Source: Stappia indica (GTDB taxonomy: Bacteria > Pseudomonadota > Alphaproteobacteria > Rhizobiales > Stappiaceae). From it: a stretch of DNA of 64,000 nt. This document shows positions 1-64,000 of this stretch, piece by piece (position 1 is the stretch's first letter; every line of letters begins with the position of its first letter). Below the pieces are notes generated by a model. It ran no database searches. It was not told where the DNA came from and worked only from the letters and a program-made list of their open reading frames with translations. The position numbers and the translations under genes were made by a program. The stretch spans positions 5,051,001-5,115,000 of the forward strand of contig NZ_CP046908.1 of NCBI RefSeq assembly GCF_009789575.1, in the 5' to 3' direction.

Positions 1-2
1 CG

Positions 3-488
3 CGCATCGTCATGAAGGACCTGGCGGAGGAAATGCGCATCCTCAACAGCGGCGCGACGCTGCCGCCGGTGGTGCGGCGCAACTGCGTGGTGCTGGACGA
101 TGCGGTGCGGCTGGACGGCATCTTCACCGATGTCTTCGACTGCTACTTCCGCCATCTGGCGGCGATCCTCGACGAGCGGCAGGTGCTGCCCGAGGCGCGG
201 TTCTGGGCGCTGGTCGGCGAGTGCGTGCGCGAGTATCAGGCGGCGCAGCCGCAATATGCGGACAAGTTCGCCCGCCACGACGTCTTCGTGCCGGAGTTCC
301 CGCGCAACTGCATCAACCGCCTGCAGCTGCGCGACAACCGGCAGCTTCTCGATCCCAACGACCCCGACAAGGGGTTCGAATATGCCGGCACGCTGCCCAA
401 CCCGCTGACGGGCGGGACGGACGGATCGCCGGGCGTGCTGCGCCGGGCGATGGGGCATATCGGGACCTATTTCCTCGGCCCGGGCTGA
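3..488 (+). CDS. IucA/IucC-family siderophore synthetase, C-terminal end (partial)
   Basis: This is the last 161 residues of an open frame that enters from the left edge. Its C-terminal half carries the signature of NIS (non-ribosomal-peptide-independent) siderophore synthetases: an Asn-Arg-Leu-Gln-Leu-Arg-Asp-Asn stretch, then a Leu-Asp-Pro-Asn-Asp-Pro segment and a Gly-Thr-Leu-Pro-Asn-Pro-Leu motif. This matches the C-terminal IucA/IucC (FhuF-like) domain, which helps form the active site that adenylates a carboxylate such as citrate and couples it to an amine or alcohol. The ATP-binding N-terminal domain lies outside the window, so the subtype and substrate cannot be assigned. The next gene, 153 bases downstream, encodes a 2OG-Fe(II) oxygenase that could tailor the same product. 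That link is inference from proximity. Confidence 0.75.
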   Translation, partial: RIVMKDLAEEMRILNSGATLPPVVRRNCVVLDDAVRLDGIFTDVFDCYFRHLAAILDERQVLPEARFWALVGECVREYQAAQPQYADKFARHDVFVPEFPRNCINRLQLRDNRQLLDPNDPDKGFEYAGTLPNPLTGGTDGSPGVLRRAMGHIGTYFLGPG

Positions 489-641
489 GGCCGTTTCCCT
501 CTGTCTTGCGCTGGTCGCGCAGATATGAAAACGGACTTTGTGGCAAGAAACCCTCTCTGGAATACTGGAGGCGCGCCGTCTTTCGATGGTTTTCGAAAGC
601 AAACGGCTCGTCATTTTTGCCTATCCGGGAAGGGAAATACG

Positions 642-1415
642 ATGTTGAAGGCCATCGAGATTTCGAAGGAGCTTAACGCGGACAGCCTCCGCAAGCTCAT
701 TGCGAAGAACATCGACGCGATCCATGTGCCGGGTTTCTACCCGAAGGACCTGTCGGCCACCTTCGCCGACTGCATCGCCGGGCATTCGGAGCTGGAAGCC
801 TACAAGGTGCAGAACGCGCTGAAGCGGCTCGGCATGGGCTATGTCGATGTCGGCAAGGACGCGGACAACGCCGAGCGCTACCACAGCGAGGCGATGCGCT
901 CGATCTGGGGCATCCGCGACATGATCTATCCCAGGCTTACGCCGCTCGACCATTTCCGCCTGCTGCTGGAGGAGGTCTGGCCGGCGGGCGCGACCATCCA
1001 GACCATCGACGGGCGCAAGAGCTTCGTCGGCACCTGCCGGGTGATCGATCCGGGCGCCAAGATGCTGCCGCATAACGACCGGCTGGCGCGGATGCTGTCG
1101 AACGGCGCGTCGGACCTGACCGGCCAGCTGGCGGTCAACGTCTATCTCGACATGCCGCCGGAAGGGGGCGAGCTGGAGCTGTGGCTGAGCGAGCCGACGC
1201 CGGAGCAGGACAAGGAGCAGGAGACCCGCGACGGGCTCGACCGCGAGGTGCTGGGCGAACCGCGGCTGCTGATCCGGCCGGAGAACGGCGACCTGGTGCT
1301 GTTCAACTCGCAGCTGATCCACGGGGTGACGCCGGGCGTCGGCGGGCGCCGGGTGACGATGTCCTGCTTCGTCGGCCATCGCGGCGACGACCAGCCGCTG
1401 ACCTACTGGAGCTGA
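642..1415 (+). CDS. 2-oxoglutarate/Fe(II)-dependent dioxygenase
   Basis: A 257-residue protein with the 2OG-Fe(II) oxygenase facial triad: His144-x-Asp146 in a Leu-Pro-His-Asn-Asp context and distal His227, followed ten residues later by Arg237, the usual 2-oxoglutarate-binding Arg. The region after His227 (Gly-Val-Thr-Pro-Gly-x-Gly-Gly-Arg-Arg-Val) resembles prolyl-4-hydroxylase-like double-stranded beta-helix enzymes. The frame is open to an ATG at 525, but the start at 642 is preceded by a GGAAGGGAAA ribosome-binding site and gives a normal N terminus. The substrate is unknown. Beside a siderophore synthetase, hydroxylation of the siderophore or a precursor is a reasonable guess. A hairpin terminator follows. 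Confidence 0.75.
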   Translation: MLKAIEISKELNADSLRKLIAKNIDAIHVPGFYPKDLSATFADCIAGHSELEAYKVQNALKRLGMGYVDVGKDADNAERYHSEAMRSIWGIRDMIYPRLTPLDHFRLLLEEVWPAGATIQTIDGRKSFVGTCRVIDPGAKMLPHNDRLARMLSNGASDLTGQLAVNVYLDMPPEGGELELWLSEPTPEQDKEQETRDGLDREVLGEPRLLIRPENGDLVLFNSQLIHGVTPGVGGRRVTMSCFVGHRGDDQPLTYWS

Positions 1416-1464
1416 CGCTCCCGCCGCATCGCCTTGCCGGAACGAAAAGGGGCCGGAACGAAAA

Positions 1465-1503
1465 GGGGCGCGCCTTCGGGATGAGGGCGCGCCCTAGTTT
1501 TTT
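1465..1503 (+). terminator. Rho-independent terminator after the 2OG oxygenase
   Basis: GGGCGCGCC pairs with GGCGCGCCC across an 11-base loop and is followed within a few bases by six T residues. A 15-base direct repeat (CGGAACGAAAAGGGG) sits just upstream. On the other strand the hairpin is followed only by CCTTTT, so it may weakly serve the converging MFS gene too. Confidence 0.75.
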
Positions 1504-1585
1504 AGGGAGGAACCTTCCGCCGCCAACCCGGCCCGCCTCCTGGAAAGCGGGCCGGATTCCGCTGATGCGGCGGCCGGTCTTCCGG

Positions 1586-3160
1586 TTACTCGCCCGCCGC
1601 CGCGGCTGCCTGGGCCTCCGGGCCCGAGAGCAGGTCGCGCCGCCGGATCATCAGACCAGAGATGACGATGGCAAGAACCGAAAGCAGGGCGACGATCCAC
1701 ATCAGCACCGAGAAGGCGGAGGCGAAGCTCGCCCGGCCGAATTCGGTGACTGCCGGCTGGACCTCGATCGGCGCGCTGGCAACGGCGCCGGCGAAGTCGC
1801 CGCGGGCGATGAAGTTCGCCGTATTGGTGAGGCCTTCGCCGAGCGCGGTCGCCAGATCGCCCGAGCCGCCGAGCTGCAGCGTGATGCTGGACAGCAGGAT
1901 GGCGCCGAACACCGAGATCGACAGGGTGAAGGAGCCGTGGCGGAAGGTGATGTTGACGCCCGAGGCGACGCCGGCCTTCTCCGGCGGGACGACGGCGGTG
2001 GCAACGTTGGAGAGCTCGCCGTTGATCAGGCCCGTGCCGAGACCCAGCAGCAGGAAGGCGACCACCCACACGACCACCTCGGCCGGGGGAGCGATGGCGA
2101 GCCACAGGAAGCCGACGGCGACCAGCGCGCAGCCGAAGGCGATGAGACCGCGCACGCCGAGACGCTCGGGCGAGGCGAGCCGCGCGCCGAGCGGGGCGAC
2201 GAGCAGCAAGGGGATCGTCATCGGCAGCAGCATCAGGCCGGCCGAGGACGCGGACATCTCGTGCACCACCTGGAAGTAGATCGGCAGGTAGACCAGCATG
2301 ACCCAGAAGGTGATGCTGTTGAGCACGCAGACCAGCTGCACCCCGGTGAAGGTGGGGATACGGAACAGGCGCAGGTCGAAGGCCGGCTTCTTGACGCTGG
2401 TTTCGATCCACACGAACAGCAGGAACAGCACCACGGCCCCGGCAATGGCCGCCAGGATGGTGTCGCTGCCCCAGCCGCGCTCACCGCCCTCGATCACCGC
2501 ATAGGACAGACACCCCAGCGCGCCGGTGAAGGTGAGGATGCCCGGCCAGTCGAGGCCGCCGGCATTGTCGTCGGAGGATTCCTCCACGCGCCAGTAGCAC
2601 AGCGCGATCAGCACCGCGACGATCGGCACGTTGAGCAGGAAGATCCAGCGCCAGCTGAGCAAGTCGACGAGAATGCCGCCGACGATGGGCCCGAAGGCCG
2701 CGCCGCAGCCGATCGACACGCCCCACAGCGCGAAGGCCTGGGCCCGGTCGGAGCCCTGGAAGGCGTTGGAGATCAGCGCGACGCCGAGGATCAGCATGGC
2801 GGAGGCCGACAGGCCCTGGGCGACGCGCGCCCAGATCAGCGCCGTCGGCGTGTCGGCAAGGCCGACGATCAGCGAGGTGACGCCGAACAGGGCAAGGCCG
2901 ATGACCATCACCCGCCTGCGGCCGAACCAGTCGGCAAGGGCGCCGACGGCGATCAGCACCGAGGTATAGGCGATGTTGTAGGCGTTGATGATCCACTGGA
3001 GCTCGGCGAAGCTCGCCTTCAACTCCCGCTCGATGGACGGCAGCGCGATGGCCACCACCGTCACGTCGAGAATGACGAGGAATGAGCCGAGCGCGGCGAC
3101 CGCCAGCGTCGGCCAGTTGCCCATCAGCGAAGAGCGTGGTGTCGATTGGACTGAGGTCAT
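1586..3160 (-). CDS. MFS drug/metabolite exporter, DHA2 (EmrB/QacA) type
   Basis: A 524-residue very hydrophobic protein of the size and pattern of 14-TM DHA2 drug:proton antiporters. It has the N-terminal motif Val-Ile-Leu-Asp-Val-Thr-Val-Val-x-Ile-Ala-Leu-Pro, motif A (Asp-Trp-Phe-Gly-Arg-Arg-Arg) after TM2, and the Trp-Arg-Trp-Ile-Phe-x-x-Asn-Val-Pro motif around residue 165-180 that is typical of the EmrB/QacA group. The start at 3160 has GGGAAA upstream. The longer open frame to 3433 has no homology-like features. It is the last gene on the minus strand after the KAS III/radical SAM cluster, 235 bases beyond the crotonase, so it may have its own promoter. A role in exporting the cluster product is an inference. 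Confidence 0.88.
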   Translation of the reverse strand: MTSVQSTPRSSLMGNWPTLAVAALGSFLVILDVTVVAIALPSIERELKASFAELQWIINAYNIAYTSVLIAVGALADWFGRRRVMVIGLALFGVTSLIVGLADTPTALIWARVAQGLSASAMLILGVALISNAFQGSDRAQAFALWGVSIGCGAAFGPIVGGILVDLLSWRWIFLLNVPIVAVLIALCYWRVEESSDDNAGGLDWPGILTFTGALGCLSYAVIEGGERGWGSDTILAAIAGAVVLFLLFVWIETSVKKPAFDLRLFRIPTFTGVQLVCVLNSITFWVMLVYLPIYFQVVHEMSASSAGLMLLPMTIPLLLVAPLGARLASPERLGVRGLIAFGCALVAVGFLWLAIAPPAEVVVWVVAFLLLGLGTGLINGELSNVATAVVPPEKAGVASGVNITFRHGSFTLSISVFGAILLSSITLQLGGSGDLATALGEGLTNTANFIARGDFAGAVASAPIEVQPAVTEFGRASFASAFSVLMWIVALLSVLAIVISGLMIRRRDLLSGPEAQAAAAAGE

Positions 3161-3395
3161 TGTCTGTTTCCCGAATGCGTTTGCGGAAACGGTCGCCGGG
3201 TGGCGAAGCCTCCGACGGCGATCTGCCGTGAAACGACTGCAAGGCGGGAAAGGGGCGGTTCTCCTCCCGCAAGCGCTGCGCGCGAACGATGGCGATCCGG
3301 GTGCAACCCCGCATCGTTGTTGATCTTTTCTGCGCCTTGCACGGGAAAATCTAAAGGCGCCCCGGAAGCGGGGGAAATATATAATTCCGCGGGGT

Positions 3396-4475
3396 TCAGG
3401 TGCCTTTGCGACTGACGTTTCGCGGTCCGGCAAGGGCCGGAAGCAGCGTGCCGGGCGCAGGCAGGAACGGCGCGAGATCGGCCGGCGTGAAGCGGTGCGT
3501 GTGGGCTAGCGTCCAGGCCGGGCGGCGGTCGCGGTCGATCATCGCGGCGCGGATGCCCTCAGTGAAATCCGGGTGGATCAGGAGCTGCGAGACCACGGCA
3601 TATTCGAACCCGAGCGCGGCCTCCAGGCTGCCCTGCCGGCGGGCATGGGCGAGCGCCCCCAAGGTCAGGGCGAGCGCCAGCGGCGAGGCCTTGAGGAGGG
3701 AGCGGGCCGCACGCGCGCAAGCCTCGCCGCCGCTATCCAACCGGGCGAGGATCTCCGGCACGTCGGGGGCGGCGAAGGCGTGTTCCAGCTCCGGCGCGAA
3801 ACCGGGCAGGGCGGGGGCAGCAGTGCTTTCCGGCAGGGAGGCGGGCAGGGCGGCGATGCCTTGCGCGCACAGCGCCTCCGTCAGCTCCGGCAGGTCGGCC
3901 GAGGCGATGCGCCGCCGCAGGAGCCCCAGCGAGACGGCGGCCTCCGCGCCGAGTTTTTCGCCGGTGAGCGCGATGAAGGCGGCGAGCGGAGCGGGAAGGT
4001 CGGAGAGAAGATGCGAGGCGCCCGAATCCGGGATCCAGCCGATGCCGCATTCCGGCATGGCGAAGCTCGCCCGCTCGCTGGCGACCGGGTGGCTGGCGTG
4101 GAGCGCCAGACCCAGCCCGCCGCCCATGGCGACGCCGTCGATCAGCGCGACGACGGGTTTCGGGTAGCGCGCCAGGGCAAGGTCGAGACGGTATTCGGCA
4201 AGGCAGTGGCCGCGCGCGCCGTCGATATCGCCCTGAACCATTCGGCCATGCACGGCGGCAATGTCGCCGCCGGCGCAAAAGGCCCGCCCGCCGACCGCAT
4301 CCATGACGACGAGCTCAATGGCCGGATCGGCGCGCCAGTCGTGAAGGGCCGAGGCGATGCCGGAGAGCATCGCCTCGCTCAGCATGTTGAGGGCGCGGGG
4401 ACGGTTCAGCGTGATCCGCCCGGCGCGGCCTTGTCGCCGCACGAGGAATTCGCCGTCCGGCGACGCGGCGCTCAA
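3396..4475 (-). CDS. enoyl-CoA hydratase/isomerase family protein, 3-hydroxyisobutyryl-CoA hydrolase type
   Basis: About 359 residues, the length of 3-hydroxyisobutyryl-CoA hydrolases rather than ordinary crotonases (about 260). Crotonase features are plain: Phe-Cys-Ala-Gly-Gly-Asp near residue 66-71 and Met-Gly-Gly-Gly-Leu-Gly at 117-122 form the oxyanion hole. Glu142 and Asp150, eight residues apart in a Met-Pro-Glu-x(4)-Trp-Ile-Pro-Asp context, match the HIBCH catalytic pair. The most likely start is a TTG whose first bases overlap the TGA of the upstream KAS III gene, implying translational coupling; a GTG 11 codons in is the alternative. The family hydrolyses 3-hydroxyisobutyryl-CoA in valine breakdown, but in this cluster it may act on a carrier-protein or CoA intermediate. 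This is the last gene of the tight minus-strand operon. Confidence 0.78.
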   Translation of the reverse strand: MSAASPDGEFLVRRQGRAGRITLNRPRALNMLSEAMLSGIASALHDWRADPAIELVVMDAVGGRAFCAGGDIAAVHGRMVQGDIDGARGHCLAEYRLDLALARYPKPVVALIDGVAMGGGLGLALHASHPVASERASFAMPECGIGWIPDSGASHLLSDLPAPLAAFIALTGEKLGAEAAVSLGLLRRRIASADLPELTEALCAQGIAALPASLPESTAAPALPGFAPELEHAFAAPDVPEILARLDSGGEACARAARSLLKASPLALALTLGALAHARRQGSLEAALGFEYAVVSQLLIHPDFTEGIRAAMIDRDRRPAWTLAHTHRFTPADLAPFLPAPGTLLPALAGPRNVSRKGT

Positions 4476-5482
4476 TGGTGGATGAGGGCCGCCGACCAGG
4501 CGAAGCCCGCGCCATTGGAGACGACCATCACCTTGTCGCCGGTGCGGATCAGGTTCTGCTCCACCGCTTCCGCATAGTTGATGACCATGTCGCTTTCCTG
4601 CACATGGCCGCGATGCTTCAGCGCGCTGGTGTAGACCTTCTCCGGGGAGAGGCCGAACTTCTTCATGAAATAGGCCTGATCCCAGGTCGAGAAGGTCGGA
4701 TAGACGTAATAGTCGACGTCGTCGAAGCTGAGGTTCAGCTTGTCGAGCAGCTGGGTCATCACCTTGCCGAACATGCGGAAATTGATCGGGATGACGCCCT
4801 CGTTGAACTTGTCCATCTTGGCGTACATGTGCAGCAGCCGCTCGGTGACTTCCTCGTTCGGCTGGCGGTTCTGCAGGCCCGGCACGTACCACACGTCGTG
4901 CAGCCGGCCGATGGAGATGGTCTCCACGCCGAGGATGCGGGCGCGGGCCGCGTTCTTGCGCAGCACCAGGGCGCTGCCGCCGTCGCTCGCCACCGTGATC
5001 GGGTAGTAGGTCTTGTTGAGATCCGGCGTGCGGTCGCCGGCGAAGAGCAGCGCCGTCGTGACGTCGTCGTCGGCCAGCATCAAGGAGACGACGGTCTTCA
5101 GCGCCAGGTGGTAGCTGGCGCAGCCGCCGGTGTTGACGGCGGTGGCGAAGGCATTTTCCAACCCCAGCTCCTGCTGCACCAGGCCGGCGGCCGACCAGGT
5201 CGGCCCGACATAATCCTCCGGGATCGAGGTGAAGTCGACGACGAGGTCGACCTCGCCGGGTGCGACGCCGGCCTGGTCGAGGGCGCGGCGCGCGGCCGCG
5301 ATGGCCAGCACTGAAGGCAGCTCGTCGGTGACATGGATGTCGTGAATGCCGATGTCGCGCTGGAAGTCGATGTTCTTCGACAAGGTGCCGAAGGGCACGT
5401 CCTCGTCGCGGAACACGTCCGCCACCAGCTTCTTGCCGGGCGGAAGGTAGAAGGCTTCGGAAAGGATGCCGACGTGGTCCAT
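4472..5482 (-). CDS. KAS III (FabH)-like condensing enzyme/acyltransferase, Cys-containing subunit
   Basis: A 336-residue thiolase-fold protein of the 3-oxoacyl-ACP synthase III family. Cys121 (Asn-Thr-Gly-Gly-Cys-Ala-Ser) occupies the nucleophile position, and the C terminus has the usual Gly-Ala-Gly-Phe-Ala-Trp-Ser motif. Aligned by eye with E. coli FabH, the catalytic His of the HQAN motif is replaced by Pro262, while the catalytic Asn (Gly-Asn-Thr) position is His293 in a Gly-His-Val-Gln-Glu-Ser-Asp motif. The canonical Cys-His-Asn triad is therefore not conserved, recalling non-canonical KAS III relatives such as CerJ, DpsC or PqsBC that transfer acyl groups or work as heterodimers. It lies 14 bases after its paralogue (5497-6501). 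The start at 5482 follows GGGGAG. The substrate is unknown. Confidence 0.8.
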   Translation of the reverse strand: MDHVGILSEAFYLPPGKKLVADVFRDEDVPFGTLSKNIDFQRDIGIHDIHVTDELPSVLAIAAARRALDQAGVAPGEVDLVVDFTSIPEDYVGPTWSAAGLVQQELGLENAFATAVNTGGCASYHLALKTVVSLMLADDDVTTALLFAGDRTPDLNKTYYPITVASDGGSALVLRKNAARARILGVETISIGRLHDVWYVPGLQNRQPNEEVTERLLHMYAKMDKFNEGVIPINFRMFGKVMTQLLDKLNLSFDDVDYYVYPTFSTWDQAYFMKKFGLSPEKVYTSALKHRGHVQESDMVINYAEAVEQNLIRTGDKVMVVSNGAGFAWSAALIHH

Positions 5483-5496
5483 CTGGATCTCCCCTG

Positions 5497-6501
5497 TCAG
5501 TATTGCAGCAAGGTGGCGCCGTAGAGGAAGCCGTGGCCATGGGTGGCCAGCAGCACATGGGTGCCGGCGGGCGGTGCCTCTTCCTCCAGCTCCAGCATGT
5601 TGAGGACGAGGTCCGAGGCATGCAGGTGCCCGCGCGCGGCAAAGCCCGCCGGCACCAGCCGCTCGCCGGCGCCAAGGCTGTCGCCGACCGCCTGCGCGTC
5701 CGAGGCGGAGATGTTGGCGGTGATGGTGCGGGAAATGTCGCCGGCCGAGAGCCCGTGCCGGGCGAGCAGCTTGTCGACCAGTCCCTTGAGCTCACTGGTG
5801 CGGTCGGCGCGCGCGTGCTTGGCCGCATCCAGCGTCAGCCGGTAGAGGTCGAGCCGGGTCGGGTGCTTCATGCCGCCGCCGGGAATGTTGAGGACGTCGT
5901 GCAGCGCGCCGTTGGAGCGCATGGCGGTGCCGAGGATCCGGGCGCGGCCCGCGCCGCGCGCGACGATGACGGCGCTGGCGCCGTCGCCCAGCACGGTGAG
6001 CGGGGCGTCCTTGCCGGCGATCACCCGGTTGCCGGAAATCGCCTGGTCGGAGGCCACCAGCAGCACCCGGTGCACGTCGTCATTGGCGAGGATCAGCGCG
6101 CGGGCGAACTTGATCGCCGCATGCAGGTTCGACGAATGGCCGCCGCTATAGCCGAGGGTGAAGGCGCGCTTGGCGCCGAGTTCGGCCTGCAGCTCGTTGC
6201 TCATCGACCAGGCCGGCTCGACATAGCGCTGCGGCATCATCGAGAAGTCGATGATGGCATCGAGGTCGAGCGGGGTGAGGCCCGCCGTCTCCAGCACCTT
6301 GCGCGACACGGCAACGGCCATGTCCGTCGGGCTCTCGCCTTCGAAGACATGGACGCTGTCGATGCCGAGCCGCCCGGCGGCGGTGACGTCGACGGGTCCC
6401 GTCTCGCGGGCGATGATCTCGTCGAGCGGGCTGGTGCGCTCGGGCAGGTAATGGGCGGCCGCAAGCAGACCGACGGGTTCCGTAACGCTTTCGCGGGTCA
6501 T
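5497..6501 (-). CDS. KAS III (FabH)-like paralogue lacking the active-site Cys (His122 instead)
   Basis: A 334-residue paralogue of the downstream gene with the same KAS III architecture. Where that protein has Gly-Gly-Cys, this one has Gly-Gly-His122-Ser-Ser, so the nucleophile is missing. The His of HQAN is replaced by Ile (Ile-Thr-Ala-Asn), but the Gly-His292-Leu-His-Ala-Ser-Asp297 motif shared with the partner is kept. A Cys-plus-Cys-less pair side by side suggests a heterodimer in which this subunit is structural or binds the second substrate, as described for PqsB in PqsBC; this is inference. The start at 6501 has AGGAG upstream. A 151-base gap containing a stem-loop separates it from the radical SAM gene. 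Confidence 0.78.
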   Translation of the reverse strand: MTRESVTEPVGLLAAAHYLPERTSPLDEIIARETGPVDVTAAGRLGIDSVHVFEGESPTDMAVAVSRKVLETAGLTPLDLDAIIDFSMMPQRYVEPAWSMSNELQAELGAKRAFTLGYSGGHSSNLHAAIKFARALILANDDVHRVLLVASDQAISGNRVIAGKDAPLTVLGDGASAVIVARGAGRARILGTAMRSNGALHDVLNIPGGGMKHPTRLDLYRLTLDAAKHARADRTSELKGLVDKLLARHGLSAGDISRTITANISASDAQAVGDSLGAGERLVPAGFAARGHLHASDLVLNMLELEEEAPPAGTHVLLATHGHGFLYGATLLQY

Positions 6502-6550
6502 GGGATCCGGCTCCTGGCTGGGAGAGAAGGGCGCGCCGCCCGGTCTCCCG

Positions 6551-6584
6551 CTTGCCCGCCGGCCGTGAGGGCCAAGCGGGCAAG
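6551..6584 (-). other. intra-operon stem-loop
   Basis: CTTGCCCGC (6551-6559) pairs with GCGGGCAAG (6576-6584) in the gap between the radical SAM gene and the Cys-less KAS III gene. No T-run follows on the minus strand, so it is more likely an RNA-processing or stability element, or an attenuating hairpin, than a complete terminator. Confidence 0.4.
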
Positions 6585-6652
6585 GTCGGGCAGGGCGGCG
6601 CGGCCGATAGGGGGTGCCGAGCCGCTCAGGCGGCCCTTCGGAAGTGCACCGC

Positions 6653-8374
6653 TCAGGCGGCGCGTGCCGCCCCGGTGCAGGCCTCGATGATCTCCGCCGG
6701 CACCGTGTGGTCGTCGTACCAGCGGCCCGACAGCGGCTTCTTCACCAGCGCGACATCGGCCGCGTAGGAGAGGATCTCGTCGTTGTGCCGGCCGATCTCC
6801 TGGCGCAGCGAGGCGGACAGGCCGCCGTCGAGCTCGTAGGCCCGGTCGACGGAGCCCGTGAGGTAGCGCAGGTGGTCGATGCGGTCGTTGACGATTCCGA
6901 TCGAGCGCTTGGTCATGCGGCCGAACTCCGCCTTGTCGTTGGCCATGACCTGCATCGCCTCGTACATGCTGGGCAGGAACTCGTCGCGCTTCATCCACTT
7001 GGTCTCGTAGTTCATCGCATCGCGCCAGCGCGGCTGGGTGAGCGACTTGCGATGGGACTCAAGATCGCGGTGGAACACCGTGTAGCCGTGCTCCTCCGGC
7101 TGCTCGAACCACTGGCAGCCCGGGTCGAGGAACGGCACCATGCCGAAGATCGTCGGGATCACCTTGTCGTTGGGGAAGCGCTGCATCAGCCGGCGCGAAT
7201 AGGCGACGGTCTCCATCACCGAGGCATGGGTCTGCTTCGGCATGCCGATCGTGTACCAGAGGTAGAAGCCCTTGATGCCGACATCGAGCGCGGCGGCGAT
7301 CCAGTCCTCCATCTCCTCGTTGGTATAGGTGCCGCGCCCGGTCAGCCGGCTGATCTCCACGTCGTGCGACTGCGGCGACAGGTTGATGTAGATGTCGAGA
7401 TCGGGTGCGACCTCGGCCATCTGCTTGAGCACGGAGGGCTTGGTCAGGCGGAACTGCTCGAAGGAGACCGAGCTGACGACGCCGCTGTCGTTGACCGCCT
7501 CCAGGTAGGAGAGCAGGCGCGGGGCGGATTCCGAATAGGCCTGCAGCGTGTAGACGCTGAGCGGGGACTCGGTCTTGGGGAAGGTGGTGATCTCCCGCGC
7601 CAGCTGCTCCGAGCGGCGGTGGAAGACGGTCTTCTTCTCCACGTTCATCATCCGCTGATAGGCCCAGCGCGAGCCCGAGCACCAGCCGCAGCTCTGCTGG
7701 CAGCCGGTGTTCGGCAGCACCATCAGGTTGGGCATGTTCAGCAGGTTGTCGGTCTTGGGGAACATCTTCGACCAGTCGATCGCCACGTCGTTGAGCACGT
7801 CGGGCGTGTAGGAATGGCCGTTGTCGACGACCTCCCCCTTGTCCTTGTAGACCATGTTCTCGACGTCGAGGCGCCCGCGCACGCCGCGCTTCAGCTGGCC
7901 GACGAGGTCCGCCAGCGGCTCCAGCGTGTCGTAGCCGCGGATGACGCCGTCGATCTGCGGGTACTGCATCATCTCGCGGGCATAATAGGTGGAGACGATG
8001 CCGCCGAAGACGACGAAGCTCTCCGGGTGCACCTTCTTCAGCACCCCGGCTACCTCGATGGAGCCCTGGCAGTGGGGCAGCCAGTGCAGGTCGATGCCGA
8101 AGGCCGGCGCGTCGAGATACTGGAACAGCTTCTCCACGTCGAGCGTGGGGTGCTTCAGCATCAGCGATGCCAGGTTGACGATCTTCACGTCCAGCCCGCG
8201 CTCGGCAAGAAAGCTCTTGATCGACAGGAAGCCGAGCGGGTGCATCTCGAAGATCGGGGTGACGTTGCTGCTCTCCTGGCTGGAATACCAGCCGAGCACG
8301 AAGTCGTCCCGGTTGCGGAAGTCGAAGATCGCCGGTGCATGGACCAGGATCAGGTCGGCCTTGATGCGTGTCAT
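6653..8374 (-). CDS. cobalamin-binding-domain radical SAM enzyme (CloN6-like architecture)
   Basis: A 573-residue protein. Residues 1-190 form a B12-binding Rossmann-like region with segments such as His-Pro-Leu-Gly-Phe-Leu-Ser-Ile-Lys and Phe-Gly-Gly-Ile-Val-Ser. The radical SAM core starts with Cys225-x3-Cys229-x2-Cys232 for the 4Fe-4S cluster. I see no Asp-x-His-x2-Gly cobalamin-ligand motif, which is common in this class. Members include methyltransferases acting on unactivated carbons, such as CloN6 on a pyrrole in clorobiocin biosynthesis, as well as non-methylating enzymes. The start at 8374 is the first Met of the conserved region; the longer open frame to 8800 overlaps the carrier-protein gene. 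It lies 47 bases downstream of that gene, so it probably shares its transcript and may act on a carrier-bound substrate. Confidence 0.82.
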   Translation of the reverse strand: MTRIKADLILVHAPAIFDFRNRDDFVLGWYSSQESSNVTPIFEMHPLGFLSIKSFLAERGLDVKIVNLASLMLKHPTLDVEKLFQYLDAPAFGIDLHWLPHCQGSIEVAGVLKKVHPESFVVFGGIVSTYYAREMMQYPQIDGVIRGYDTLEPLADLVGQLKRGVRGRLDVENMVYKDKGEVVDNGHSYTPDVLNDVAIDWSKMFPKTDNLLNMPNLMVLPNTGCQQSCGWCSGSRWAYQRMMNVEKKTVFHRRSEQLAREITTFPKTESPLSVYTLQAYSESAPRLLSYLEAVNDSGVVSSVSFEQFRLTKPSVLKQMAEVAPDLDIYINLSPQSHDVEISRLTGRGTYTNEEMEDWIAAALDVGIKGFYLWYTIGMPKQTHASVMETVAYSRRLMQRFPNDKVIPTIFGMVPFLDPGCQWFEQPEEHGYTVFHRDLESHRKSLTQPRWRDAMNYETKWMKRDEFLPSMYEAMQVMANDKAEFGRMTKRSIGIVNDRIDHLRYLTGSVDRAYELDGGLSASLRQEIGRHNDEILSYAADVALVKKPLSGRWYDDHTVPAEIIEACTGAARAA

Positions 8375-8421
8375 GGTATCGCCATCCCTCGGGTATCTGG
8401 ACGGACGAAGGGCCGGGGCCC

Positions 8422-8694
8422 TTACGCCGCCGCCGACGTGATCTTGCTGTGACAGAAACCGGAGAGCGCGTTCAGCGTCTTGTAGTTCTGCGAGGTGATC
8501 TCGTCCTCGTCGATGGCGATGCCGAATTCCTTTTCCATGTATTCGGTGACCTCGGCGATGCCGAGGGAGTCGAGAATGCCGCTGTCCAGCAGGTTCTCTT
8601 CCGGGTCGATGCCGCCCGAGACGTTCACGCCGGAGTTTTCGATCAGGTAGGCGAGCAGGTTCTTCTGTACGCTCATCAGGTCGGGTGCACTCAC
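8422..8694 (-). CDS. stand-alone acyl/peptidyl carrier protein
   Basis: A 90-residue acidic four-helix protein with the phosphopantetheine-attachment motif Leu-Asp-Ser43-Leu-Gly. The surrounding Asn-Leu-Leu-Asp-Ser-Gly-Ile-Leu-Asp-Ser-Leu and the later Ile-Thr-Ser-Gln-Asn-Tyr-Lys-Thr-Leu resemble freestanding PCP/D-alanyl-carrier-type proteins (PltL/CloN5 style) more than fatty-acid ACP. The start is GTG at 8694, preceded by GGAGGAG at ideal spacing; an internal ATG at 8676 is possible. It is the first gene of the minus-strand operon whose promoter lies in the AT-rich gap upstream. The adenylation enzyme at 19.7 kb is the only candidate loading enzyme in the window. Confidence 0.88.
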   Translation of the reverse strand: MSAPDLMSVQKNLLAYLIENSGVNVSGGIDPEENLLDSGILDSLGIAEVTEYMEKEFGIAIDEDEITSQNYKTLNALSGFCHSKITSAAA

Positions 8695-8847
8695 GGGCCT
8701 TCTCCTCCATCAGGCTGTCGCGGTCCTGTCTGCGCAGGGCCGGACGGTTGCAGTCCGTTCGGGCGAAGGGTTCTGCCCTCTCGCTCCCTGTCATTCGCAC
8801 AGTGAATGAGTGGATAGTCTTGTTGTTTTTAGAAAATATCCAATGTA

Positions 8848-8871
8848 AACAACTTATTGCGCAATTGTTTC
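8848..8871 (-). promoter_or_regulatory. nested palindrome (candidate operator) in the promoter gap of the carrier-protein operon
   Basis: The 320-base gap 8695-9014 contains no gene. Its core (about 8800-8950) is strikingly AT-rich, as expected of a promoter. Within it AAACAA (8848-8853) pairs with TTGTTT (8866-8871) around a perfect ATTGCGCAAT palindrome (8857-8866). This is the right size for a dimeric regulator, and the divergent-type LysR protein at 10.7 kb is the nearest candidate. The sequence is seen; the function is inferred. Confidence 0.45.
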
Positions 8872-9014
8872 AAGTCAATATCGTCGGTCTGACTGAATTT
8901 CTATCGATTGATATGTATTTCATTTCTGAAGTATACGTAGAAATGCCAGAGTTATTGCTGGGGGAGGGCGTCCGGCGGCGGCCGCCGGACGCAAGCGTTG
9001 CCGGAGGGGACGGA

Positions 9015-10163
9015 CTACAGGCCGAGGGCGCGCGCGGCGATGGTGCGCTGGATGTCCGACGTGCCGGAATAGAGCAGGCTGCCGACCGCATCGCGGAAGT
9101 CACGCTCCACCTCGTAGTCGGCCATGTAGCCGTAGCCGCCATGGATGACGACGGAGTTCTGGCACGAGGCGACCCAGGCCTCGCTGAGATACAGCTTGGC
9201 GAGCGCGGCCTCCATCGGGCAGCTGCCCTTGGTCTTCTTCAGCCAGGCGACCTTGTAGAGCAGCAGCCGCGAGGTCTCGTGCCGCAGCTTCATGTCGACG
9301 ATGCGGTTGGAGACCGACTGGAACTTGCCGATCGGCTTGCGGAACTGGGTACGCTTGTTGGCATGGGCGACGCACTGCTCAACCTGGTGCTCCATGGCGC
9401 CGACCAGGTTGGCGAGGATCGAGCTGCGCTCCCACTCCATCGAGTTGTTGAAGATGCGCCCGCCCTGGCCCTCCTTGCCGATGCGCGCGGTGACCGGTAC
9501 CCGGCAGTCCTCCAGCGTCAGCCAGGCCATCGGCGAGGTGCGCAGGCCCATCTTGCGGCGGTTCGGGCTGATGGTGAGGCCCGGCGTGTCGCGGTCGACG
9601 ATGAAGCCGGTGAGGCCGAGCGAACCGGCACTCTTGTCCACCGTCGCGAAGATGACGAAGACGTCCGCGACCGGCCCGTTGGTGCAGAACACCTTGGCGC
9701 CGTTGAGCACGTAGTGGTCGCCGTCGCGGGTCGCCGTGGTGCCGAGGCTCATCACGTCGGAGCCGGCCTCGGCCTCGGTGATGCCGTGGGCGCCGATCAG
9801 CTCGCCGGCAATCAGCCCGCGCAGGTACTTGTCCTTCTGCTCCGGCGTGCCGAACTGGGCGATCGGCATCTGCACGGTCCACATCTGGCCGTTCATGCTG
9901 AACAGCAGGCCGTTGTCGCGGCAGCCGTAGCCGAGCGCCTCCATGGCCAGCACCGTGGTGATGATGTCCTGTTCGGCGCCGCCATAGGCCTTCTCGAAGG
10001 GAAGGCCGAGGATGCCGAAGCCGGCGATCTTGCGCCACAGGTCGCGGGACAGGATGCACTCGGCATCGCGCTGCTTGAGGTCGCCCTCGTTGAGCTCGTC
10101 CTTGGCGAAGCGGACGACCTTCTCCTTGAAGGCCTCCTGCTCGGGAGTGAAGCTGAAGTCCAT
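9015..10163 (-). CDS. acyl-CoA dehydrogenase-fold flavoenzyme, probably acting on a carrier-protein substrate (prolyl-PCP dehydrogenase-like)
   Basis: A 382-residue acyl-CoA dehydrogenase family protein with Thr-Glu-Ala-Glu-Ala-Gly-Ser-Asp near 129-136 and the C-terminal Gly-Thr-Ser-Asp-Ile-Gln FAD region. The Glu that serves as base in MCAD-type enzymes is Ser366 here (Tyr-Ser-Gly-Thr). An acidic residue, Glu245 in Met-Glu-Trp-Glu-Arg, sits where isovaleryl-CoA dehydrogenase and the prolyl-PCP oxidases (RedW, PigA, PltE, CloN3) have theirs. The Phe-Gln-Ser-Val-Ser-Asn-Arg-Ile-Val-Asp-Met-Lys-Leu-Arg stretch is also typical, as I recall it, of those carrier-protein oxidases. With a PCP gene 320 bases downstream and a prolyl-AMP-ligase-like enzyme at 19.7 kb, oxidation of a PCP-bound amino acid is the favoured role. 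An ordinary acyl-CoA substrate remains possible. Confidence 0.78.
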   Translation of the reverse strand: MDFSFTPEQEAFKEKVVRFAKDELNEGDLKQRDAECILSRDLWRKIAGFGILGLPFEKAYGGAEQDIITTVLAMEALGYGCRDNGLLFSMNGQMWTVQMPIAQFGTPEQKDKYLRGLIAGELIGAHGITEAEAGSDVMSLGTTATRDGDHYVLNGAKVFCTNGPVADVFVIFATVDKSAGSLGLTGFIVDRDTPGLTISPNRRKMGLRTSPMAWLTLEDCRVPVTARIGKEGQGGRIFNNSMEWERSSILANLVGAMEHQVEQCVAHANKRTQFRKPIGKFQSVSNRIVDMKLRHETSRLLLYKVAWLKKTKGSCPMEAALAKLYLSEAWVASCQNSVVIHGGYGYMADYEVERDFRDAVGSLLYSGTSDIQRTIAARALGL

Positions 10164-10702
10164 CTGCGCTCCTCGTGGTCAGGTCATGGGTCTGGCGGCG
10201 GCGTCGGTCCGTCGGGCGGACGAAGGCCGCAGGCTCGGATCACCGGCCGGACGAGGCTTGCGGGATTTGCGCGGACGTCCGGCTGGTGGTTGGATGGCGG
10301 GGGCAGGTTTCGCCGGGCGGGACGGCGGCATCGGACGGTGGGCGAAGGCATGGCTTCGCCGCTGTCCGGGGCCGGAAACATCCCCTGACGAAAAATTCAT
10401 TGATAATAGTGACAGTGATCTTGTAGGGAGGTTTATTCTTTGGCGGAGCTCAAATTCGAACTCTTCGCGTCATTGATACGAAATACATATGCCATAAGGT
10501 CCTCCCGTTTTCGTGATCTCTGCATTGGAACTCGATTTCGTTTATTGCATGGACTCCTGAAACGAGAAACTAATTTTAATTACAACCACAATACAACTTT
10601 CCGTTCGTGTCGAGAAATATATATTTTTGCCATATAAAGGTTTGCGTTCGAATTTTTGGGGACAGCAAAAATCGGCCAATCCTAGGGAGCAGAAGGCAAG
10701 CA
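10164..10702 (+). other. intergenic promoter region between the dehydrogenase and the LysR gene
   Basis: 539 bases between two divergent genes. The part nearest the dehydrogenase is GC-rich; 10380-10690 is AT-rich and contains stop codons in all useful frames. I see no convincing small gene, RNA gene or strong palindrome. This is the natural place for divergent promoters and for LysR autoregulatory sites. Confidence 0.4.
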
Positions 10703-11749
10703 ATGAATCTGAGAAGGCTCAAGTTCTTTGTAACGGTTGCGGAGGAGTTGCATTTCGGCAGGGCCGCGGAGCGGCTCTGTATGACGCAGCCTCCGCTCAG
10801 TCAGGCCATTCTGGCGTTGGAGGAGGAACTGTCCGTCACGCTGTTCAAGCGGACGAAGCGGAATGTGGCGCTGACCCCGGTCGGCGAGCACCTTCTGTCC
10901 CATGTGAGCAAGCTGCTGCAGGAGGTGGAGGCCCTGCCGGGGCTGGCGCGCCAGCTGGCCCGCGGCGAGATCGGCTCGCTCAAGCTCGGCTTCGTCACGA
11001 CGGCCGACTACAACCTGCTGCCCGAGCTGATCAGCCATTACGGCGCCACCTTTCCGGAGGTGAAGGTGACGCTGAAGGAGATGACCAGCGACCTGCAGGT
11101 CGAGGCATTGATGCAGGGCGACATCAATGCCGGGCTGATCATTCCGCTGCACCAGACCCTGCACACTTCGCTGTCCTACCTGCCGCTGCTGCACGAGCCG
11201 CTGGTGGCGGCCGTGCCGGAGGAGTGGGTGCGAGCCGGGCGCGTGGAGATCGTCAACGGCCGGCTGAAGATCCAGGACGTCGCCGAGGAGCCTTTGGTGC
11301 TGTTCCCGCGGCGCTCGGCCCCGGCCTTCCACGACATCATCACCACCTATTTCGCCTCCAACGGCATCGAGCCCGTCATCGGCCAGGAAGCGATCCAGAT
11401 GCAGACCATCATCAGCCTGGTCTCGGCCGGGATGGGCTTTGCGCTGGTGCCCGGCTCGCTGCGCCGGCTGGGGCGCATGGGCGTGCGCTATGTCGGCCTG
11501 GAGGGCAAGCCGCCGGTGATCGAGACCGGCCTCGTGTGGCGCAAGGAAGATCCTTCGCCGACGGTGCTGCGCCTGGTGGAGATCGCCCGCGGCCTCGGCG
11601 AACAGACCGGCGAAGAGGGCGGCGGCACGGGCGAAGGGCTGGACGGAGGACTGGGCGGAGGGGCGCCCGGCGTCGGTCTGCCCGAGGCGGCGTTGGTGCA
11701 TGCCCGCCGCGACCTGAACGGCCACGGCCACGCCGGCCGGCTCGACTGA
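10703..11749 (+). CDS. LysR-family transcriptional regulator
   Basis: A 348-residue LTTR. The N-terminal winged helix-turn-helix is typical (Met-Asn-Leu-Arg-Arg-Leu-Lys-Phe-Phe-Val, then Phe-Gly-Arg-Ala-Ala-Glu-Arg-Leu, and Gln-Pro-Pro-Leu-Ser-Gln-Ala-Ile near 29-36). The effector-binding domain follows from about residue 90. The start has GAAGG upstream. The C terminus carries a Gly/Glu-rich tail of about 45 residues beyond the usual 300, which looks unstructured. It is divergent from the dehydrogenase and upstream of ilvD, so it could control either the carrier-protein cluster or ilvD and the TRAP genes. LTTRs usually activate a divergent gene in response to a small-molecule effector. The effector is unknown. 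Confidence 0.88.
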   Translation: MNLRRLKFFVTVAEELHFGRAAERLCMTQPPLSQAILALEEELSVTLFKRTKRNVALTPVGEHLLSHVSKLLQEVEALPGLARQLARGEIGSLKLGFVTTADYNLLPELISHYGATFPEVKVTLKEMTSDLQVEALMQGDINAGLIIPLHQTLHTSLSYLPLLHEPLVAAVPEEWVRAGRVEIVNGRLKIQDVAEEPLVLFPRRSAPAFHDIITTYFASNGIEPVIGQEAIQMQTIISLVSAGMGFALVPGSLRRLGRMGVRYVGLEGKPPVIETGLVWRKEDPSPTVLRLVEIARGLGEQTGEEGGGTGEGLDGGLGGGAPGVGLPEAALVHARRDLNGHGHAGRLD

Positions 11750-12128
11750 CGCGGGGACGTCCCTTTCCGCATCATCGAACGCAAACACGAGGATCGGCGC
11801 CGGCTTGGGAGGGCTGGCGCCGCTGCCGTCCCGGCATGTCCGGGACCCCGTCCTGCGGCAGCGATTAAGTCATAAAACGACCTAATACCGCATGACAAAT
11901 ATATTTCTGAAATGAAAGGCGAGGCGATACCGTCGCCGGAAAGCTGACGGGCACACCTTCTGCGGACACGAAACAGCGTGGGATTTTAGGCGGTTGCGCC
12001 ACTCTCCCGAGGCTGCTCGCGAACGTCCGGAAAGGCCGGCCGTGTCCGTCTGGATCGGGAGGCGGCCTGCGTGACGGGCCGGACAGGCGGCGGACCGGCG
12101 CCGCGCGCGTTTCCAGGGAGGACTGCGG
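11750..12128 (+). other. intergenic region upstream of ilvD
   Basis: 379 bases without a gene. A short AT-rich stretch at about 11865-11920 is the likely ilvD promoter. I see no leader-peptide run of Ile/Val/Leu codons, T-box or terminator-antiterminator pair. Confidence 0.4.
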
Positions 12129-13802
12129 GTGCCATACAACGAGCGTTCGAAGACGATTTCGCAAGGGATCGAGCGTTCGCCGAACAGGGCCATGTTCTAT
12201 GGTCTCGGCTACACCAAGGAAGATTTCGACAACCCGATGATCGGCATTGCCAACGGGCATTCGACGATCACGCCGTGCAATGCCGGCCTGCAGCCGCTCG
12301 CCGATGTGGCGGTGAAGGCGATCAAGGAGGCGGGCGCCAATCCGCAGCTCTTCGGCGTGCCCACCATTTCCGACGGCATGTCGATGGGCACGGAAGGCAT
12401 GAAATACTCGCTGATCTCCCGCGAGGTCATCGCCGACTGCGTCGAGATGACGGTGCAGGGCCAGTGGATGGACGGCGTGCTGGTGCTCGGCGGCTGCGAC
12501 AAGAACAAGCCCGGCGGCATGATCGGCATTGTCCGCGCCAATGTCCCGGCGATCTATGTCTATGGCGGCACCATCAAGCCGGGCAAGTGGAAGGGCCAGG
12601 ACCTGTCGGTCATCTCCGCCTTCGAGGCGGTCGGCGCCATCAAGGCCGGCCGGATGAGCGAGGAGGATTTCGAGGGCATCGAGCGCAATGCCTGTCCGAC
12701 CACCGGCGCGTGCGGCGGCATGTACACCGCCAACACGATGGCCTCGTCCTTCGAGGCGCTCGGCATGGCGCTGCTCTATTCCTCGACCATGGCCAATATC
12801 GACCAGGAGAAGTTCGAATCGACCGCCGAGTCCGCCCGCGTCCTCGTCGAGGCGGTGAAGAAGGGGCTGAAGGCGCGCGACATCGTCACCCGCAAGAGCG
12901 TCGAGAACGCGATCACCCTGGTGATGGCGACCGGCGGCTCCACCAACGCGGTGCTGCACTACCTCGCCATCTGCCACGCGGCCGAGGTCCAGTGGACGCT
13001 GGACGACTTCGAGCGGATCCGCCGCAAGGTCCCGGTGATCTGCGACCTCAAGCCCTCGGGCAAGTACATGGCGGTCGACCTGCACAAGGCCGGCGGCGTG
13101 CCGCAGATCCTCAAGATCCTGCTGAATGCCGGCCTGCTGCACGGCGACTGCATCACCATCACCGGCCGGACGCTGGCCGAGGAACTGGCCCATGTGCCGG
13201 ATGCCCCGGCCGCCGACCAGGACGTGATCCGGCCGATCGAGCAGGCGCTCTATCCGGAAGGCCATCTGGCCATCCTGCGCGGCAACCTGGCCGAGGACGG
13301 CGCGGTCGCCAAGATCACCGGCCTCAAGTCGACCTCGATCACCGGCCCGGCACGCGTCTTCGACGACGAGCAGTCGGCGATGGATGCGATCCAGTCCGAC
13401 CGCATCCGCCCCGGCGACGTCCTGGTGCTGCGCTATCTCGGTCCGCGCGGCGGTCCGGGCATGCCGGAGATGCTGGCGCCGACCTCGGCGATCATCGGCC
13501 GGGGCCTCGGCGCCGATGTCGGCCTGATCACCGACGGCCGCTTCTCGGGCGGCTCCTGGGGCATGCTGGTCGGCCACGTCACGCCGGAAGCCTATGAGGG
13601 CGGCACCATCGCCCTGGTGGAGGAGGGCGACACGATCACCATCGACGCCTCGCGCCAGCTGCTGCAGCTGGAGGTGGACGACGAGGAACTCGCCCGGCGC
13701 CGCGCCAACTGGCGCCAGCCCGAGCCGCGCTATCGCAGCGGCGTGCTCGGCAAGTTCTCCCAGCTCGCCCTGCCGGCCAACAAGGGCGCGGTGACGGGCT
13801 GA
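12129..13802 (+). CDS. ilvD: dihydroxy-acid dehydratase
   Basis: 557 residues, the normal length for DHAD, which dehydrates 2,3-dihydroxy-isovalerate or -methylvalerate to the 2-oxo acid in valine, isoleucine and leucine synthesis. The Fe-S cluster cysteines are visible: Cys50 (Thr-Pro-Cys-Asn), Cys123 (Gly-Gly-Cys-Asp-Lys-Asn-Lys) and Cys195 ([12 protein letters not shown]). The start is GTG with AGGGAGG upstream. It stands alone, away from other ilv genes, between a LysR regulator and a TRAP transporter. It may be the housekeeping enzyme or a copy recruited to sugar-acid or branched-chain precursor supply; related IlvD/EDD enzymes dehydrate sugar acids. The closest motif match is to ilvD itself. 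Confidence 0.9.
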
Positions 13803-14241
13803 CGGCGCCTCGGTCGCCTCACGGCGGGACGGCGGGCGGGCCTTGCCCGTCCCGCGTGGGGCAAGGCGCAATGAGACGAGATAGGGCGGAACGGCGATCC
13901 GGTCGGAACGCAGCCCGCTCTATGCCCGTCCGGCAGCCAGCACCATCCGGTTGATGGGGGGACGGTGCCGGAGGCTGGACGGGCAGGCTTTTCGACCCGC
14001 CGGAGCGGGCCGGCGAGACTCGTTCGGGATCAGGATCAGCGAGGTCTGGCCAGGATGCCAGACTGTCAGCCGGGATCGGAAGATCCCGGCCGCTGGCGTT
14101 TGTGCGTACCGCTTTCCAACTCCCAAGATCCGCGTCGCAATAGTCACAAGAAATAGAAAAATAGAATTAGACCGGCTCAAGGCCGTTTCCTATCCTCGAC
14201 TTACAATCGAATAGAATAATATTCGCTTGAGGAGGGGAATT
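13803..14241 (+). other. intergenic region with two inverted repeats before the TRAP operon
   Basis: 439 bases without a gene. GCGGGACGG (13824-13832) pairs with CCGTCCCGC (13847-13855) just after ilvD but lacks a T-run, so it is at best a weak terminator. A longer imperfect inverted repeat has TGCCCGTCC (13923-13931) facing GGACGGGCA (13977-13985) with further partial pairing inside. The last 110 bases turn AT-rich and probably hold the TRAP promoter. Confidence 0.45.
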
Positions 14242-15423
14242 ATGTCGGCTGGAGAGTGTTGTTGTTGCTTCCATGGCGTAAGTAACGAAACGGAGGGGCC
14301 GGCAGTTTCCCTGCGCGCGAAAAAGAAATCGTCGCACGGCGCCCGGCAGGGGCGTGCGCGGTCGCTGCTGCTGGCCGGTGCCATGGCGCTGGCGCTGGTT
14401 CCCGGCCTTGCTGCCCCGGCAGAGGCCGCCAGCTACACCATGACGATCGCGCATCTCTATCCGGACGATCTCACCAACAACGAGACCGCGCCGGCCCTCA
14501 AGCATTTCGAACAGCTGGTCGAGAGCGCCACGGGCGGCGACATCGACGTGCAGATCTTCGGCAACGGCGCCCTCGGCGGCGAAGTTGAGGCCGCGCAGCA
14601 GACCCGCGCCGGCAAGACCATCCAGTCGGTCATGCTGGGCTCGGGGACGCAGGCCTCCTTCTACCGCAATTACGAGATGATCACCTCGCCGTTCCTGTTC
14701 CCCGACTACCGGACGGCCTGGACCTTCTTCGACAGCCCCTGGTTCGCCGAGTTCATGAAGCCGATGGTCCAGGAAAGCGGCTTGCGCTACCTCGGCACGC
14801 TGGACGATGGCGGCGGCTTCGTCGCCTTTGCCAACAACAAGCGGCTGATCACCAAGGTCGAGGACCTGAAGGGTCTGCGCATCCGCGTGGAGGAAAACCA
14901 GGCGCACATGACGATCATGCGCGCGCTCGGCGCCTCGCCGACGCCGCTGCCCTGGGGCGAGCTGCAGACCGGCCTCGCCACCGGCCTCGTCGACGGCCAT
15001 TTCCATGCGCCGGGCGTCAACGACATCTTCAAGTTCTACGACGTGACCGATTTCACCACCTGGAGCGGCCACGTCTACAACACCATCACCTGGAGCGTCA
15101 GCGAGGCCTGGTTCTCGCAGCTGCCCGACGAGTACAAGAAGATCATCATCACCTCCGCCCGCGAGGCGGTGGCGATGGCGCATGGCATCGCCGCGCAGAT
15201 CACCGTCATCGGCTGGGTGAACTCCTGCAAGAAGTTCGAGCAGTGCCACATCCTCTCCGACGACCAGAAGCAGCGCATGCGCGACATCTCGCAGCCGATC
15301 TATCGCGAATGGCTGGTGGCGGAGTTCGGCGAGAAGGCCGCGCTCTACGACGACCTGCGCGCCGAAGTCTCGCGCATTCATGACGAGCTGAACCGTTCCG
15401 CCGTCGAGCTCTATCTCGACTGA
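14242..15423 (+). CDS. TRAP transporter substrate-binding protein (DctP family)
   Basis: A 393-residue periplasmic solute receptor. After a long N-terminal region (about 40 residues including four consecutive Cys codons) comes a signal peptide with the core Leu-Leu-Leu-Ala-Gly-Ala-Met-Ala-Leu-Ala-Leu and an Ala-Glu-Ala-Ala cleavage area. The mature DctP fold begins Tyr-Thr-Met-Thr-Ile-Ala-His-Leu-Tyr-Pro. The Arg in Leu-Arg-Ile-Arg-Val near residue 220 is the usual carboxylate-binding region. The start at 14242 has GAGGAGGGGAATT directly upstream; a TTG 15 bases earlier lies in that site. The ligand is unknown, though DctP proteins usually bind organic acids. Operon partners follow at 15542 and 16252. 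Confidence 0.88.
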   Translation: MSAGECCCCFHGVSNETEGPAVSLRAKKKSSHGARQGRARSLLLAGAMALALVPGLAAPAEAASYTMTIAHLYPDDLTNNETAPALKHFEQLVESATGGDIDVQIFGNGALGGEVEAAQQTRAGKTIQSVMLGSGTQASFYRNYEMITSPFLFPDYRTAWTFFDSPWFAEFMKPMVQESGLRYLGTLDDGGGFVAFANNKRLITKVEDLKGLRIRVEENQAHMTIMRALGASPTPLPWGELQTGLATGLVDGHFHAPGVNDIFKFYDVTDFTTWSGHVYNTITWSVSEAWFSQLPDEYKKIIITSAREAVAMAHGIAAQITVIGWVNSCKKFEQCHILSDDQKQRMRDISQPIYREWLVAEFGEKAALYDDLRAEVSRIHDELNRSAVELYLD

Positions 15424-15541
15424 CGCGGATGGCAGGCGGCGACGGGGCGTGTCCGGCCGCCGCCTGCCTCTCGCGGACGCGCGCAAGCCCCGTTCAAGAC
15501 ATCGCCCCAGGACATCGCCCCAGCCGACCGGGACCGAACCC

Positions 15542-16255
15542 ATGAGCACGATTACCTCCATCGGGCCGGGAGCGCTGCTTGGCGCCCTGCGCCGGGTCAG
15601 CGACACGGTCAACCGTGCGACCATCGTCGTCTGCGCGGTCCTGCTTGCCGTGATGCTGCTCGTCTCGGCGGCCGGCATCGTGCTGGAGCTGGGCCTGGCG
15701 CTGGCGGCGCGGTTTGGCCATGCCTCGCTGTTCGACAGCGGGCCGCTCGCCTTCGCCTATGCCAACACCCGTCCGTCGCTGTTCCGCCTGTTCCTGCCCT
15801 GGCTCGGCATGCTCAGCATCACCGTGGCGTTCAAGTATGGCGAGCACATCGCCATCCTCGCCGTGGCGCGGCGGCTGCCCCGCTGGGCCGCGCGCCTGGC
15901 GCAGGCGGTGAACCTTGCCGCCATCGGCCTCTTCGCCCTGGCGCTGCTGTGGTACGGCTTCGGCTTCTTCCGCGAGGCGACCAACCTCTACATCATCTCC
16001 CCCAGCCTGCAGGTGGCGCATCACTGGACGGCGGCCTCCGTGCCGGTGGCCGGCGCGATCCTGTGCCTGCACCTCGTCGACGGCATGGCCCTGCTGGAAG
16101 AGCGCGGCGCGATCAGCGCGGCTGCCGAGGAGGTCGAGGCGGCGGAAGCGGAGCTGGAGTTCGGCGACGGGCCGCCGACGGTCGCGGGCGATCCGGGCAC
16201 AACCGACACGGCCGGACCGGCGCCGGCGCGCCGCATCGCGGAGGCCGCGGGATGA
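15542..16255 (+). CDS. TRAP transporter small membrane subunit (DctQ family)
   Basis: 237 residues with about four hydrophobic segments and an acidic, Ala/Glu/Pro-rich cytoplasmic tail of about 60 residues. Size, position between DctP and DctM, and the segment Phe-Lys-Tyr-Gly-Glu-His-Ile identify it as the DctQ subunit, which pairs with DctM in Na+-driven uptake. It is somewhat longer than usual because of the tail. The start at 15542 is the only Met before the first membrane segment. Its stop overlaps the DctM start (ATGA). Confidence 0.85.
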   Translation: MSTITSIGPGALLGALRRVSDTVNRATIVVCAVLLAVMLLVSAAGIVLELGLALAARFGHASLFDSGPLAFAYANTRPSLFRLFLPWLGMLSITVAFKYGEHIAILAVARRLPRWAARLAQAVNLAAIGLFALALLWYGFGFFREATNLYIISPSLQVAHHWTAASVPVAGAILCLHLVDGMALLEERGAISAAAEEVEAAEAELEFGDGPPTVAGDPGTTDTAGPAPARRIAEAAG

Positions 16256-17535
16256 GCGCCTCCATCGCCTTCATCGTGCTGATGTTCATCGGCCTGCCGC
16301 TCGGCCTGGTGCTGACGGCCGCCGGCATGGTCGGCGCCTATTCCATCGGCGGGGCGGATTTCCTCGGCATCCTCGCCGACCGCTTCTACTCCGGCGTGTC
16401 GGGCTACGTGCTGATCGCCGTGCCCTATTTCATCATCACCGCCGAGATCATGAACCGCGCCGGGCTGACCGAGCGGTTGATCGCCTTCGCCAGCTCGCTG
16501 TTCGGCCGGGTGCCGGGCGCGCTGTCCCATGTCAACGTCACCACCTGCCTGATGTTCGCCGGGCTGACGGGCGCTGCGGTGACCGAGACGGCGGCGATCG
16601 GGCGCACGCTCATCCCCTCCATGCGCAAGGAGGGCTACAGCGCCGCCTATTGCGCCGCCGTCACCGCCTGCTCGGCCATCGTCGGGCCGATCATCCCGCC
16701 CAGCATCATCATGATCGCCTATGCGGCGACGCTGCGCGATATCTCGATCCTCGGCCTGTTCGCCGCCGGCATCGTGCCGGGGCTGATGATGGGCTTCGCC
16801 ATGCTGGTCGTCAGCGGCATCATCTCGTGGAAGCGCGGCTATGCCAGCCACCAGCGGGTGATGCTCTCGGTGATCGTCTCGACCGGCCTCAGCGCGCTGG
16901 CGGCGATGGGCATTCCGCTGGTCATCCTCGGCGGCGTGCTGAGCGGCGTGACCACGGTGACCGAGGCCTCGGTGATCGCCTGCATCTACGCGCTGGTGCT
17001 CGGGGGCTTTGCCTATCGCCGGCTCAGCCGGCAGGACCTGTGGGAGTCGCTCGTCTCCACCGTCAGCTTCAGCGGCGTGGTGTTCCTGCTGCTCGGCGCG
17101 TCCAACGTGCTCGGCTGGTTCGTCACCCGCTCCGGTATCGCCCGCCATGCGGCCGAGACCATCGCCAGCATGAGCGACAATCCGGTGGTGCAGATCCTCG
17201 CGGTCGCAGCGCTGCTCATCGTCATCGGCATGTTCATCGACGTGCTGCCGGCGATCATCATCGCCGTGCCGGTGCTCGCCCCGGCCCTGGTCGAGCTCGG
17301 CTTCCACCCGCTGCATGCGGGCATGGTGATGCTGCTGGCGCTCAACCTCGGCAACATCACCCCGCCCGTCGGCCTGACCCTGATGACGGCGGCGCGAATA
17401 GCCAACGCCCCATACGAAAGCGCGGTGCGCGAGTCGCTGCCCTTCGCCGCCGCCCATGTGGTGATCGTGGTGCTGTGCGCGCTGTTCCCCGCCATCACGC
17501 TCATGGTGCCGCGCATGTTCGCAGTCGGCATGTAG
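16252..17535 (+). CDS. TRAP transporter large membrane subunit (DctM family)
   Basis: 427 residues, about 12 membrane segments, with DctM hallmarks such as Gly-Pro-Ile-Ile-Pro-Pro-Ser-Ile-Ile-Met-Ile near residue 142 and Asn-Leu-Gly-Asn-Ile-Thr-Pro-Pro-Val-Gly in the second half, the two pseudo-symmetric substrate/Na+ sites. It is translationally coupled to DctQ. It moves the DctP-delivered substrate across the inner membrane. Confidence 0.92.
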   Translation: MSASIAFIVLMFIGLPLGLVLTAAGMVGAYSIGGADFLGILADRFYSGVSGYVLIAVPYFIITAEIMNRAGLTERLIAFASSLFGRVPGALSHVNVTTCLMFAGLTGAAVTETAAIGRTLIPSMRKEGYSAAYCAAVTACSAIVGPIIPPSIIMIAYAATLRDISILGLFAAGIVPGLMMGFAMLVVSGIISWKRGYASHQRVMLSVIVSTGLSALAAMGIPLVILGGVLSGVTTVTEASVIACIYALVLGGFAYRRLSRQDLWESLVSTVSFSGVVFLLLGASNVLGWFVTRSGIARHAAETIASMSDNPVVQILAVAALLIVIGMFIDVLPAIIIAVPVLAPALVELGFHPLHAGMVMLLALNLGNITPPVGLTLMTAARIANAPYESAVRESLPFAAAHVVIVVLCALFPAITLMVPRMFAVGM

Positions 17536-17578
17536 GCGCCGTTCCCTTTCGACAACCGTCACACAGAGAGTGAAGACC

Positions 17579-18256
17579 ATGACCAAGGATCAATCGGTGG
17601 AGCGGCTCACGGCAGTGCTGCAGAAGATCGCGGCGGCGGAGGAAGTGCGCGAGGGCAATCCCGGCCCGGTGACGCTGGTCGCCGTCTCCAAGACCTTCGA
17701 CGCGGACGCGATCCGCCCGGTGATTGCCGCAGGGGCCCGCGTGTTCGGCGAGAACAAGGTGCAGGAGGCGCAGGAGAAGTGGCCGGCGCTGAAGGCCGAG
17801 TATCCCGACATCGAGCTGCGCCTGCTGGGGCCGCTGCAGTCCAACAAGGCGAAGGACGCGGTCGCGCTGTTCGACGTGATTGAGTCCGTCGACCGGGAGA
17901 AGATCGCCGCCGAGATCTCGCGCGAGATCGCCCGCCAGGGCCGCAGCCCGCGCCTCTATGTGCAGGTGAACACCGGCCGCGAGCCGCAGAAGGCCGGCAT
18001 CGACCCCGACGAGGCCATCGCCTTCGTCGAGCGCTGCCGCGACGTGCACGGGCTGACCATCGAGGGGCTGATGTGCATTCCCCCCGCAGGCGAGGACCCC
18101 GCGCCGCATTTCGAGCTGCTGGCCGCGCTCGCCGACAAGGCGGGCCTTGCCCGCCGCTCCATGGGCATGTCCGGCGACTACGAGAAGGCGGTGATCTACG
18201 GCGCCACCAGCGTGCGCGTCGGCTCGGCCATCTTCGGCGCCCGGACCTATGCCTGA
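17579..18256 (+). CDS. yggS: YggS/PLPBP-family pyridoxal phosphate homeostasis protein
   Basis: 225 residues with the YggS signature: Lys38 in Val-Ala-Val-Ser-Lys-Thr (PLP Schiff-base Lys), Gly-Glu-Asn-Lys-Val-Gln-Glu, and the C-terminal Ser-Met-Gly-Met-Ser-x-Asp-Tyr-Glu-Lys-Ala and Val-Arg-Val-Gly-Ser-x-Ile-Phe-Gly. The family is a single-domain beta/alpha-barrel that binds PLP and affects B6 and amino-acid pools; no catalytic reaction is established. It starts 43 bases after DctM and is followed closely by the kinase-like gene, so it probably belongs to this transcript. YggS is usually elsewhere (near proC or ftsZ-region genes in many bacteria), which makes the context odd. A GTG at 17570 is an alternative start. 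Confidence 0.88.
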   Translation: MTKDQSVERLTAVLQKIAAAEEVREGNPGPVTLVAVSKTFDADAIRPVIAAGARVFGENKVQEAQEKWPALKAEYPDIELRLLGPLQSNKAKDAVALFDVIESVDREKIAAEISREIARQGRSPRLYVQVNTGREPQKAGIDPDEAIAFVERCRDVHGLTIEGLMCIPPAGEDPAPHFELLAALADKAGLARRSMGMSGDYEKAVIYGATSVRVGSAIFGARTYA

Positions 18257-18292
18257 CCCGGATTTTCCTTTTTGAATTCAGGATCCTACCAG

Positions 18293-19645
18293 ATGAACAT
18301 CAACGCTCACCAGAAGCTGGACTACCGGATCACCCACCAGTTCGACGGTCTGACCATCTCGGATGGCGAGTTCCAGCGCCTGCTCGACATCGCCAGTTGG
18401 AACGGCCACGTGCCGACCTTCACCCGGCGCGGCCGCGGCTCGTGGGAGAGCCTGAACGAGCCCATCGCGCTCAAGGACGATCCCACCGTCACCTTCCACG
18501 CGGCCAAGCTCAAGGGCGTCGGCCTGTGGAACCCGATCCTGCCGGGCGACGCGGAATATTCCAACAAGTTGCATGACGATGCCGGCAACGATCCGGTGCC
18601 GCCGCTGACGGACCTCCTGGAATATCTCGTCACCTATCCGCATTTCGGCATCTCGAACGAGGGAGAGTACAAGTACGCCTACAGCTCGCCGAGCCCGATC
18701 GGCGGCATCGTCCACGAGCGGGCGCATCGCGAGTTCTGGTCGGCCGAGCGGCTGGTGCGCCACGGCGTGCCGACCATCGCGCCGCTGGCGGTGATCGAAT
18801 ACGGCGGCAACCTGACCTTCCAGGGCCAGCCGATGGGCGCGGTGCTGACGCTCTCGCCCGGCTCCGCCTCCTACCGCATCTCGGAGATCCTGTTCGGCGC
18901 CGGCATGGTGCGCGGCAGCGATCCCGTCTTCGACGCCCATTACGACGGCATCCGCGAGGCGCTCGGCGTGGAGGGCGATCCCGACGACGAGCGCGTCCGC
19001 CTCACGGTGATCTGCAAGCTCGCCCGCGAGGCCGGCAAGCTGCTGCACGACTTCTCGCTGGCCGAGCTCTACCGCTATTCCGGCGACTGGGGCAATTTCG
19101 TCTACTCGGTCGAGAGCAAGCGGCTGTTCCTGATCGACCTCGATTCCGTGCAGGACATCAACAATCTGCCGCCGACGGCGAAAGCGATGCAGTCCTGGCG
19201 CGACCTGGCCAGCGCCATCTACCGGATGGTCGGCAAGATCGGCTACCCGACCGCGCTCGGCAAATACACGATCGACAACCTGATGGAGTTCGATCCGATC
19301 GCGGCGAAGATCGCCGGCTATTTCCCGGACGTGCCGGAGGCCGAGATCCGCGCCATCTCCCGCCGCCTGTGGGGCTACTTCATCCCGCATCTGGCGCTGC
19401 TCAACAAGCACCGGGACGACATTCTCGGCGGCTGGGACGGCGACCGGCGCAAGTCCTACAAGATGGACCACGACCTCTTCTACATCCTGGCGCTGACCCT
19501 GCTGCGGCCGCTGTTCGAGCGCAGCGCAGTCGGGCGCAAGTATCCCAGCGACATCACCGACGACGAGATGTGGGGCAAGGCCGAGCGCTTCCTCGGCAAC
19601 CGCTTCCAGTATTTCGCCTGGCTGATGGGCCGGTACGATCTCTGA
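18293..19645 (+). CDS. protein-kinase-like-fold protein of unknown function
   Basis: A 450-residue soluble protein not matched to a named family by eye. Its layout suggests a phosphotransferase fold. There is a possible ATP Lys (Lys72/Lys74 in Ala-Ala-Lys-Leu-Lys-Gly), an Arg-Glu-Phe-Trp-Ser-Ala-Glu-Arg-Leu helix near 146-154 that could give the alphaC Glu, and a catalytic-loop-like stretch His252-Asp-Phe ... Gly-Asp265-Trp-Gly-Asn268. Leu-Ile-Asp282-Leu-Asp284-Ser follows in the DFG-like metal-binding place. Homologous aminoglycoside/HipA-type enzymes read His-x-Asp...Asn...Asp in the same spacing. It lies between yggS and the adenylation enzyme, so phosphorylation of a small molecule in that pathway is possible. 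The start at 18293 has CAGGA upstream. Confidence 0.6.
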   Translation: MNINAHQKLDYRITHQFDGLTISDGEFQRLLDIASWNGHVPTFTRRGRGSWESLNEPIALKDDPTVTFHAAKLKGVGLWNPILPGDAEYSNKLHDDAGNDPVPPLTDLLEYLVTYPHFGISNEGEYKYAYSSPSPIGGIVHERAHREFWSAERLVRHGVPTIAPLAVIEYGGNLTFQGQPMGAVLTLSPGSASYRISEILFGAGMVRGSDPVFDAHYDGIREALGVEGDPDDERVRLTVICKLAREAGKLLHDFSLAELYRYSGDWGNFVYSVESKRLFLIDLDSVQDINNLPPTAKAMQSWRDLASAIYRMVGKIGYPTALGKYTIDNLMEFDPIAAKIAGYFPDVPEAEIRAISRRLWGYFIPHLALLNKHRDDILGGWDGDRRKSYKMDHDLFYILALTLLRPLFERSAVGRKYPSDITDDEMWGKAERFLGNRFQYFAWLMGRYDL

Positions 19646-19691
19646 AGCAATTCCAGGAAAAGTGGGAACCGGTTTTCCGTCCGAAATTGCG
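19646..19691. repeat. intergenic palindromic repeat (type I associate with Rhizobiales)
   Basis: An imperfect palindrome starting at the stop codon of the kinase-like gene: AGCAATTCCAGGAAAA faces TTTTCCGTCCGAAATTGCG. From memory, near-identical sequences occur many times between genes in Rhizobiales genomes. It may fold into an RNA hairpin and weaken transcription into the adenylation gene. Only one copy is recognised in this window. Confidence 0.6.
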
Positions 19692-19718
19692 TGAAAACAA
19701 AGGGACAGGAGTACGACG

Positions 19719-21335
19719 ATGGCGCGCATCATTCCGCGGCTGCTCGAGGCGATGGCACGGCAGGCACCGGAGGCTGCCGCCATCGTCTTCGAGGACACGA
19801 CCTGGACGCGGGCGGAGCTGCAGGATTTCGCCGCCCGCGTTGCCCGCACCCTGCATGCCGGCGGCGTGCGCCGCGACGACCGGGTCGCGGTGTGGCTCGA
19901 CAAGTCGCCGGAGGCGGTCGGCGCGCTGCTCGGCGTGATGATGGCCGACGCGATCTGCGTGCCGCTCGACCCGACCGGGCCGGCGCCGCGCCTTGCCGGC
20001 ATCCTCAAGGACTGCGAGCCGTCGATGCTCGTCTCCTCGGCCAACAAGGCGAAGCGGCTGGAGGCGCTGGTGGCGGAGGGCTGCGAGCTGCCGCCGGTGC
20101 TGGTAACGGGCGGCGTGCCGCTGGCGCTGTCGCCGGAGGCGCGCGGCATCGCCCCGGTGATGCTGGAGCCCAAAGCTGAGAGCATGGGAGAGGAGAGGGG
20201 CGAGGGGACCGCTCCGCCGCCCTCGCAGGTGATCGACGAGGACCTTGCCTACATCCTCTACACCTCCGGCTCGACCGGAAAGCCGAAGGGCGTGATGATC
20301 AGCCACCGGGCCATCGTCGCCTTCTCCGACTGGGCGGGGGAGTATTTCGCGCTTCACGCGCAGGACCGGGTCGCCTCGCATTCGCCGCTGCATTTCGACC
20401 TGTCGCTGTTCGACGTGTGGACGACGCTGGCGCACGGGGCCTGTGTGCACCTGGTGCCGCAGGGCATCTCCTTCATGGCGACGGACCTGGTGCGCTTCCT
20501 CGCCGAAAGCCGCGTGACGGTGTGGCAGTCGGTCCCGTCCGTGCTACGGATGATCACCCGCCAGCTCGGCGATCCGGGACCGGAGTTCGATCACCTGCGG
20601 CTGATCTTCTTTGCCGGCGAGCCCTATCCGCCGGCGGAGCTGCGCGACCTGATGACCCGCCTGCCGAAGGCGCGCTATCACAACATCTACGGCGCGACGG
20701 AGATCAACGACGTCACCTGCCACGCGCTGACTGGTCTGCCGGACGACGGCCCGCTGCCCATCGGCGTGCCTTGCGCCCATATGGAGGTGCTGGTGCTGGG
20801 CGAGGAGGGCGAGGTCCTGTCGGGGCAAGGCGCCATCGGCGAGCTCTGCGCCCGCGGGCCGACATTGGCGAAGGGCTATTGGGGCGATCCGGCGATGACG
20901 GCGGCGAAGTTCGTGCAGGACCCGCGCCACGACCTCTACCCCGATCCGCTCTACCGCACCGGCGACCTGGTGCGCATCGGTGAGGGCGGCACGCTGCACT
21001 ATGTCGGAAGGCGGGATTCCCAGGTGAAGATCCGCGGCTTCCGCGTCAATATCGGCGAGGTCGAGGAGGCCCTGCTGCGCCACGAGGGCGTCAGCGAGGT
21101 GGCGGTGATCGACGAACTGGACGCGGACGGGACCCGCACGCTGGCCGCCTGCTTCATCGCGCCTGGAGAGGTGCCGGATGCGCGCGCGCTGAAGCGGCAC
21201 TGCCTGGGCTTTCTGCCGAACTACATGGTGCCGGAGCGCTTCGTGCCGGTCGATACCCTGCCGCGCACCTCCACCGGCAAGATCGACCGCCAGGCCCTGC
21301 GCCGGCAGCAGGAGGTGGCGGCACAGCCGGCCTGA
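19719..21335 (+). CDS. stand-alone amino-acid adenylation enzyme (prolyl-AMP ligase-like)
   Basis: 538 residues, a complete ANL adenylation domain without condensation or carrier domains. Core motifs: Tyr-Thr-Ser-Gly-Ser-Thr-Gly-Lys-Pro-Lys-Gly at 181-191, Asn-Ile-Tyr-Gly-Ala-Thr-Glu at 322-328, Tyr-Arg-Thr-Gly-Asp-Leu, and the C-terminal Thr-Ser-Thr-Gly-Lys-Ile-Asp-Arg with the catalytic Lys. The A4 motif His-Phe-Asp-Leu-Ser-Leu-Phe-Asp-Val-Trp (225-234) supplies the Asp that binds the alpha-amino group, so an amino acid is the likely substrate. It resembles the freestanding L-prolyl-PCP ligases of pyrrole pathways (RedM, PigI, PltF, CloN4). A 15-residue acidic insert precedes the P-loop. 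The start has a CAGGAG site. It would load the carrier protein at 8422-8694; this is inference. Confidence 0.82.
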   Translation: MARIIPRLLEAMARQAPEAAAIVFEDTTWTRAELQDFAARVARTLHAGGVRRDDRVAVWLDKSPEAVGALLGVMMADAICVPLDPTGPAPRLAGILKDCEPSMLVSSANKAKRLEALVAEGCELPPVLVTGGVPLALSPEARGIAPVMLEPKAESMGEERGEGTAPPPSQVIDEDLAYILYTSGSTGKPKGVMISHRAIVAFSDWAGEYFALHAQDRVASHSPLHFDLSLFDVWTTLAHGACVHLVPQGISFMATDLVRFLAESRVTVWQSVPSVLRMITRQLGDPGPEFDHLRLIFFAGEPYPPAELRDLMTRLPKARYHNIYGATEINDVTCHALTGLPDDGPLPIGVPCAHMEVLVLGEEGEVLSGQGAIGELCARGPTLAKGYWGDPAMTAAKFVQDPRHDLYPDPLYRTGDLVRIGEGGTLHYVGRRDSQVKIRGFRVNIGEVEEALLRHEGVSEVAVIDELDADGTRTLAACFIAPGEVPDARALKRHCLGFLPNYMVPERFVPVDTLPRTSTGKIDRQALRRQQEVAAQPA

Positions 21336-21364
21336 GGCGTGCGCCGGGCCTTTTGCGAACACGC

Positions 21365-21389
21365 AAAAACGGGCGGGAAATCCCGCCCG
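21365..21389 (-). terminator. Rho-independent terminator of tRNA-Cys
   Basis: CGGGCGGG (21370-21377) pairs perfectly with CCCGCCCG (21382-21389) across a four-base loop. On the minus strand the stem is followed by TTTTT, as expected just downstream of the tRNA. The same hairpin may also slow plus-strand transcripts leaving the adenylation gene. Confidence 0.8.
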
Positions 21390-21418
21390 GCCGCCGCCGC
21401 GAAAAAGGAAGAAGGGAA

Positions 21419-21492
21419 TGGAGGCCTCGCCTGGAGTCGAACCAGGATTAAGGGAGTTGCAATCCCTTGCGTAGCCATTCCGCCACGAGGCC
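21419..21492 (-). tRNA. tRNA-Cys (anticodon GCA)
   Basis: A complete cloverleaf on the minus strand: acceptor GGCCTCG pairs with CGAGGCC, the anticodon stem AGGGA/TCCCT encloses loop TTGCAAC (anticodon GCA), and the T-arm is CCTGG-TTCGACT-CCAGG. Discriminator T is followed by an encoded CCA. It sits between the adenylation gene and the Lrp gene, with an AT-rich promoter region upstream at about 21540-21610. Confidence 0.95.
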
Positions 21493-21637
21493 GCAGGTTT
21501 TCGGGGCGTCTGTTTGCCCCGTCTTCCTGTAGAGAGACCTTATTGTCTCGATGTCTTGCGATCAATTATAATAATGATATCGATATATATAATATTAAAT
21601 GTGGGAATCCGGTCGTATAGTGATGGATATTCGGGAC

Positions 21638-22099
21638 TCATATCGGGAGGTGCGTGGTGTATTTGGTCTCTTCCAGGATCACCGTGCTCTGGATCTCGTG
21701 CAGGCCCGGCAGCATCACCAGCTTCTCGCGCAAGAGGGTCTGGAAGTGATCCATGTCCCGCACGACGACGCGCAGGTTGAAGTCGAATTCGCCGAGCATC
21801 AGCTGCACCACCTGGATTTCCGGGATCTTCAGCGCCGCTTCCTGGAACACCGAGATCGACTGGCGCCCGTGGCCCGACAGCTTGATGCGCACCAGGATGG
21901 TGGCGTCGAAGCCGAGCTTGCGACGGTCGAGGATGATCGAGCGGCCGAGAATCACCTTGTCCTCGATCATCCGGTTGATGCGGCGCGAGCAGGGCGACTG
22001 CGACAGGCCGACTCGCTCGGCCACTTCGGTGACGGAGAGTGAGCCGTCCTGTTGCAGGACGCGCAGGATCTTCAGATCGGTTTCGTCGAGTGGCTGCAT
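21638..22099 (-). CDS. Lrp/AsnC-family transcriptional regulator
   Basis: 153 residues. The N-terminal helix-turn-helix reads Leu-Asp-Glu-Thr-Asp-Leu-Lys-Ile-Leu then Val-Gly-Leu-Ser-Gln-Ser-Pro-Cys-Ser-Arg-Arg. The C-terminal RAM domain (Leu-Met-Leu-Gly-Glu-Phe-Asp-Phe-Asn-Leu-Arg) binds amino-acid effectors and drives oligomerisation. It is divergent from the thiolase operon at 22237, with 137 bases between them, and so is the likely local regulator. Such pairs usually respond to a substrate amino acid or acyl-CoA. Confidence 0.9.
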   Translation of the reverse strand: MQPLDETDLKILRVLQQDGSLSVTEVAERVGLSQSPCSRRINRMIEDKVILGRSIILDRRKLGFDATILVRIKLSGHGRQSISVFQEAALKIPEIQVVQLMLGEFDFNLRVVVRDMDHFQTLLREKLVMLPGLHEIQSTVILEETKYTTHLPI

Positions 22100-22236
22100 G
22101 TTTCAGCTCCGTCTAAGCGCTGGCGCGCTGGTTTCATGCGCGCTAGTCTATTCGGGCGCCTCGAAAAGACAAGATTAGCCGGAATGCCGGCTTTATAGTG
22201 ACGGCGCTGATGGTGTAAGTCGCAGGGAGGAACGCG

Positions 22237-23406
22237 ATGGGAGCCTGCATGATCGGCTGGGCCCATTCCAGGTTCGGCAAATCGGAAGCGGCGGGGGCGG
22301 AGGAGCTGATCGCCGAAGTGGTCGGCGAGTGCCTCAGGCATGCCGATGTCGGTCCGCAGGAGATCGACGCGATCTTCCTCGGCACCTTCAACAATGGTTT
22401 TTCCAGACAGGATTTCCAGGCCTCGCTCGTTGCCCTTGCGGTGCCCGAGCTGCGCTTCACGCCGGCAACGCGCGTGGAAAACGCCTGCGCCACCGGGTCG
22501 GCCGCGATCCATGCGGGCATCCGCCAGATCGAGAGCGGGCGCGCCCGACGCGTGCTGGTCGTCGGCGTGGAGAAGATGACCGCGACGCCGACGCCGGAGG
22601 TCGGCGACATCCTGCTCGGCGCCTCCTACCGCAAGGAGGAGGCCGAGGTGGAGGGCGGGTTCGCCGGCGTCTTCGCCAACATCGCCCAGGCCTATTTCCA
22701 GGCCCATGGCGACCGGCGCGAGAGCCTGGCGCGGATCGCCGCCAAGAACCACGCCAACGGCATGGCCAACCCGTATGCGCATATGCGCAAGCCTTTCGAC
22801 TTCGACTTCTGCAACGAGGTCTCGGAGAAGAACCCGATCGTCGCCGGCCCGCTGCGCCGCACCGACTGCTCGCTGATCTCCGACGGGGCAGCGGCGATGG
22901 TGATCGCCGACACGGATACCGCGCTGACCACCGCGCCGCGCGCGGTGTATTTCCGCGCCGCCGAGCATGTGAACGACTTCCTGCCGCTCAGTCGCCGCTC
23001 GAAGACATCCTTCGAAGGCGCTGCAAGGGCTTGGAATTCGGCCTATGAGCGCGCCAAGGTCGGCGTCGCCGATCTCTCCTTCGTCGAGACCCACGACTGC
23101 TTCACCATCGCCGAGCTGCTGGAATACGAGGCCATGGGCCTTGCCCGCGAAGGCGAGGGGCACCGCATCATCGACGAGGGCATTTCCGCCTTCGGCGGGC
23201 GCCTGCCGGTGAACCCGTCCGGCGGGCTGAAGTCCAAGGGCCATCCCATCGGCGCCACCGGCGTCTCGCAGCATGTGATGGCGGCGATGCAGCTGTGCGG
23301 CGATGCCGGCGACATGCAGCTGCCGCGCGCCGAGCTTGCCGGCGTCTTCAACATGGGCGGGGCGGCGGTCGCCAATTACGTCTCGATCCTGGAGCGGCTG
23401 AAATGA
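22237..23406 (+). CDS. thiolase family protein (SCP-x/acetyl-CoA acetyltransferase-like)
   Basis: 389 residues. Cys84 in Glu-Asn-Ala-Cys-Ala-Thr-Gly-Ser is the nucleophile. The C-terminal half has Glu-Thr-His-Asp-Cys-Phe-Thr and Ser-Lys-Gly-His-Pro-Ile-Gly-Ala-Thr-Gly, the SCP2-thiolase pattern. Such enzymes cleave 3-oxoacyl-CoAs, often of branched, steroid or aromatic-derived acids. It is the first gene of a five-gene operon whose members overlap by four bases each. The start follows GGGAGGAACGCG. Confidence 0.88.
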   Translation: MGACMIGWAHSRFGKSEAAGAEELIAEVVGECLRHADVGPQEIDAIFLGTFNNGFSRQDFQASLVALAVPELRFTPATRVENACATGSAAIHAGIRQIESGRARRVLVVGVEKMTATPTPEVGDILLGASYRKEEAEVEGGFAGVFANIAQAYFQAHGDRRESLARIAAKNHANGMANPYAHMRKPFDFDFCNEVSEKNPIVAGPLRRTDCSLISDGAAAMVIADTDTALTTAPRAVYFRAAEHVNDFLPLSRRSKTSFEGAARAWNSAYERAKVGVADLSFVETHDCFTIAELLEYEAMGLAREGEGHRIIDEGISAFGGRLPVNPSGGLKSKGHPIGATGVSQHVMAAMQLCGDAGDMQLPRAELAGVFNMGGAAVANYVSILERLK

Positions 23407-25013
23407 GGGTGGAAGGCGCCGAGCGCATGTCCAACCGGGTGATGAATCTCGGTGACCTGCTCACCGATGCCGCCCGCCGCCATCCGGACCGGCCCGCAGT
23501 CGTGCATGGCGAGCGGGTCGTCAGCTGGGCGCAGATGAACGCCCGCGTCGACGCCTTCGCCCATGCGATGGCCGGCCTCGGCATCGGGCCAGGCGACAAG
23601 GTCATCGTCCAGTCGCGCAACTCGGTCGAGATGTTCGAGACCATGTTCGCGGTCTACAAGCTCGGCGCCGTCTGGGTGCCGACCAATTTCCGCATCCTGC
23701 CGGACGACGTCTCGCATGTCGCCAGCTCCTCGCAGGCGAAGGCCATCATCTACGAGCCGGAATTCGCCGCCCATGCCGATGCGGCGCGCGATGCCGGGGC
23801 GCAGAACGTCGTCTGCATCGGCGCAGCGCGCGCTGGCGAGCATGTCCATGCCGATCTGGTGGCGGCGGAGCTGGGCAAGCCCTTCCGTGCAGCCCCCGTC
23901 GAGCGGGACGATCCCTGCTGGTTCTTCTTCACCTCGGGCAGCACCGGCAAGCCGAAGGCGGCGGTGCTCAGCCACGGGCAGATGGCCTTCGTCATCACCA
24001 ATCACCTCGCCGACCTGATGCCGGGCACCACCTCGGACGATGCCTCGCTGGTCGTCGCGCCGCTGTCGCACGGGGCGGGCATCCACCAGCTGATCCAGGT
24101 GGCGCGCTGCGTCACCACCGTGCTGACGGTCTCGCGCAGCCTCGATGCCGACGAGGCGTTCCGCCTGATCGAGCGCCACCGCGTCTCCAACATGTTCACC
24201 GTGCCGAGCATCCTGACCGCGCTGGTCGGCGACCCGGCGGTGGACCGCTACGACCATTCCTCGCTGCGCCATGTCATCTATGCCGGCGCGCCGATGCTGC
24301 GCGAGCACCAGAAGACGGCGCTGCGCAAGCTCGGCCGCTGCCTGGTGCAGTATTTCGGCCTCGGCGAGGTGACCGGCAACATCACCGTTCTGCCGCCGCA
24401 TCTGCACGATCCCGAAGACGGGCCGGGCGTGCGCGTCGGCACCTGCGGCTATGCCCGCACCGGCATGCAGATCGAGATCCAGGACGACGAGGGCAACCGG
24501 CTGCCGCCGTTGGAAAACGGCGAGATCTGCGTCATCGGCCCGGCGGTGTTCAACGGCTATTACCGCAACGAGAAGGCCAATGCGGAGTCCTTCCGAAACG
24601 GCTGGTTCCGCACCGGCGACATCGGCCATTTCGACGAGAACGGCTTCCTGTTCATCACCGGGCGCGCCTCTGACATGTTCATCTCCGGCGGCTCCAACAT
24701 CTATCCGCTGGAGGTGGAGGAGAAGATCGTCGCCCATCCGGCGGTGGCCGAGGCCTGCGTCGTCGGCATGCCGGACGAGAAGTGGGGCGAGATCGGCGTT
24801 GCCGCCATCGTCCTGCAGCCGGGCGCCGAGATCACGCCGGAGCAGCTGAAGGCGGATCTCGCCACGCGCATCGCCGGCTACAAGATCCCCAAGCGCTTCG
24901 TCGTGTTCGACGAGCTGCCGCGCTCGGGCTACGGCAAGATCACCAAGAAGGCGGTTCGCGAGCTGCTGGAAAGCCGCCTTGCCGAAGAGCCCGTACTGGA
25001 GGGGGTAAGGTGA
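23403..25013 (+). CDS. AMP-dependent acyl-CoA synthetase/ligase
   Basis: 536 residues (or 528 from the ATG at 23427) with the ANL motifs Phe-Thr-Ser-Gly-Ser-Thr-Gly-Lys-Pro-Lys, Tyr-Phe-Gly-Leu-Gly-Glu-Val-Thr, Trp-Phe-Arg-Thr-Gly-Asp-Ile and a C-terminal Gly-Tyr-Gly-Lys-Ile-Thr-Lys. The pattern is that of medium-chain, fatty or aryl acid:CoA ligases. It probably activates the carboxylic acid that the rest of the operon degrades. Its ATG overlaps the thiolase stop. Confidence 0.9.
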   Translation: MRVEGAERMSNRVMNLGDLLTDAARRHPDRPAVVHGERVVSWAQMNARVDAFAHAMAGLGIGPGDKVIVQSRNSVEMFETMFAVYKLGAVWVPTNFRILPDDVSHVASSSQAKAIIYEPEFAAHADAARDAGAQNVVCIGAARAGEHVHADLVAAELGKPFRAAPVERDDPCWFFFTSGSTGKPKAAVLSHGQMAFVITNHLADLMPGTTSDDASLVVAPLSHGAGIHQLIQVARCVTTVLTVSRSLDADEAFRLIERHRVSNMFTVPSILTALVGDPAVDRYDHSSLRHVIYAGAPMLREHQKTALRKLGRCLVQYFGLGEVTGNITVLPPHLHDPEDGPGVRVGTCGYARTGMQIEIQDDEGNRLPPLENGEICVIGPAVFNGYYRNEKANAESFRNGWFRTGDIGHFDENGFLFITGRASDMFISGGSNIYPLEVEEKIVAHPAVAEACVVGMPDEKWGEIGVAAIVLQPGAEITPEQLKADLATRIAGYKIPKRFVVFDELPRSGYGKITKKAVRELLESRLAEEPVLEGVR

Positions 25014-25582
25014 GGGGCCCTGGCGGCCTGCCAGCCGCCTCGCGGCTGCTGCGTCAGCCCGGCCCGGTCGCCCGCGACCGGATCACCCTCGGCATGGATA
25101 TCTGCGAGGACGTGCGCTCGGGCCTGGTGCGGCTCGTCCCCGGCACGCCGCTGGTGGAGGCCTTCGGCGCCGCCGTGCGCGCGGCGACCGGCGGCGAGTG
25201 GCGGCCAGCCGCCTTCGAGATCCTGTCGGGCGGGTTCGAGCCCTGCATCTACTGCCTTGCCGCGCCCGATCCCGGCGGCGAGCGGGTGGTGACCTACACG
25301 CCGATGACGAATGCCGGCACCGTGCGCGCCTTCGGCGGCTCGGCGACGCTGGGGATCGGCGCCGACGGCGCGCCGCTGCTGCATTGCCATGCCTGGTTCG
25401 CCGAGCCGCATGAGGGCCGGGTGCTGGGCGGCCATCTCGACACGTTCGCCAGCCGCATCAGTGGCGAGGGTTTGCGGGTCCGCATGACGGTGTTCGACAG
25501 CTTCGACATCCGGCAGATGCCCGATGCGGAGACCAACCACACCGTCTTCCGGCCTCTGGAGCGTTCAGGAGGGGTGCAATGA
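25010..25582 (+). CDS. PPC/DUF296-domain protein, first of a tandem pair
   Basis: 190 residues from a GTG that overlaps the ligase stop (GTGA). The Phe-Glu-Ile-Leu-Ser-Gly-Gly-Phe region and the Leu-His-Cys-His-Ala...Gly-Gly-His-Leu stretch near 130-150 match the PPC (plants and prokaryotes conserved) fold, a small trimeric beta/alpha barrel-like domain with a His-rich putative metal site. In plants the domain accompanies AT-hooks; stand-alone bacterial members have no settled function. The N-terminal 25 residues are less typical, and the start could be the ATG at 25094. Confidence 0.72.
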   Translation: MRGPGGLPAASRLLRQPGPVARDRITLGMDICEDVRSGLVRLVPGTPLVEAFGAAVRAATGGEWRPAAFEILSGGFEPCIYCLAAPDPGGERVVTYTPMTNAGTVRAFGGSATLGIGADGAPLLHCHAWFAEPHEGRVLGGHLDTFASRISGEGLRVRMTVFDSFDIRQMPDAETNHTVFRPLERSGGVQ

Positions 25583-26040
25583 GCGAAGAGGTGAAGCTTG
25601 TCAGCGGCCGCACCGGCCGGACCGTCTATGCCCGCGTCCACCCCAACGAGGACCTGGTCCAGGCGGTGGAGAAGATCTGCCTGCGCGAGGGGCTGGAACA
25701 GTGCTTCCTGCGCGCCGGGCTCGGAAGCCTGACCGACGCCTGCGTCGCCTTTTCCTCCGGCAGCGTCAAGGTGGTGCGCGGCCCGGCGGTGGAGGTGATC
25801 GGCATGACCGGAATGGTGGAAGCGGACGAGGCCGGCAATCCGGTCGCGGTGCTGCACGGCGTTCTGGCCGAGCCGAACGGCACGATCAGCGGCGGCCGTT
25901 TCCTGCCCGGTCAGAACCCGGTCTGCGTGACCTTCGAGATCGTGCTGGAGGAATGGCTGCCCGATGCGGTACCGGCCGGCACCATTGCCGGGGCGCACTC
26001 CGCCCCGGTGTCCGATGCAATGGGGAGCGCACGCGCATGA
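25579..26040 (+). CDS. PPC/DUF296-domain protein, second of a tandem pair
   Basis: 153 residues. The domain runs almost the whole length: Leu-Val-Gln-Ala-Val-Glu-Lys-Ile-Cys, Ala-Gly-Leu-Gly-Ser-Leu-Thr-Asp, Gly-Met-Thr-Gly-Met-Val, Leu-His-Gly-Val-Leu-Ala...Gly-Gly-Arg-Phe. The His-x-x-x...Gly-Gly-Arg pairing contrasts with the His-rich version in its neighbour, so the two are diverged paralogues that may form a mixed oligomer. It is coupled to both neighbours by four-base overlaps. The function is unknown; a catabolic or ligand-binding role is inferred from context. Confidence 0.75.
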   Translation: MSEEVKLVSGRTGRTVYARVHPNEDLVQAVEKICLREGLEQCFLRAGLGSLTDACVAFSSGSVKVVRGPAVEVIGMTGMVEADEAGNPVAVLHGVLAEPNGTISGGRFLPGQNPVCVTFEIVLEEWLPDAVPAGTIAGAHSAPVSDAMGSARA

Positions 26041-26816
26041 CCGATCTCAACCGCACGCTCGAGGAGCGCTGCCACATCGTCACGGGCGGGGCGTCCGGCA
26101 TCGGCCTTGCCACCGCGCGCTGGCTGCTGGCCCGCGGCGCGGAAGTGGCGCTGCTCGACATGTCGCGCGAGGCGCTCGACAAGGCGATCGCCGACCTCTC
26201 GGCCGAGTTCGAAGGCGGGTCCGACCGCCTGTTCGGCGCCCGCGCCGACATTCGCGACGAGGGCAGCCTGCAACTCGCCTTCGAGGGCATCCAGGAGCGC
26301 TTCGGCCGGCCGCTCGCGGGGCTGGTCAACTCTGCCGGCATCGCCCGCGCGGTGCCGTTCCGCGAGACCGACGCGGAGCTGATGCGCACCGTGCTCGACG
26401 TCAACGTGGTCGGCACCTTCCTTGCCGTGCGCGCCTTCGTGGCGGCCGAGCGCGAGCCGGACGCCGCCGTCGTCAACATCGCCTCCGTGTCGGGCCTGAT
26501 CGGCAATTCGCTGCGCACCGCCTATGGCGCCTCCAAGGGCGCGGTGGTGACGATGACCAAGGTGATGGCGGGCGAACTCGCCCCGCTCGGCGTGCGCGTC
26601 AACGCGGTCGCGCCGGGGCCGATCAGCACGCCGCTGCTCGACGGGCTGCACAGCGATGCCGCCCGCAACGCCTGGATCAGCCGCATCCCGCAGCGCCGCT
26701 ACGGCGCGCCGGAAGAGGTGGCCGAGGCCATCGGCTTCATGCTGTCGCCGGCCGCCAGCTTCGTCACCGGCGAGATCCTGGTGGTCGATGGAGGATTTCT
26801 GTCGGCCGGTATTTAG
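26037..26816 (+). CDS. short-chain dehydrogenase/reductase (SDR)
   Basis: 259 residues, classical SDR: Thr16-Gly-Gly-Ala-Ser-Gly-Ile-Gly23 binds NAD(P), Asn-Ser-Ala-Gly sits at 98-101, and catalytic Ser150/152, Tyr163 and Lys167 lie in Ala-Tyr-Gly-Ala-Ser-Lys. Asp41 after beta2 suggests NAD(H) preference. It is the last gene of the thiolase operon, probably oxidising a 3-hydroxyacyl-CoA or alcohol intermediate before thiolysis. A strong terminator follows. Confidence 0.9.
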   Translation: MTDLNRTLEERCHIVTGGASGIGLATARWLLARGAEVALLDMSREALDKAIADLSAEFEGGSDRLFGARADIRDEGSLQLAFEGIQERFGRPLAGLVNSAGIARAVPFRETDAELMRTVLDVNVVGTFLAVRAFVAAEREPDAAVVNIASVSGLIGNSLRTAYGASKGAVVTMTKVMAGELAPLGVRVNAVAPGPISTPLLDGLHSDAARNAWISRIPQRRYGAPEEVAEAIGFMLSPAASFVTGEILVVDGGFLSAGI

Positions 26817-26946
26817 ACCGCCGACACACGAGCTCCCCCGCCGGCTTTCGCAAGATGCGGTCCGGCGGATCGCGACGAGCCGGGAGGGGGCGTTACGGAA
26901 CCGCGCCGCAGGTTCCTTGCCGCTCCGCCCGTCCCGCCGCAACAAA

Positions 26947-26983
26947 GGCCCGCGTCCCGAGAGGGGCGCGGGCCATTTTGATT
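26947..26983 (+). terminator. Rho-independent terminator of the thiolase-SDR operon
   Basis: GGCCCGCG (26947-26954) pairs with CGCGGGCC (26967-26974), extended by TCCC/GGGG, and is followed by ATTTTGATTT. On the other strand the hairpin is followed by TTTGTT, so it probably also ends the converging bkd operon. Confidence 0.8.
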
Positions 26984-27032
26984 TCAAGGACACTGGAGGT
27001 GGGGCGTTCGACCGGACAGCCCCGCCGTCTCG

Positions 27033-28421
27033 TCAGATGTGCAGCGCGTGGCCGAGCGCGGCAAGACACGCTTCCTGCAGCCCCTCGCTCTGGGTCGGGT
27101 GAGCGTGGATCACCGCGCCGATATCGTCGATCCGCGCGCCCATCTCGATGGCGATGGAGAACGCCGCGGACAGTTCCGAAACGCCCCGGCCGACCGCCTG
27201 CAGCCCGAGGATCAGCCCGTCCTCCTTGCGCGCGACGACGCGCACGAAGCCGTCCTCGGCCTCCATCGTCATGGCGCGGCCGTTGGCGGCGAAGGGGAAC
27301 TGCCCCGTCGTCACCGCGCCGCCCTGCGCCTTCGCCTCGTCCGGGGACAGGCCGCAGGTGACGATCTCCGGATCGGTGAAGCACACCGCCGGGATGCAGC
27401 GCTTGTCCCAGCTGCGCTTGTGGCCGGCGATGATCTCGGCCACCATCTCGCCCTGCGCCATGGCGCGGTGCGCCAGCATCGGCTCGCCGGTGACGTCGCC
27501 GACGGCGAAGACGCCCTGCATCGAGGTGCGGCAGCGGTCGTCGACGCGCAGGAACGGCCCGTCGGTGGCCAGCCCCAGGCTGGCGATATTGGCGCTGTCG
27601 GAGCGCGGCCGGCGGCCGACGGTGACCAGCACCTTGTCGGCGGCGATCTCCCGTTCGCTGCCCTCGGCAGTCTCCACTTTGAGGCCCTTGTCGCCGAGCC
27701 CCTTCGCCTTGGTCGCCAGCATCACCTCGATGCCGAGCGCCTGCAGCGACTTGAGGACGGGGCGGGTGAGGGCGCTGTCGTATTGCGGCAGGATCCGCTC
27801 AGCCGCCTCGACCACGGTCACCCTGGCGCCGAGCTTGGCAAAAGCGGTGCCGATCTCCAGGCCGATATAGCCGCCGCCGACGACGCAGAGCCTGTCCGGC
27901 ACGGCGCGCAGCGCCAGCGCCTCGCTGGAGCCGATCACCTTGCCGCCGAAGGGCAGGAAGGGCAGTTCGACCGGCGCCGATCCGGTGGCGATCACCACCT
28001 GTTCGGCGCGGATCTGCACCGAAGTGTCGCCGGTCGTCACCTTGACGGTCTTGCCGTCCTGGAAGGTCGCCTTGCCGGCGATCAGCCGCACGCCGGACTT
28101 CTTCAGAAGGCCCGCGACGCCGGCATTCAGCCGGGCGACAATGCCGTTCTTCCAGTCGATGGTGGCGGACAGGTCGATCTGCGGCGAGGCGAGCGTGATG
28201 CCGAGCGGCGAGCTGCCGTTGAAATGCGACAGCTTGTGGAACTCCTCGGCCGCGTGGATCAGGGCCTTGGAGGGGATGCAGCCGACATTCAGGCAGGTGC
28301 CGCCGGGCTTCTGCTCGTCGACGATGATCGTGTCGATGCCGAGCTGGCCGGCGCGGATGCCGCAAACATAGCCGCCGGGACCGGCGCCGATGATCAGCAG
28401 CTTGCAGGTCATGTCGCTCAT
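27033..28421 (-). CDS. lpdV: dihydrolipoyl dehydrogenase (E3) of the branched-chain 2-oxoacid dehydrogenase
   Basis: 462 residues with the FAD-binding Gly-Ala-Gly-Pro-Gly-Gly at 12-17, redox disulphide Cys43/Cys48 in Gly-Gly-Thr-Cys-Leu-Asn-Val-Gly-Cys-Ile-Pro-Ser-Lys, a second NAD-binding Gly-x-Gly-x-x-Gly, and C-terminal His-Ala-His-Pro-Thr-Gln-Ser-Glu with the catalytic His-Glu pair. It reoxidises the lipoamide of the E2 subunit encoded immediately upstream, only four bases away. Confidence 0.93.
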   Translation of the reverse strand: MSDMTCKLLIIGAGPGGYVCGIRAGQLGIDTIIVDEQKPGGTCLNVGCIPSKALIHAAEEFHKLSHFNGSSPLGITLASPQIDLSATIDWKNGIVARLNAGVAGLLKKSGVRLIAGKATFQDGKTVKVTTGDTSVQIRAEQVVIATGSAPVELPFLPFGGKVIGSSEALALRAVPDRLCVVGGGYIGLEIGTAFAKLGARVTVVEAAERILPQYDSALTRPVLKSLQALGIEVMLATKAKGLGDKGLKVETAEGSEREIAADKVLVTVGRRPRSDSANIASLGLATDGPFLRVDDRCRTSMQGVFAVGDVTGEPMLAHRAMAQGEMVAEIIAGHKRSWDKRCIPAVCFTDPEIVTCGLSPDEAKAQGGAVTTGQFPFAANGRAMTMEAEDGFVRVVARKEDGLILGLQAVGRGVSELSAAFSIAIEMGARIDDIGAVIHAHPTQSEGLQEACLAALGHALHI

Positions 28422-28425
28422 GGGC

Positions 28426-29778
28426 TCAGTCCTCGACGAACATCAGGGCAGGGGTTTCCAGCAGCGATTTCAGCTTCTGGACGAAGACGGCGGCATCCCA
28501 GCCGTCGATCACGCGGTGATCGAAGGAGCAGGAGATGTTCATCACCTTGCGCGGCTGGAACTCCTTGCCGTCCCACAAGGGGCGTACCGCCATCTTGTTG
28601 ATGCCGACGATCGCCACCTCCGGGTGGTTGATGATCGGCGTCGTGGCGATGGCGCCGAGCGGCCCGAGCGAGGTGATGGTGATGGTCGAGCCGGACAGTT
28701 CCTCGCGGCTCGCCTTGCCCTCGCGGGCAGCCTCGGCCAGGCGCACCACCTCGGCCGCGCAGTCCCACACCGAGCGCGCCTCCGTGTGGCGGGCGACCGG
28801 GACGGTCAGCCCTGCCGGCGTCTGCGTGGCGATGCCGATATGCACGCCGTCGTACTGGCGCACCACGCCGCCCTCGTCGTCGTAGAGCGCGTTCATCTCC
28901 GGCTGCTCGCGCACCGCCATGACGATGGCGCGCATGACGAAGGGCAAGAGGGTCAGCTTGCCGCGGCTCGCCGCATGCACGGTGTTCAGCTGGCCGCGCA
29001 ATTCCTCCACCGCGGTAACGTCGACTTCCTCGACGATGGTGATGTGCGGGATGCGCGACTTCGACAGCGCCATCTTTTCGGCGATGCGCCGGCGCATGCC
29101 CACCACCTTGACGTCGCGGGTGCCGAGCGCCGGCATGCGCCCGCTCTGGCGCGCGGTCGGCGGCCCGTGCTCGATATAGGCGTCGAGATCCTCGTGCAGG
29201 ATGCGGCCCGCAGGGCCCGATCCGCCGACCCGGCGCAGGTCGATACCCGCTTCCTCGGCGCGCCGGCGCACGGCCGGCGAGGCCAGCGGCTTCTCGCCGG
29301 CGGCGAGCGGGCGATGCGCGGCCGCGGGCCGTGCCGCCTGGGATGGTTGGGGTTTCGCACCAGACTTCGCGTCCGGCTTGGCATCGGACTTGGCATCAGA
29401 CTTGGGCGCAGGCTTTTCTGCTGATTTTTCCGGGGCGGGCGCTGCGGCCTCCGACGTGTCTGCCTTGTCCTCGTCCTTGTCCCCGGTCGCTGCCTTGGGC
29501 GCGGTCGCTTCGGGCTCGGCAGAGCCGTTGCCTTCGCCCTCGACTTCGATCTGGATGAACTTCGCGCCGATGGCGACCACGTCGCCCGGCTCGCCGCACA
29601 GCCACACGACCTTGCCGGAGACGGTGGAGGGAACCTCGACCGCCGCCTTGTCGGTCATCACGGTGCCGAGCACGTCCTCCTCCTGGACCTCGTCGCCGAC
29701 GGCAACGCTCCATTCGGTCAGCTCGGCCTCGGCGATGCCTTCGCCGATATCGGGCAGGGTGATGGTGAAAATGCCCAT
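28426..29778 (-). CDS. bkdB: branched-chain 2-oxoacid dehydrogenase E2 (dihydrolipoyl acyltransferase)
   Basis: 450 residues. There is one N-terminal lipoyl domain (lipoylated Lys in Thr-Asp-Lys-Ala, about residue 44), a linker rich in Ala/Lys/Asp/Pro with several Lys-Ser/Pro-Asp-Ala repeats, and the peripheral-subunit-binding domain (Ala-Ser-Pro-Ala-Val-Arg-Arg-Arg-Ala). The catalytic domain ends with Asp-His-Arg-Val-Ile-Asp-Gly. One lipoyl domain and the bkd context favour BCKDH over pyruvate dehydrogenase. The start at 29778 begins Met-Gly-Ile-Phe-Thr-Ile. The frame stays open upstream through the E1beta gene, but that is a shadow. Confidence 0.92.
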   Translation of the reverse strand: MGIFTITLPDIGEGIAEAELTEWSVAVGDEVQEEDVLGTVMTDKAAVEVPSTVSGKVVWLCGEPGDVVAIGAKFIQIEVEGEGNGSAEPEATAPKAATGDKDEDKADTSEAAAPAPEKSAEKPAPKSDAKSDAKPDAKSGAKPQPSQAARPAAAHRPLAAGEKPLASPAVRRRAEEAGIDLRRVGGSGPAGRILHEDLDAYIEHGPPTARQSGRMPALGTRDVKVVGMRRRIAEKMALSKSRIPHITIVEEVDVTAVEELRGQLNTVHAASRGKLTLLPFVMRAIVMAVREQPEMNALYDDEGGVVRQYDGVHIGIATQTPAGLTVPVARHTEARSVWDCAAEVVRLAEAAREGKASREELSGSTITITSLGPLGAIATTPIINHPEVAIVGINKMAVRPLWDGKEFQPRKVMNISCSFDHRVIDGWDAAVFVQKLKSLLETPALMFVED

Positions 29779-29783
29779 GGGAA

Positions 29784-30797
29784 TCAGCCCTCCAGAACCT
29801 GCGCGAAGGCGCGCTTGATCCGCTCGGGACCCGGGAAATAGGTCCATTCCTGCGCATGCGGGTAGGGCGTGTCCCAGCCCGTCACGCGGACGATCGGCGC
29901 TTCCAGGTGATAGAAGCAGCTCTCCTGCACCACCGCGCTCAGCTCCGCGCCGAAGCCGGAGGTCTTGGTCGCCTCGTGGATGACGACGCAGCGCCCGGTC
30001 TTCTTCACCGAGGCCTCGATGGTCTCCAGGTCCAGCGGCAGCAGCGTGCGCAGGTCGATGATTTCCGCATCGACGCCCGCTTCCTCCGCCGCCGCCTGGG
30101 CGACGAAGACCATGGTGCCGTAGGCCAGAACGGTCAGCGCCGATCCCTCGCGGCGGATCTTCGCCTTGCCCAGCGGCACGGTGAAATAATCCTCGCTGAC
30201 ATCGCCGAGCTCGTGGTTCTTCCACGAGACGACGGGCCGGTCGTGATGGCCGTCGAAGGGACCGTTGTAGAGCCGCTTCGGCTCCAGGAAGATCACCGGA
30301 TCCGGGTCCTCGATGGAGGCGAGCAGCAGGCCCTTGGCATCGCGCGGGTTGGACGGCACCACCACCTTCAGGCCGGCGACATGGGTGAACAGCGCCTCCG
30401 GGCTCTGGCTGTGGGTCTGGCCGCCGAAGATGCCGCCGCCGGTCGGCATGCGGATCACCATCGGGCAGGTGAACTGCCCGGCGGAGCGGTGGCGCATGCG
30501 CGCCGCCTCGCTGACGATCTGGTCGTAGGCCGGGTACATGTAGTCGGCGAACTGGATCTCGACGACCGGCTTCAAGCCGTAGGCGCACATGCCGACGGCG
30601 GCGCCGACGATGCCGTTCTCGCTGATCGGCGCGTCGAAGCAGCGGTTGCTGCCGTATTTCTTCTGCAGGCCGGCGGTGCAGCGGAACACGCCGCCGAAAT
30701 ATCCGACATCCTCGCCGAACACGACGACCTGCCGGTCCCGGTCCATGGCGAGGTCATGGGCGTTGCGGATCGCCTCGATCATGCTCATCCGTGCCAT
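29784..30797 (-). CDS. bkdA2: branched-chain 2-oxoacid dehydrogenase E1 beta subunit
   Basis: 337 residues with transketolase-like features: Phe-Gly-Glu-Asp-Val near residue 27, Phe-Asp-Ala-Pro-Ile-Ser-Glu-Asn-Gly-Ile and Phe-Ala-Asp-Tyr-Met-Tyr-Pro-Ala. It pairs with the alpha subunit to decarboxylate the 2-oxo acids of Val, Leu and Ile with ThDP. It starts one base after the alpha-subunit stop and ends five bases before the E2 start. Confidence 0.93.
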   Translation of the reverse strand: MARMSMIEAIRNAHDLAMDRDRQVVVFGEDVGYFGGVFRCTAGLQKKYGSNRCFDAPISENGIVGAAVGMCAYGLKPVVEIQFADYMYPAYDQIVSEAARMRHRSAGQFTCPMVIRMPTGGGIFGGQTHSQSPEALFTHVAGLKVVVPSNPRDAKGLLLASIEDPDPVIFLEPKRLYNGPFDGHHDRPVVSWKNHELGDVSEDYFTVPLGKAKIRREGSALTVLAYGTMVFVAQAAAEEAGVDAEIIDLRTLLPLDLETIEASVKKTGRCVVIHEATKTSGFGAELSAVVQESCFYHLEAPIVRVTGWDTPYPHAQEWTYFPGPERIKRAFAQVLEG

Positions 30798-30798
30798 G

Positions 30799-33354
<2,556 letters not shown>

Positions 33355-33368
33355 CTATTGCCCGCTAT

Positions 33369-33384
33369 GCGTGAAATTTCATGC
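33369..33384. promoter_or_regulatory. palindromic candidate BkdR operator
   Basis: GCGTGAAATTTCATGC is a 16-base palindrome with one mismatch (core TGAAATTTCA perfect) in the gap between the divergent bkd operon and bkdR. A related half (GTGAAATATC) occurs 40 bases further on. Lrp-type regulators bind several such phased sites. Binding is inferred. Confidence 0.5.
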
Positions 33385-33456
33385 TGAATTTGCTTCGATT
33401 TTACCCATGTGTGAAATATCCTTCTGCAATGACGCGATATGAAGGAGGAACGTGTT

Positions 33457-33924
33457 GTGGCGCGACAGCTTGATGACATCGACCGCCGCATCCTCAAGGC
33501 GCTGGTCGCCAACGGCCGCCTGTCCAACACGGAGCTGGCGCGCGAGGTCGGCCTGTCGCCGAGCCCGTGCTGGCAGCGGGTGCGGCGGCTGGAGGAGGAG
33601 GGCGTGATCTCCGGTTACACGGCGGTGCTCGACCACGAGGCGCTCGGCGTCGGCGAGACGGTGATGATCGAGGTCTCGCTGGAGCGGCACGACCCGGAAG
33701 CGCTGGAGGGCTTCGGCAAGGCGATGGCGGAGATCCCGGAGGTGCTGGAGGTCTATCTGATGGCCGGCGACTGCGATTATTTCGTCAAGGTCGCGGCGAG
33801 CGGCACCAAGGGCGTGGAGGAATTCCTGCGCGAGCGGCTGTTCCCGATCCCGGGCCTGCGCCATTCCAAGTCGAGCTTCTCGCTGCGCTGCCTGAAGAAG
33901 GTGACGTCCTGCGTGCCCGGTTGA
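33457..33924 (+). CDS. bkdR: Lrp-family regulator of branched-chain 2-oxoacid dehydrogenase genes
   Basis: 155 residues from a GTG at 33457, which has GAAGGAGG at perfect spacing; the ATG at 33439 would put the site inside the gene. HTH Leu-Asp-Asp-Ile-Asp-Arg-Arg-Ile-Leu...Val-Gly-Leu-Ser-Pro-Ser-Pro-Cys-Trp-Gln-Arg is followed by a RAM domain (Leu-Met-Ala-Gly-Asp-Cys-Asp-Tyr-Phe). It is divergent from the bkd operon exactly as bkdR is in pseudomonads and rhizobia, where it activates in response to branched-chain amino acids. Its end converges with the ABC permease six bases away. Confidence 0.88.
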   Translation: MARQLDDIDRRILKALVANGRLSNTELAREVGLSPSPCWQRVRRLEEEGVISGYTAVLDHEALGVGETVMIEVSLERHDPEALEGFGKAMAEIPEVLEVYLMAGDCDYFVKVAASGTKGVEEFLRERLFPIPGLRHSKSSFSLRCLKKVTSCVPG

Positions 33925-33930
33925 TCAGCC

Positions 33931-34908
33931 CTATGGCTCGCGGGTCAGCAGGGCCAGCACGAAGACCGCGCCCAGCGACGTGGTGACGATGCCGATGGGC
34001 AGTTCCTGCGGCGCCAGCAGGGTGCGCGCGGCGATGTCGCTGACCAGCAGCAGCGCGGCGCCGGTGAGCGCGGCCACCGGCACGAAGCGCCCGTGCATCG
34101 GCCCGGCAAGCGCGCGGGCGATATGCGGCACCATCAGCCCGACGAAGCCGATGACGCCGCTGATCGACACGAAGGCGGCCGTTGCGAAGGCGCACACCAG
34201 AAAGGTCGTCCGTCGCAGCGCCACCACGTCGACGCCGAGCGTGCGCGCGGTGTCCTCGCCGGCCAGCAGCGCGTCGAAATTGCGGTGGCGAAAGAAGGCG
34301 AAGGCGAGGATCGCGGCAAGGCCGAGGGCCGCGATCGGCAACAGGTCCCAGCGGGCAAGGCCGAGCCCGCCCAGCGTCCAGAACAGCACGGAATGGGCGG
34401 CCCGCTGGTCGCCGGCAAAGACCAGGTAGTTGGTCAGCGCCATGAACAGGAACGAGACCGCAAGCCCCGCCAGCACCAGCCGTGCCGGCCCCCGGTCGCC
34501 GAGCCGGGCGATCAGCGCCAGCACGATCACCGAGGCGGCCATGCCGCCGGCAAAGGCGGCGAGCGGCAGCGTCCACAGGCCGAGAAGATCGCCGGTGACG
34601 GTGATCACCAGCACCGCCCCGGCCGCCGCGCCCGAGGACAGGCCGAACAGGAACGGATCGGCCAGGTCGTTGCGCGTCGTCGTCTGCAGCAGGCAGCCGA
34701 CCGTGCCGAGCCCGGCCCCAACCAGCAGCGCCAGCAGCGCCCGCGGCAGGCGCAGGTCCATGACGATGCGCGCCGTCGGCCCGTCGCCGCCGGCCAGCGC
34801 GTCGATCACCGCGCGCACCGGCAGCGGCGTCGAGCCGATGGCAACGGCGGCCACCAGCAGCGCGATGACCGCGAGCAGGCTTACCGTCAGGACCAGCGCC
34901 AGCCGCAT
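33931..34908 (-). CDS. FecCD/BtuC-family ABC transporter permease
   Basis: 325 residues, about nine to ten membrane segments. Motifs include Arg-Leu-Pro-Arg-Ala-Leu-Leu-Ala-Leu-Leu-Val-Gly-Ala, Asn-Asp-Leu-Ala-Asp-Pro-Phe-Leu-Phe-Gly and, near the C terminus, Gly-Val-Ile-Gly-Phe-Val-Gly-Leu-Met-Val-Pro-His, the coupling-helix region of this family. It forms the membrane dimer of a type II importer with the receptor and ATPase encoded upstream. Cobalamin, cobinamide or a siderophore is possible; the upstream cobalamin riboswitch points to a corrinoid. Confidence 0.9.
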   Translation of the reverse strand: MRLALVLTVSLLAVIALLVAAVAIGSTPLPVRAVIDALAGGDGPTARIVMDLRLPRALLALLVGAGLGTVGCLLQTTTRNDLADPFLFGLSSGAAAGAVLVITVTGDLLGLWTLPLAAFAGGMAASVIVLALIARLGDRGPARLVLAGLAVSFLFMALTNYLVFAGDQRAAHSVLFWTLGGLGLARWDLLPIAALGLAAILAFAFFRHRNFDALLAGEDTARTLGVDVVALRRTTFLVCAFATAAFVSISGVIGFVGLMVPHIARALAGPMHGRFVPVAALTGAALLLVSDIAARTLLAPQELPIGIVTTSLGAVFVLALLTREP

Positions 34909-34911
34909 GGC

Positions 34912-35874
34912 TCAGAACGCCTCCGGATGCATCGCTCGGGCGAGCCGCTCGATGCCCTCGATGTTCGCCGGTCCCGGCGTCAGTTCCTCATAGCGCAGAG
35001 GCAGATAGCGGGCGTTCTTCACAGCTTCGGTCTGGCTCATCACCGGATGGGCTTCCAGGAAGGCGCGCAGCTTGTCCGCCCCGCCGCCGTCCTGGTAGTC
35101 GAGCAGGATGATGAACTGCGGGTCGGCCGCCGCCACCGCCTCCCACGAGGTGGTGCCCCAGCTGGTCTCCATTTCGGCGGTGACGTTGCGCCCGCCGGCC
35201 GCCTCGATCATTGCCGTCGGCATGGCGAAGCGCCCGGCGGTGAAGGGCTTGTCCTCGCCGGAATCGTAGAGGAACACCTTCATCTCGCGGTTCTCGCCGA
35301 TGCGCGCGGCGAGCTCCGCCATCCGCGCTTTCCAGCCGTCCACCAGCGCCTGCGCCTCGGTCTCCTTGCCGAAGATCGTGCCGAGCCGCAGCATGTCGCC
35401 ATAGAGCAGGTCGAGCGAGGCTTTGGGCCGCGCCTTGTCCAGATGGACGCAGCTTTCGGTGAGGATCAGCGTCTTGATGCCGTGCGGCGCCAGCGTGTCG
35501 GGGGTAACGTCGCCGCCCGGCTTCATGCCGTAATACCAGCCGGCGAAGAACAGATCCGGATCGGCGGCAACGAGATTTTCCAGCGTCGGATATTTCGGCG
35601 CGATCTCGGGGATGTCGCCGCGCTTGCGGTCGAACGCCTCGCTGGTCTTGTACCAGCCGCTGATGCCGCTGACGCCGACCATGCGGTCCTGCAGGCCGAG
35701 CGCGAAGGCCATCTCGCTCATGTTGATGTCCTGCACCACGATGCGTTCGGGCGCCGCCTCGAAGGTCAGCGGCGTCCCGCAATTGTCGACGGTGACGGGA
35801 AAGGCGAGGGCCGGCGCGGCGAAGGCCATCGCGGCGGCGAACAGGGACAGGCGCTTGAGGCCGGAACGGGTCAT
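34912..35874 (-). CDS. periplasmic substrate-binding protein (BtuF/FecB type)
   Basis: 320 residues with a signal peptide (Leu-Ser-Leu-Phe-Ala-Ala-Ala-Met-Ala-Phe-Ala-Ala-Pro-Ala-Leu-Ala). The mature protein begins Phe-Pro-Val-Thr-Val-Asp-Asn-Cys-Gly-Thr-Pro-Leu-Thr-Phe, a type III metal-chelate receptor start with two lobes joined by a helix. It is clearly related to the receptor at 57211 (shared Asn-Cys-Gly-x-x-x-Thr-Phe-x-x-Ala-Pro-x-Arg), so the two transporters are paralogous. Its stop is three bases from the permease start. Riboswitch control suggests a corrinoid ligand; the sequence alone cannot separate that from iron chelates. Confidence 0.85.
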   Translation of the reverse strand: MTRSGLKRLSLFAAAMAFAAPALAFPVTVDNCGTPLTFEAAPERIVVQDINMSEMAFALGLQDRMVGVSGISGWYKTSEAFDRKRGDIPEIAPKYPTLENLVAADPDLFFAGWYYGMKPGGDVTPDTLAPHGIKTLILTESCVHLDKARPKASLDLLYGDMLRLGTIFGKETEAQALVDGWKARMAELAARIGENREMKVFLYDSGEDKPFTAGRFAMPTAMIEAAGGRNVTAEMETSWGTTSWEAVAAADPQFIILLDYQDGGGADKLRAFLEAHPVMSQTEAVKNARYLPLRYEELTPGPANIEGIERLARAMHPEAF

Positions 35875-35938
35875 GGGGGACAGACTCCTGGTGAGGATGA
35901 AAAACCGTGAAAACTCTGGAAAAAGGTGAGGGCGCGGC

Positions 35939-36820
35939 TCAGCCGCGCGTTGCCACCGCACGCAGATGCGGAGCACCGGGTGCGGCTGGTCGGGGTGCCT
36001 CTCCCGGCAGGGTTGCGGCGCCGAACCGCCCTTCGATCGGGATGTCCAGCACGCTGATCTGGCGGGCCTCGACCGGATGCTGCATCCGGTGCATGTCGAC
36101 GCTGAAGACCGCGCGCACCCGCTCGCTCGACAGCACCTCGACCGGGTGGCCGTGGGCGACCAGCCGTCCGTCCTGGATCAGCGCCACATGGCTGGCGAAG
36201 GCTTCGATCAGGGTGAGGTCGTGCAGGGCCGCCACCACGGTGATGCCGAGGCCGGAGACGAGGCTGAGCAGCTCGCCGCGCGCCAGCGGATCGAGATGGT
36301 TGGTCGGCTCGTCCAGCACCAGGATGCGCGGGCGCTGGCAGACGGCGCGGGCGATCTTCGCCCGCTGGCGTTCGCCGCCGGAGATCTCGCCCATGCGCCG
36401 GCCGGCAAACCGCGTCAGGTCGGCCAGCGCCAGCGCCTCGTCGGTCGCCCTGGTGCTCGCCTCGCGCCCGCCGGTGCGGTGATGCGGCAGCTGGCCGAGC
36501 GAGACATATTGCGAGACGGTCAGCCGGTCGCAGCTTTCCTCGCTCTGGCCGACATAGGCGATGATGCGGGCGCGCTCGGTGATAGGCACGTCGCGATACG
36601 GCTTGCCGCCGAGCCGCATCTCGCCGCCGGTCGGTTCGCTCAGCCCGGCGATCAGCCGGATCAGCGTCGACTTGCCGGCACCATTGGGCCCGGCGACGAC
36701 GAGGATCTCGCCGTCATGCACATGCAGCGTCAGGTCGGAGAGGAGCGCATCCGCGCCGCGCGGCCGGTAGCCGACCTTTTGCAGCTCCAGCACCACCGGG
36801 GTTCCGCTGTGATGGCTCAT
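35939..36820 (-). CDS. ABC transporter ATP-binding protein (BtuD/FecE type)
   Basis: 293 residues. Walker A is Gly-Pro-Asn-Gly-Ala-Gly-Lys-Ser-Thr, the signature Ile-Ser-Gly-Gly-Glu-Arg-Gln-Arg, and Walker B Ile-Leu-Val-Leu-Asp-Glu-Pro-Thr-Asn-His-Leu-Asp. The C-terminal 40 residues extend past the usual end and are Ala/Pro-rich. It is coupled to the DUF1636 gene by an ATGA overlap and energises the transporter encoded next. Confidence 0.92.
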   Translation of the reverse strand: MSHHSGTPVVLELQKVGYRPRGADALLSDLTLHVHDGEILVVAGPNGAGKSTLIRLIAGLSEPTGGEMRLGGKPYRDVPITERARIIAYVGQSEESCDRLTVSQYVSLGQLPHHRTGGREASTRATDEALALADLTRFAGRRMGEISGGERQRAKIARAVCQRPRILVLDEPTNHLDPLARGELLSLVSGLGITVVAALHDLTLIEAFASHVALIQDGRLVAHGHPVEVLSSERVRAVFSVDMHRMQHPVEARQISVLDIPIEGRFGAATLPGEAPRPAAPGAPHLRAVATRG

Positions 36821-37263
36821 GCGCTGTCCCTCCGCCCCGGCACTCCGGGGGCGAAAGCGGGCAGGGCGGGCATGCGCGCCAGCGTCTTGCCCTTCAGCCC
36901 GTCCGGGCGCTGCAGCGAGGAGCACCAGCCGTCCTCGAGCTCGGCATATTGCCGGGCGAAGGCGACAAGCGTCTCCACGTCGCGCGCCGGCTCGATGTCG
37001 CCAAAGAGATAGCTCGCCTTGCACTCGGCCTGATAGGCGACCGTGCAGGGGCGCGAGCAGCCGGCCATGCAGGCCGCGCCCTCAACGCTCACATGCGCCA
37101 GACCGTTTTCGGCAAGCGCCGCGTTCAGGGTCTCGATGAGGTCCGCACCCGGGCGCGCGCGCGTTTCCGGGTCCCGGCAGGTGGTGCATACGGTGATGCA
37201 GTGCCGGCGCATTTCAGGCGCTGCCTCCATGCGGCGTTCGCCGAGCGCGAGATCATGCGCCAT
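36817..37263 (-). CDS. DUF1636 predicted metal/Fe-S-binding protein
   Basis: 148 residues from the ATG at 37263 (37230 is possible). It carries Cys-Thr-Thr-Cys-Arg near the N terminus and a second cluster Ala-Cys-Met-Ala-Gly-Cys-Ser-Arg-Pro-Cys around residue 65-74, giving a thioredoxin-like 2Fe-2S-ferredoxin appearance. DUF1636 (COG5469) genes commonly travel with cobalamin-related and metal-uptake operons, but their function is not established. It overlaps the ATPase start and the small leader ORF end, so it is translationally coupled on both sides. Confidence 0.8.
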   Translation of the reverse strand: MAHDLALGERRMEAAPEMRRHCITVCTTCRDPETRARPGADLIETLNAALAENGLAHVSVEGAACMAGCSRPCTVAYQAECKASYLFGDIEPARDVETLVAFARQYAELEDGWCSSLQRPDGLKGKTLARMPALPAFAPGVPGRRDSA

Positions 37264-37351
37264 GGCGCTGCCCCGCGCGTTCGGCCGCAAGGTTCGGCAG
37301 GCTGCGGACAAAGACCCTGGATGGGCGGAAGATGGAATCGTTGCGTGTCAT
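37253..37351 (-). CDS. possible 32-residue leader peptide downstream of the cobalamin riboswitch
   Basis: An ATG at 37351 preceded by GGGAAGGTAGCC, the best ribosome-binding site in the leader, opens a 32-codon frame. It ends in TGA after overlapping the DUF1636 start by 11 bases. The peptide is basic, with no membrane segment and no recognised motif. It could be the ORF whose translation the riboswitch directly controls, passing translation on to DUF1636 by coupling, because that gene itself lacks a good site. Conservation would be needed to call it a gene. Confidence 0.4.
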   Translation of the reverse strand: MTRNDSIFRPSRVFVRSLPNLAAERAGQRHGA

Positions 37352-37384
37352 GGCTACCTTCCCGGAACACCCCGTCCGGTCGTC

Positions 37385-37612
37385 GTTGCGGGAGATGGCA
37401 GGTCTCCTGGCTCGCGGGTCCGGCCCGGCCGCGCCTTCCCGCCCGGCTTCGGGCAGTGGCATCGTGCGGCTGGGCCTGGGCCATTCGTCCGGTAAAGGAC
37501 GTCGGCCCCGGCCGCTTACAGTTGCGGGGGCAGCCACGGTCTCGGCCCCTGATGGGTACGCCTCACCGTGTTCCCTTTTCATGCCTCTGGCGGTTCGGCC
37601 GTCGGCAACCAT
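37385..37612 (-). promoter_or_regulatory. cobalamin (B12) riboswitch
   Basis: Read on the minus strand, the conserved elements appear in canonical order. GGGAACACGGTGAGG (near 37575) comes first, then GGCTGCCCCCGCAACTGTAAGCGG (37512-37535, the B12 box core), then a GC stem, and finally AGCCAGGAGACCTGCC (37397-37412). This is the adenosylcobalamin riboswitch pattern. It lies upstream of the leader ORF, DUF1636 and the ABC transporter, and should repress them when B12 is plentiful. The outer boundaries are approximate. Confidence 0.93.
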
Positions 37613-37680
37613 CGCCGCCAAACTGGCAGATGACGGGGACCGCTTCAAGGCCAATCACCCAAAGCCATCGTCGCTGGTTC

Positions 37681-37946
37681 AGGTCGTGGACTCATAATTG
37701 TGCCGGAAACGGCGTCCGGTCGGGCAAAGATATGCCAGGAGGATCGCGAGGGCCGGGGCAGGTCCCCCGGCCGAGCGGTCCGACGCCGCAGATCGCAGCT
37801 CGACCGACGCCCTTCGGGTATGCCGGAACCCGCCGGCAACAGCGTCGCAAACCCTTGAAAACCTGATGGTTTCCTGCGGTCTTGCTTCTTGTATCCGATC
37901 GGGTTCGGGCATACCGTTTCTCGTCAGAATTATGAGTTCACGACCT
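37681..37946. mobile_element. MITE-like element or insertion-sequence remnant with 19-bp terminal inverted repeats
   Basis: AGGTCGTGGACTCATAATT (37681-37699) and its inverted copy (37928-37946) match at 18 of 19 positions and bound a 266-bp segment with no ORF worth calling. A second nested inverted repeat lies inside (37817-37830 against 37902-37915). The right end overlaps the stop codon of the COG0523 gene. Size and structure fit a non-autonomous transposon derivative; I see no clear target duplication. It lies between the riboswitch and the GTPase gene. Confidence 0.55.
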
Positions 37947-39150
37947 AGGCCGCCGCGCTGCCCCAGGCGGGGAAGGGGTCGTCGAGCCCGGTCCAGCGCT
38001 CCGGATGGAAGCCGGTGTCGGCGACCAGTGCCGCGTCGAGCTCGGCCCGGATCGCCGCTTCATCCATGCCGGCGGTGCCGATGAAGACGATCTCCTGCCG
38101 CCGGTCGCCCCACACGGGATGCATGTAGGGCTCCATCGCCCGCCGCCAGTCGGGCGACTCGGGCCAGTGCTGGCGCGGCACCGCCGACCACCACAATCCG
38201 CGCTTTTCGGTGGTGACGAAGGCGCCGGCCTGGCTGATCTCGCCGACGAACTGCGGCCGCGTCGCCAGCCAGAAGAAGCCCTTGGCGCGGATCACCCCCG
38301 GCCAGCTCTTGTGCACGAAGCGGCTCAGCGCGCGCGGGGCGAAGGGCCGGCGCGCCCGGTAGACGAAGGAGCGGATGCCGTATTCCTCCGTTTCCGGCAC
38401 ATGGTCGGCAAAGCCGTTCAGCTCCTTGAACCACAGCGGATGTTCATGCGCCTTTTCGAAGTCGAAACGGCCGGTGCCCAGCACGTCGCGCAAGGGGACC
38501 GCCGAGCGGTCGGTTTCCATCACCACCGCGTCCGGGTTCAGACCGCGCACGATCTGGCGCGCGGCTGCAAGGTCCTGCGGGCGGGCATCGCTCACCTTGT
38601 TGAGGATGATCGTGTCGGCGAACTCGATCTGGTCGACGAGCAGGTCGACCAGCGTGCGCTCGTCCTCCTCGCCGAGCGATTCTCCCCGCTCTGTGAGGAA
38701 GTCGGTGGAGCCGTAGTCCTTCAGGAGGCTTGCCGCATCCACCACCGTCACCATCGAGTCGAGCCGCGCCACGTCGCTCAGGCTCTCGCCCTCCTCGTCA
38801 CGGAACTCGAAGGTCGAGGCGACCGGCAGCGGCTCGGAAATGCCGGTGGATTCGATCACCAGGTGGTCGAAGCGGCCTTCTGTCGCCAGCGCCTGCACCT
38901 CGCGCAACAGGTCCTCGCGCAGCGTGCAGCAGATGCAGCCATTGGTCATCTCCACCAGCCGCTCCTGGGTTCGCGAGACGTTGCCGCCGCCCTCGCGCAC
39001 CAGGCTGGCATCGATGTTCACCTCGCTCATGTCGTTGACGATGACGGCGACCCGCAGCCCCTCGCGATTGTTGAGGATGTGGTTGAGCAGGGTCGTCTTG
39101 CCGGCGCCCAGAAAGCCGGACAGGACGGTGACGGGGAGGCGATTGTCCAT
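37945..39150 (-). CDS. COG0523 (CobW/ZNG1-family) GTPase, probable zinc metallochaperone
   Basis: 401 residues. Walker A Gly-Phe-Leu-Gly-Ala-Gly-Lys-Thr-Thr at 12-20, the family metal motif Gly-Cys72-Ile-Cys74-Cys75, Glu-Ser-Thr-Gly-Ile-Ser-Glu-Pro near 100, an Asn-Lys-x-x-Asp G4 motif, and the C-terminal CobW_C domain with a Phe-Phe-Trp-Leu-Ala-Thr-Arg segment. The B12 riboswitch upstream on the same strand is downstream of this gene, so it does not control it. Instead a perfect Zur-type palindrome lies 61 bases before the start. This places it among the zinc-starvation COG0523 proteins that deliver zinc to client enzymes. Its TAG stop falls inside the right end of a MITE-like element. Confidence 0.85.
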
Positions 39151-39210
39151 CGCGAAAACTCCTGGTTGACGGCGGGCAGGCGGAGGCTGCCAGCGCCGGA
39201 TTGGCTTATT

Positions 39211-39227
39211 ATGTTATTACATAACAT
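39211..39227 (-). promoter_or_regulatory. Zur box upstream of the COG0523 GTPase
   Basis: ATGTTAT-TAC-ATAACAT is a perfect 7+3+7 palindrome 61 bases upstream of the start codon. The same layout appears twice between znuA and znuC. It is a typical binding site for the zinc-uptake repressor encoded at 42.7 kb. Confidence 0.82.
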
Positions 39228-39310
39228 TGCTTGACCGAAAGAATGGCGGCCGGAACCGCCACGATCTTCTATTCCCACGGCCGTACCCTTGGGCACGCGG
39301 AGCGCGCGCC

Positions 39311-39727
39311 GGAATGACAACCTGAGAGAAGGGCACGGCCTCGCATCCTCTCTGCCGTCACCCCGGACGAGCATCGCGAGATCCGGGGCCCATTCGTTCC
39401 CAGAGCGGTTGCGAGGACACGCCGACGCGCGCCCACGCTCCGCCTGTCGTCCCGGTTTCGGCGCAGCCGAAGACCGGGATCCAGTAACCCCAGGTCGTGC
39501 GGCCCGAGCCGTGACGTCGCCGCGAGCGCCCCTCGCCGAGGCTGGGGAACTGCTTGCGCAAACCTGCCCATCCCGGCGGATACTGGATACCTGCCTTCGC
39601 AGGTATGACAGCCGGGGAGACCGCCAACGCCCTCCGCCTCACGCTTGCTGCGGGTGCCAATGGTTCCCGGTTCTGCGCTTTGCTTGACCGGGATGACATC
39701 CTGAGAGAAGGGCACGGCCTCCCATCC
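39311..39727. repeat. cluster of intergenic repeat elements
   Basis: The 520-base gap between the Zur box and znuA holds no gene. A 38-base unit (containing CCTGAGAGAAGGGCACGGCC) occurs at 39311-39348 and again, almost identical, at 39691-39727. Between the copies are palindromic pieces, such as CCCGGTTTCGG...CCGAAGACCGGG near 39454-39479 and ACCTGCCTTCGCAGGT near 39589-39604, of the kind scattered between genes in many alphaproteobacteria. This looks like an accumulation of short repeats. Confidence 0.6.
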
Positions 39728-39747
39728 CCTTGGGGGAGGGGAAAGCC

Positions 39748-40767
39748 TCAGCCGTTGCTGCCAAGGCACTGTTCCATCGAGCTGGCGAGCCCGTCGATCA
39801 GGCCGAAATAGAGGTCCGGCCCGTCGGCAAGCTCCGCGCCCAGCGGGTCGAGCACGCCCGAGCGGGCCTTGGTGCCCTCGGTCACCACCTGGATCAGCTT
39901 CGGCTCGAACTGCGGCTCGGCGAAGACGCAGGTCGCGCCCAGCTCGCCGATGCGTGCCTTGATCTCGGTGACGCGCTCCGCGCCCGGCATCACTTCCGGG
40001 CTGACGGTGATCGAGCCGGAGGCGGTCACGCCGAAGCGCTTCTCGAAATACTGGTAGCCGTCGTGGAAGACGATGAAGCCCTTGCCGCGCAGCGGCGCCA
40101 GCCGCGCGTCGATGTCGGTGCGCATCGTCTCGATCCGCTCGACGGTCTTGGCCGCATTGGCCTCATAGGCAGCGGCGTTGTCCGGATCGGCTGCCGACAG
40201 CGCCTCGGCGATCTCGCTCACCATGGCCTTGGCGTTTTCCGGATCGAGCCAGATATGCGCGTCGAAGGCGCCATGGGCATGCCCGTGCCCGTCGTCATGC
40301 CCATGCGTCTCGTCATGGTCGTGGCCGGCATGGTCGTCGTGCTTGTCCTCGTCATGGTCGGCATGTCCATGCTCCCCCCCGTGCTCCCCATGATCATGGC
40401 CCTCGAACGCGCCGCCCTCGCGGAAGGGCAGCTTGACGAGGCCGTGCGCGTCGATCAGCTCGATGGACTTCGCGCCGGTGCCGATGGTCTCGACCGGCTT
40501 TTCAAGGAAGGCCTCCAGCTCATGGCCGATCCAGAAGATCAGGTCGGCCTCCTGCAGCGCCCGCGCCTGCGAGGGGCGCAGGCTGTAGGTGTGCGGCGAT
40601 CCGGCGCCCTCGATGATCAGCTGCGGCTCGGCCACACCCTGCATCACCGAGGCGACGAGCGAATGGACCGGCTTGATCGAGGCCACCACCTTCGGTGCGG
40701 CATGCCCTGCGGCACTCGTCGCAACCAGCAGCGAGGCGGACAGCAGCAGTGTGCGGGCAAGCGTCAT
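39748..40767 (-). CDS. znuA: zinc ABC transporter substrate-binding protein
   Basis: 339 residues from the ATG at 40767, which has GGAGA upstream; an ATG at 40791 lies inside the Zur box. A signal peptide ending Ala-Gly-His-Ala-Ala precedes the cluster A-I fold. Zinc-ligand candidates are His59 (Ser-Pro-His-Thr-Tyr), His171 (Ala-His-Ile-Trp-Leu-Asp-Pro) and the later Phe-His-Asp-Gly-Tyr. Between them, residues 124-166 form a loop with about 20 His plus many Asp, the mobile zinc-collecting loop of ZnuA. It is divergent from znuCB-zur and probably repressed by Zur. Confidence 0.95.
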   Translation of the reverse strand: MTLARTLLLSASLLVATSAAGHAAPKVVASIKPVHSLVASVMQGVAEPQLIIEGAGSPHTYSLRPSQARALQEADLIFWIGHELEAFLEKPVETIGTGAKSIELIDAHGLVKLPFREGGAFEGHDHGEHGGEHGHADHDEDKHDDHAGHDHDETHGHDDGHGHAHGAFDAHIWLDPENAKAMVSEIAEALSAADPDNAAAYEANAAKTVERIETMRTDIDARLAPLRGKGFIVFHDGYQYFEKRFGVTASGSITVSPEVMPGAERVTEIKARIGELGATCVFAEPQFEPKLIQVVTEGTKARSGVLDPLGAELADGPDLYFGLIDGLASSMEQCLGSNG

Positions 40768-40789
40768 GATCGTCTCCGTATCGGCTGAC

Positions 40790-40827
40790 ATGTTATAAGA
40801 TTACATTGTTGCGTTACGCTATAACGT
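40790..40827. promoter_or_regulatory. two Zur boxes between znuA and znuC
   Basis: ATGTTAT-AAG-ATTACAT (40790-40806) and GCGTTAC-GCT-ATAACGT (40811-40827) share the 7+3+7 layout of the box at 39211, with one and two mismatches. Their centres are 21 bp apart, two helical turns, so two Zur dimers could sit on the same face and control both divergent promoters. Confidence 0.8.
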
Positions 40828-40955
40828 GTGAGATACAGACGGGCAAGCCCCTGTCGGACCCTCTGTCGAAAAAACTCCCGCACTGCGAAACGCGCGGGAC
40901 TTGCCCGCCGCGCGGGAGCATTGGAGGATGGCCGCGTGAATCAGGACCCAGCCCC

Positions 40956-41855
40956 ATGTTGACGACCCCATCGAGGCCCGCCGGAGAGGATCTCGTCCGC
41001 CTTACCTCGGCCGGCGTGTTCCGCGACGGCCGCTGGCTGGTGCGCGGCGTCGACCTGGCCGTGCGCCGGGGCGAGATCGTCACCCTGATCGGGCCGAACG
41101 GCTCGGGCAAGTCCACCACGGCCAAGACCGCGCTCGGGCTCATCGCCCCGAGCGAGGGCAGGGCGGAGCGCTGCCCCGGCCTTGCCGTCGGCTATGTGCC
41201 GCAGAAGCTCAGCATCGACTGGACGCTGCCGCTCACCGTCGAGCGGTTCCTCTCGCTCACCGGCCGCATTTCCTCGCGCGAGACCGACCGCGTGCTGGAG
41301 GCGACGGGCATTCCGCACCTGCGCCGCGCCGAGATGCGCAACCTGTCGGGCGGCGAGTTCCAGCGCGCGCTGCTCGCCCGCGCCATGGCCCGCAAGCCGG
41401 ACCTTCTCGTCCTCGACGAGCCGGTGCAGGGCGTCGACTTTTCCGGCGAGGTCGCGCTCTACGATCTCATCCGCCGCATCCGCGACGACATCGGCTGCGG
41501 CATCCTCTTGATCTCGCACGACCTGCATGTGGTGATGGCGGCAACCGATCATGTCGTCTGCCTCAACGGCCATGTCTGCTGTCAGGGCGCGCCGAAGGCG
41601 GTCGCCTCGAGCGAGGCCTACCGGCAGCTGTTCGGCGCCCGCGCCGATGCGACGCTCGCCGTCTACGAGCATCATCACGACCACACCCATCTGGCGGACG
41701 GGCGGGTGATGCATGCCGACGGCAGCATCACCGAGCATTGCCACCCGGACGACGGCCACCACCATCACCACGACCACGATCATGATCACGACCATGACCA
41801 TGATCACGGGGCAGGGGGCGCTGCCGCATCCCCGGCCGGAGGGCGCCATGCTTGA
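40956..41855 (+). CDS. znuC: zinc ABC transporter ATP-binding protein with His-rich C-terminal tail
   Basis: 299 residues. Walker A Gly-Pro-Asn-Gly-Ser-Gly-Lys-Ser-Thr at 46-54, signature Leu-Ser-Gly-Gly-Glu-Phe-Gln-Arg, Walker B Leu-Leu-Val-Leu-Asp-Glu-Pro. Past the ATPase core, from about residue 237, is a tail with more than 20 His and Asp residues including runs of alternating His-Asp, suited to binding zinc on the cytoplasmic side. The start is at 40956, leaving a leader of about 130 bases after the Zur boxes. It overlaps znuB. Confidence 0.93.
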   Translation: MLTTPSRPAGEDLVRLTSAGVFRDGRWLVRGVDLAVRRGEIVTLIGPNGSGKSTTAKTALGLIAPSEGRAERCPGLAVGYVPQKLSIDWTLPLTVERFLSLTGRISSRETDRVLEATGIPHLRRAEMRNLSGGEFQRALLARAMARKPDLLVLDEPVQGVDFSGEVALYDLIRRIRDDIGCGILLISHDLHVVMAATDHVVCLNGHVCCQGAPKAVASSEAYRQLFGARADATLAVYEHHHDHTHLADGRVMHADGSITEHCHPDDGHHHHHDHDHDHDHDHDHGAGGAAASPAGGRHA

Positions 41856-42690
41856 CGACTTCTTCCTGCGCGCCCTGATTGCCGGCGTCGGCGTCGCGCT
41901 CGTTGCCGGGCCGCTCGGCTGCTTCGTCGTGTGGCGGCGGCTCGCCTATTTCGGCGACACGCTTTCGCATGCCGCGCTCCTCGGCGTGGCGCTGGCCTTC
42001 CTGATGCAGGTCAACATCACGCTCTCGGTCTTCACCGTCTCGGTGCTGGTCTCGCTGGCGCTGCTCGGCCTGCAGCGCCGGGCCTCGCTCTCGTCGGACG
42101 CGCTGCTCGGCCTGCTCGCCCATTCCTCGCTGGCGCTCGGCCTCGTCGCGCTCGCCTTCATGAGCTGGGTGCGCATCGACCTGATGGGCTTCCTCTTCGG
42201 CGACATCCTCGCCGTGTCGAAATTCGACATTCTCGCCGTCTATGTCGGCGGTGCTGCGGTGCTGGCCGTGCTGGTCATGATCTGGACGCCGCTCTTTGCG
42301 GCGACGATCAGCCGGGAACTGGCCGAGGCGGAGGGCTTGCACCCCGACCGGGCCAACCTCATCTTCATGATCCTGCTGGCGACCGTCATCGCCATCTCGA
42401 TGAAGATCGTCGGCGTCTTGCTGATCACGGCGATGCTGATCATTCCGGCCGCCACCGCGCGCCGCCTGTCCGGCGGACCGGAGCAGATGGCCGTCATTGC
42501 GGCCCTTGTCGGCGCCATTGCCGTCGTCGGCGGCTTGTTCGCCTCGCTGGAGTGGGATACGCCGTCGGGGCCGTCCATCGTCGTCGCGGCGCTGGTGCTG
42601 TTTCTCGCCAGCCTGTCGCCGGTCGCCGGATGGTTGCCGAAGCTGTTCGGCAGGGACGAAAAGGGCTCGCGCCCGGGGGAAGCCAAGTGA
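41848..42690 (+). CDS. znuB: zinc ABC transporter permease
   Basis: 280 residues, about eight membrane segments, ABC-3 family, with Tyr-Phe-Gly-Asp-Thr-Leu-Ser-His-Ala-Ala-Leu-Leu-Gly near residue 33-45 and the Lys-Ile-Val-Gly-Val-Leu-Leu-Ile-Thr-Ala-Met-Leu-Ile-Ile-Pro-Ala segment. It overlaps znuC by eight bases and precedes zur. Confidence 0.94.
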   Translation: MLDDFFLRALIAGVGVALVAGPLGCFVVWRRLAYFGDTLSHAALLGVALAFLMQVNITLSVFTVSVLVSLALLGLQRRASLSSDALLGLLAHSSLALGLVALAFMSWVRIDLMGFLFGDILAVSKFDILAVYVGGAAVLAVLVMIWTPLFAATISRELAEAEGLHPDRANLIFMILLATVIAISMKIVGVLLITAMLIIPAATARRLSGGPEQMAVIAALVGAIAVVGGLFASLEWDTPSGPSIVVAALVLFLASLSPVAGWLPKLFGRDEKGSRPGEAK

Positions 42691-42703
42691 TGAGGACCAG
42701 TCG

Positions 42704-43111
42704 ATGAGCGGAGAAACCCTGTCTGGCCTGACGCGCAACCAGACCCTGGTCCTGTCGGCGCTGGAACGCGCCGGCGCGCCCTTGAGCGCCTACACCATCC
42801 TCGACCAGCTGCGCGAGGAGGGCTTCCGCGCCCCGCCGCAGGTCTACCGCGCGCTCGACAAGCTGGTGGAAATGGGCGCCGTGCACCGGCTGGAAAGCAT
42901 CAACGCCTTCGTCGCCTGCCGTCATCCCGACTGCGAGGGGCACGAGACCGCCGCCTTCGCCATCTGCGAGACCTGCGGACAGGTGCGCGAGCTCAACGAC
43001 GCGCATCTCGCCCATCACCTGCGCGACCTTGCCGGCAAGTACGGGTTCGTCGTGCGCAAGTCGACGGTGGAACTGCGCGGCACCTGTGCAACCTGTCAGG
43101 CTGCTGCCTAA
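42704..43111 (+). CDS. zur: zinc-uptake regulator of the Fur family
   Basis: 135 residues. A winged-helix domain (Tyr-Thr-Ile-Leu-Asp-Gln-Leu...Pro-Pro-Gln-Val-Tyr-Arg-Ala-Leu-Asp-Lys-Leu) precedes the metal-binding dimerisation domain. That domain has the structural zinc pairs Cys-Glu-Thr-Cys (about residue 84-87) and Cys-Ala-Thr-Cys near the end, and a His-Pro-Asp-Cys-Glu-Gly-His site. It follows znuB by 13 bases. Its targets probably include the three boxes described here, giving autoregulation. Confidence 0.92.
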   Translation: MSGETLSGLTRNQTLVLSALERAGAPLSAYTILDQLREEGFRAPPQVYRALDKLVEMGAVHRLESINAFVACRHPDCEGHETAAFAICETCGQVRELNDAHLAHHLRDLAGKYGFVVRKSTVELRGTCATCQAAA

Positions 43112-43176
43112 GACAGGCAGGAATGCCTGGCTGTTGCCTAAGACAGGCAAAAAATCTCAAGCGGCAGCCTGACAGG
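43092..43176. repeat. inverted and direct repeats between zur and hmuV
   Basis: CCTGTCAGGCTGC (43092-) faces GGCAGCCTGACAGG (43163-43176). Between them a 15-base unit TGCCTAAGACAGGCA occurs twice, each copy itself a small hairpin. The left arm overlaps the end of zur. It sits where two converging transcripts end, and a structured bidirectional stop is possible, although the only run of six (A on the plus strand) is on the wrong side of its hairpin for a standard zur terminator. Confidence 0.5.
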
Positions 43177-43186
43177 GCGACAAATT

Positions 43187-44008
43187 TCAGCGCACCGCCG
43201 CGGCCGGTCCCGCCGCCTGCGGCAGGATGAAGGGAACCTCGCCCGCCGGCACCGCCGACACCCGCAACGGGTGGTCGAACGCCTCCGACACCAGCCGGTC
43301 GGTGATCACTTGCTTCGGCGTTCCCTGCGACAGCAGCCGGCCGGTCTTCATCACCAGGATATGGTCGGCATAGAGCGCCGTCAGGTTGAGGTCGTGCAGC
43401 ACCGCGACCACGCCGCCGCCGGCCCGCGCATAGTCGGCGGCGACATCCATGATCAGGATCTGGTGGCGGATATCGAGGCTGGAGATCGGCTCGTCGAGGA
43501 ACAGCCAGCGCGGCACGCCGTCCGGGCAGGGCTCCCAGACCTGGCACAGCACCCGGGCGAGCTGCACCCGCTGCTGCTCGCCGCCCGACAGCGAGTGGTA
43601 GTCGCGCGCGGCAAAGCCGTCGAGATCGACCCGCTCCAGCGCTTCGGCGATGCGCCGGTGCGGCGAGCCGGCGATCAGCGCGCCGCGGCGGATGCCGAGC
43701 CGCACCACCTCGGCGACGGTCAGCGGAAAGGTCAGGCTCGCCTGCTGCGGCAGCACCGCGCGCAGGCCCGCCAGCGCTTCCGGCGGCAGGCCGCCGACGT
43801 CCGTGCCGTTGAGCCGCACCCGCCCGCCATGCGGCAGCTCGCCGGTCACCGCCTTCAGCGTCGTGCTCTTGCCCGAGCCGTTCGGCCCGACGATCACCGT
43901 CACCTGGCCGGCCTTCGCGGTGAAGGAGACATCGCGCACGATGGGCGTGCCGCCCAGCGAGACGTGCAGCGCCTCGATCTCGAGAGTGGGGGTCGCAGGC
44001 ATGCTCAT
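43187..44008 (-). CDS. hmuV: haemin ABC transporter ATP-binding protein
   Basis: 273 residues. Walker A Gly-Pro-Asn-Gly-Ser-Gly-Lys-Ser-Thr at 41-49, signature Leu-Ser-Gly-Gly-Glu-Gln-Gln-Arg-Val, then the HmuV-typical Trp-Glu-Pro...Trp-Leu-Phe-Leu-Asp-Glu-Pro-Ile-Ser-Ser-Leu-Asp. It overlaps hmuU by four bases and is the last gene of hmuSTUV. Confidence 0.93.
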   Translation of the reverse strand: MSMPATPTLEIEALHVSLGGTPIVRDVSFTAKAGQVTVIVGPNGSGKSTTLKAVTGELPHGGRVRLNGTDVGGLPPEALAGLRAVLPQQASLTFPLTVAEVVRLGIRRGALIAGSPHRRIAEALERVDLDGFAARDYHSLSGGEQQRVQLARVLCQVWEPCPDGVPRWLFLDEPISSLDIRHQILIMDVAADYARAGGGVVAVLHDLNLTALYADHILVMKTGRLLSQGTPKQVITDRLVSEAFDHPLRVSAVPAGEVPFILPQAAGPAAAVR

Positions 44009-45120
44009 GAGGTGACCAGCCCTTTCCGCCGAAGCAGGATCCACAGGAAGAACGGCGCGCCGGCGAGCGCAGTGAGAATGCCGATGGGCAGCTCTGCCGG
44101 GGCGACGATGGTGCGGCTCACCGTGTCGGCGAGGATCAAGAGGCTGCCGCCCAGCAGCGCGCAGGCCGGCAGCAGGAACCGGTGGTCCGGGCCGATGGTC
44201 AGCCGCAGCAGATGCGGCACGACGATGCCGACGAAACCGATGCCGCCGCTGACCGCAACCGAGGCGCCGGTCGCCGCCGCCACCGCGACGATGGCGATCC
44301 GCTTCAGCCGCTGCACGCGGATGCCCAGATGCCCGGCCGCGGCCTCGCCCAGCACCAGCGCGTTGAGCCCGTTCGCCAGGAACGGCACGCCGACCAGCAC
44401 GATGGCAATGATCGGCCCGGCTGCCAGGATCTTTTCCCAGTTGGCGCCGGCCAGCGAGCCGAGCCCCCAGAAGTTGAGATCGCGCAGCTGCTGGTCGTCG
44501 GCGATGAAGACCAGGAGGCCCGTCGCAGCCCCCGCCAGCGCCGCCAGCGCGATGCCTGCCAGCAGCATCGTCGCGACCGAGGTCATGCCGCCGCGCGTGC
44601 CGATCCGGTAGAGCGCGAAGGTGGTGACGAGACCGCCGAGGAACGCCGCCAGCGGCAGCGCGTAGATGCCGAGCACGGCGACCACCGGCGACAGCGCCGT
44701 GGTGCCGAGCACGATCATCGAGGCAGCGCCGAGGCCTGCGCCTGCCGACACGCCGACGATGCCGGGGTCGGCGAGCGGGTTGCGGAACAGGCCCTGCATC
44801 ACCGCACCCGAAACCGCCAGAGCCGCGCCGATCAGTGCGCCGAGCAGGACGCGCGGCAGCCGCACGTCCATCAGCACGATCCGGTCGCGCAGATCCGACG
44901 GGCTGGCCGCCTCGCCCTGGCCGAACAGCCCGTTGACGACGGCCGACAGGCTGATCTGCAGCGCGCCGGTGGTCAGCGAGAACAGCATCACCGCAACGAG
45001 CAGCACGGCGAGCCCGGCGATCACCAGCCGCGCCAGCGGCTCGCGGTCGCCGAGGCGCGCCCGGGCGACCACATGCTCGGGCAGCAGCCGTTCGGACAGG
45101 GACGAGGAGGTCAGGCTCAT
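44005..45120 (-). CDS. hmuU: haemin ABC transporter permease
   Basis: 371 residues, FecCD family, about ten membrane segments, with Arg-Leu-Pro-Arg-Val-Leu-Leu-Gly-Ala-Leu-Ile-Gly-Ala and Gly-Gly-Ile-Gly-Phe-Val-Gly-Ile-Val-Val-Pro-His. Its place between hmuT and hmuV identifies the substrate as haem. The start at 45120 leaves 14 bases after hmuT. Confidence 0.92.
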   Translation of the reverse strand: MSLTSSSLSERLLPEHVVARARLGDREPLARLVIAGLAVLLVAVMLFSLTTGALQISLSAVVNGLFGQGEAASPSDLRDRIVLMDVRLPRVLLGALIGAALAVSGAVMQGLFRNPLADPGIVGVSAGAGLGAASMIVLGTTALSPVVAVLGIYALPLAAFLGGLVTTFALYRIGTRGGMTSVATMLLAGIALAALAGAATGLLVFIADDQQLRDLNFWGLGSLAGANWEKILAAGPIIAIVLVGVPFLANGLNALVLGEAAAGHLGIRVQRLKRIAIVAVAAATGASVAVSGGIGFVGIVVPHLLRLTIGPDHRFLLPACALLGGSLLILADTVSRTIVAPAELPIGILTALAGAPFFLWILLRRKGLVTS

Positions 45121-45134
45121 CGGGCGCGCCTCCT

Positions 45135-46085
45135 TTAAAGGCCCATGCCGGCGAGCGCTGCCGACAGGTCGCGCACGGCAGCGCCGGTGCGCGGGCCGAA
45201 GCCGATCAGGTAGAGCCCGTCCATCTGGATCAGCCGCTTGTTCTGCCCGGCCGGCGTCTGCGCCAGCGAGGCATTGGCGAACACCTGCTCGGCGGAGGCG
45301 GTGTGGCCCTCGCCGCGGCTGATCATCAGGATCACGTCGGGGGCCGCGGCGATCAGCGCCTCGTCGTTGATCTGCTTGTAGCCCTCGAACACGCCCATGG
45401 CGTTGGTCGCGCCGGCCAGCTCGATCATGCCGTTGGCGGCCGTTCCCGTACCGGAAGCAAGGATCCGCCCGCCGTTCATCGACAGGATGAAGAGCACGCG
45501 CGCCTCGCGGCCGAGCGCCTTCGCTTCCGTGACGGCGGCATCGAGTTCCGCGCCCACCTGCTCGGCGAGCTTTGCGGCCTTGTCGCCCGCGCCGATCGCT
45601 TCGCCCACTTTCTCGATCTTGCCGAGAATGCCGGCACGGTCGAAGGTCTCGGGCACCGAAACGTAAGGCACGCCTGCCTCGCGCAGCACGGCGAGCGCTT
45701 CCGGCGGGCCGCTGCCCTCCAGCATCAGGATGGCGTCGGGCTTCACCGACAAGACGCCCTCGGGCGAGAGCGCGCGCATGTAGCCGACATCGGGCAGTTC
45801 GGTCGCGGCCTGCGGGAAGCCGCTGGTGGAATCGCGCGCCACCAGCCGGCCTTCCTCGCCGAGCGCATAGACGATCTCGGTCACCGAACCGCCGATGGCG
45901 ACGATGCGCTGCGCGCCCGAAATGTCGGCGGCCTCCTCGGCAAAGGCCGGGGAGGCGGGCAGGGTGAGCACCGCCGCAAGGGCGATGCGGCGGAGCGTGC
46001 GGCCAAGCGGCCAAATTGCAAGCATGCGGCCAAGCGGCCGCGGGGAAAGCAGGGTCATGGTCCGTCCAGACTTGTGTTGGGTCAC
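45135..46085 (-). CDS. hmuT: periplasmic haemin-binding protein
   Basis: 316 residues from a GTG at 46085 that overlaps the hmuS stop (GTGA); the ATG at 46058 is an alternative. A signal peptide (Arg-Ile-Ala-Leu-Ala-Ala-Val-Leu-Thr-Leu-Pro-Ala-Ser-Pro-Ala-Phe-Ala) is followed by the HmuT start Arg-Ile-Val-Ala-Ile-Gly-Gly-Ser-Val-Thr-Glu-Ile-Val. A Tyr-Met in Asp-Val-Gly-Tyr-Met-Arg-Ala-Leu is the likely haem-ligand Tyr region. It hands haem to HmuUV. Confidence 0.92.
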   Translation of the reverse strand: MTQHKSGRTMTLLSPRPLGRMLAIWPLGRTLRRIALAAVLTLPASPAFAEEAADISGAQRIVAIGGSVTEIVYALGEEGRLVARDSTSGFPQAATELPDVGYMRALSPEGVLSVKPDAILMLEGSGPPEALAVLREAGVPYVSVPETFDRAGILGKIEKVGEAIGAGDKAAKLAEQVGAELDAAVTEAKALGREARVLFILSMNGGRILASGTGTAANGMIELAGATNAMGVFEGYKQINDEALIAAAPDVILMISRGEGHTASAEQVFANASLAQTPAGQNKRLIQMDGLYLIGFGPRTGAAVRDLSAALAGMGL

Positions 46086-47143
46086 TCGGCGGCGACGGTC
46101 TCAGGGCGCGCCAGCCCCTCGACCAGCTCGCGCCAGTCGGCACGCTCGACCTTGCCTTCCTTGCGCACGCCGAAGAACTGGATGATCAGCGTGCCGTCGG
46201 CGTCGTAGGCCTCGATGGAGGTCACGTGGCCGTCGCTGGTCGGCTTGCGCACGGCCCAGGCCTCGGTGATGTGGTCGGTGCGCAGGTGCAGGTGGAAGCC
46301 TGGATCCATCACGTTGATCCAGGGGCCCATCGGCGCGATCTTGGCGATGGGTCCGGAATGGATCTGGATGCAGCCGCGATTGCCGACGAAGCACATGATC
46401 GGCTGGCCGCTGTCGGCCGCCGCCTGCATCATCGCCGGCACCGCGCCTTCGGCCAGCGGCCAGGCATAGTCGTCGCCGGCAAGGTTGAGCGCGTTCAGCC
46501 GGTGCAGGTCGAGATCGCGCAGCATGCCGTGGAACTGGTGCGTGTCGGTCAGCGCCTGCCAGCGCTCGCGCAGCGCGTCTTCCTTGTCGCGCTCCAGCGC
46601 CGGGCGCGCGGAGATCTCGGCCGGCGTGACCTCGGTCAGGAGGCCCGGCTCCTGGTCGTCGGCGAGCAGGCTCTCCACCAGCGCGGTCCAGGCGGCCATG
46701 TCCGTGCCGGGGCGCGTATGCACCTTGTGCACCGCATCGCCGTGGACGTCGAAGAACTGCAGGCTGTGGCGCTCCACGCCGTCCTCGCCGGTCTTGGCGA
46801 CCGCGAAGCCGTGCACCCAGGCGGTGGGGAACATGCGCGTGTCGATGTCCGCGCCCAGCATCATCGCCGCGCGCTTGCCCGGCACGAAGCGGTCGTAGAC
46901 GCCGATCTTCTCGTGCACCGCGCTTTCGTTGCGGGTCAGCGCCATGACCTCGCCGACGCCGCCCAGCCCCTTGAAGATCTCGTCGAAGCGGATCTCGATG
47001 CGGCCGACGCCCAGCCCGCAGAAGGCGGAGACGAATTCCGCCTCGCTCAGCTCCAGCATGCGGGCGAGGTCGCGCTCGCGCATCTTCGGGTTCTCGGCGC
47101 GCATGCGGCGGACGTGTTCGTAATCGGTAGTTTCGCGAGTCAT
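46082..47143 (-). CDS. hmuS: haemin-degrading/haem-trafficking protein
   Basis: 353 residues, HemS/HmuS/ChuS family, built as two similar halves. Recognisable are Ala-Leu-Thr-Arg-Asn-Glu-Ser-Ala-Val-His-Glu-Lys, His-Ser-Leu-Gln-Phe-Phe-Asp, and in the second half Phe-Val-Gly-Asn-Arg-Gly-Cys-Ile-Gln-Ile-His-Ser-Gly. The His in Asp-Thr-His-Gln-Phe-His is a candidate haem ligand. It acts in the cytoplasm on imported haem, as a carrier or to release iron. It is the first gene of the operon, divergent from hmuR. Confidence 0.93.
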   Translation of the reverse strand: MTRETTDYEHVRRMRAENPKMRERDLARMLELSEAEFVSAFCGLGVGRIEIRFDEIFKGLGGVGEVMALTRNESAVHEKIGVYDRFVPGKRAAMMLGADIDTRMFPTAWVHGFAVAKTGEDGVERHSLQFFDVHGDAVHKVHTRPGTDMAAWTALVESLLADDQEPGLLTEVTPAEISARPALERDKEDALRERWQALTDTHQFHGMLRDLDLHRLNALNLAGDDYAWPLAEGAVPAMMQAAADSGQPIMCFVGNRGCIQIHSGPIAKIAPMGPWINVMDPGFHLHLRTDHITEAWAVRKPTSDGHVTSIEAYDADGTLIIQFFGVRKEGKVERADWRELVEGLARPETVAAE

Positions 47144-47355
47144 GGGGTCACCTTGTTGCAAGCGGCCGTGCCGCGATCCGCGCCTGGCGGGCTCGCGTCC
47201 ATGCGGGCCGGTCGGGTTCGACCTGGGCTTGCACCTTTCCGGGGAAGGCGGTGTCCGGCGCGGCTCATGCGCGCTACCGCGGGTTTCCGGCGGAAAGGCT
47301 GTGCTGGCTAAGGTGCCGAACGGGTTGCCTGTGATCGGAATGCCGATCTCATACT

Positions 47356-47408
47356 TGACTCAATTACTCATGTTTTGTAACGACATCAATACCTGAGCAA
47401 GTTTCTCA
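47356..47408. promoter_or_regulatory. two iron-responsive (RirA-type IRO) boxes between hmuS and hmuR
   Basis: The 335-base gap 47144-47478 holds no gene. Two perfect TGA-N9-TCA matches occur: TGACTCAATTACTCA (47356-47370) and TGAGCAAGTTTCTCA (47394-47408), 38 bases apart. This is the consensus of the RirA iron-responsive repressor of Rhizobiales. Both divergent promoters should be opened by iron starvation. Confidence 0.75.
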
Positions 47409-47478
47409 AGTTTTATCAACATTCGACGAGCAAGCAAGCGCATGCCAGCGAGCGATCGAGCACGATTGGAGATGTCAA

Positions 47479-49599
47479 ATGGGGCTGGCAGGCTCGTACA
47501 GGACTGAAAGGACGGCGGCGGGCAGGGCTGCTGTCTTGATGAGCGGCGTCGCGCTTTGCGCGCTGAGCGGCGTTTCGGGCGCCCTGGCGCAGGACGTGGC
47601 GGCCGAGGGCGATCCCGGCCGCGCGACCATGCTGCAGCGCATCGTCGTCGGCGCGGGCGCCGAGAAGGTGGCGATCGACACGCCGCAGGCGGTGACCGTC
47701 CTCGACCAGGAGGACATCGACGCCGAGCAGGCGATGACCATCGGCGAGCTGTTCCGCCAGGTGCCGGGCGTCACCATCGTCGGCAGCGACCGCATCGGCG
47801 GCCAGTCCTTCAACATCCGCGGCATCGGCGATCTCGGCTCGTCGGACGAATCGAAGATCATCGTCGCGGTCGACGGCGCGGTGAAGTTCTACGAGCAGTA
47901 CCGCATGGGCTCGTTCTTCTCCGATCCCGAGCTCTACAAGCAGGTCGAAGTGCTGCGCGGCCCGGCCTCGTCCACCCTTTACGGGGCGGGCGCCATCGGC
48001 GGCGTGATCAACTTCACCACCAAGGATCCGGAAGACTTCATCAAGCCGGGCCAGACCGCCGCCGTGCGTCTCAAGACAATGTACGATTCCAACAAGGACG
48101 GCGCGATGGCGTCGGTCACCGCGGCCTACGCCTTTTCCGACCAGACCTCGATGCTGCTCAACGGCAACTTCCGCCGCTCCGGCGAGTACGAGAACGGCCT
48201 CGGCCAGCCGGTCCCCGGCTCCGACTTCGACTCCTTCTCCGGCCTTGCCAAGATCGTCCACCGCTTCGGCGACAACAACGAGCAGTCGGTCCGCCTGTCC
48301 TACGAGCGCTGGCAGAGCGATGCGGACGACACGGCCTACTCGCAGACCGGCACTCTGCCCTTCGGCACCATCGACCGCGAGATCACCGACCAGACGGTGG
48401 TCTTCGCCTACGAGAACCCGGCCAGCGACAATCGCTGGCTCGATCTGAAGCTGAACCTGTCCTTCTCGGACACTCAGGTGAACCAGAGCAACGCCTCGGC
48501 GCCGATTCCCTCGCCGCTGTTCTTCGACAGCGAGTACGCCTACCGCACCTGGTCGGGCCGGCTGCAGAACACCTTCGACTACGAAGGCGACGCCATCCGC
48601 AACTACTTCACCTTCGGCACCCAGGTCAGCTACCAGGAGCGCGTGGCCGACACCGTGCTCGGCAAGGTCTCGTTCCACCCCGAGGGCACGGACACCAAGT
48701 TCGGCTTCTTCGCCCAGAACGAATTGATCTGGAACGACCGGCTGACCCTCATCCCGGGCGTGCGCGTCGACTTCGTCAACCTCGATCCGTCCGGCAGCGT
48801 CATCGGCGGCAACCAGCGGAACGAGACGGCGTTCTCGCCCAAGCTCGCGGTGATGTACAAGCTGAACGACACGTTCTCGCTGTTCGGCTCGCTCGCCCAT
48901 ACCGAGCGCGTGCCGACGCTGGACGAGCTCTACTCGACCAACCCGGGCGATGCCAGCTATCCGGGCGGGCGGACCGTCAGCCCGAACCTGACCAAGGAGA
49001 GCTCGAACGCGGTCGAGGTCGGCTTCACCATGCAGGCGTTCGACCTGTTCACCTCCGGCGACGGCCTGCAGGTCAAGACCACCGGCTTCTACAACGACCT
49101 GAAGGACATGATCGCCCCGAACCCGGCGCGCGGTCTGGCGACCCCGGTCTCGTACTATGTCAACATCAACGCCGCCGAGATCATGGGCGTCGAGGTGGAA
49201 GCGGCCTACGATTCGGAGTTCTTCTTCGGCAGCCTGGCCTTCAGCCACATCCACGGCGAGGACAAGGCGACCGGCGCCACGCTGACCACCATCCCGGCCG
49301 ACACGCTGGCCGTGACGCTCGGCGGCCGCCTGCCGGACTACGACCTGTCCTTCGGCTGGCGCGGCCTCTTTGCCGGCTCCATCGGCACCGGCGCCACCGC
49401 GCGTGCGGGCGGGTTCGGCGGCTACTCCGTGCATGACCTGTTCGCCGACTGGAAGCCGGACGAGGGCATGATGGCCGGCTTCGAGGTCCGCGGCGCTGTG
49501 GAAAACCTCTTCGACAAGCAGTATCGCAACAACCTCGCCGGCGACGACGGCAAGGGGCGCACGTTCAAGTTGACTCTGGCCAAGACCCTTGGATGGTAG
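47479..49599 (+). CDS. hmuR: TonB-dependent haem/haemoglobin receptor
   Basis: 706 residues. A signal peptide ends at Gly-Ala-Leu-Ala-Gln. A TonB-box-like Gln-Arg-Ile-Val-Val follows at about 54, then the plug domain (Asp-Ile-Asp...Val-Pro-Gly-Val-Thr-Ile-Val-Gly...Asn-Ile-Arg-Gly-Ile-Gly, Leu-Arg-Gly-Pro-Ala-Ser-Ser-Thr-Leu-Tyr-Gly-Ala-Gly-Ala-Ile-Gly-Gly). The beta-barrel ends in aromatic Trp. The FRAP/NPNL-type haem motif is not obvious, so haem specificity rests on being divergent from hmuSTUV under shared IRO boxes. The same transcript continues into exbBD and tonB. Confidence 0.9.
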   Translation: MGLAGSYRTERTAAGRAAVLMSGVALCALSGVSGALAQDVAAEGDPGRATMLQRIVVGAGAEKVAIDTPQAVTVLDQEDIDAEQAMTIGELFRQVPGVTIVGSDRIGGQSFNIRGIGDLGSSDESKIIVAVDGAVKFYEQYRMGSFFSDPELYKQVEVLRGPASSTLYGAGAIGGVINFTTKDPEDFIKPGQTAAVRLKTMYDSNKDGAMASVTAAYAFSDQTSMLLNGNFRRSGEYENGLGQPVPGSDFDSFSGLAKIVHRFGDNNEQSVRLSYERWQSDADDTAYSQTGTLPFGTIDREITDQTVVFAYENPASDNRWLDLKLNLSFSDTQVNQSNASAPIPSPLFFDSEYAYRTWSGRLQNTFDYEGDAIRNYFTFGTQVSYQERVADTVLGKVSFHPEGTDTKFGFFAQNELIWNDRLTLIPGVRVDFVNLDPSGSVIGGNQRNETAFSPKLAVMYKLNDTFSLFGSLAHTERVPTLDELYSTNPGDASYPGGRTVSPNLTKESSNAVEVGFTMQAFDLFTSGDGLQVKTTGFYNDLKDMIAPNPARGLATPVSYYVNINAAEIMGVEVEAAYDSEFFFGSLAFSHIHGEDKATGATLTTIPADTLAVTLGGRLPDYDLSFGWRGLFAGSIGTGATARAGGFGGYSVHDLFADWKPDEGMMAGFEVRGAVENLFDKQYRNNLAGDDGKGRTFKLTLAKTLGW

Positions 49600-49617
49600 G
49601 CCGACAGGGAGAGACGA

Positions 49618-50073
49618 ATGGGACGCAGACTTGAAATCGCGGCTGCGGCGGCTTTGACCGCCGCGGCCCTGTGGGCCGGCCAGGCGCGGGCCGCAGAGGA
49701 CGCCTCGAAGGACGGGGCGTCCTCGTCCGGTCTTCACATCGAGCTGAACCGGGTCACGGACAATGGCGGCGGCGGGTGCCGCCTGACCTTCGTCGTGCGC
49801 AACGCGACCGGTGGCGAGGTGCCGCAGCCGCGATTCGAGTTCGTGCTGTTCGACAGCGACGGCCTGGTCGACCGGCTCACCACCTTCGACTTCGGCGCGC
49901 TTGCGCCGGAAAAGACCTCGGTGCGCCAGTTCGATCTGGCGGGCGTCGCCTGCGGCAAGCTCGGCCGCATCCTCGTCAACGGACCGGCCCAGTGCGGCGA
50001 GGGCGGTGCCGCCGCCCATTGCCAGGCGCAGCTGTCGCTCGCCAGCCGGGCCGACATTCCCCTCAGCCGCTAG
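49618..50073 (+). CDS. small secreted protein of the haem-uptake operon, function unknown
   Basis: 151 residues with a signal peptide (Ala-Ala-Ala-Ala-Leu-Thr-Ala-Ala-Ala-Leu-Trp-Ala-Gly-Gln-Ala-Arg-Ala). The mature part looks like an immunoglobulin-like beta sandwich: a Cys in Gly-Gly-Cys-Arg-Leu-Thr-Phe-Val-Val-Arg-Asn, Phe-Glu-Phe-Val-Leu-Phe-Asp-Ser-Asp-Gly, and three more Cys that could form disulphides. It lies 18 bases after hmuR and 60 before exbB, so it is probably part of the energised uptake system, perhaps as a periplasmic accessory. I do not recognise a named family. Confidence 0.65.
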   Translation: MGRRLEIAAAAALTAAALWAGQARAAEDASKDGASSSGLHIELNRVTDNGGGGCRLTFVVRNATGGEVPQPRFEFVLFDSDGLVDRLTTFDFGALAPEKTSVRQFDLAGVACGKLGRILVNGPAQCGEGGAAAHCQAQLSLASRADIPLSR

Positions 50074-50133
50074 GCTGGTATGACACAAGGGCCGAACGGC
50101 CCCGGAATTCCATGAGCTGTTAGGAACGCACCC

Positions 50134-50841
50134 ATGTCTTTCGCCGACATTCTCGCCTCGATCTCGGGCTTCCTGGAGCTCGGCGGCCCCGTCGTCGCCG
50201 TGCTCGCCGGCCTGTCCGTGATCGCCCTGACGGTGGTGATCCTCAAGCTCGCGCAGTTCTGGACGCAGCGGGTCGGACGTCCCGGCCGGGCCGAGGCCGC
50301 CGTGCGCCTGTGGGGCCATGGCCGCCGCCGCGAGGCCTGGCAGGCGCTCGGCGACATCCGCAGCGCCTCGGAGGAGGCCGTGGCCATCGCCATGCAGTCG
50401 GGCGAGGGCGGCAAGACCCTCGACAAGGCGCTGGTCGAGGAAGACATCGCCCGCGCCGCGACCCGCCGCCTGCACCGCTACAATGCCGGCATGAAGGCGC
50501 TCGACGCCATCGCCCAGATCGCTCCGCTGCTCGGCCTGTTCGGCACCGTGCTCGGCATGATCGAGGCTTTCCAGAACCTCCAGTCGGCGGGCAATGCCGT
50601 CGACCCGTCGCTGCTTGCCGGCGGCATCTGGGTGGCGCTGCTGACCACCGCCGTCGGCCTTGCGGTCGCCATGCCGGTCTCGCTCGTCGTCACCTATCTG
50701 GAAGGCCAGATCGAGAACGAGAAGGTCGCCATCGAGACGCTCGCCTCCGCCGTGCTGCTGGAGCAGGCGCGCGGCGGTGCCCGTGCACCGTTCGAGGAGG
50801 TCGAGGCGGGGGGCTACGAACAGGTGGCCAATGCGCATTGA
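50134..50841 (+). CDS. exbB: TonB-system proton channel subunit ExbB
   Basis: 235 residues, MotA/TolQ/ExbB family, three membrane segments, with the conserved Ala-Pro-Leu-Leu-Gly-Leu-Phe-Gly-Thr-Val-Leu-Gly-Met-Ile-Glu-Ala-Phe around 129-145 and the Trp-Val-Ala-Leu-Leu-Thr-Thr-Ala-Val-Gly-Leu third helix. It forms the pentameric channel around ExbD. Its end overlaps exbD by 11 bases. Confidence 0.93.
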   Translation: MSFADILASISGFLELGGPVVAVLAGLSVIALTVVILKLAQFWTQRVGRPGRAEAAVRLWGHGRRREAWQALGDIRSASEEAVAIAMQSGEGGKTLDKALVEEDIARAATRRLHRYNAGMKALDAIAQIAPLLGLFGTVLGMIEAFQNLQSAGNAVDPSLLAGGIWVALLTTAVGLAVAMPVSLVVTYLEGQIENEKVAIETLASAVLLEQARGGARAPFEEVEAGGYEQVANAH

Positions 50842-51220
50842 TTTCGCCAGTCCGCGAAGGCGCCGCCTGTCGCTGACATCGCTGATCGACGTGATCTTCC
50901 TGCTGCTGCTGTTCTTCATGCTGTCCTCGACCTTCACGCGCTTCGCGCAGGTCGATCTGGCGGCTCCCGGCGGCGGCACGGGCGGGGCCGTCACAAGGCC
51001 GGACATCTTCGCCACAGTCGATGCGAACGGCCTCACCGTGAACGGCACGCTTGTCGATCCGGAAGCACCCGGCACTGCCGTCTCCTCGCTGGTCGAGGCC
51101 GGCGCCAAGACCGCGTTGCTCGTCCCGCGCGAGGGTGCCCGCGCCCAGGATCTGGTCAGCGCGCTCGAGCTGCTGCGCGGCGGCGGCGAGCTCAAGGTCA
51201 TCGTCGCGAGGCCGAAATGA
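50831..51220 (+). CDS. exbD: ExbD-family protein with the conserved Asp
   Basis: 129 residues, one N-terminal membrane helix and a periplasmic domain. Asp20 in Ser-Leu-Ile-Asp-Val-Ile-Phe-Leu-Leu-Leu-Leu corresponds to the essential proton-carrying Asp of ExbD. It overlaps both exbB and the next gene. Confidence 0.9.
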   Translation: MRIDFASPRRRRLSLTSLIDVIFLLLLFFMLSSTFTRFAQVDLAAPGGGTGGAVTRPDIFATVDANGLTVNGTLVDPEAPGTAVSSLVEAGAKTALLVPREGARAQDLVSALELLRGGGELKVIVARPK

Positions 51221-51672
51221 TCAAGGTTCGCCAGGCACCGCCCAAGCGTCAGGCGGAAAGCACCATCTCCTTGATCAACATCGTCTTCCTGATGCTGATC
51301 TTCTTCCTCATCGCCGGCCAGCTCGCCCCGCCCGTCGACCCGGACGTGACGCTTGCCGAGACGACCGAGGCGCCGCCGCTCGCCCCGCCGGACGCGCTCT
51401 TTGCCGACAGCGAGGGGCGCCTGTCCCATCGCGGCCAGCCGGTCGAGATTGCAGCCTATCTCGCGGCCCTCGGTGCGGATGGCCCAGCATCGGGCCTCGC
51501 ACCGGGCCCCGCACCGGGCCCCGTTCCCGGCGAAGACGCCGGCACTGGCGGCCCCGCCGTCCTGCTGGCCGTCGACCGCGATCTCGACGCGGCGCGCATG
51601 CTGGAGATCGCCGACCAGCTCTACCGGGCCGGCGCCGGCAAGGTATCGCTCGTAACCAGGGGAGCAGAATGA
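51217..51672 (+). CDS. exbD: second ExbD-family protein, conserved Asp replaced by Asn
   Basis: 151 residues. The helix reads Ser-Leu-Ile-Asn21-Ile-Val-Phe-Leu-Met-Leu-Ile, so the Asp required for proton transfer in E. coli ExbD is Asn. The periplasmic part contains a Gly-Pro-Ala-Pro-Gly repeat not seen in its neighbour. Since ExbD works as a dimer inside the ExbB pentamer, a pair of one Asp and one Asn subunit would make an asymmetric stator. It overlaps tonB by four bases. Confidence 0.88.
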   Translation: MIKVRQAPPKRQAESTISLINIVFLMLIFFLIAGQLAPPVDPDVTLAETTEAPPLAPPDALFADSEGRLSHRGQPVEIAAYLAALGADGPASGLAPGPAPGPVPGEDAGTGGPAVLLAVDRDLDAARMLEIADQLYRAGAGKVSLVTRGAE

Positions 51673-52781
51673 TGAAGCTGAGACCGCATCATGTCGCCGC
51701 GGCTCTCATGATCTCGACGGCGGTGCACGCCTCGGCGGTCGCCGTCATCATGCACGAGAGTTCCGGCGTCCAGATCGAGGGCGGCGGCTCTGTCCTGTCG
51801 GCCGAGCTCGGCGATGCCTTTGTCGATGCGCTGCAGGCCGGCGCCGATGGCGAGCACACCGAAGTGACGAGCGAAACGTCGGAAGTCGTTACGCCCATCG
51901 ACGCGCCGGAGGGCGAGAAGCCCGTCGAGCACGCCACCGCGCTGGAAGAGTCCCTGAGCGAGGAAGCGACTGCGCCCGACGTGCCGCACAGCGAGGCCGT
52001 GCCGCCGGAAGAGGTGGTGGAGGCTGTCGAGCCGCCGGCCGAGCCGACCCCGGTCGCCAGCGAGACCGCCGAGCCCCTGTCGCAGACCGCCGAGACCACG
52101 CCGGCCGAGGAGACCGTCGAGGCGCTGCCGATGGAGATGGCGGCCCTTGCGCCGGGGATCGTCGCGACCGCCGTGCCCACCGCCGTCGAGCAGGCGGCCG
52201 AGGTTGCCGAGGCAGCTCCCGTCCAGGCCAGCGTCTCGCCGGTCGAGGCGCAGCCCACGCCCTCGACCGAGCGGCTGGAGGCGGTCGCCGCCGTGCCGAT
52301 GCCGCAGGCCCGGCCGAAGGACCTGAAGATCGCCGAGGTCCGCCGCGAAGCCCCGGCCCGCAAGGCCGACACCGTCAAGCGGCAGAAGGAGAAGGCCGCC
52401 AGCGTCCGCTCGAAGAAGACCACCAGCGGCCATGGCGGCAACTCGAACGCCACCGCCAAGGCCGGCGGCTCCCGCAATGTCGGCAAGTCGAAGGAGTTCG
52501 GCAACGCCGACGCCTCCAACTACATGGGCAAGGTGCAAAGCAGGCTCGAGCGCGCGAAGCGGCGCGGCAGGGTCGGCCGACAGCGGGGTATGGCGGTGGT
52601 AACTTTCGTCGTCGCCAGCAATGGCAGTCTTGCCGGCGCGCGTCTGGTCAAGAGCTCCGGCAACGAGACCATCGACCGGGCGGCGCTGAGCACGGTGCAG
52701 CGGGCGCAGCCTTTCCCCCCGATCCCGCCGGAGGCACGGCGCAAGAACTGGAGTTTCACCTCGGAGATCAAGTTCGAGTGA
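51669..52781 (+). CDS. tonB: TonB energy-transducing protein
   Basis: 370 residues. A single N-terminal membrane helix near 8-28 leads to a very long Ala/Glu/Pro/Val-rich periplasmic spacer (about 50-230), then a Lys/Arg-rich stretch. The TonB C-terminal domain begins near 290 (Tyr-Met-Gly-Lys-Val-Gln-Ser-Arg-Leu-Glu-Arg) and includes Val-Val-Thr-Phe-Val-Val-Ala-Ser-Asn-Gly and Ala-Gln-Pro-Phe-Pro-Pro-Ile-Pro. The SxxN/His motif of the membrane helix is represented by His21 (Ala-Val-His-Ala-Ser). It couples ExbBD to HmuR. Confidence 0.9.
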   Translation: MMKLRPHHVAAALMISTAVHASAVAVIMHESSGVQIEGGGSVLSAELGDAFVDALQAGADGEHTEVTSETSEVVTPIDAPEGEKPVEHATALEESLSEEATAPDVPHSEAVPPEEVVEAVEPPAEPTPVASETAEPLSQTAETTPAEETVEALPMEMAALAPGIVATAVPTAVEQAAEVAEAAPVQASVSPVEAQPTPSTERLEAVAAVPMPQARPKDLKIAEVRREAPARKADTVKRQKEKAASVRSKKTTSGHGGNSNATAKAGGSRNVGKSKEFGNADASNYMGKVQSRLERAKRRGRVGRQRGMAVVTFVVASNGSLAGARLVKSSGNETIDRAALSTVQRAQPFPPIPPEARRKNWSFTSEIKFE

Positions 52782-52863
52782 TCTTGAGACGCCGTTCTCG
52801 AAATCCGGCGATTTCGATACGGAATTTTGCAAAATTCGTCTCAAGGCGTTTCAAGCCGGATAT

Positions 52864-52899
52864 GCCCGGGCGGGACCACCGCCCGGGCCTTCGCTTTTT
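52864..52899 (+). terminator. Rho-independent terminator of the hmuR-tonB operon
   Basis: GCCCGGGCGG (52864-52873) pairs with CCGCCCGGGC (52879-52888) across a five-base loop and is followed by CTTCGCTTTTT. A weaker nested hairpin (CTTGAGACG at 52783 with CGTCTCAAG at 52837) lies just upstream. Confidence 0.85.
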
Positions 52900-52939
52900 C
52901 GGGGCTTGTCCCCGTTCGGCCGGTCCGGACTGACCGGTG

Positions 52940-54244
52940 TCAGCGCCGCCCGTCGGCCCTCTTCAGGTTGCGATGCGCCTTGTAGAGCTCATGCGCCACT
53001 TCCGCCCGGTCGTCGCGGTTGCGCACGGCGATGTTGGCGTCGGTGGCGATCAGGCGAAGATGCGTGCGCAGGATGGTCGCGTGGTCGCCCCGGCACACGA
53101 GGGCCATGCGGCCGATGGCCTGTGCGAGCCGCAGCACCACCATGACGTTGCCGCTCGCTGCCCGCCGCAGCGGATGGAGCGCGGTGCCGACGATCTCCTT
53201 CACCTCGATCAGCTCCAGCCAGACGCGCGGCTTGTCCTCCTCGTCGCAGATCAGCGAGGACGGCGCGCCGCGCTGCAGGATGATCGCCAGCGAGGCCGAC
53301 AGCTGGTCCACGGCGCTGATCGCCGTATAGGAATCGTTGATGCCCGGCGACAGCGCCCGCAGCGCGATCTCGACGTTGAGATGGACGTTGAACAGGATAT
53401 CCCCGTCGGCGGAGCGCGCGTCGGCCAGCAAGATCGAGCGATGTACTGCCCCGGCCAGCGCCTTTTCGTCGCCGCCGACCTGGCGCAGGATCGCGATCGG
53501 CGTCCCGGCGATGATGAAATGGCCCGGCCGCGCCACCACCTGGACGAACCCGTCCTGCTCGACGGCGTGGTGCAGCAGGGCTTCCGCCTGCACGGCCGTG
53601 ACATAGCCGGAGGAGTGCGCGGGCACCGCGGTTCCCTCGCCATCCGGGATGGCGTCGCGGTCGTCGGGCTCCTCCTTCGGCTCGTCGGCCAGCAGCCGGT
53701 CGATGGCCGCGCGCAGCGAGCGCTGGGTCCGGGCGATCTCGTTATCCACCATCACCCGGCGGGCCGTGTCATGGACGAAATACACGACCCAGAAGAAGCT
53801 CGTGGTAGCCAGGGCGATGGCAATCGCGACCGAAAGGCGCGGCACCTCGTTTTCGCCGACCACATAGAGGACAAAGAGGGAATAGAGAAAGGTGGCGCCG
53901 AGCAGCCCGATGGTCGATTGATTGACACGATTGTCGGTAAACGTCTCCAGCAGCCGTGGTCCGATATTGCCCGCCGCCAGCGTGAACACCACCAGGGTCA
54001 GGGAATAGACGAGGCTGATGACGGTCATCATCGCGCCCGCGATCGTGCCCAGCACGGAACGGGCGCCGCTGGTGGAAATGTTGAGGAAGGGCAGCGCCTC
54101 GAAGACGGGGTCGAACAGATCCGAACGGTCGATGGACACCGCCAGACCGGCCAGAAGCAGGCCGCAGATCGCCAGCACCGCCGGCACGAAGAGGAACCCC
54201 CGCACCATGCGCTGCAACCGAAGCAGGGAAAGGCTCTTGAACAC
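52940..54244 (-). CDS. DUF2254 integral membrane protein
   Basis: 434 residues from a GTG with AGGAGA upstream. Four hydrophobic segments lie in the first 150 residues (including [16 protein letters not shown]). Then follows a long soluble region with [11 protein letters not shown] and [11 protein letters not shown], the signature of DUF2254 'predicted membrane protein'. Function is unknown. It starts 10 bases from the proposed start of the divergent extensin-like gene. Confidence 0.85.
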
Positions 54245-54254
54245 GTGGTCTCCT

Positions 54255-55175
54255 GTGGAACAACCGTACCGGGCGCGGGCGCTGCCGCCCCTTGACCTTG
54301 CGAGCCTATACGCTTGTTGCGGGGCGAGGCGAGCGGGGATTGCGATTGCCGCGGGTCTGCTGCTGTCCGCCATGACGGCCGGAGCCGGTGCGAAGACGCC
54401 GCTGCCGCAGCCAAGGCCGGCACTTTCGGTCCCCCAGGCCGAAGCGCGGGGACAGGCGGAGGATATCCCGGCCGAAAACCCCTTTCGGGAAACGGCCGGA
54501 GAGATCTCGATCCTGCCCCGCCGCAAGCCGGTTGTCCCCGCTTCGGAGCTCGCGCACCGCGCGGCCGAGGCCGGGAACAACCGGGTCGCGAACGTTTCCC
54601 GGGACGTGGATAGTCGTGCGCCGGACAGCGAGGCCGTGACGGGGTGCATCGCGGCGCTGCGCCAGCTCGGCGCCGTTTTCGAGCGGTTGCCTCCGGTCGA
54701 GGCGCCCGGTGCCTGCGGCATCGAGGATGCCGTCTCCGTTTCGGCGGTCGGCGGCATGGCGCTGGTTCCCGAAGCGGTGCTGTCCTGCGATACGGCGGCC
54801 GTCGCGGCGCGCTTTGCCGCGCAGGTTGTCGCCCCGCTGGCAAGCTCCACGCTCGGCTCCGACGTTGCCCAGATCCGCGTCGCCGCCTCCTATCATTGCC
54901 GGGGCCGCAACCGCATTGCCGGCGCAAGGCTCAGCGAGCATTCCTTCGGCCGGGCCATCGATATCCGCGGGCTCGTTCTGAAGGACGGGCGGGAGTTCGC
55001 CGTTGCCCCGCGCCAGACCGGCAGCGATGCCGGCGAGGCGATGCGGCTGCAAAAAGCGCTGAGATCTGCGGCATGCGGGCCCTTCACCACCGTGCTGGGA
55101 CCGGGCTCTGACGCCTATCACGACGACCACTTCCACCTCGACACGAAGCCGCGCCGCTCGCCTTATTGCCGCTAG
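54255..55175 (+). CDS. extensin-like (Extensin_2) secreted protein
   Basis: About 306 residues. A hydrophobic segment ([14 protein letters not shown]) acts as signal, followed by a Pro-rich spacer. The C-terminal domain has four or more Cys, His-Ser-Phe-Gly-Arg-Ala-Ile-Asp-Ile and Tyr-His-Asp-Asp-His-Phe-His-Leu-Asp, the pattern of the rhizobial extensin-like family, which resembles metal-dependent D,D-peptidases. It probably acts on the cell wall. The start is uncertain: no ATG precedes the signal segment, and GTG at 54255 has no ribosome-binding site and leaves no room for a promoter. Confidence 0.75.
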
Positions 55176-55201
55176 CGTAGGGGGATAGGGTGTCGTCCAA
55201 G

Positions 55202-55215
55202 GTGACACAGATCAA
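55202..55215. promoter_or_regulatory. FNR/FixK-type box upstream of phaC
   Basis: GTGACACAGATCAA matches the TTGA-N6-TCAA anaerobox at seven of eight defined positions. It is centred about 84 bases before the phaC start. Oxygen-linked control of polyhydroxyalkanoate synthesis is plausible; a single near-consensus site is weak evidence. Confidence 0.4.
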
Positions 55216-55292
55216 GGTCAGGCCTGTCTGTCTCTGGCAAGATCGATATGCGGCCGTCGAGCCGCGCCCCACCGAACGTTATCGAGGCTGCC

Positions 55293-57122
55293 ATGACCAG
55301 GCGCGCGCAAGACAAAGCCGAACTCCTTGCCGGCACCGCCCTTGCGGGGGCCGGTGCCCCGCCAGCTAACGCGCAGGTCGGGTCGCCGGGCGCGCCGGCA
55401 CCTGCCCATCACCTGCACGAGACGATGGACCGCGGCGTCCGCGCGGCCGCCGCGCGGGTGACCGGGGGCCTCTCGCCGCATGCCTTCATCGAGGCCTGGA
55501 GCGACTGGGCGCTGCATATGAGCCGGGCGCCCGGACGCCAGTTGGAACTGTTCGAGCGCGCGCAGGAAAATGCGCTGAAACTGGCAGCAGCCTGCCTGCC
55601 GGGCGCCGAGGGCGAGGCCAGCGCTCCCTTCGCGCCCAAGGCTTTCGACCACCGTTTCGAGCATCCGGGCTGGGAAACGCTGCCGTTCCGCACCTGGAAA
55701 CAGGGCTTTCTCGCCGTTCAGGACTGGTGGGACCATGCGACCGACCGCCTGCGCGGGCTGGAGGAGCAGGACGCCAACCGGACCCGCTTCATGGCGCGGC
55801 AGGCGCTCGACCTGGTCTCGCCCTCCAACTTCCCCTTGACCAATCCGGAGATCATCGAGGCGACGATCCGCCAGGGTGGGCGCAATTTCGTGGAAGGGGC
55901 GGGGCATTTCTCGCAGGACCTCGTCAAGACGCTGACCCAGCGCCACGACCCGCCGCCCGAGGGCTTCAGGCTCGGAACCGATCTTGCCTGCACCCCCGGC
56001 AGCGTCGTCTACCGCAATGATATCCTTGAGCTTATCCAGTACGCGCCGACGACCGAAAAGGTGCAGGCCGAGCCGATCCTGATCGTTCCGGCCTGGATCA
56101 TGAAGTACTACATTCTCGACCTGTCGCCGCAGAACTCGATGGTGAAATACCTCGTCGATCAAGGCTTTACGGTCTTCATGATCTCCTGGGTGAACCCGAC
56201 CGCCGCGCAGGCCGATCTGTCGCTGGAGGACTATCGCAAGCGCGGTGTCATGGCAGCGCTGGACGCCGTATCCGCCATCGTCCCGGACCAGCGCATCCAT
56301 GCCGTCGGCTATTGTCTCGGCGGCACGATGCTGGCGATTGCCGCGGCCACCATGGCGCGGGACTGCGACGAGCGCCTCGCTTCGGTCACGCTGATGGCCG
56401 CGCAGGTGGATTTTGTCGAGGCCGGGGAGTTGCTGCTCTTTCTCGACGAAAGCCAGGTGGCGTTCCTGGAGGATATGATGTGGGACCAGGGCTATCTCGA
56501 CCGCCCGCAAATGGCCCGCACCTTCGCCGCGATCCGCGCCGAGGACCTGATCTATACCCGTGCCGTGCGCCGCTATCTGCTCGGCCAGGACGATCTCCCC
56601 ACCGACATCGGCGTCTGGAACGGGGATACGACCCGCATGCCGGCACGCATGCACTCGCAGTATCTGCGCGGCCTTTTCCTGGAAAACCGGCTGACGGCCG
56701 GCCGCTTCGCGGTCGAGGGGCGCGTCATCGCCTTGAAGGACATCTCCGCGCCGATGTTCGTCGTGGCGACCGAGACCGATCACATCGCGCCGTGGACATC
56801 CGTCTACAAGACCCAGCTTTTCACGGACAACGACCTGACTTTCGTGCTGACCAAGGGCGGGCATAACGGCGGCATTCTGAGCGAGCCGGGGCATCCGCGC
56901 CGGCATTATCGCCTGTCTCATCGCCCGGCCGGCGCCCATTATTCCGGCCCCGACGGCTGGCTGGACCGGCACCGGCCGCGCACCGGCTCCTGGTGGCCGG
57001 AATGGTCCGCCTGGCTCCTCGCGCGCAGCAGCGCAGAGGGGATACCTCCGGCCGTCGGCGCACCTGACAAGGGGTTACCCCCGCTGGAGCCGGCCCCCGG
57101 CAGCTACATTCATCTGATGTGA
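55293..57122 (+). CDS. phaC: class I poly(3-hydroxyalkanoate) synthase
   Basis: 609 residues from the ATG at 55293 (GAGG just upstream; an ATG at 55248 is also in frame). The lipase-like box Gly-Tyr-Cys341-Leu-Gly-Gly has the nucleophilic Cys of PhaC. Catalytic Asp and His lie in Glu-Thr-Asp-His-Ile-Ala-Pro-Trp and Gly-Gly-His-Asn-Gly-Gly. The N-terminal domain is typical of class I enzymes (Asn-Phe-Pro-Leu-Thr-Asn-Pro-Glu). It polymerises 3-hydroxyacyl-CoA. It stands apart from phaAB, next to an iron transporter, with its own regulatory region. Confidence 0.92.
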   Translation: MTRRAQDKAELLAGTALAGAGAPPANAQVGSPGAPAPAHHLHETMDRGVRAAAARVTGGLSPHAFIEAWSDWALHMSRAPGRQLELFERAQENALKLAAACLPGAEGEASAPFAPKAFDHRFEHPGWETLPFRTWKQGFLAVQDWWDHATDRLRGLEEQDANRTRFMARQALDLVSPSNFPLTNPEIIEATIRQGGRNFVEGAGHFSQDLVKTLTQRHDPPPEGFRLGTDLACTPGSVVYRNDILELIQYAPTTEKVQAEPILIVPAWIMKYYILDLSPQNSMVKYLVDQGFTVFMISWVNPTAAQADLSLEDYRKRGVMAALDAVSAIVPDQRIHAVGYCLGGTMLAIAAATMARDCDERLASVTLMAAQVDFVEAGELLLFLDESQVAFLEDMMWDQGYLDRPQMARTFAAIRAEDLIYTRAVRRYLLGQDDLPTDIGVWNGDTTRMPARMHSQYLRGLFLENRLTAGRFAVEGRVIALKDISAPMFVVATETDHIAPWTSVYKTQLFTDNDLTFVLTKGGHNGGILSEPGHPRRHYRLSHRPAGAHYSGPDGWLDRHRPRTGSWWPEWSAWLLARSSAEGIPPAVGAPDKGLPPLEPAPGSYIHLM

Positions 57123-57210
57123 GCGGCACGTGTGGAGGGGATAAAAAACATGAGTGAAATACTCTTGAATTGACCGTCCCATCGGAGTAGCTCTCGCGCA
57201 TCCCCCTCAG

Positions 57211-58248
57211 ATGCGCGGACTAATCCTCATGTCTTCCAGCTTCTCTCTCGCCGCCGCCACGCTCGCGCTGGCCACCCTTGCCCTTGCGTCCGCCGCCCGG
57301 GCCGAGCCGACCAGCTACCCGCTGACGATCGAAAACTGCGGTGCGACGGTCACGTTCGAGAAGGCGCCGCAGCGCGCGGTTGCACTCGGCCAGAACAGCG
57401 CCGAAATCCTGCTGCTGCTCGGGCTGGAGGACCGTCTTGCCGCGTCCGCCTTCTGGCCGACCAAGGTGCTGCCGGAGCTTGCCGAAGCGAACGGGAAGGT
57501 GAAGCTGCTCACCGTGGAGCTGCCGACGCTGGAATCGATCCTGGCCGAGGAGCCCGACTTCGTCGCCGCCCAGTTGCCGCTGCTGCTCGGGCCCGACAGC
57601 AAGGTGTCCAAGCGCGAGGATTTCGAGGCGCTCGACATCCCCAGTTACCTGGCGCCGGGCATCTGCAACACCCGCAAGGACACCGGCGACTTCTATGGCA
57701 GCCGCCAGCAGCTGTGGAACATGGATCTCCTGTACCAGGAGATCGACGAGCTTTCGCGGATCTTCGACGTCGCCGACCGCGGCCAGAAGCTGATCGCGGA
57801 GTTCAAGAAGCGCGAGGCGGACCTGCGCGCCCGTCTCGGGGACAACCCGGACCTGACCTTCCTGTTCTGGTTCTCCAGCCCGTCCGTTGCGGACGATGCC
57901 TATCTCGGCGGCAAGAACGGCGCCTCCGGCTTCATCGCCGACGTGCTGGGCGGCCGCAACGCCATCACCACCGAGGCCGAATGGCCGACGGTCGGCTGGG
58001 AAGGCATCATCGCCGCCAATCCGACGGTGATCGTCGCCGCCTCCCTCGACCGCAACCGCTGGGACCTCGACAAGGCGGAAAACAAGATCGCCTTCCTGAA
58101 GGGCGATCCGACCGTCAGCCAGATGGAGGCGGTGCAGAAGGGCTATATCGTCACCATGAACGGGGCGGCGATGAACCCGACCATCCGCACCATCTACGGC
58201 GCGGAGGAAGTCGCCGCGCAGCTCGAGGCGCTCGGGCTCCTGAAGTGA
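57211..58248 (+). CDS. iron-chelate ABC transporter substrate-binding protein
   Basis: 345 residues with a signal peptide ending at Ser-Ala-Ala-Arg-Ala. The mature start Tyr-Pro-Leu-Thr-Ile-Glu-Asn-Cys-Gly-Ala-Thr-Val-Thr-Phe marks it as a paralogue of the receptor at 34912, and Leu-Gly-Leu-Glu-Asp-Arg-Leu and Trp-Glu-Gly-Ile-Ile-Ala-Ala-Asn-Pro fit type III receptors. Neither the 57211 nor the 57229 ATG has a clear ribosome-binding site. A degenerate iron box (TGA-N9-TCT, 57151-57165) lies 46 bases upstream. The ligand is probably a ferric siderophore. Confidence 0.85.
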   Translation: MRGLILMSSSFSLAAATLALATLALASAARAEPTSYPLTIENCGATVTFEKAPQRAVALGQNSAEILLLLGLEDRLAASAFWPTKVLPELAEANGKVKLLTVELPTLESILAEEPDFVAAQLPLLLGPDSKVSKREDFEALDIPSYLAPGICNTRKDTGDFYGSRQQLWNMDLLYQEIDELSRIFDVADRGQKLIAEFKKREADLRARLGDNPDLTFLFWFSSPSVADDAYLGGKNGASGFIADVLGGRNAITTEAEWPTVGWEGIIAANPTVIVAASLDRNRWDLDKAENKIAFLKGDPTVSQMEAVQKGYIVTMNGAAMNPTIRTIYGAEEVAAQLEALGLLK

Positions 58249-59279
58249 CGATATCCCCGTCGAGGGCGAGCCTGCAGTTCGCCGCATTGGTGGTCGGATC
58301 GCTGGCCGTCCTGGTGCTGGCGGTCGCCACGGCGGTGGGGATAGGCGAGATGCATATCCCGCTGCGCACCGTGGCGCTCGCCGTGACCAACCAGTTCGGC
58401 TGGACATCCGCCGACATCAGCCGGATCCAGGCCAGCGTGATCTGGGACCTGCGGCTCAGCCGCGCGCTCGTCGCCGCGCTCTGCGGCGCGGGCCTGGCTA
58501 TGTGCGGTGCTATCCTCCAGTCGCTGCTGCGCAATGCCCTGGCCGAGCCCTATGTGCTCGGCATCTCGGCCGGCGCTTCGACGGGGGCCGTCGCGGTCAT
58601 TATCCTCGGCGTCGGCGCCGGAGCGGTGACGCTGTCCATGGGCGCCTTCGCCGGGGCGTTGTCGGCCTTCCTCTTCGTCGCGGTCCTGTCCGGCGGCGGG
58701 CGGGGCGGGGCCGACCGCACCATCCTGTCCGGCGTCGCGGCCGCCCAGCTTTTCAACGCGCTCACCGCCTATATCGTCACCACCTCGGGCAATGCCCAGC
58801 AGGCGCGCGACGTGATGTTCTGGCTGCTCGGAAGCCTCGGCGGCGTGCGCTGGCCGGAGTTCCAGCTGCTGGCCGTGGTGGTCGCGATCGGTCTCGGCGT
58901 GTGCATCTGGTATGCCCGGGCGCTCGACGCCTTCACCTTCGGCGATGACGCCGCCGCCTCCATGGGGATACCCGTGGAGCGCGTCCGACTTGTCCTCTTC
59001 GCTATCACCGCGGTGATGACGGCGACCATCGTCAGCATGGTCGGGTCCATCGGCTTCGTCGGCCTGGTGGTTCCGCACGCGGTGCGCTTCCTCATCGGGC
59101 CCGGTCACATCCGCCTTCTGCCCGCCTGCCTGCTGGTCGGCGCCGTGTTCATGGTGCTCGCCGACATCGTCTCGCGCAGCGTCATGCAGCAGCAGACGCT
59201 GCCGATCGGCATCGTCACGGCGCTGGTCGGCGTGCCGTGTTTTGCGTTGATACTTTACCGCGCGAGGCCCGCAACATGA
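58245..59279 (+). CDS. iron-chelate ABC transporter permease (FecCD family)
   Basis: 344 residues from a GTG overlapping the receptor stop (GTGA). About ten membrane segments, with Arg-Leu-Ser-Arg-Ala-Leu-Val-Ala-Ala-Leu-Cys-Gly-Ala-Gly-Leu, Pro-Tyr-Val-Leu-Gly-Ile-Ser-Ala-Gly-Ala and Gly-Ser-Ile-Gly-Phe-Val-Gly-Leu-Val-Val-Pro-His. It is translationally coupled at both ends. Confidence 0.92.
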   Translation: MTISPSRASLQFAALVVGSLAVLVLAVATAVGIGEMHIPLRTVALAVTNQFGWTSADISRIQASVIWDLRLSRALVAALCGAGLAMCGAILQSLLRNALAEPYVLGISAGASTGAVAVIILGVGAGAVTLSMGAFAGALSAFLFVAVLSGGGRGGADRTILSGVAAAQLFNALTAYIVTTSGNAQQARDVMFWLLGSLGGVRWPEFQLLAVVVAIGLGVCIWYARALDAFTFGDDAAASMGIPVERVRLVLFAITAVMTATIVSMVGSIGFVGLVVPHAVRFLIGPGHIRLLPACLLVGAVFMVLADIVSRSVMQQQTLPIGIVTALVGVPCFALILYRARPAT

Positions 59280-60034
59280 GCGTTTGTGCCGAAAATCTCG
59301 TGTGGCGCGTCGGGGGCAAGACGATTGTCGATGACGTGTCGTTCGACGTCGAGCCGGGCAGGGTGCTCGGGCTGCTGGGGCCGAACGGCTCGGGCAAGTC
59401 GTCGCTGCTGCGCCTGCTGGCCGGCCTGCGGCGCCCCGCCTCGGGCCGGGTGCTGCTCGACGGCACGGACATCGCTCGGAGCGGCCGCCGGGAGCTGGCG
59501 CGGCGCGTGGCGCTGGTCCAGCAGCATGCCGCGACCGATGTGAACGTGACGGTTGAGGACGTGGTGCGCCTTGGCCGCACGCCGCATCGCGGCCCGCTCG
59601 CGGCCTGGCGGCCGGCCGACACCCGGGCCGTCGACACCGCCCTGGAGCAGGTTGGCATGACCGGGTTCCGCCGTCAGTCCTGGCACAGCCTGTCGGGCGG
59701 CGAGCGCCAGCGCGTCCACATCGCCCGCGCTCTGGCTCAGCAACCGCGCGAGCTGTTTCTCGACGAGCCGACCAACCATCTCGACATCCAGCACCAGCTC
59801 GAGTTGCTGCGCCTCGTCTCGCAGCTGGGGCTGACGACAATCGTCGCGCTGCACGACCTCAACCACGCCGCGATGTTCTGCGACCATCTGCTGGTGCTGC
59901 ACCGGGGACAGGTCGTGGCGAGCGGCGCGCCGGCCGACGTGCTTACCCCCGACCTGCTGCGCGACGTGTTTCGCGTCGACTGCGACTTCCTGCGCTCGGA
60001 CGACGACGTCCTCCGCATCCTCTTCAGGAAGTAG
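59276..60034 (+). CDS. iron-chelate ABC transporter ATP-binding protein
   Basis: 252 residues. Walker A Gly-Pro-Asn-Gly-Ser-Gly-Lys-Ser-Ser, signature Leu-Ser-Gly-Gly-Glu-Arg-Gln-Arg-Val, Walker B Glu-Leu-Phe-Leu-Asp-Glu-Pro-Thr-Asn-His-Leu-Asp, FecE/FepC type. It overlaps the permease by four bases. Its stop lies 11 bases from the end of the converging autotransporter gene, with no hairpin between. Confidence 0.93.
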   Translation: MSVCAENLVWRVGGKTIVDDVSFDVEPGRVLGLLGPNGSGKSSLLRLLAGLRRPASGRVLLDGTDIARSGRRELARRVALVQQHAATDVNVTVEDVVRLGRTPHRGPLAAWRPADTRAVDTALEQVGMTGFRRQSWHSLSGGERQRVHIARALAQQPRELFLDEPTNHLDIQHQLELLRLVSQLGLTTIVALHDLNHAAMFCDHLLVLHRGQVVASGAPADVLTPDLLRDVFRVDCDFLRSDDDVLRILFRK

Positions 60035-60045
60035 CGCCTGCCGGA

Positions 60046-63000
60046 TCAGAACCGGACGGCAAGGCCCATTCTGCCGCCGGCCGAGGCCTGGCCATCTCCC
60101 TCGATGTTGAAGAGCAGTGCGCCGTCGAGGCTCCACATGCCGCCATTGGTGAGTTCCACGCCGGCGCCGAGCGAGCCGAAGGCCCCGGATCCGCCGAGAC
60201 CCGCGAAGCCGCCCGTCACGGCAATGCTCGGGGTGACGATCATGCCTTCCTCGAGGACAAACTGCCGGGCGAGCTCCGCTCCCAGGCTGACGCGCAGCTG
60301 CTCGACGGTGAAGCCGTCCATTCCCACCACATTGCCTGCGGCGTTCCTGACGCTGTAGTCGTCGATCTTTTCGGACAGGTAGACGGTCCGCAGCTTCGGC
60401 GCCAGCGTGGTCGCTTCATCGAGATGCCACACGCCGGACAGGGAGGTGCTGAACATCCACCGGCTGGTGTCGAAGCTGCCGTCCCAGAACCTGCTGTCGA
60501 TGTCGTTCGACGATCCGCCATAGAGCAGGCTGGTATCCCAGAACACACCGCGGCCGAGCTCGAACGAGGCGTAGGGGCCGACGAACCAGCCATTGCCCGT
60601 CAGTGTCGCATCGTCGCGGGTCGGATCGCTCATCCGGTCGAAGTGGAAGGAGATGCCGATGAGGGCACGCTCCGTCAGCAGATAGTCGGCACCTGCGGAG
60701 AACAGGGCGAAGGTGCCCCAGCGACTGTCCTCTCCATTGCGATTGTGCATGGCGAAGGTGCCATCGACCCACACGTTGAACGAGGAGGTGTCGACGCCGA
60801 GGCTGCGCTCGATCGCCTCGCTCGCTGCGGACATCTGCGCCAGGCTCGTGGCAAAGCCGAGGGTCACGCCCTGGGCTGACGGCATCATGCGCATGTTGAT
60901 GACGTCCCGCGCAGACTCCATCTGCCGCCGCTCGCGCAGGCCAGGCACCTTGATCGTGTTGCTGAGCAGGTTTTGGCGTGCCTGCACGAAATCATGCACC
61001 AGGCCGTGGACCTCCTTGGCGACCGCCTGCGGATCGTAGCCCAGCGTGTAGAGGACGGTGCCGACATTGGACGTGCCGAGCGAACTGGTCAGGGTGAAGC
61101 GCACCCGCACCTGGCCGGAATAGGTCGGGTTGGGAGTGAACTTCAGATAGAAGCCGACCGGGGCAGGCGCGCTGTCGAGCTGCGCGAACTCTCCGAACAC
61201 GATCTGCGCCGTGCCGGCATTGGCCGGCTCGACGGCAACGATGTTCGCGGACTGGAACGGCCCACCCGTCGCGCCGCTCGCCAGGTTGACGTTGGGCGGC
61301 GTCGAGCCCGGCGGTACGGTCACGTCCTTGTCGCTCACCGTCACCGTCTGCTCGGCGACGCTCAAGGTGTAGGCCGCCGAACCCGTGACGTTGTTCGCAT
61401 CGCGCGCCTGGATCGTGAAGCTGTAATTGCCCTCGGTATCGGGATCCAGTGGACCGTTCAGCTGGCCGGTGGAGATGTTGAGCACCAGGCCGTCCGGCAG
61501 ACTGCCCGAGGTAACGCTGTAGATATATGGCGCGAGCCCGCCACTGGCGGTGATCGAGGCGGTGTAATCCTCGCCAGCCGTTGCGGCAGGCAATTCACCA
61601 CCCGCCGGGGAGAGCGCGATGACGACCGGTGCTGCATCGACCTGCAGGCTGTAGACGGCGTTGCCGGTGTCGCTGTTGGCATCCGTCGCGGTGACGGTGA
61701 AGTTGGCGGTCTCCACCGTGGTCGGGGTTCCGCTCAGCGTGCCGTCGCCGGCAAGGGTCAGGCCGTCGGGCAGGGCGCCGGCGGTCACCGCATAGCTGTA
61801 GGGCGAGGTGCCGCCGGAGGCGGTGAAGCTCTGGCTATAGGCCGCTCCGACCTCGCCATTGGCGAGGCTGCCGGCCGCCGGGGACAGGGTGATGACGACG
61901 GGGGCATCGACCTGGATCGAATAGGCGGCGTTGCCGGTGGCACTGTTGGCATCCGTCGCGGTGATTGTGAAGTTGGCCGTCTCTGCCGTGGTCGGCGTGC
62001 CGCTCAGCGCACCATTGGCGGCAAGGGTCAGCCCATCGGGCAGGGCGCCTGCGGTCACCGCATAGGTGTAGGGCGAGGTGCCGCCGGAGGCGGTGAAGCT
62101 CTGGCTGTAGGCCGCTCCGACCTCGCCATTGGCGAGGCTGCCGGCGGCCGGGGAGAGCGCGATGACCACCGGGGCTGCATCGACCTGGATGGAATAGGCG
62201 GCGTTGCCGGTGTCGCTGTTGGCATCGGTGGCGGTGACGGTGAAGTTCGCCGTCTCCACCGTGGTCGGCGTTCCCGTGAGGGCACCGTTCGAGGCGAGGG
62301 TCAGGCCGTCGGGCAGGGCGCCTGCGGTGACCGCATAGGTGTAGGGCGAGGTGCCGCCGGAGGCGGTGAAGCTCTGGCTGTAGGCCGCTCCGACCTCGCC
62401 ATTGGCGAGGCTGCCGGCGGCGGGGTTCAGGGAGATGACGACGGGGGCATCGACCTGGATGGAATAGGCGGCGTTGCCGGTGTGGTTGTTGGCATCGGTC
62501 GCGGTGACGGTGAAGTTGGCCGTCTCCAGCGTGGTCGGCGTTCCGGTGAGGGCACCGTTCGAGGCGAGGGTCAGGCCGTCGGGCAGGGCACCTGCGGTGA
62601 CCGCATAGGTGTAGGGCGAGGTGCCGCCGGAGGCGGTGAAGCTCTGGCTATAGGCCGCTCCGACCTCGCCATTGGCGAGGCTGCCGGCCGCCGGGGACAG
62701 GGAGATGACGACGGGGGCATCGACCTGGATGGAATAGGCGGCGTTGCCGGTGTCGCTGTTGGCATCGGTCGCGGTGACGGTGAAGTTCGCCGTCTCCAGC
62801 GTGGTCGGCGTTCCGGTGAGGGCACCGTTCGAGGCGAGGGTCAGGCCGTCGGGCAGGGCACCTGCGGTGACCGCATAGGTGTAGGGCGAGGTGCCGCCGG
62901 AGGCGGTGAAGCTCTGGCTGTAGGCCGCTCCGACCTCGCCATTGGCGAGGCTGCCGGCGGCGGGGTTCAGGGAGATGACGACGGGGGCATCGACCTGGAT

Positions 63001-64000
63001 GGAATAGGCGGCGTTGCCGGTGTCGCTGTTGGCATCGGTCGCGGTGACGGTGAAGTTGGCGGTCTCCGCCGTGGTCGGCGTGCCACTCAGCGTGCCGTCG
63101 CCGGCAAGGGTGAGGCCGTCGGGCAGGGCGCCTGCGGTGACCGCATAGGTGTAGGGCGAGGTGCCGCCGGAGGCGGTGAAGCTCTGGCTGTAGGCGGTGC
63201 CGACCTCGCCATTGGCGAGGCTGCCGGCCGCCGGGGACAGGGTGATGACGACGGGGGCATCGACCTGGATGGAATAGGCGGCGTTGCCGGTGTGGTTGTT
63301 GGCATCGGTCGCGGTGACGGTGAAGTTCGCCGTCTCCAGCGTGGTCGGCGTTCCGGTGAGGGCACCGTTCGAGGCGAGGGTCAGGCCGTCGGGCAGGGCG
63401 CCTGCGGTGACCGCGTAGGTGTAGGGCGAGGTGCCGCCGGAGGCGGTGAAGCTCTGGCTGTAGGCCGCTCCGACCTCGCCATTGGCGAGGCTGCCGGCGG
63501 CGGGGTTCAGGGAGATGACGACGGGGGCATCGACCTGGATGGAATAGGCGGCGTTGCCGGTGTCGCTGTTGGCATCGGTGGCGGTGACGGTGAAGTTCGC
63601 CGTCTCCAGCGTGGTCGGCGTTCCGGTGAGGGCACCGTTCGAGGCGAGGGTCAGGCCGTCGGGCAGGGCGCCTGCGGTGACCGCATAGGAGTAGGGCGAG
63701 GTGCCGCCGGAGGCGGTGAAGCTCTGGCTGTAGGCCGCTCCGACCTCGCCATTGGCAAGGCTGCCGGCCGCCGGGGACAGGGTGATGGTGACCGGGGCTG
63801 CTTCGACCTGGATCGAATAGGCGGCGTTGCCGGTGTCGCTGTTGGCATCCGTCGCGGTGACGGTGAAGTTGGCGGTCTCCGCCGTGGTCGGGGTTCCGCT
63901 CAGCGCACCATTGGCGGCAAGGGTCAGCCCATCGGGCAGGGCGCCTGCGGTGACCGCATAGGAGTAGGGCGAGGTGCCGCCGGAGGCGGTGAAGCTCTGG
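60046..64000 (-). CDS. giant autotransporter adhesin with Ig-like repeats, C-terminal part (partial)
   Basis: At least 1,318 residues; the frame is open, with no stop, to the window edge, so the N terminus is missing. From 64000 down to about 61600 it consists of 90-91-residue putative-Ig (He_PIG-type) repeats, each with Gly-Gly-Thr-Ser-Pro-Tyr, Leu-Pro-Asp-Gly-Leu-Thr-Leu, Gly-Thr-Pro-Thr-Thr and Thr-Ala-Thr-Asp-Ala-Asn. A diverged repeat and a beta-rich linker follow (about 61000-61600). The last 280 residues are an autotransporter beta-barrel ending in Ala-Val-Arg-Phe, the outer-membrane insertion signal. It is probably a surface adhesin. No start codon occurs in frame between 62260 and 64000, which fits an internal fragment. 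Confidence 0.88.
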   Translation of the reverse strand, partial: QSFTASGGTSPYSYAVTAGALPDGLTLAANGALSGTPTTAETANFTVTATDANSDTGNAAYSIQVEAAPVTITLSPAAGSLANGEVGAAYSQSFTASGGTSPYSYAVTAGALPDGLTLASNGALTGTPTTLETANFTVTATDANSDTGNAAYSIQVDAPVVISLNPAAGSLANGEVGAAYSQSFTASGGTSPYTYAVTAGALPDGLTLASNGALTGTPTTLETANFTVTATDANNHTGNAAYSIQVDAPVVITLSPAAGSLANGEVGTAYSQSFTASGGTSPYTYAVTAGALPDGLTLAGDGTLSGTPTTAETANFTVTATDANSDTGNAAYSIQVDAPVVISLNPAAGSLANGEVGAAYSQSFTASGGTSPYTYAVTAGALPDGLTLASNGALTGTPTTLETANFTVTATDANSDTGNAAYSIQVDAPVVISLSPAAGSLANGEVGAAYSQSFTASGGTSPYTYAVTAGALPDGLTLASNGALTGTPTTLETANFTVTATDANNHTGNAAYSIQVDAPVVISLNPAAGSLANGEVGAAYSQSFTASGGTSPYTYAVTAGALPDGLTLASNGALTGTPTTVETANFTVTATDANSDTGNAAYSIQVDAAPVVIALSPAAGSLANGEVGAAYSQSFTASGGTSPYTYAVTAGALPDGLTLAANGALSGTPTTAETANFTITATDANSATGNAAYSIQVDAPVVITLSPAAGSLANGEVGAAYSQSFTASGGTSPYSYAVTAGALPDGLTLAGDGTLSGTPTTVETANFTVTATDANSDTGNAVYSLQVDAAPVVIALSPAGGELPAATAGEDYTASITASGGLAPYIYSVTSGSLPDGLVLNISTGQLNGPLDPDTEGNYSFTIQARDANNVTGSAAYTLSVAEQTVTVSDKDVTVPPGSTPPNVNLASGATGGPFQSANIVAVEPANAGTAQIVFGEFAQLDSAPAPVGFYLKFTPNPTYSGQVRVRFTLTSSLGTSNVGTVLYTLGYDPQAVAKEVHGLVHDFVQARQNLLSNTIKVPGLRERRQMESARDVINMRMMPSAQGVTLGFATSLAQMSAASEAIERSLGVDTSSFNVWVDGTFAMHNRNGEDSRWGTFALFSAGADYLLTERALIGISFHFDRMSDPTRDDATLTGNGWFVGPYASFELGRGVFWDTSLLYGGSSNDIDSRFWDGSFDTSRWMFSTSLSGVWHLDEATTLAPKLRTVYLSEKIDDYSVRNAAGNVVGMDGFTVEQLRVSLGAELARQFVLEEGMIVTPSIAVTGGFAGLGGSGAFGSLGAGVELTNGGMWSLDGALLFNIEGDGQASAGGRMGLAVRF
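61600..64000 (-). repeat. tandem 270-bp coding repeats of the autotransporter
   Basis: The landmark GGGCGAGGTG recurs at 61801, 62071, 62344, 62614, 62884, 63154, 63424, 63694 and 63967, giving periods of 270 or 273 bp. The 273-bp steps come from an extra codon in the Val-Asp-Ala-Ala-Pro-Val linker. Copies are nearly identical at the DNA level, including silent positions, so recent duplication or gene conversion is likely, and assembly across them may be unreliable. Confidence 0.92.

Follow-up and report, generated by a model that had tools for sequence, protein, structure and literature searches.

A block of about 14 genes in the Stappia indica window (the whole 64,000-nucleotide stretch of contig NZ_CP046908.1 that was analyzed) probably encodes one carrier-protein biosynthetic cluster acting on a proline-type amino acid with a polar group, for which 4-hydroxyproline is our first guess; from the sequence, we put the odds of this reading at roughly two in three. 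Each gene named in the original prediction is present by Pfam and NCBIfam matches: a stand-alone PCP, an ACAD, a B12 radical SAM enzyme, two KAS III-like proteins (KASA and KASB), a crotonase, an MFS exporter, and a stand-alone adenylation enzyme (Table 1). The two gene groups had been described as facing, but they are divergent and lie back to back around 10164–10702. The MFS gene lies mostly beyond the 3396–21335 region that had been assigned to the pathway, and the earlier gene list, right about the genes it named, passed over the 10.7–19.6 kb between the groups, which is conserved with them. No inverted repeat of at least 12 bases was found in the divergent intergenic region, and promoter and terminator scans gave no excess over shuffles.

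Table 1. Features of the gene block and its flank (positions in the window).
Feature	Position	Strand
2-oxoglutarate/Fe(II) oxygenase, HxD...H hydroxylase-type ligands, possible accessory	525..1415	+
MFS exporter, DHA2-like, putative	1586..3433	-
HIBCH-like crotonase, PF16113, PRK05617-type, putative thioester hydrolase	3396..4475	-
KASB, KAS III-like, Cys121-His293-Asp298	4472..5482	-
KASA, KAS III-like, Ser at nucleophile position	5497..6501	-
B12-binding/radical SAM enzyme, candidate methylase of PCP-bound ring	6653..8374	-
Stand-alone PCP, GTG start	8422..8694	-
ACAD, prolyl-carrier-protein oxidase type (AnaB/PigA-like), Glu243 base	9015..10163	-
Divergent intergenic region separating both gene groups	10164..10702	.
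LysR-type regulator; ORF from 10607, start set by beginning of HTH domain	10703..11749	+
Extra dihydroxy-acid dehydratase (IlvD equivalog)	12129..13802	+
TRAP transporter solute receptor DctP	14227..15423	+
TRAP transporter DctQ (ORF limits)	15449..16255	+
TRAP transporter DctM (ORF limits; domain from about 16260)	15949..17535	+
YggS-family PLP-binding protein, second copy	17570..18256	+
Orphan cluster protein	18296..19645	+
Stand-alone adenylation enzyme, pocket DLFQFAIDVK	19719..21335	+

Both gene groups are one inherited unit. KASB (E 1e-30), the ACAD (E 1e-80), the adenylation enzyme (E 1e-60; one copy split across two contigs and one partial), and the cluster dehydratase (E 1e-100) were each found in 12 of 14 Stappia genomes, the identical set of 12 each time, and none of the four had a match at threshold in the genomes G009 and G013. 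The block is syntenic in Mesorhizobium sp. Root554, which belongs to another bacterial family, with the LysR, dehydratase, TRAP, YggS, and orphan genes included (DctQ was left out of this search). In a Salinarimonadaceae MAG, the dehydratase, DctP, DctQ, DctM, YggS, orphan, and ACAD form one gene run, in which the orphan ORF ends at 11902 and the ACAD starts at 11918; the PCP, radical SAM, KASA, and KASB genes lie on the opposite strand of the same contig, and the adenylation enzyme sits on a separate contig. The original prediction had asked whether the adenylation gene co-occurs with the PCP/KAS III operon in relatives, and it does so in Stappia, in Root554, and in the MAG; this co-occurrence and the synteny back the proposal of one carrier-protein pathway over two gene groups. 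From the Mesorhizobium synteny and the single gene run in the MAG we infer that the in-between genes (dehydratase, TRAP, YggS, and orphan) belong to the pathway as well. A dehydratase next to TRAP genes is a frequent combination in catabolism, and the two groups could instead be unrelated neighbors, a catabolic LysR–dehydratase–TRAP operon next to a small biosynthetic one. However, the block is conserved in another family, the MAG run from dehydratase through TRAP, YggS, and orphan to ACAD contradicts such a division, and KASB, the adenylation enzyme, the ACAD, and the dehydratase are jointly without a match in G009 and G013; we regard this alternative as extremely improbable.

Outside Stappia, the gene set was found in one isolate and one MAG only. 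A KASB profile run against 385 genomes of the class matched its own genome alone at E 1e-40, among at most five candidates scored per genome. In a plasmid collection, tblastn gave no match for the KASB, orphan, or radical SAM proteins and four records at 40–42% for the adenylation enzyme. The ACAD, radical SAM enzyme, KASB, and dehydratase stand at 80–85% to their Mesorhizobium counterparts, and the adenylation enzyme, KASA, and HIBCH at 44–57%; because the latter three diverge much faster, their substrates could differ between the two genera.

The predicted pocket of the adenylation enzyme is not the stand-alone L-proline code. Its variable part, LFQFAIDV, matches that code (L(L/F)YLALVC) at 3/8 positions, with Gln and Asp replacing the Tyr and Val of the proline enzymes, and the Gln, Asp, and Val are common to all seven aligned adenylation sequences, the window's included. 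As a control, we took an adenylation–ACAD pair (L101) from another alphaproteobacterium, whose pocket, LLYNALVC, matches the L-proline code at 7/8 positions. The Gln and Asp occupy the pocket sites that gate proline substituents; in CcbC, the Km for proline rises from 0.36 mM to 37 mM with V306G and to 86 mM with V306G plus Y244L. CcbC and LmbC (lincosamides) are likewise stand-alone enzymes of prolyl lineage; these two positions of their pockets contribute to which ring substituent fits, but as part of a hydrophobic channel, whereas the changes in the window enzyme are polar. Our guess for the substrate is an analogue of proline with a polar group, 4-hydroxyproline for example. A hint of glycine, from an LgrA score of 440 bits, was dropped because the LgrA score of the Mesorhizobium orthologue adds up two domain scores, 223 and 231 bits, each below the 288 bits of PltF for that orthologue.

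The original prediction pictured plain L-proline converted to pyrrole-2-carboxyl-PCP, methylated in a CloN6-like step and transferred by a CloN2-like KAS III. Among solved stand-alone adenylation enzymes, PltF, an L-proline ligase, does score best (273 bits over residues 6–532), and a B12 radical SAM enzyme and KAS III enzymes lie alongside. The best PDB match of the ACAD is AnaB, a prolyl-ACP dehydrogenase (PDB 4irn, 434 bits), followed by 6cxt, an entry named butyryl-CoA dehydrogenase (320 bits), and its best-scoring models are PigA (416 bits) and RedW (392 bits), with the next model at 302. The base pattern of prolyl-PCP oxidases that had been read in this enzyme holds up: Glu243 of the SMEWER motif is present in 5/5 rows, one of them from the control pair, and at what we take to be the position of the usual C-terminal Glu there is a Ser (YSGTS), as in AnaB. 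On the other side, the ACAD reaches the equivalog cut-offs of neither PigA (500) nor RedW (650), and the Tyr-to-Gln and Val-to-Asp replacements fall where changes cost CcbC its affinity for proline. Plain proline loading is weakened by this pocket, and we consider it somewhat unlikely. In a wider search with the RedW model, 2 of 398 genomes of the phylum matched at E 1e-105 (the window's own and G769), both short of the cut-off, and among 14 control genomes there were no matches.

The PCP matches PP-binding PF00550 at 37.2 bits (cut-off 20.8) and carries its phosphopantetheine Ser43 in LLDSGILDSLG, invariant in 6/6 rows; among NCBIfam models, a cispentacin ACP scores highest for it, with 41.6 bits far under the cut-off of 80. 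The radical SAM enzyme has B12-binding and radical SAM domains (TIGR04190, 392.7 bits versus a cut-off of 500), with a CxxxCxxC motif invariant in 5/5 rows. For CloN6, the available part of one source presents the methylase role as a proposal (PMC10849742).

KASB carries the CerJ/ChlB3-type Cys-His-Asp set, with Cys121, His293, and Asp298 in 7/7 rows at the spacing of ChlB3 (His296/Asp301); it stands at 80% to Mesorhizobium and 74% to the MAG, and its best PDB match is DpsC. Its paralogue KASA has Ser (5/8) or Cys (3/8) at the nucleophile position and retains the His and Asp in 8/8 aligned rows. The idea of KASA as a dead partner without a nucleophile was rejected on this joint alignment. The Ser of the window's KASA is as in DpsC, but DpsC is described as Ser-His-His and KASA keeps Ser-His-Asp; the window differs from CerJ, ChlB3, and DpsC also in that its KAS III-like proteins come as a neighboring pair, accompanied by a PCP and a radical SAM enzyme. 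The two are adjacent, co-conserved, and 33% identical, which would suit a heterodimer with a single catalytic subunit, for which PqsBC is a precedent. In the accessible part of that literature, however, PqsB lacks all three catalytic residues, whereas KASA keeps its Ser or Cys, His, and Asp throughout, and we judge a PqsBC-like complex unlikely. The earlier term, a two-subunit KAS III, is thus unproven; homodimers working one after the other, or a heterodimer in which both subunits are catalytic, suit KASA and KASB better.

The HIBCH-like crotonase probably starts at a TTG that overlaps the stop codon of the KAS gene before it, and stands at 44% in Mesorhizobium. Its presence is as predicted, but it had no match in the MAG stretches examined and may lie outside the conserved unit. 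The dehydratase, HIBCH, and a methylmalonate-semialdehyde dehydrogenase of the MAG are by their models all members of families that have a place in the valine pathway, and DpsC is a propionyl-using KAS III. The three might handle a valine-derived acyl unit, which KASA and KASB would then attach to the ring on the PCP. Yet HIBCH lacks that match in the MAG, the semialdehyde dehydrogenase adjoins the cluster there and is absent from the window's block, and crotonases and ALDHs are widely recruited; a valine-derived unit is, in our estimate, distinctly unlikely.

The cluster dehydratase is a true IlvD by the curated model (TIGR00110, 729.4 bits versus a cut-off of 618.15). A second IlvD-like gene of the genome, at 4,695,864–4,697,573, is presumably the housekeeping copy and differs clearly from it in sequence (36% and 50% over two pieces). 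The cluster copy has been inherited with the cluster across three families at 85–87%, shares a single gene run with the ACAD in the MAG, and is the extra copy that self-resistance calls for. It may tentatively be read as such, in an AstD-like role, with a product that inhibits branched-chain amino acid synthesis, as aspterric acid does in fungi (precedent: PMC11528067). The enzyme may instead feed the pathway, supplying 2-oxoisovalerate or another 2-oxo acid, and the TRAP transporter and the second YggS (63% to the other copy at G000:C1:2498708) equally suggest precursor handling. We hold self-resistance to be less likely than not.

Among the other genes, LysR stands at 68% in Mesorhizobium and had no match in the MAG stretches examined. 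The orphan is without a Pfam or NCBIfam match, had no significant match among PDB sequences (best E 1.9), and gives a faint kinase-like fold signal, with structure models too weak for naming the fold; its profile, run against 397 genomes of the order, gave four matches, all in its own genus, among at most four candidates scored per genome. The MFS gene lies beside 8/10 other Stappia loci and the oxygenase beside 9/10, the tenth locus ending before the oxygenase; in the loci examined from Mesorhizobium and the MAG, neither has an orthologue. The oxygenase keeps His183/Asp185 (HxD) and His266 in 5/5. WelO5-type halogenases are missing the Asp iron ligand (HxG/HxA), and its presence ruled out that assignment.

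The enzymes are mostly of known kinds, and their combination was not found in print: among the matches listed from the open-licence literature (titles and abstract starts), none described the gene set. The accessible part of a report on a Stappia strain gives nine antiSMASH clusters, none named as such a pathway, and lists one NRPS cluster without known product (PMC12997852). The prodigiosin, pyoluteorin, and chalkophomycin pyrrole pathways share a stand-alone adenylation enzyme, a stand-alone PCP, and a prolyl-type ACAD with the window, whose pocket, in contrast, departs from the proline code and whose block adds the B12 radical SAM enzyme, the KAS III pair, the dehydratase, TRAP, YggS, and the orphan. 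As had been predicted, no prodigiosin or aminocoumarin partner genes are among those identified in the block. The CloN gene set, CloN2 included, belongs to clorobiocin and coumermycin; in gene content, that cassette likewise combines an ACAD, a PCP, a B12 radical SAM enzyme, and KAS III-type enzymes, whereas the window has two KAS III-like proteins of different nucleophiles, HIBCH, the dehydratase, TRAP, and YggS. Anatoxin-a is made by the Ana gene set (AnaB, AnaC, and AnaD), and AnaB is the solved structure closest to the window ACAD, but the block has no modular PKS and its other genes are unrelated. The earlier interpretation survives as a single split pathway with prolyl-PCP/CloN-type logic, built differently; plain proline is weakened and the two-subunit KAS III unproven.

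In the pathway that we propose, the adenylation enzyme would activate a proline-type amino acid with a polar group, perhaps 4-hydroxyproline, and load it onto the PCP. The ACAD, to judge by its family and catalytic base, would oxidize the PCP-held ring, which the B12 radical SAM enzyme might then methylate or otherwise change. With their nucleophile-His-Asp sets, KASA and KASB could remove the acyl from the PCP and transfer it to, or condense it with, a second unit, HIBCH could trim or release thioesters, and in Stappia the MFS protein may export the product. Supply and control of the pathway would fall to the opposite strand, with LysR regulation, TRAP uptake of an organic acid, the extra dehydratase, the second YggS, and the orphan.

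A more specific version would have a hydroxyproline-type unit, instead of proline, held on the PCP and oxidized; the B12 radical SAM enzyme would C-methylate it, and the KAS III pair would release it as an antimetabolite acting on branched-chain amino acid synthesis, with the cluster's resistant dehydratase and second YggS as the counter to it. Going by the genes, this is a long shot. If it were true, the product would belong to a class of thiotemplated heterocycles of which no member has been described. The block is a small conserved set with which to test whether two polar pocket residues redirect a prolyl ligase toward a substituted proline; if the dehydratase marks the product's target, the mode of action would be named ahead of the product.

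The Stappia indica genome is a single 5.12-Mb contig, and the window (5,051,001-5,115,000) held every gene of the original prediction. On the minus strand lie, in order, genes for an acyl-CoA-dehydrogenase-fold enzyme (ACAD), a PCP, a B12-binding radical SAM enzyme (rSAM), two KAS III-like proteins (KASA and KASB), a HIBCH-like crotonase, and an MFS protein; from these, at a 0.54-kb intergenic region, diverges a plus-strand run of LysR, a dihydroxy-acid dehydratase, DctP, DctQ, DctM, YggS, a further cluster protein (the orphan), and the adenylation enzyme.

Coordinates of the features in the window and at the comparison loci
Feature	Locus	Position	Strand	Remark
2-Oxoglutarate/Fe(II) oxygenase	Window	525-1415	+	WelO5 family (Pfam) match; weak isoleucine-dioxygenase model match
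KASB	Window	4472-5482	-	
KASA	Window	5497-6501	-	
rSAM	Window	6653-8374	-	
PCP	Window	8422-8694	-	
ACAD	Window	9015-10163	-	
Dehydratase	Window	12129-13802	+	
Orphan	Window	18296-19645	+	
Adenylation enzyme	Window	19719-21335	+	
tRNA-Cys gene	Window	21419-21492	-	Immediately after adenylation gene
Thiolase-domain protein and acyl-CoA ligase gene	Window	22237-25013	+	Downstream, behind Lrp-type regulator
FecCD-type permease	Window	33931-34908		
Cobalamin riboswitch (RF00174)	Window	37380-37628	-	Rfam, 85.5 bits
tRNA-Gly call, 99 bases	Window	62168-62266	+	ARAGORN; absent from Rfam at gathering threshold; overlaps long ORF; probably a false positive
Further TRAP set	Mesorhizobium (L060)	2489-5322		
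Cysteinyl-tRNA synthetase gene	Mesorhizobium (L060)	12116-13705		Immediately after HIBCH
Methylmalonate-semialdehyde dehydrogenase	Salinarimonadaceae MAG (L114)	3154-4836		
Adenylation enzyme and ACAD pair	Alphaproteobacterium G769 (L101)	7505-10194		

Co-occurrence of the adenylation gene with the PCP and KAS genes had been left as a question, and this gene does accompany the KAS genes, both in 12 of 14 own-genus genomes and in a syntenic block in Mesorhizobium. KASB relatives occur at ten loci of named genomes (seven Stappia and one each from a Rhodobacteraceae MAG, Mesorhizobium sp. Root554, and a Salinarimonadaceae MAG). Within the set of 14 own-genus genomes, KASB (E 1e-30; a subset of a search over 201), the adenylation enzyme (E 1e-60), ACAD (E 1e-80), and the dehydratase (E 1e-100) were each found in 12, and all four were without a match at these thresholds in G009 and G013, whose best ACADs reached only 35-36%. 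The KASB and adenylation matches lie at most about 17 kb apart on one contig in 11 of the 12 genomes; the adenylation match is divided between the ends of two contigs in G006 and is partial in G001. Because these genomes are close relatives, co-occurrence within the genus would by itself be weak proof.

In Mesorhizobium sp. Root554, the block has the same order and orientation as in the window. Identities, compared for the block genes except DctQ, were 85% for the dehydratase, 80-82% for ACAD, rSAM, and KASB, 82% for DctM, 76% for DctP, 75% for the orphan, 72% for YggS, 68% for LysR, 62% for PCP, 57% for KASA, 50% for the adenylation enzyme, and 44% for HIBCH. LysR and ACAD are separated there by a further, distant TRAP set (28% and 35%). 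The window's MFS, oxygenase, and FhuF gave no match at the Mesorhizobium loci examined, nor did its thiolase in the Mesorhizobium locus. The tRNA-Cys and cysteinyl-tRNA synthetase neighbors of the block possibly reflect chance or an insertion site.

The Salinarimonadaceae MAG carries dehydratase, DctP, DctQ, DctM, YggS, orphan, and ACAD as a single-strand run at 5.0-13.1 kb, in which the orphan ORF ends at 11902 and ACAD starts at 11918; PCP, rSAM, KASA, and KASB follow on the opposite strand at about 39.6-43.8 kb of what was confirmed to be the same contig. Its adenylation enzyme (48-50%) adjoins a prepilin peptidase gene on a separate contig, and LysR and HIBCH had no match within the MAG stretches examined. 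Just ahead of the dehydratase is a methylmalonate-semialdehyde dehydrogenase gene (655 bits, cut-off 448.5), which together with HIBCH hints at valine-derived acyl units. Given the Mesorhizobium and MAG arrangements, we therefore conclude that the apparently catabolic genes belong with the carrier-protein genes, and the claim of one system split over two gene groups is supported and extends to the genes in between.

The adenylation enzyme exceeds the amino-acid adenylation model cut-off (379 versus 317 bits), and its top-scoring solved stand-alone relative is PltF, an L-proline ligase (273 bits, residues 6-532). Its pocket, aligned on core motifs, reads DLFQFAIDVK. Gln278, Asp330, and Val331 (GrsA numbering) are identical in all seven aligned sequences (window included, three genera; the remaining known orthologues lie outside this alignment). 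Against the stand-alone L-proline consensus, given as L(L/F)YLALVC in PMC3874040, the window pocket matches at 3/8 positions, and a control pocket from the G769 pair, DLLYNALVCK, at 7/8; in the 19.9 kb examined around that control, the window's block is represented only by its ACAD and adenylation enzyme and, weakly, by its PCP. CcbC Tyr244 and Val306 are, according to PMC5730197, two of three residues whose LmbC counterparts decide the fit of C4-propyl proline, and the CcbC Km for L-proline rises from 0.36 mM to 37 mM (V306G) and 86 mM (V306G+Y244L). Equating these two residues with the window pocket by order of the code places Gln and Asp at the Tyr and Val positions, which, with the low consensus match, weakens the predicted proline loading. 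The polar residues suggest a polar substituent on the substrate ring, and we infer 4-hydroxyproline as the simplest candidate substrate.

The oxygenase has a hydroxylase-type HxD...H ligand set and could supply a hydroxylated substrate. It adjoins the cluster at nine of ten other genus loci, the tenth stopping short of its position, and had no match at the loci examined of the other two genera.

The best PDB match of ACAD is the prolyl-ACP dehydrogenase AnaB (434 bits), followed by 6cxt, an entry named butyryl-CoA dehydrogenase (320 bits), and 5zw0, an L-prolyl-PCP dehydrogenase (290 bits). Its PigA and RedW model scores (416 and 392 bits; next, 302) stay below the cut-offs of 500 and 650. Glu243 of SMEWER is kept in 5/5 rows, whereas another residue stands in place of the canonical C-terminal Glu; a conserved Glu is described as the base of AnaB and Bmp3 in PMC10849742. 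The AnaB match, model scores, and retained Glu243 support a predicted five-ring amino acyl thioester substrate.

KASB has Cys121, His293, and Asp298 in 7/7 rows, the arrangement reported for ChlB3 (Cys113, His296, and Asp301) and CerJ (PMC9573744). At the KASA nucleophile position, five of eight rows, the window among them, have Ser and three have Cys, with His and Asp kept in all eight. PqsB, the model of a dead partner, is without all three catalytic residues according to PMC4807248, whereas KASA keeps all three positions, which weakens the two-subunit KAS III reading. Two active centers, perhaps acting sequentially, would be the simpler reading.

By its curated-model score, the cluster dehydratase is a genuine IlvD, yet it is distant from the other IlvD-like gene of the genome, which is presumably the housekeeping copy; a fungal product was found through a self-resistance copy of such a kind (PMC11528067). 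The cluster YggS is likewise a second copy (63%). A search of 397 genomes of the order placed the orphan in four, each from the own genus; it also occurs at three further genus loci, in Mesorhizobium, and in the MAG. It had no Pfam or NCBIfam match and an insignificant PDB-sequence match, and its weak structure models give at most a faint kinase-like signal. Among the literature matches listed, judged by titles and abstract openings and with most subscription journals outside their scope, there was no account of this gene set.
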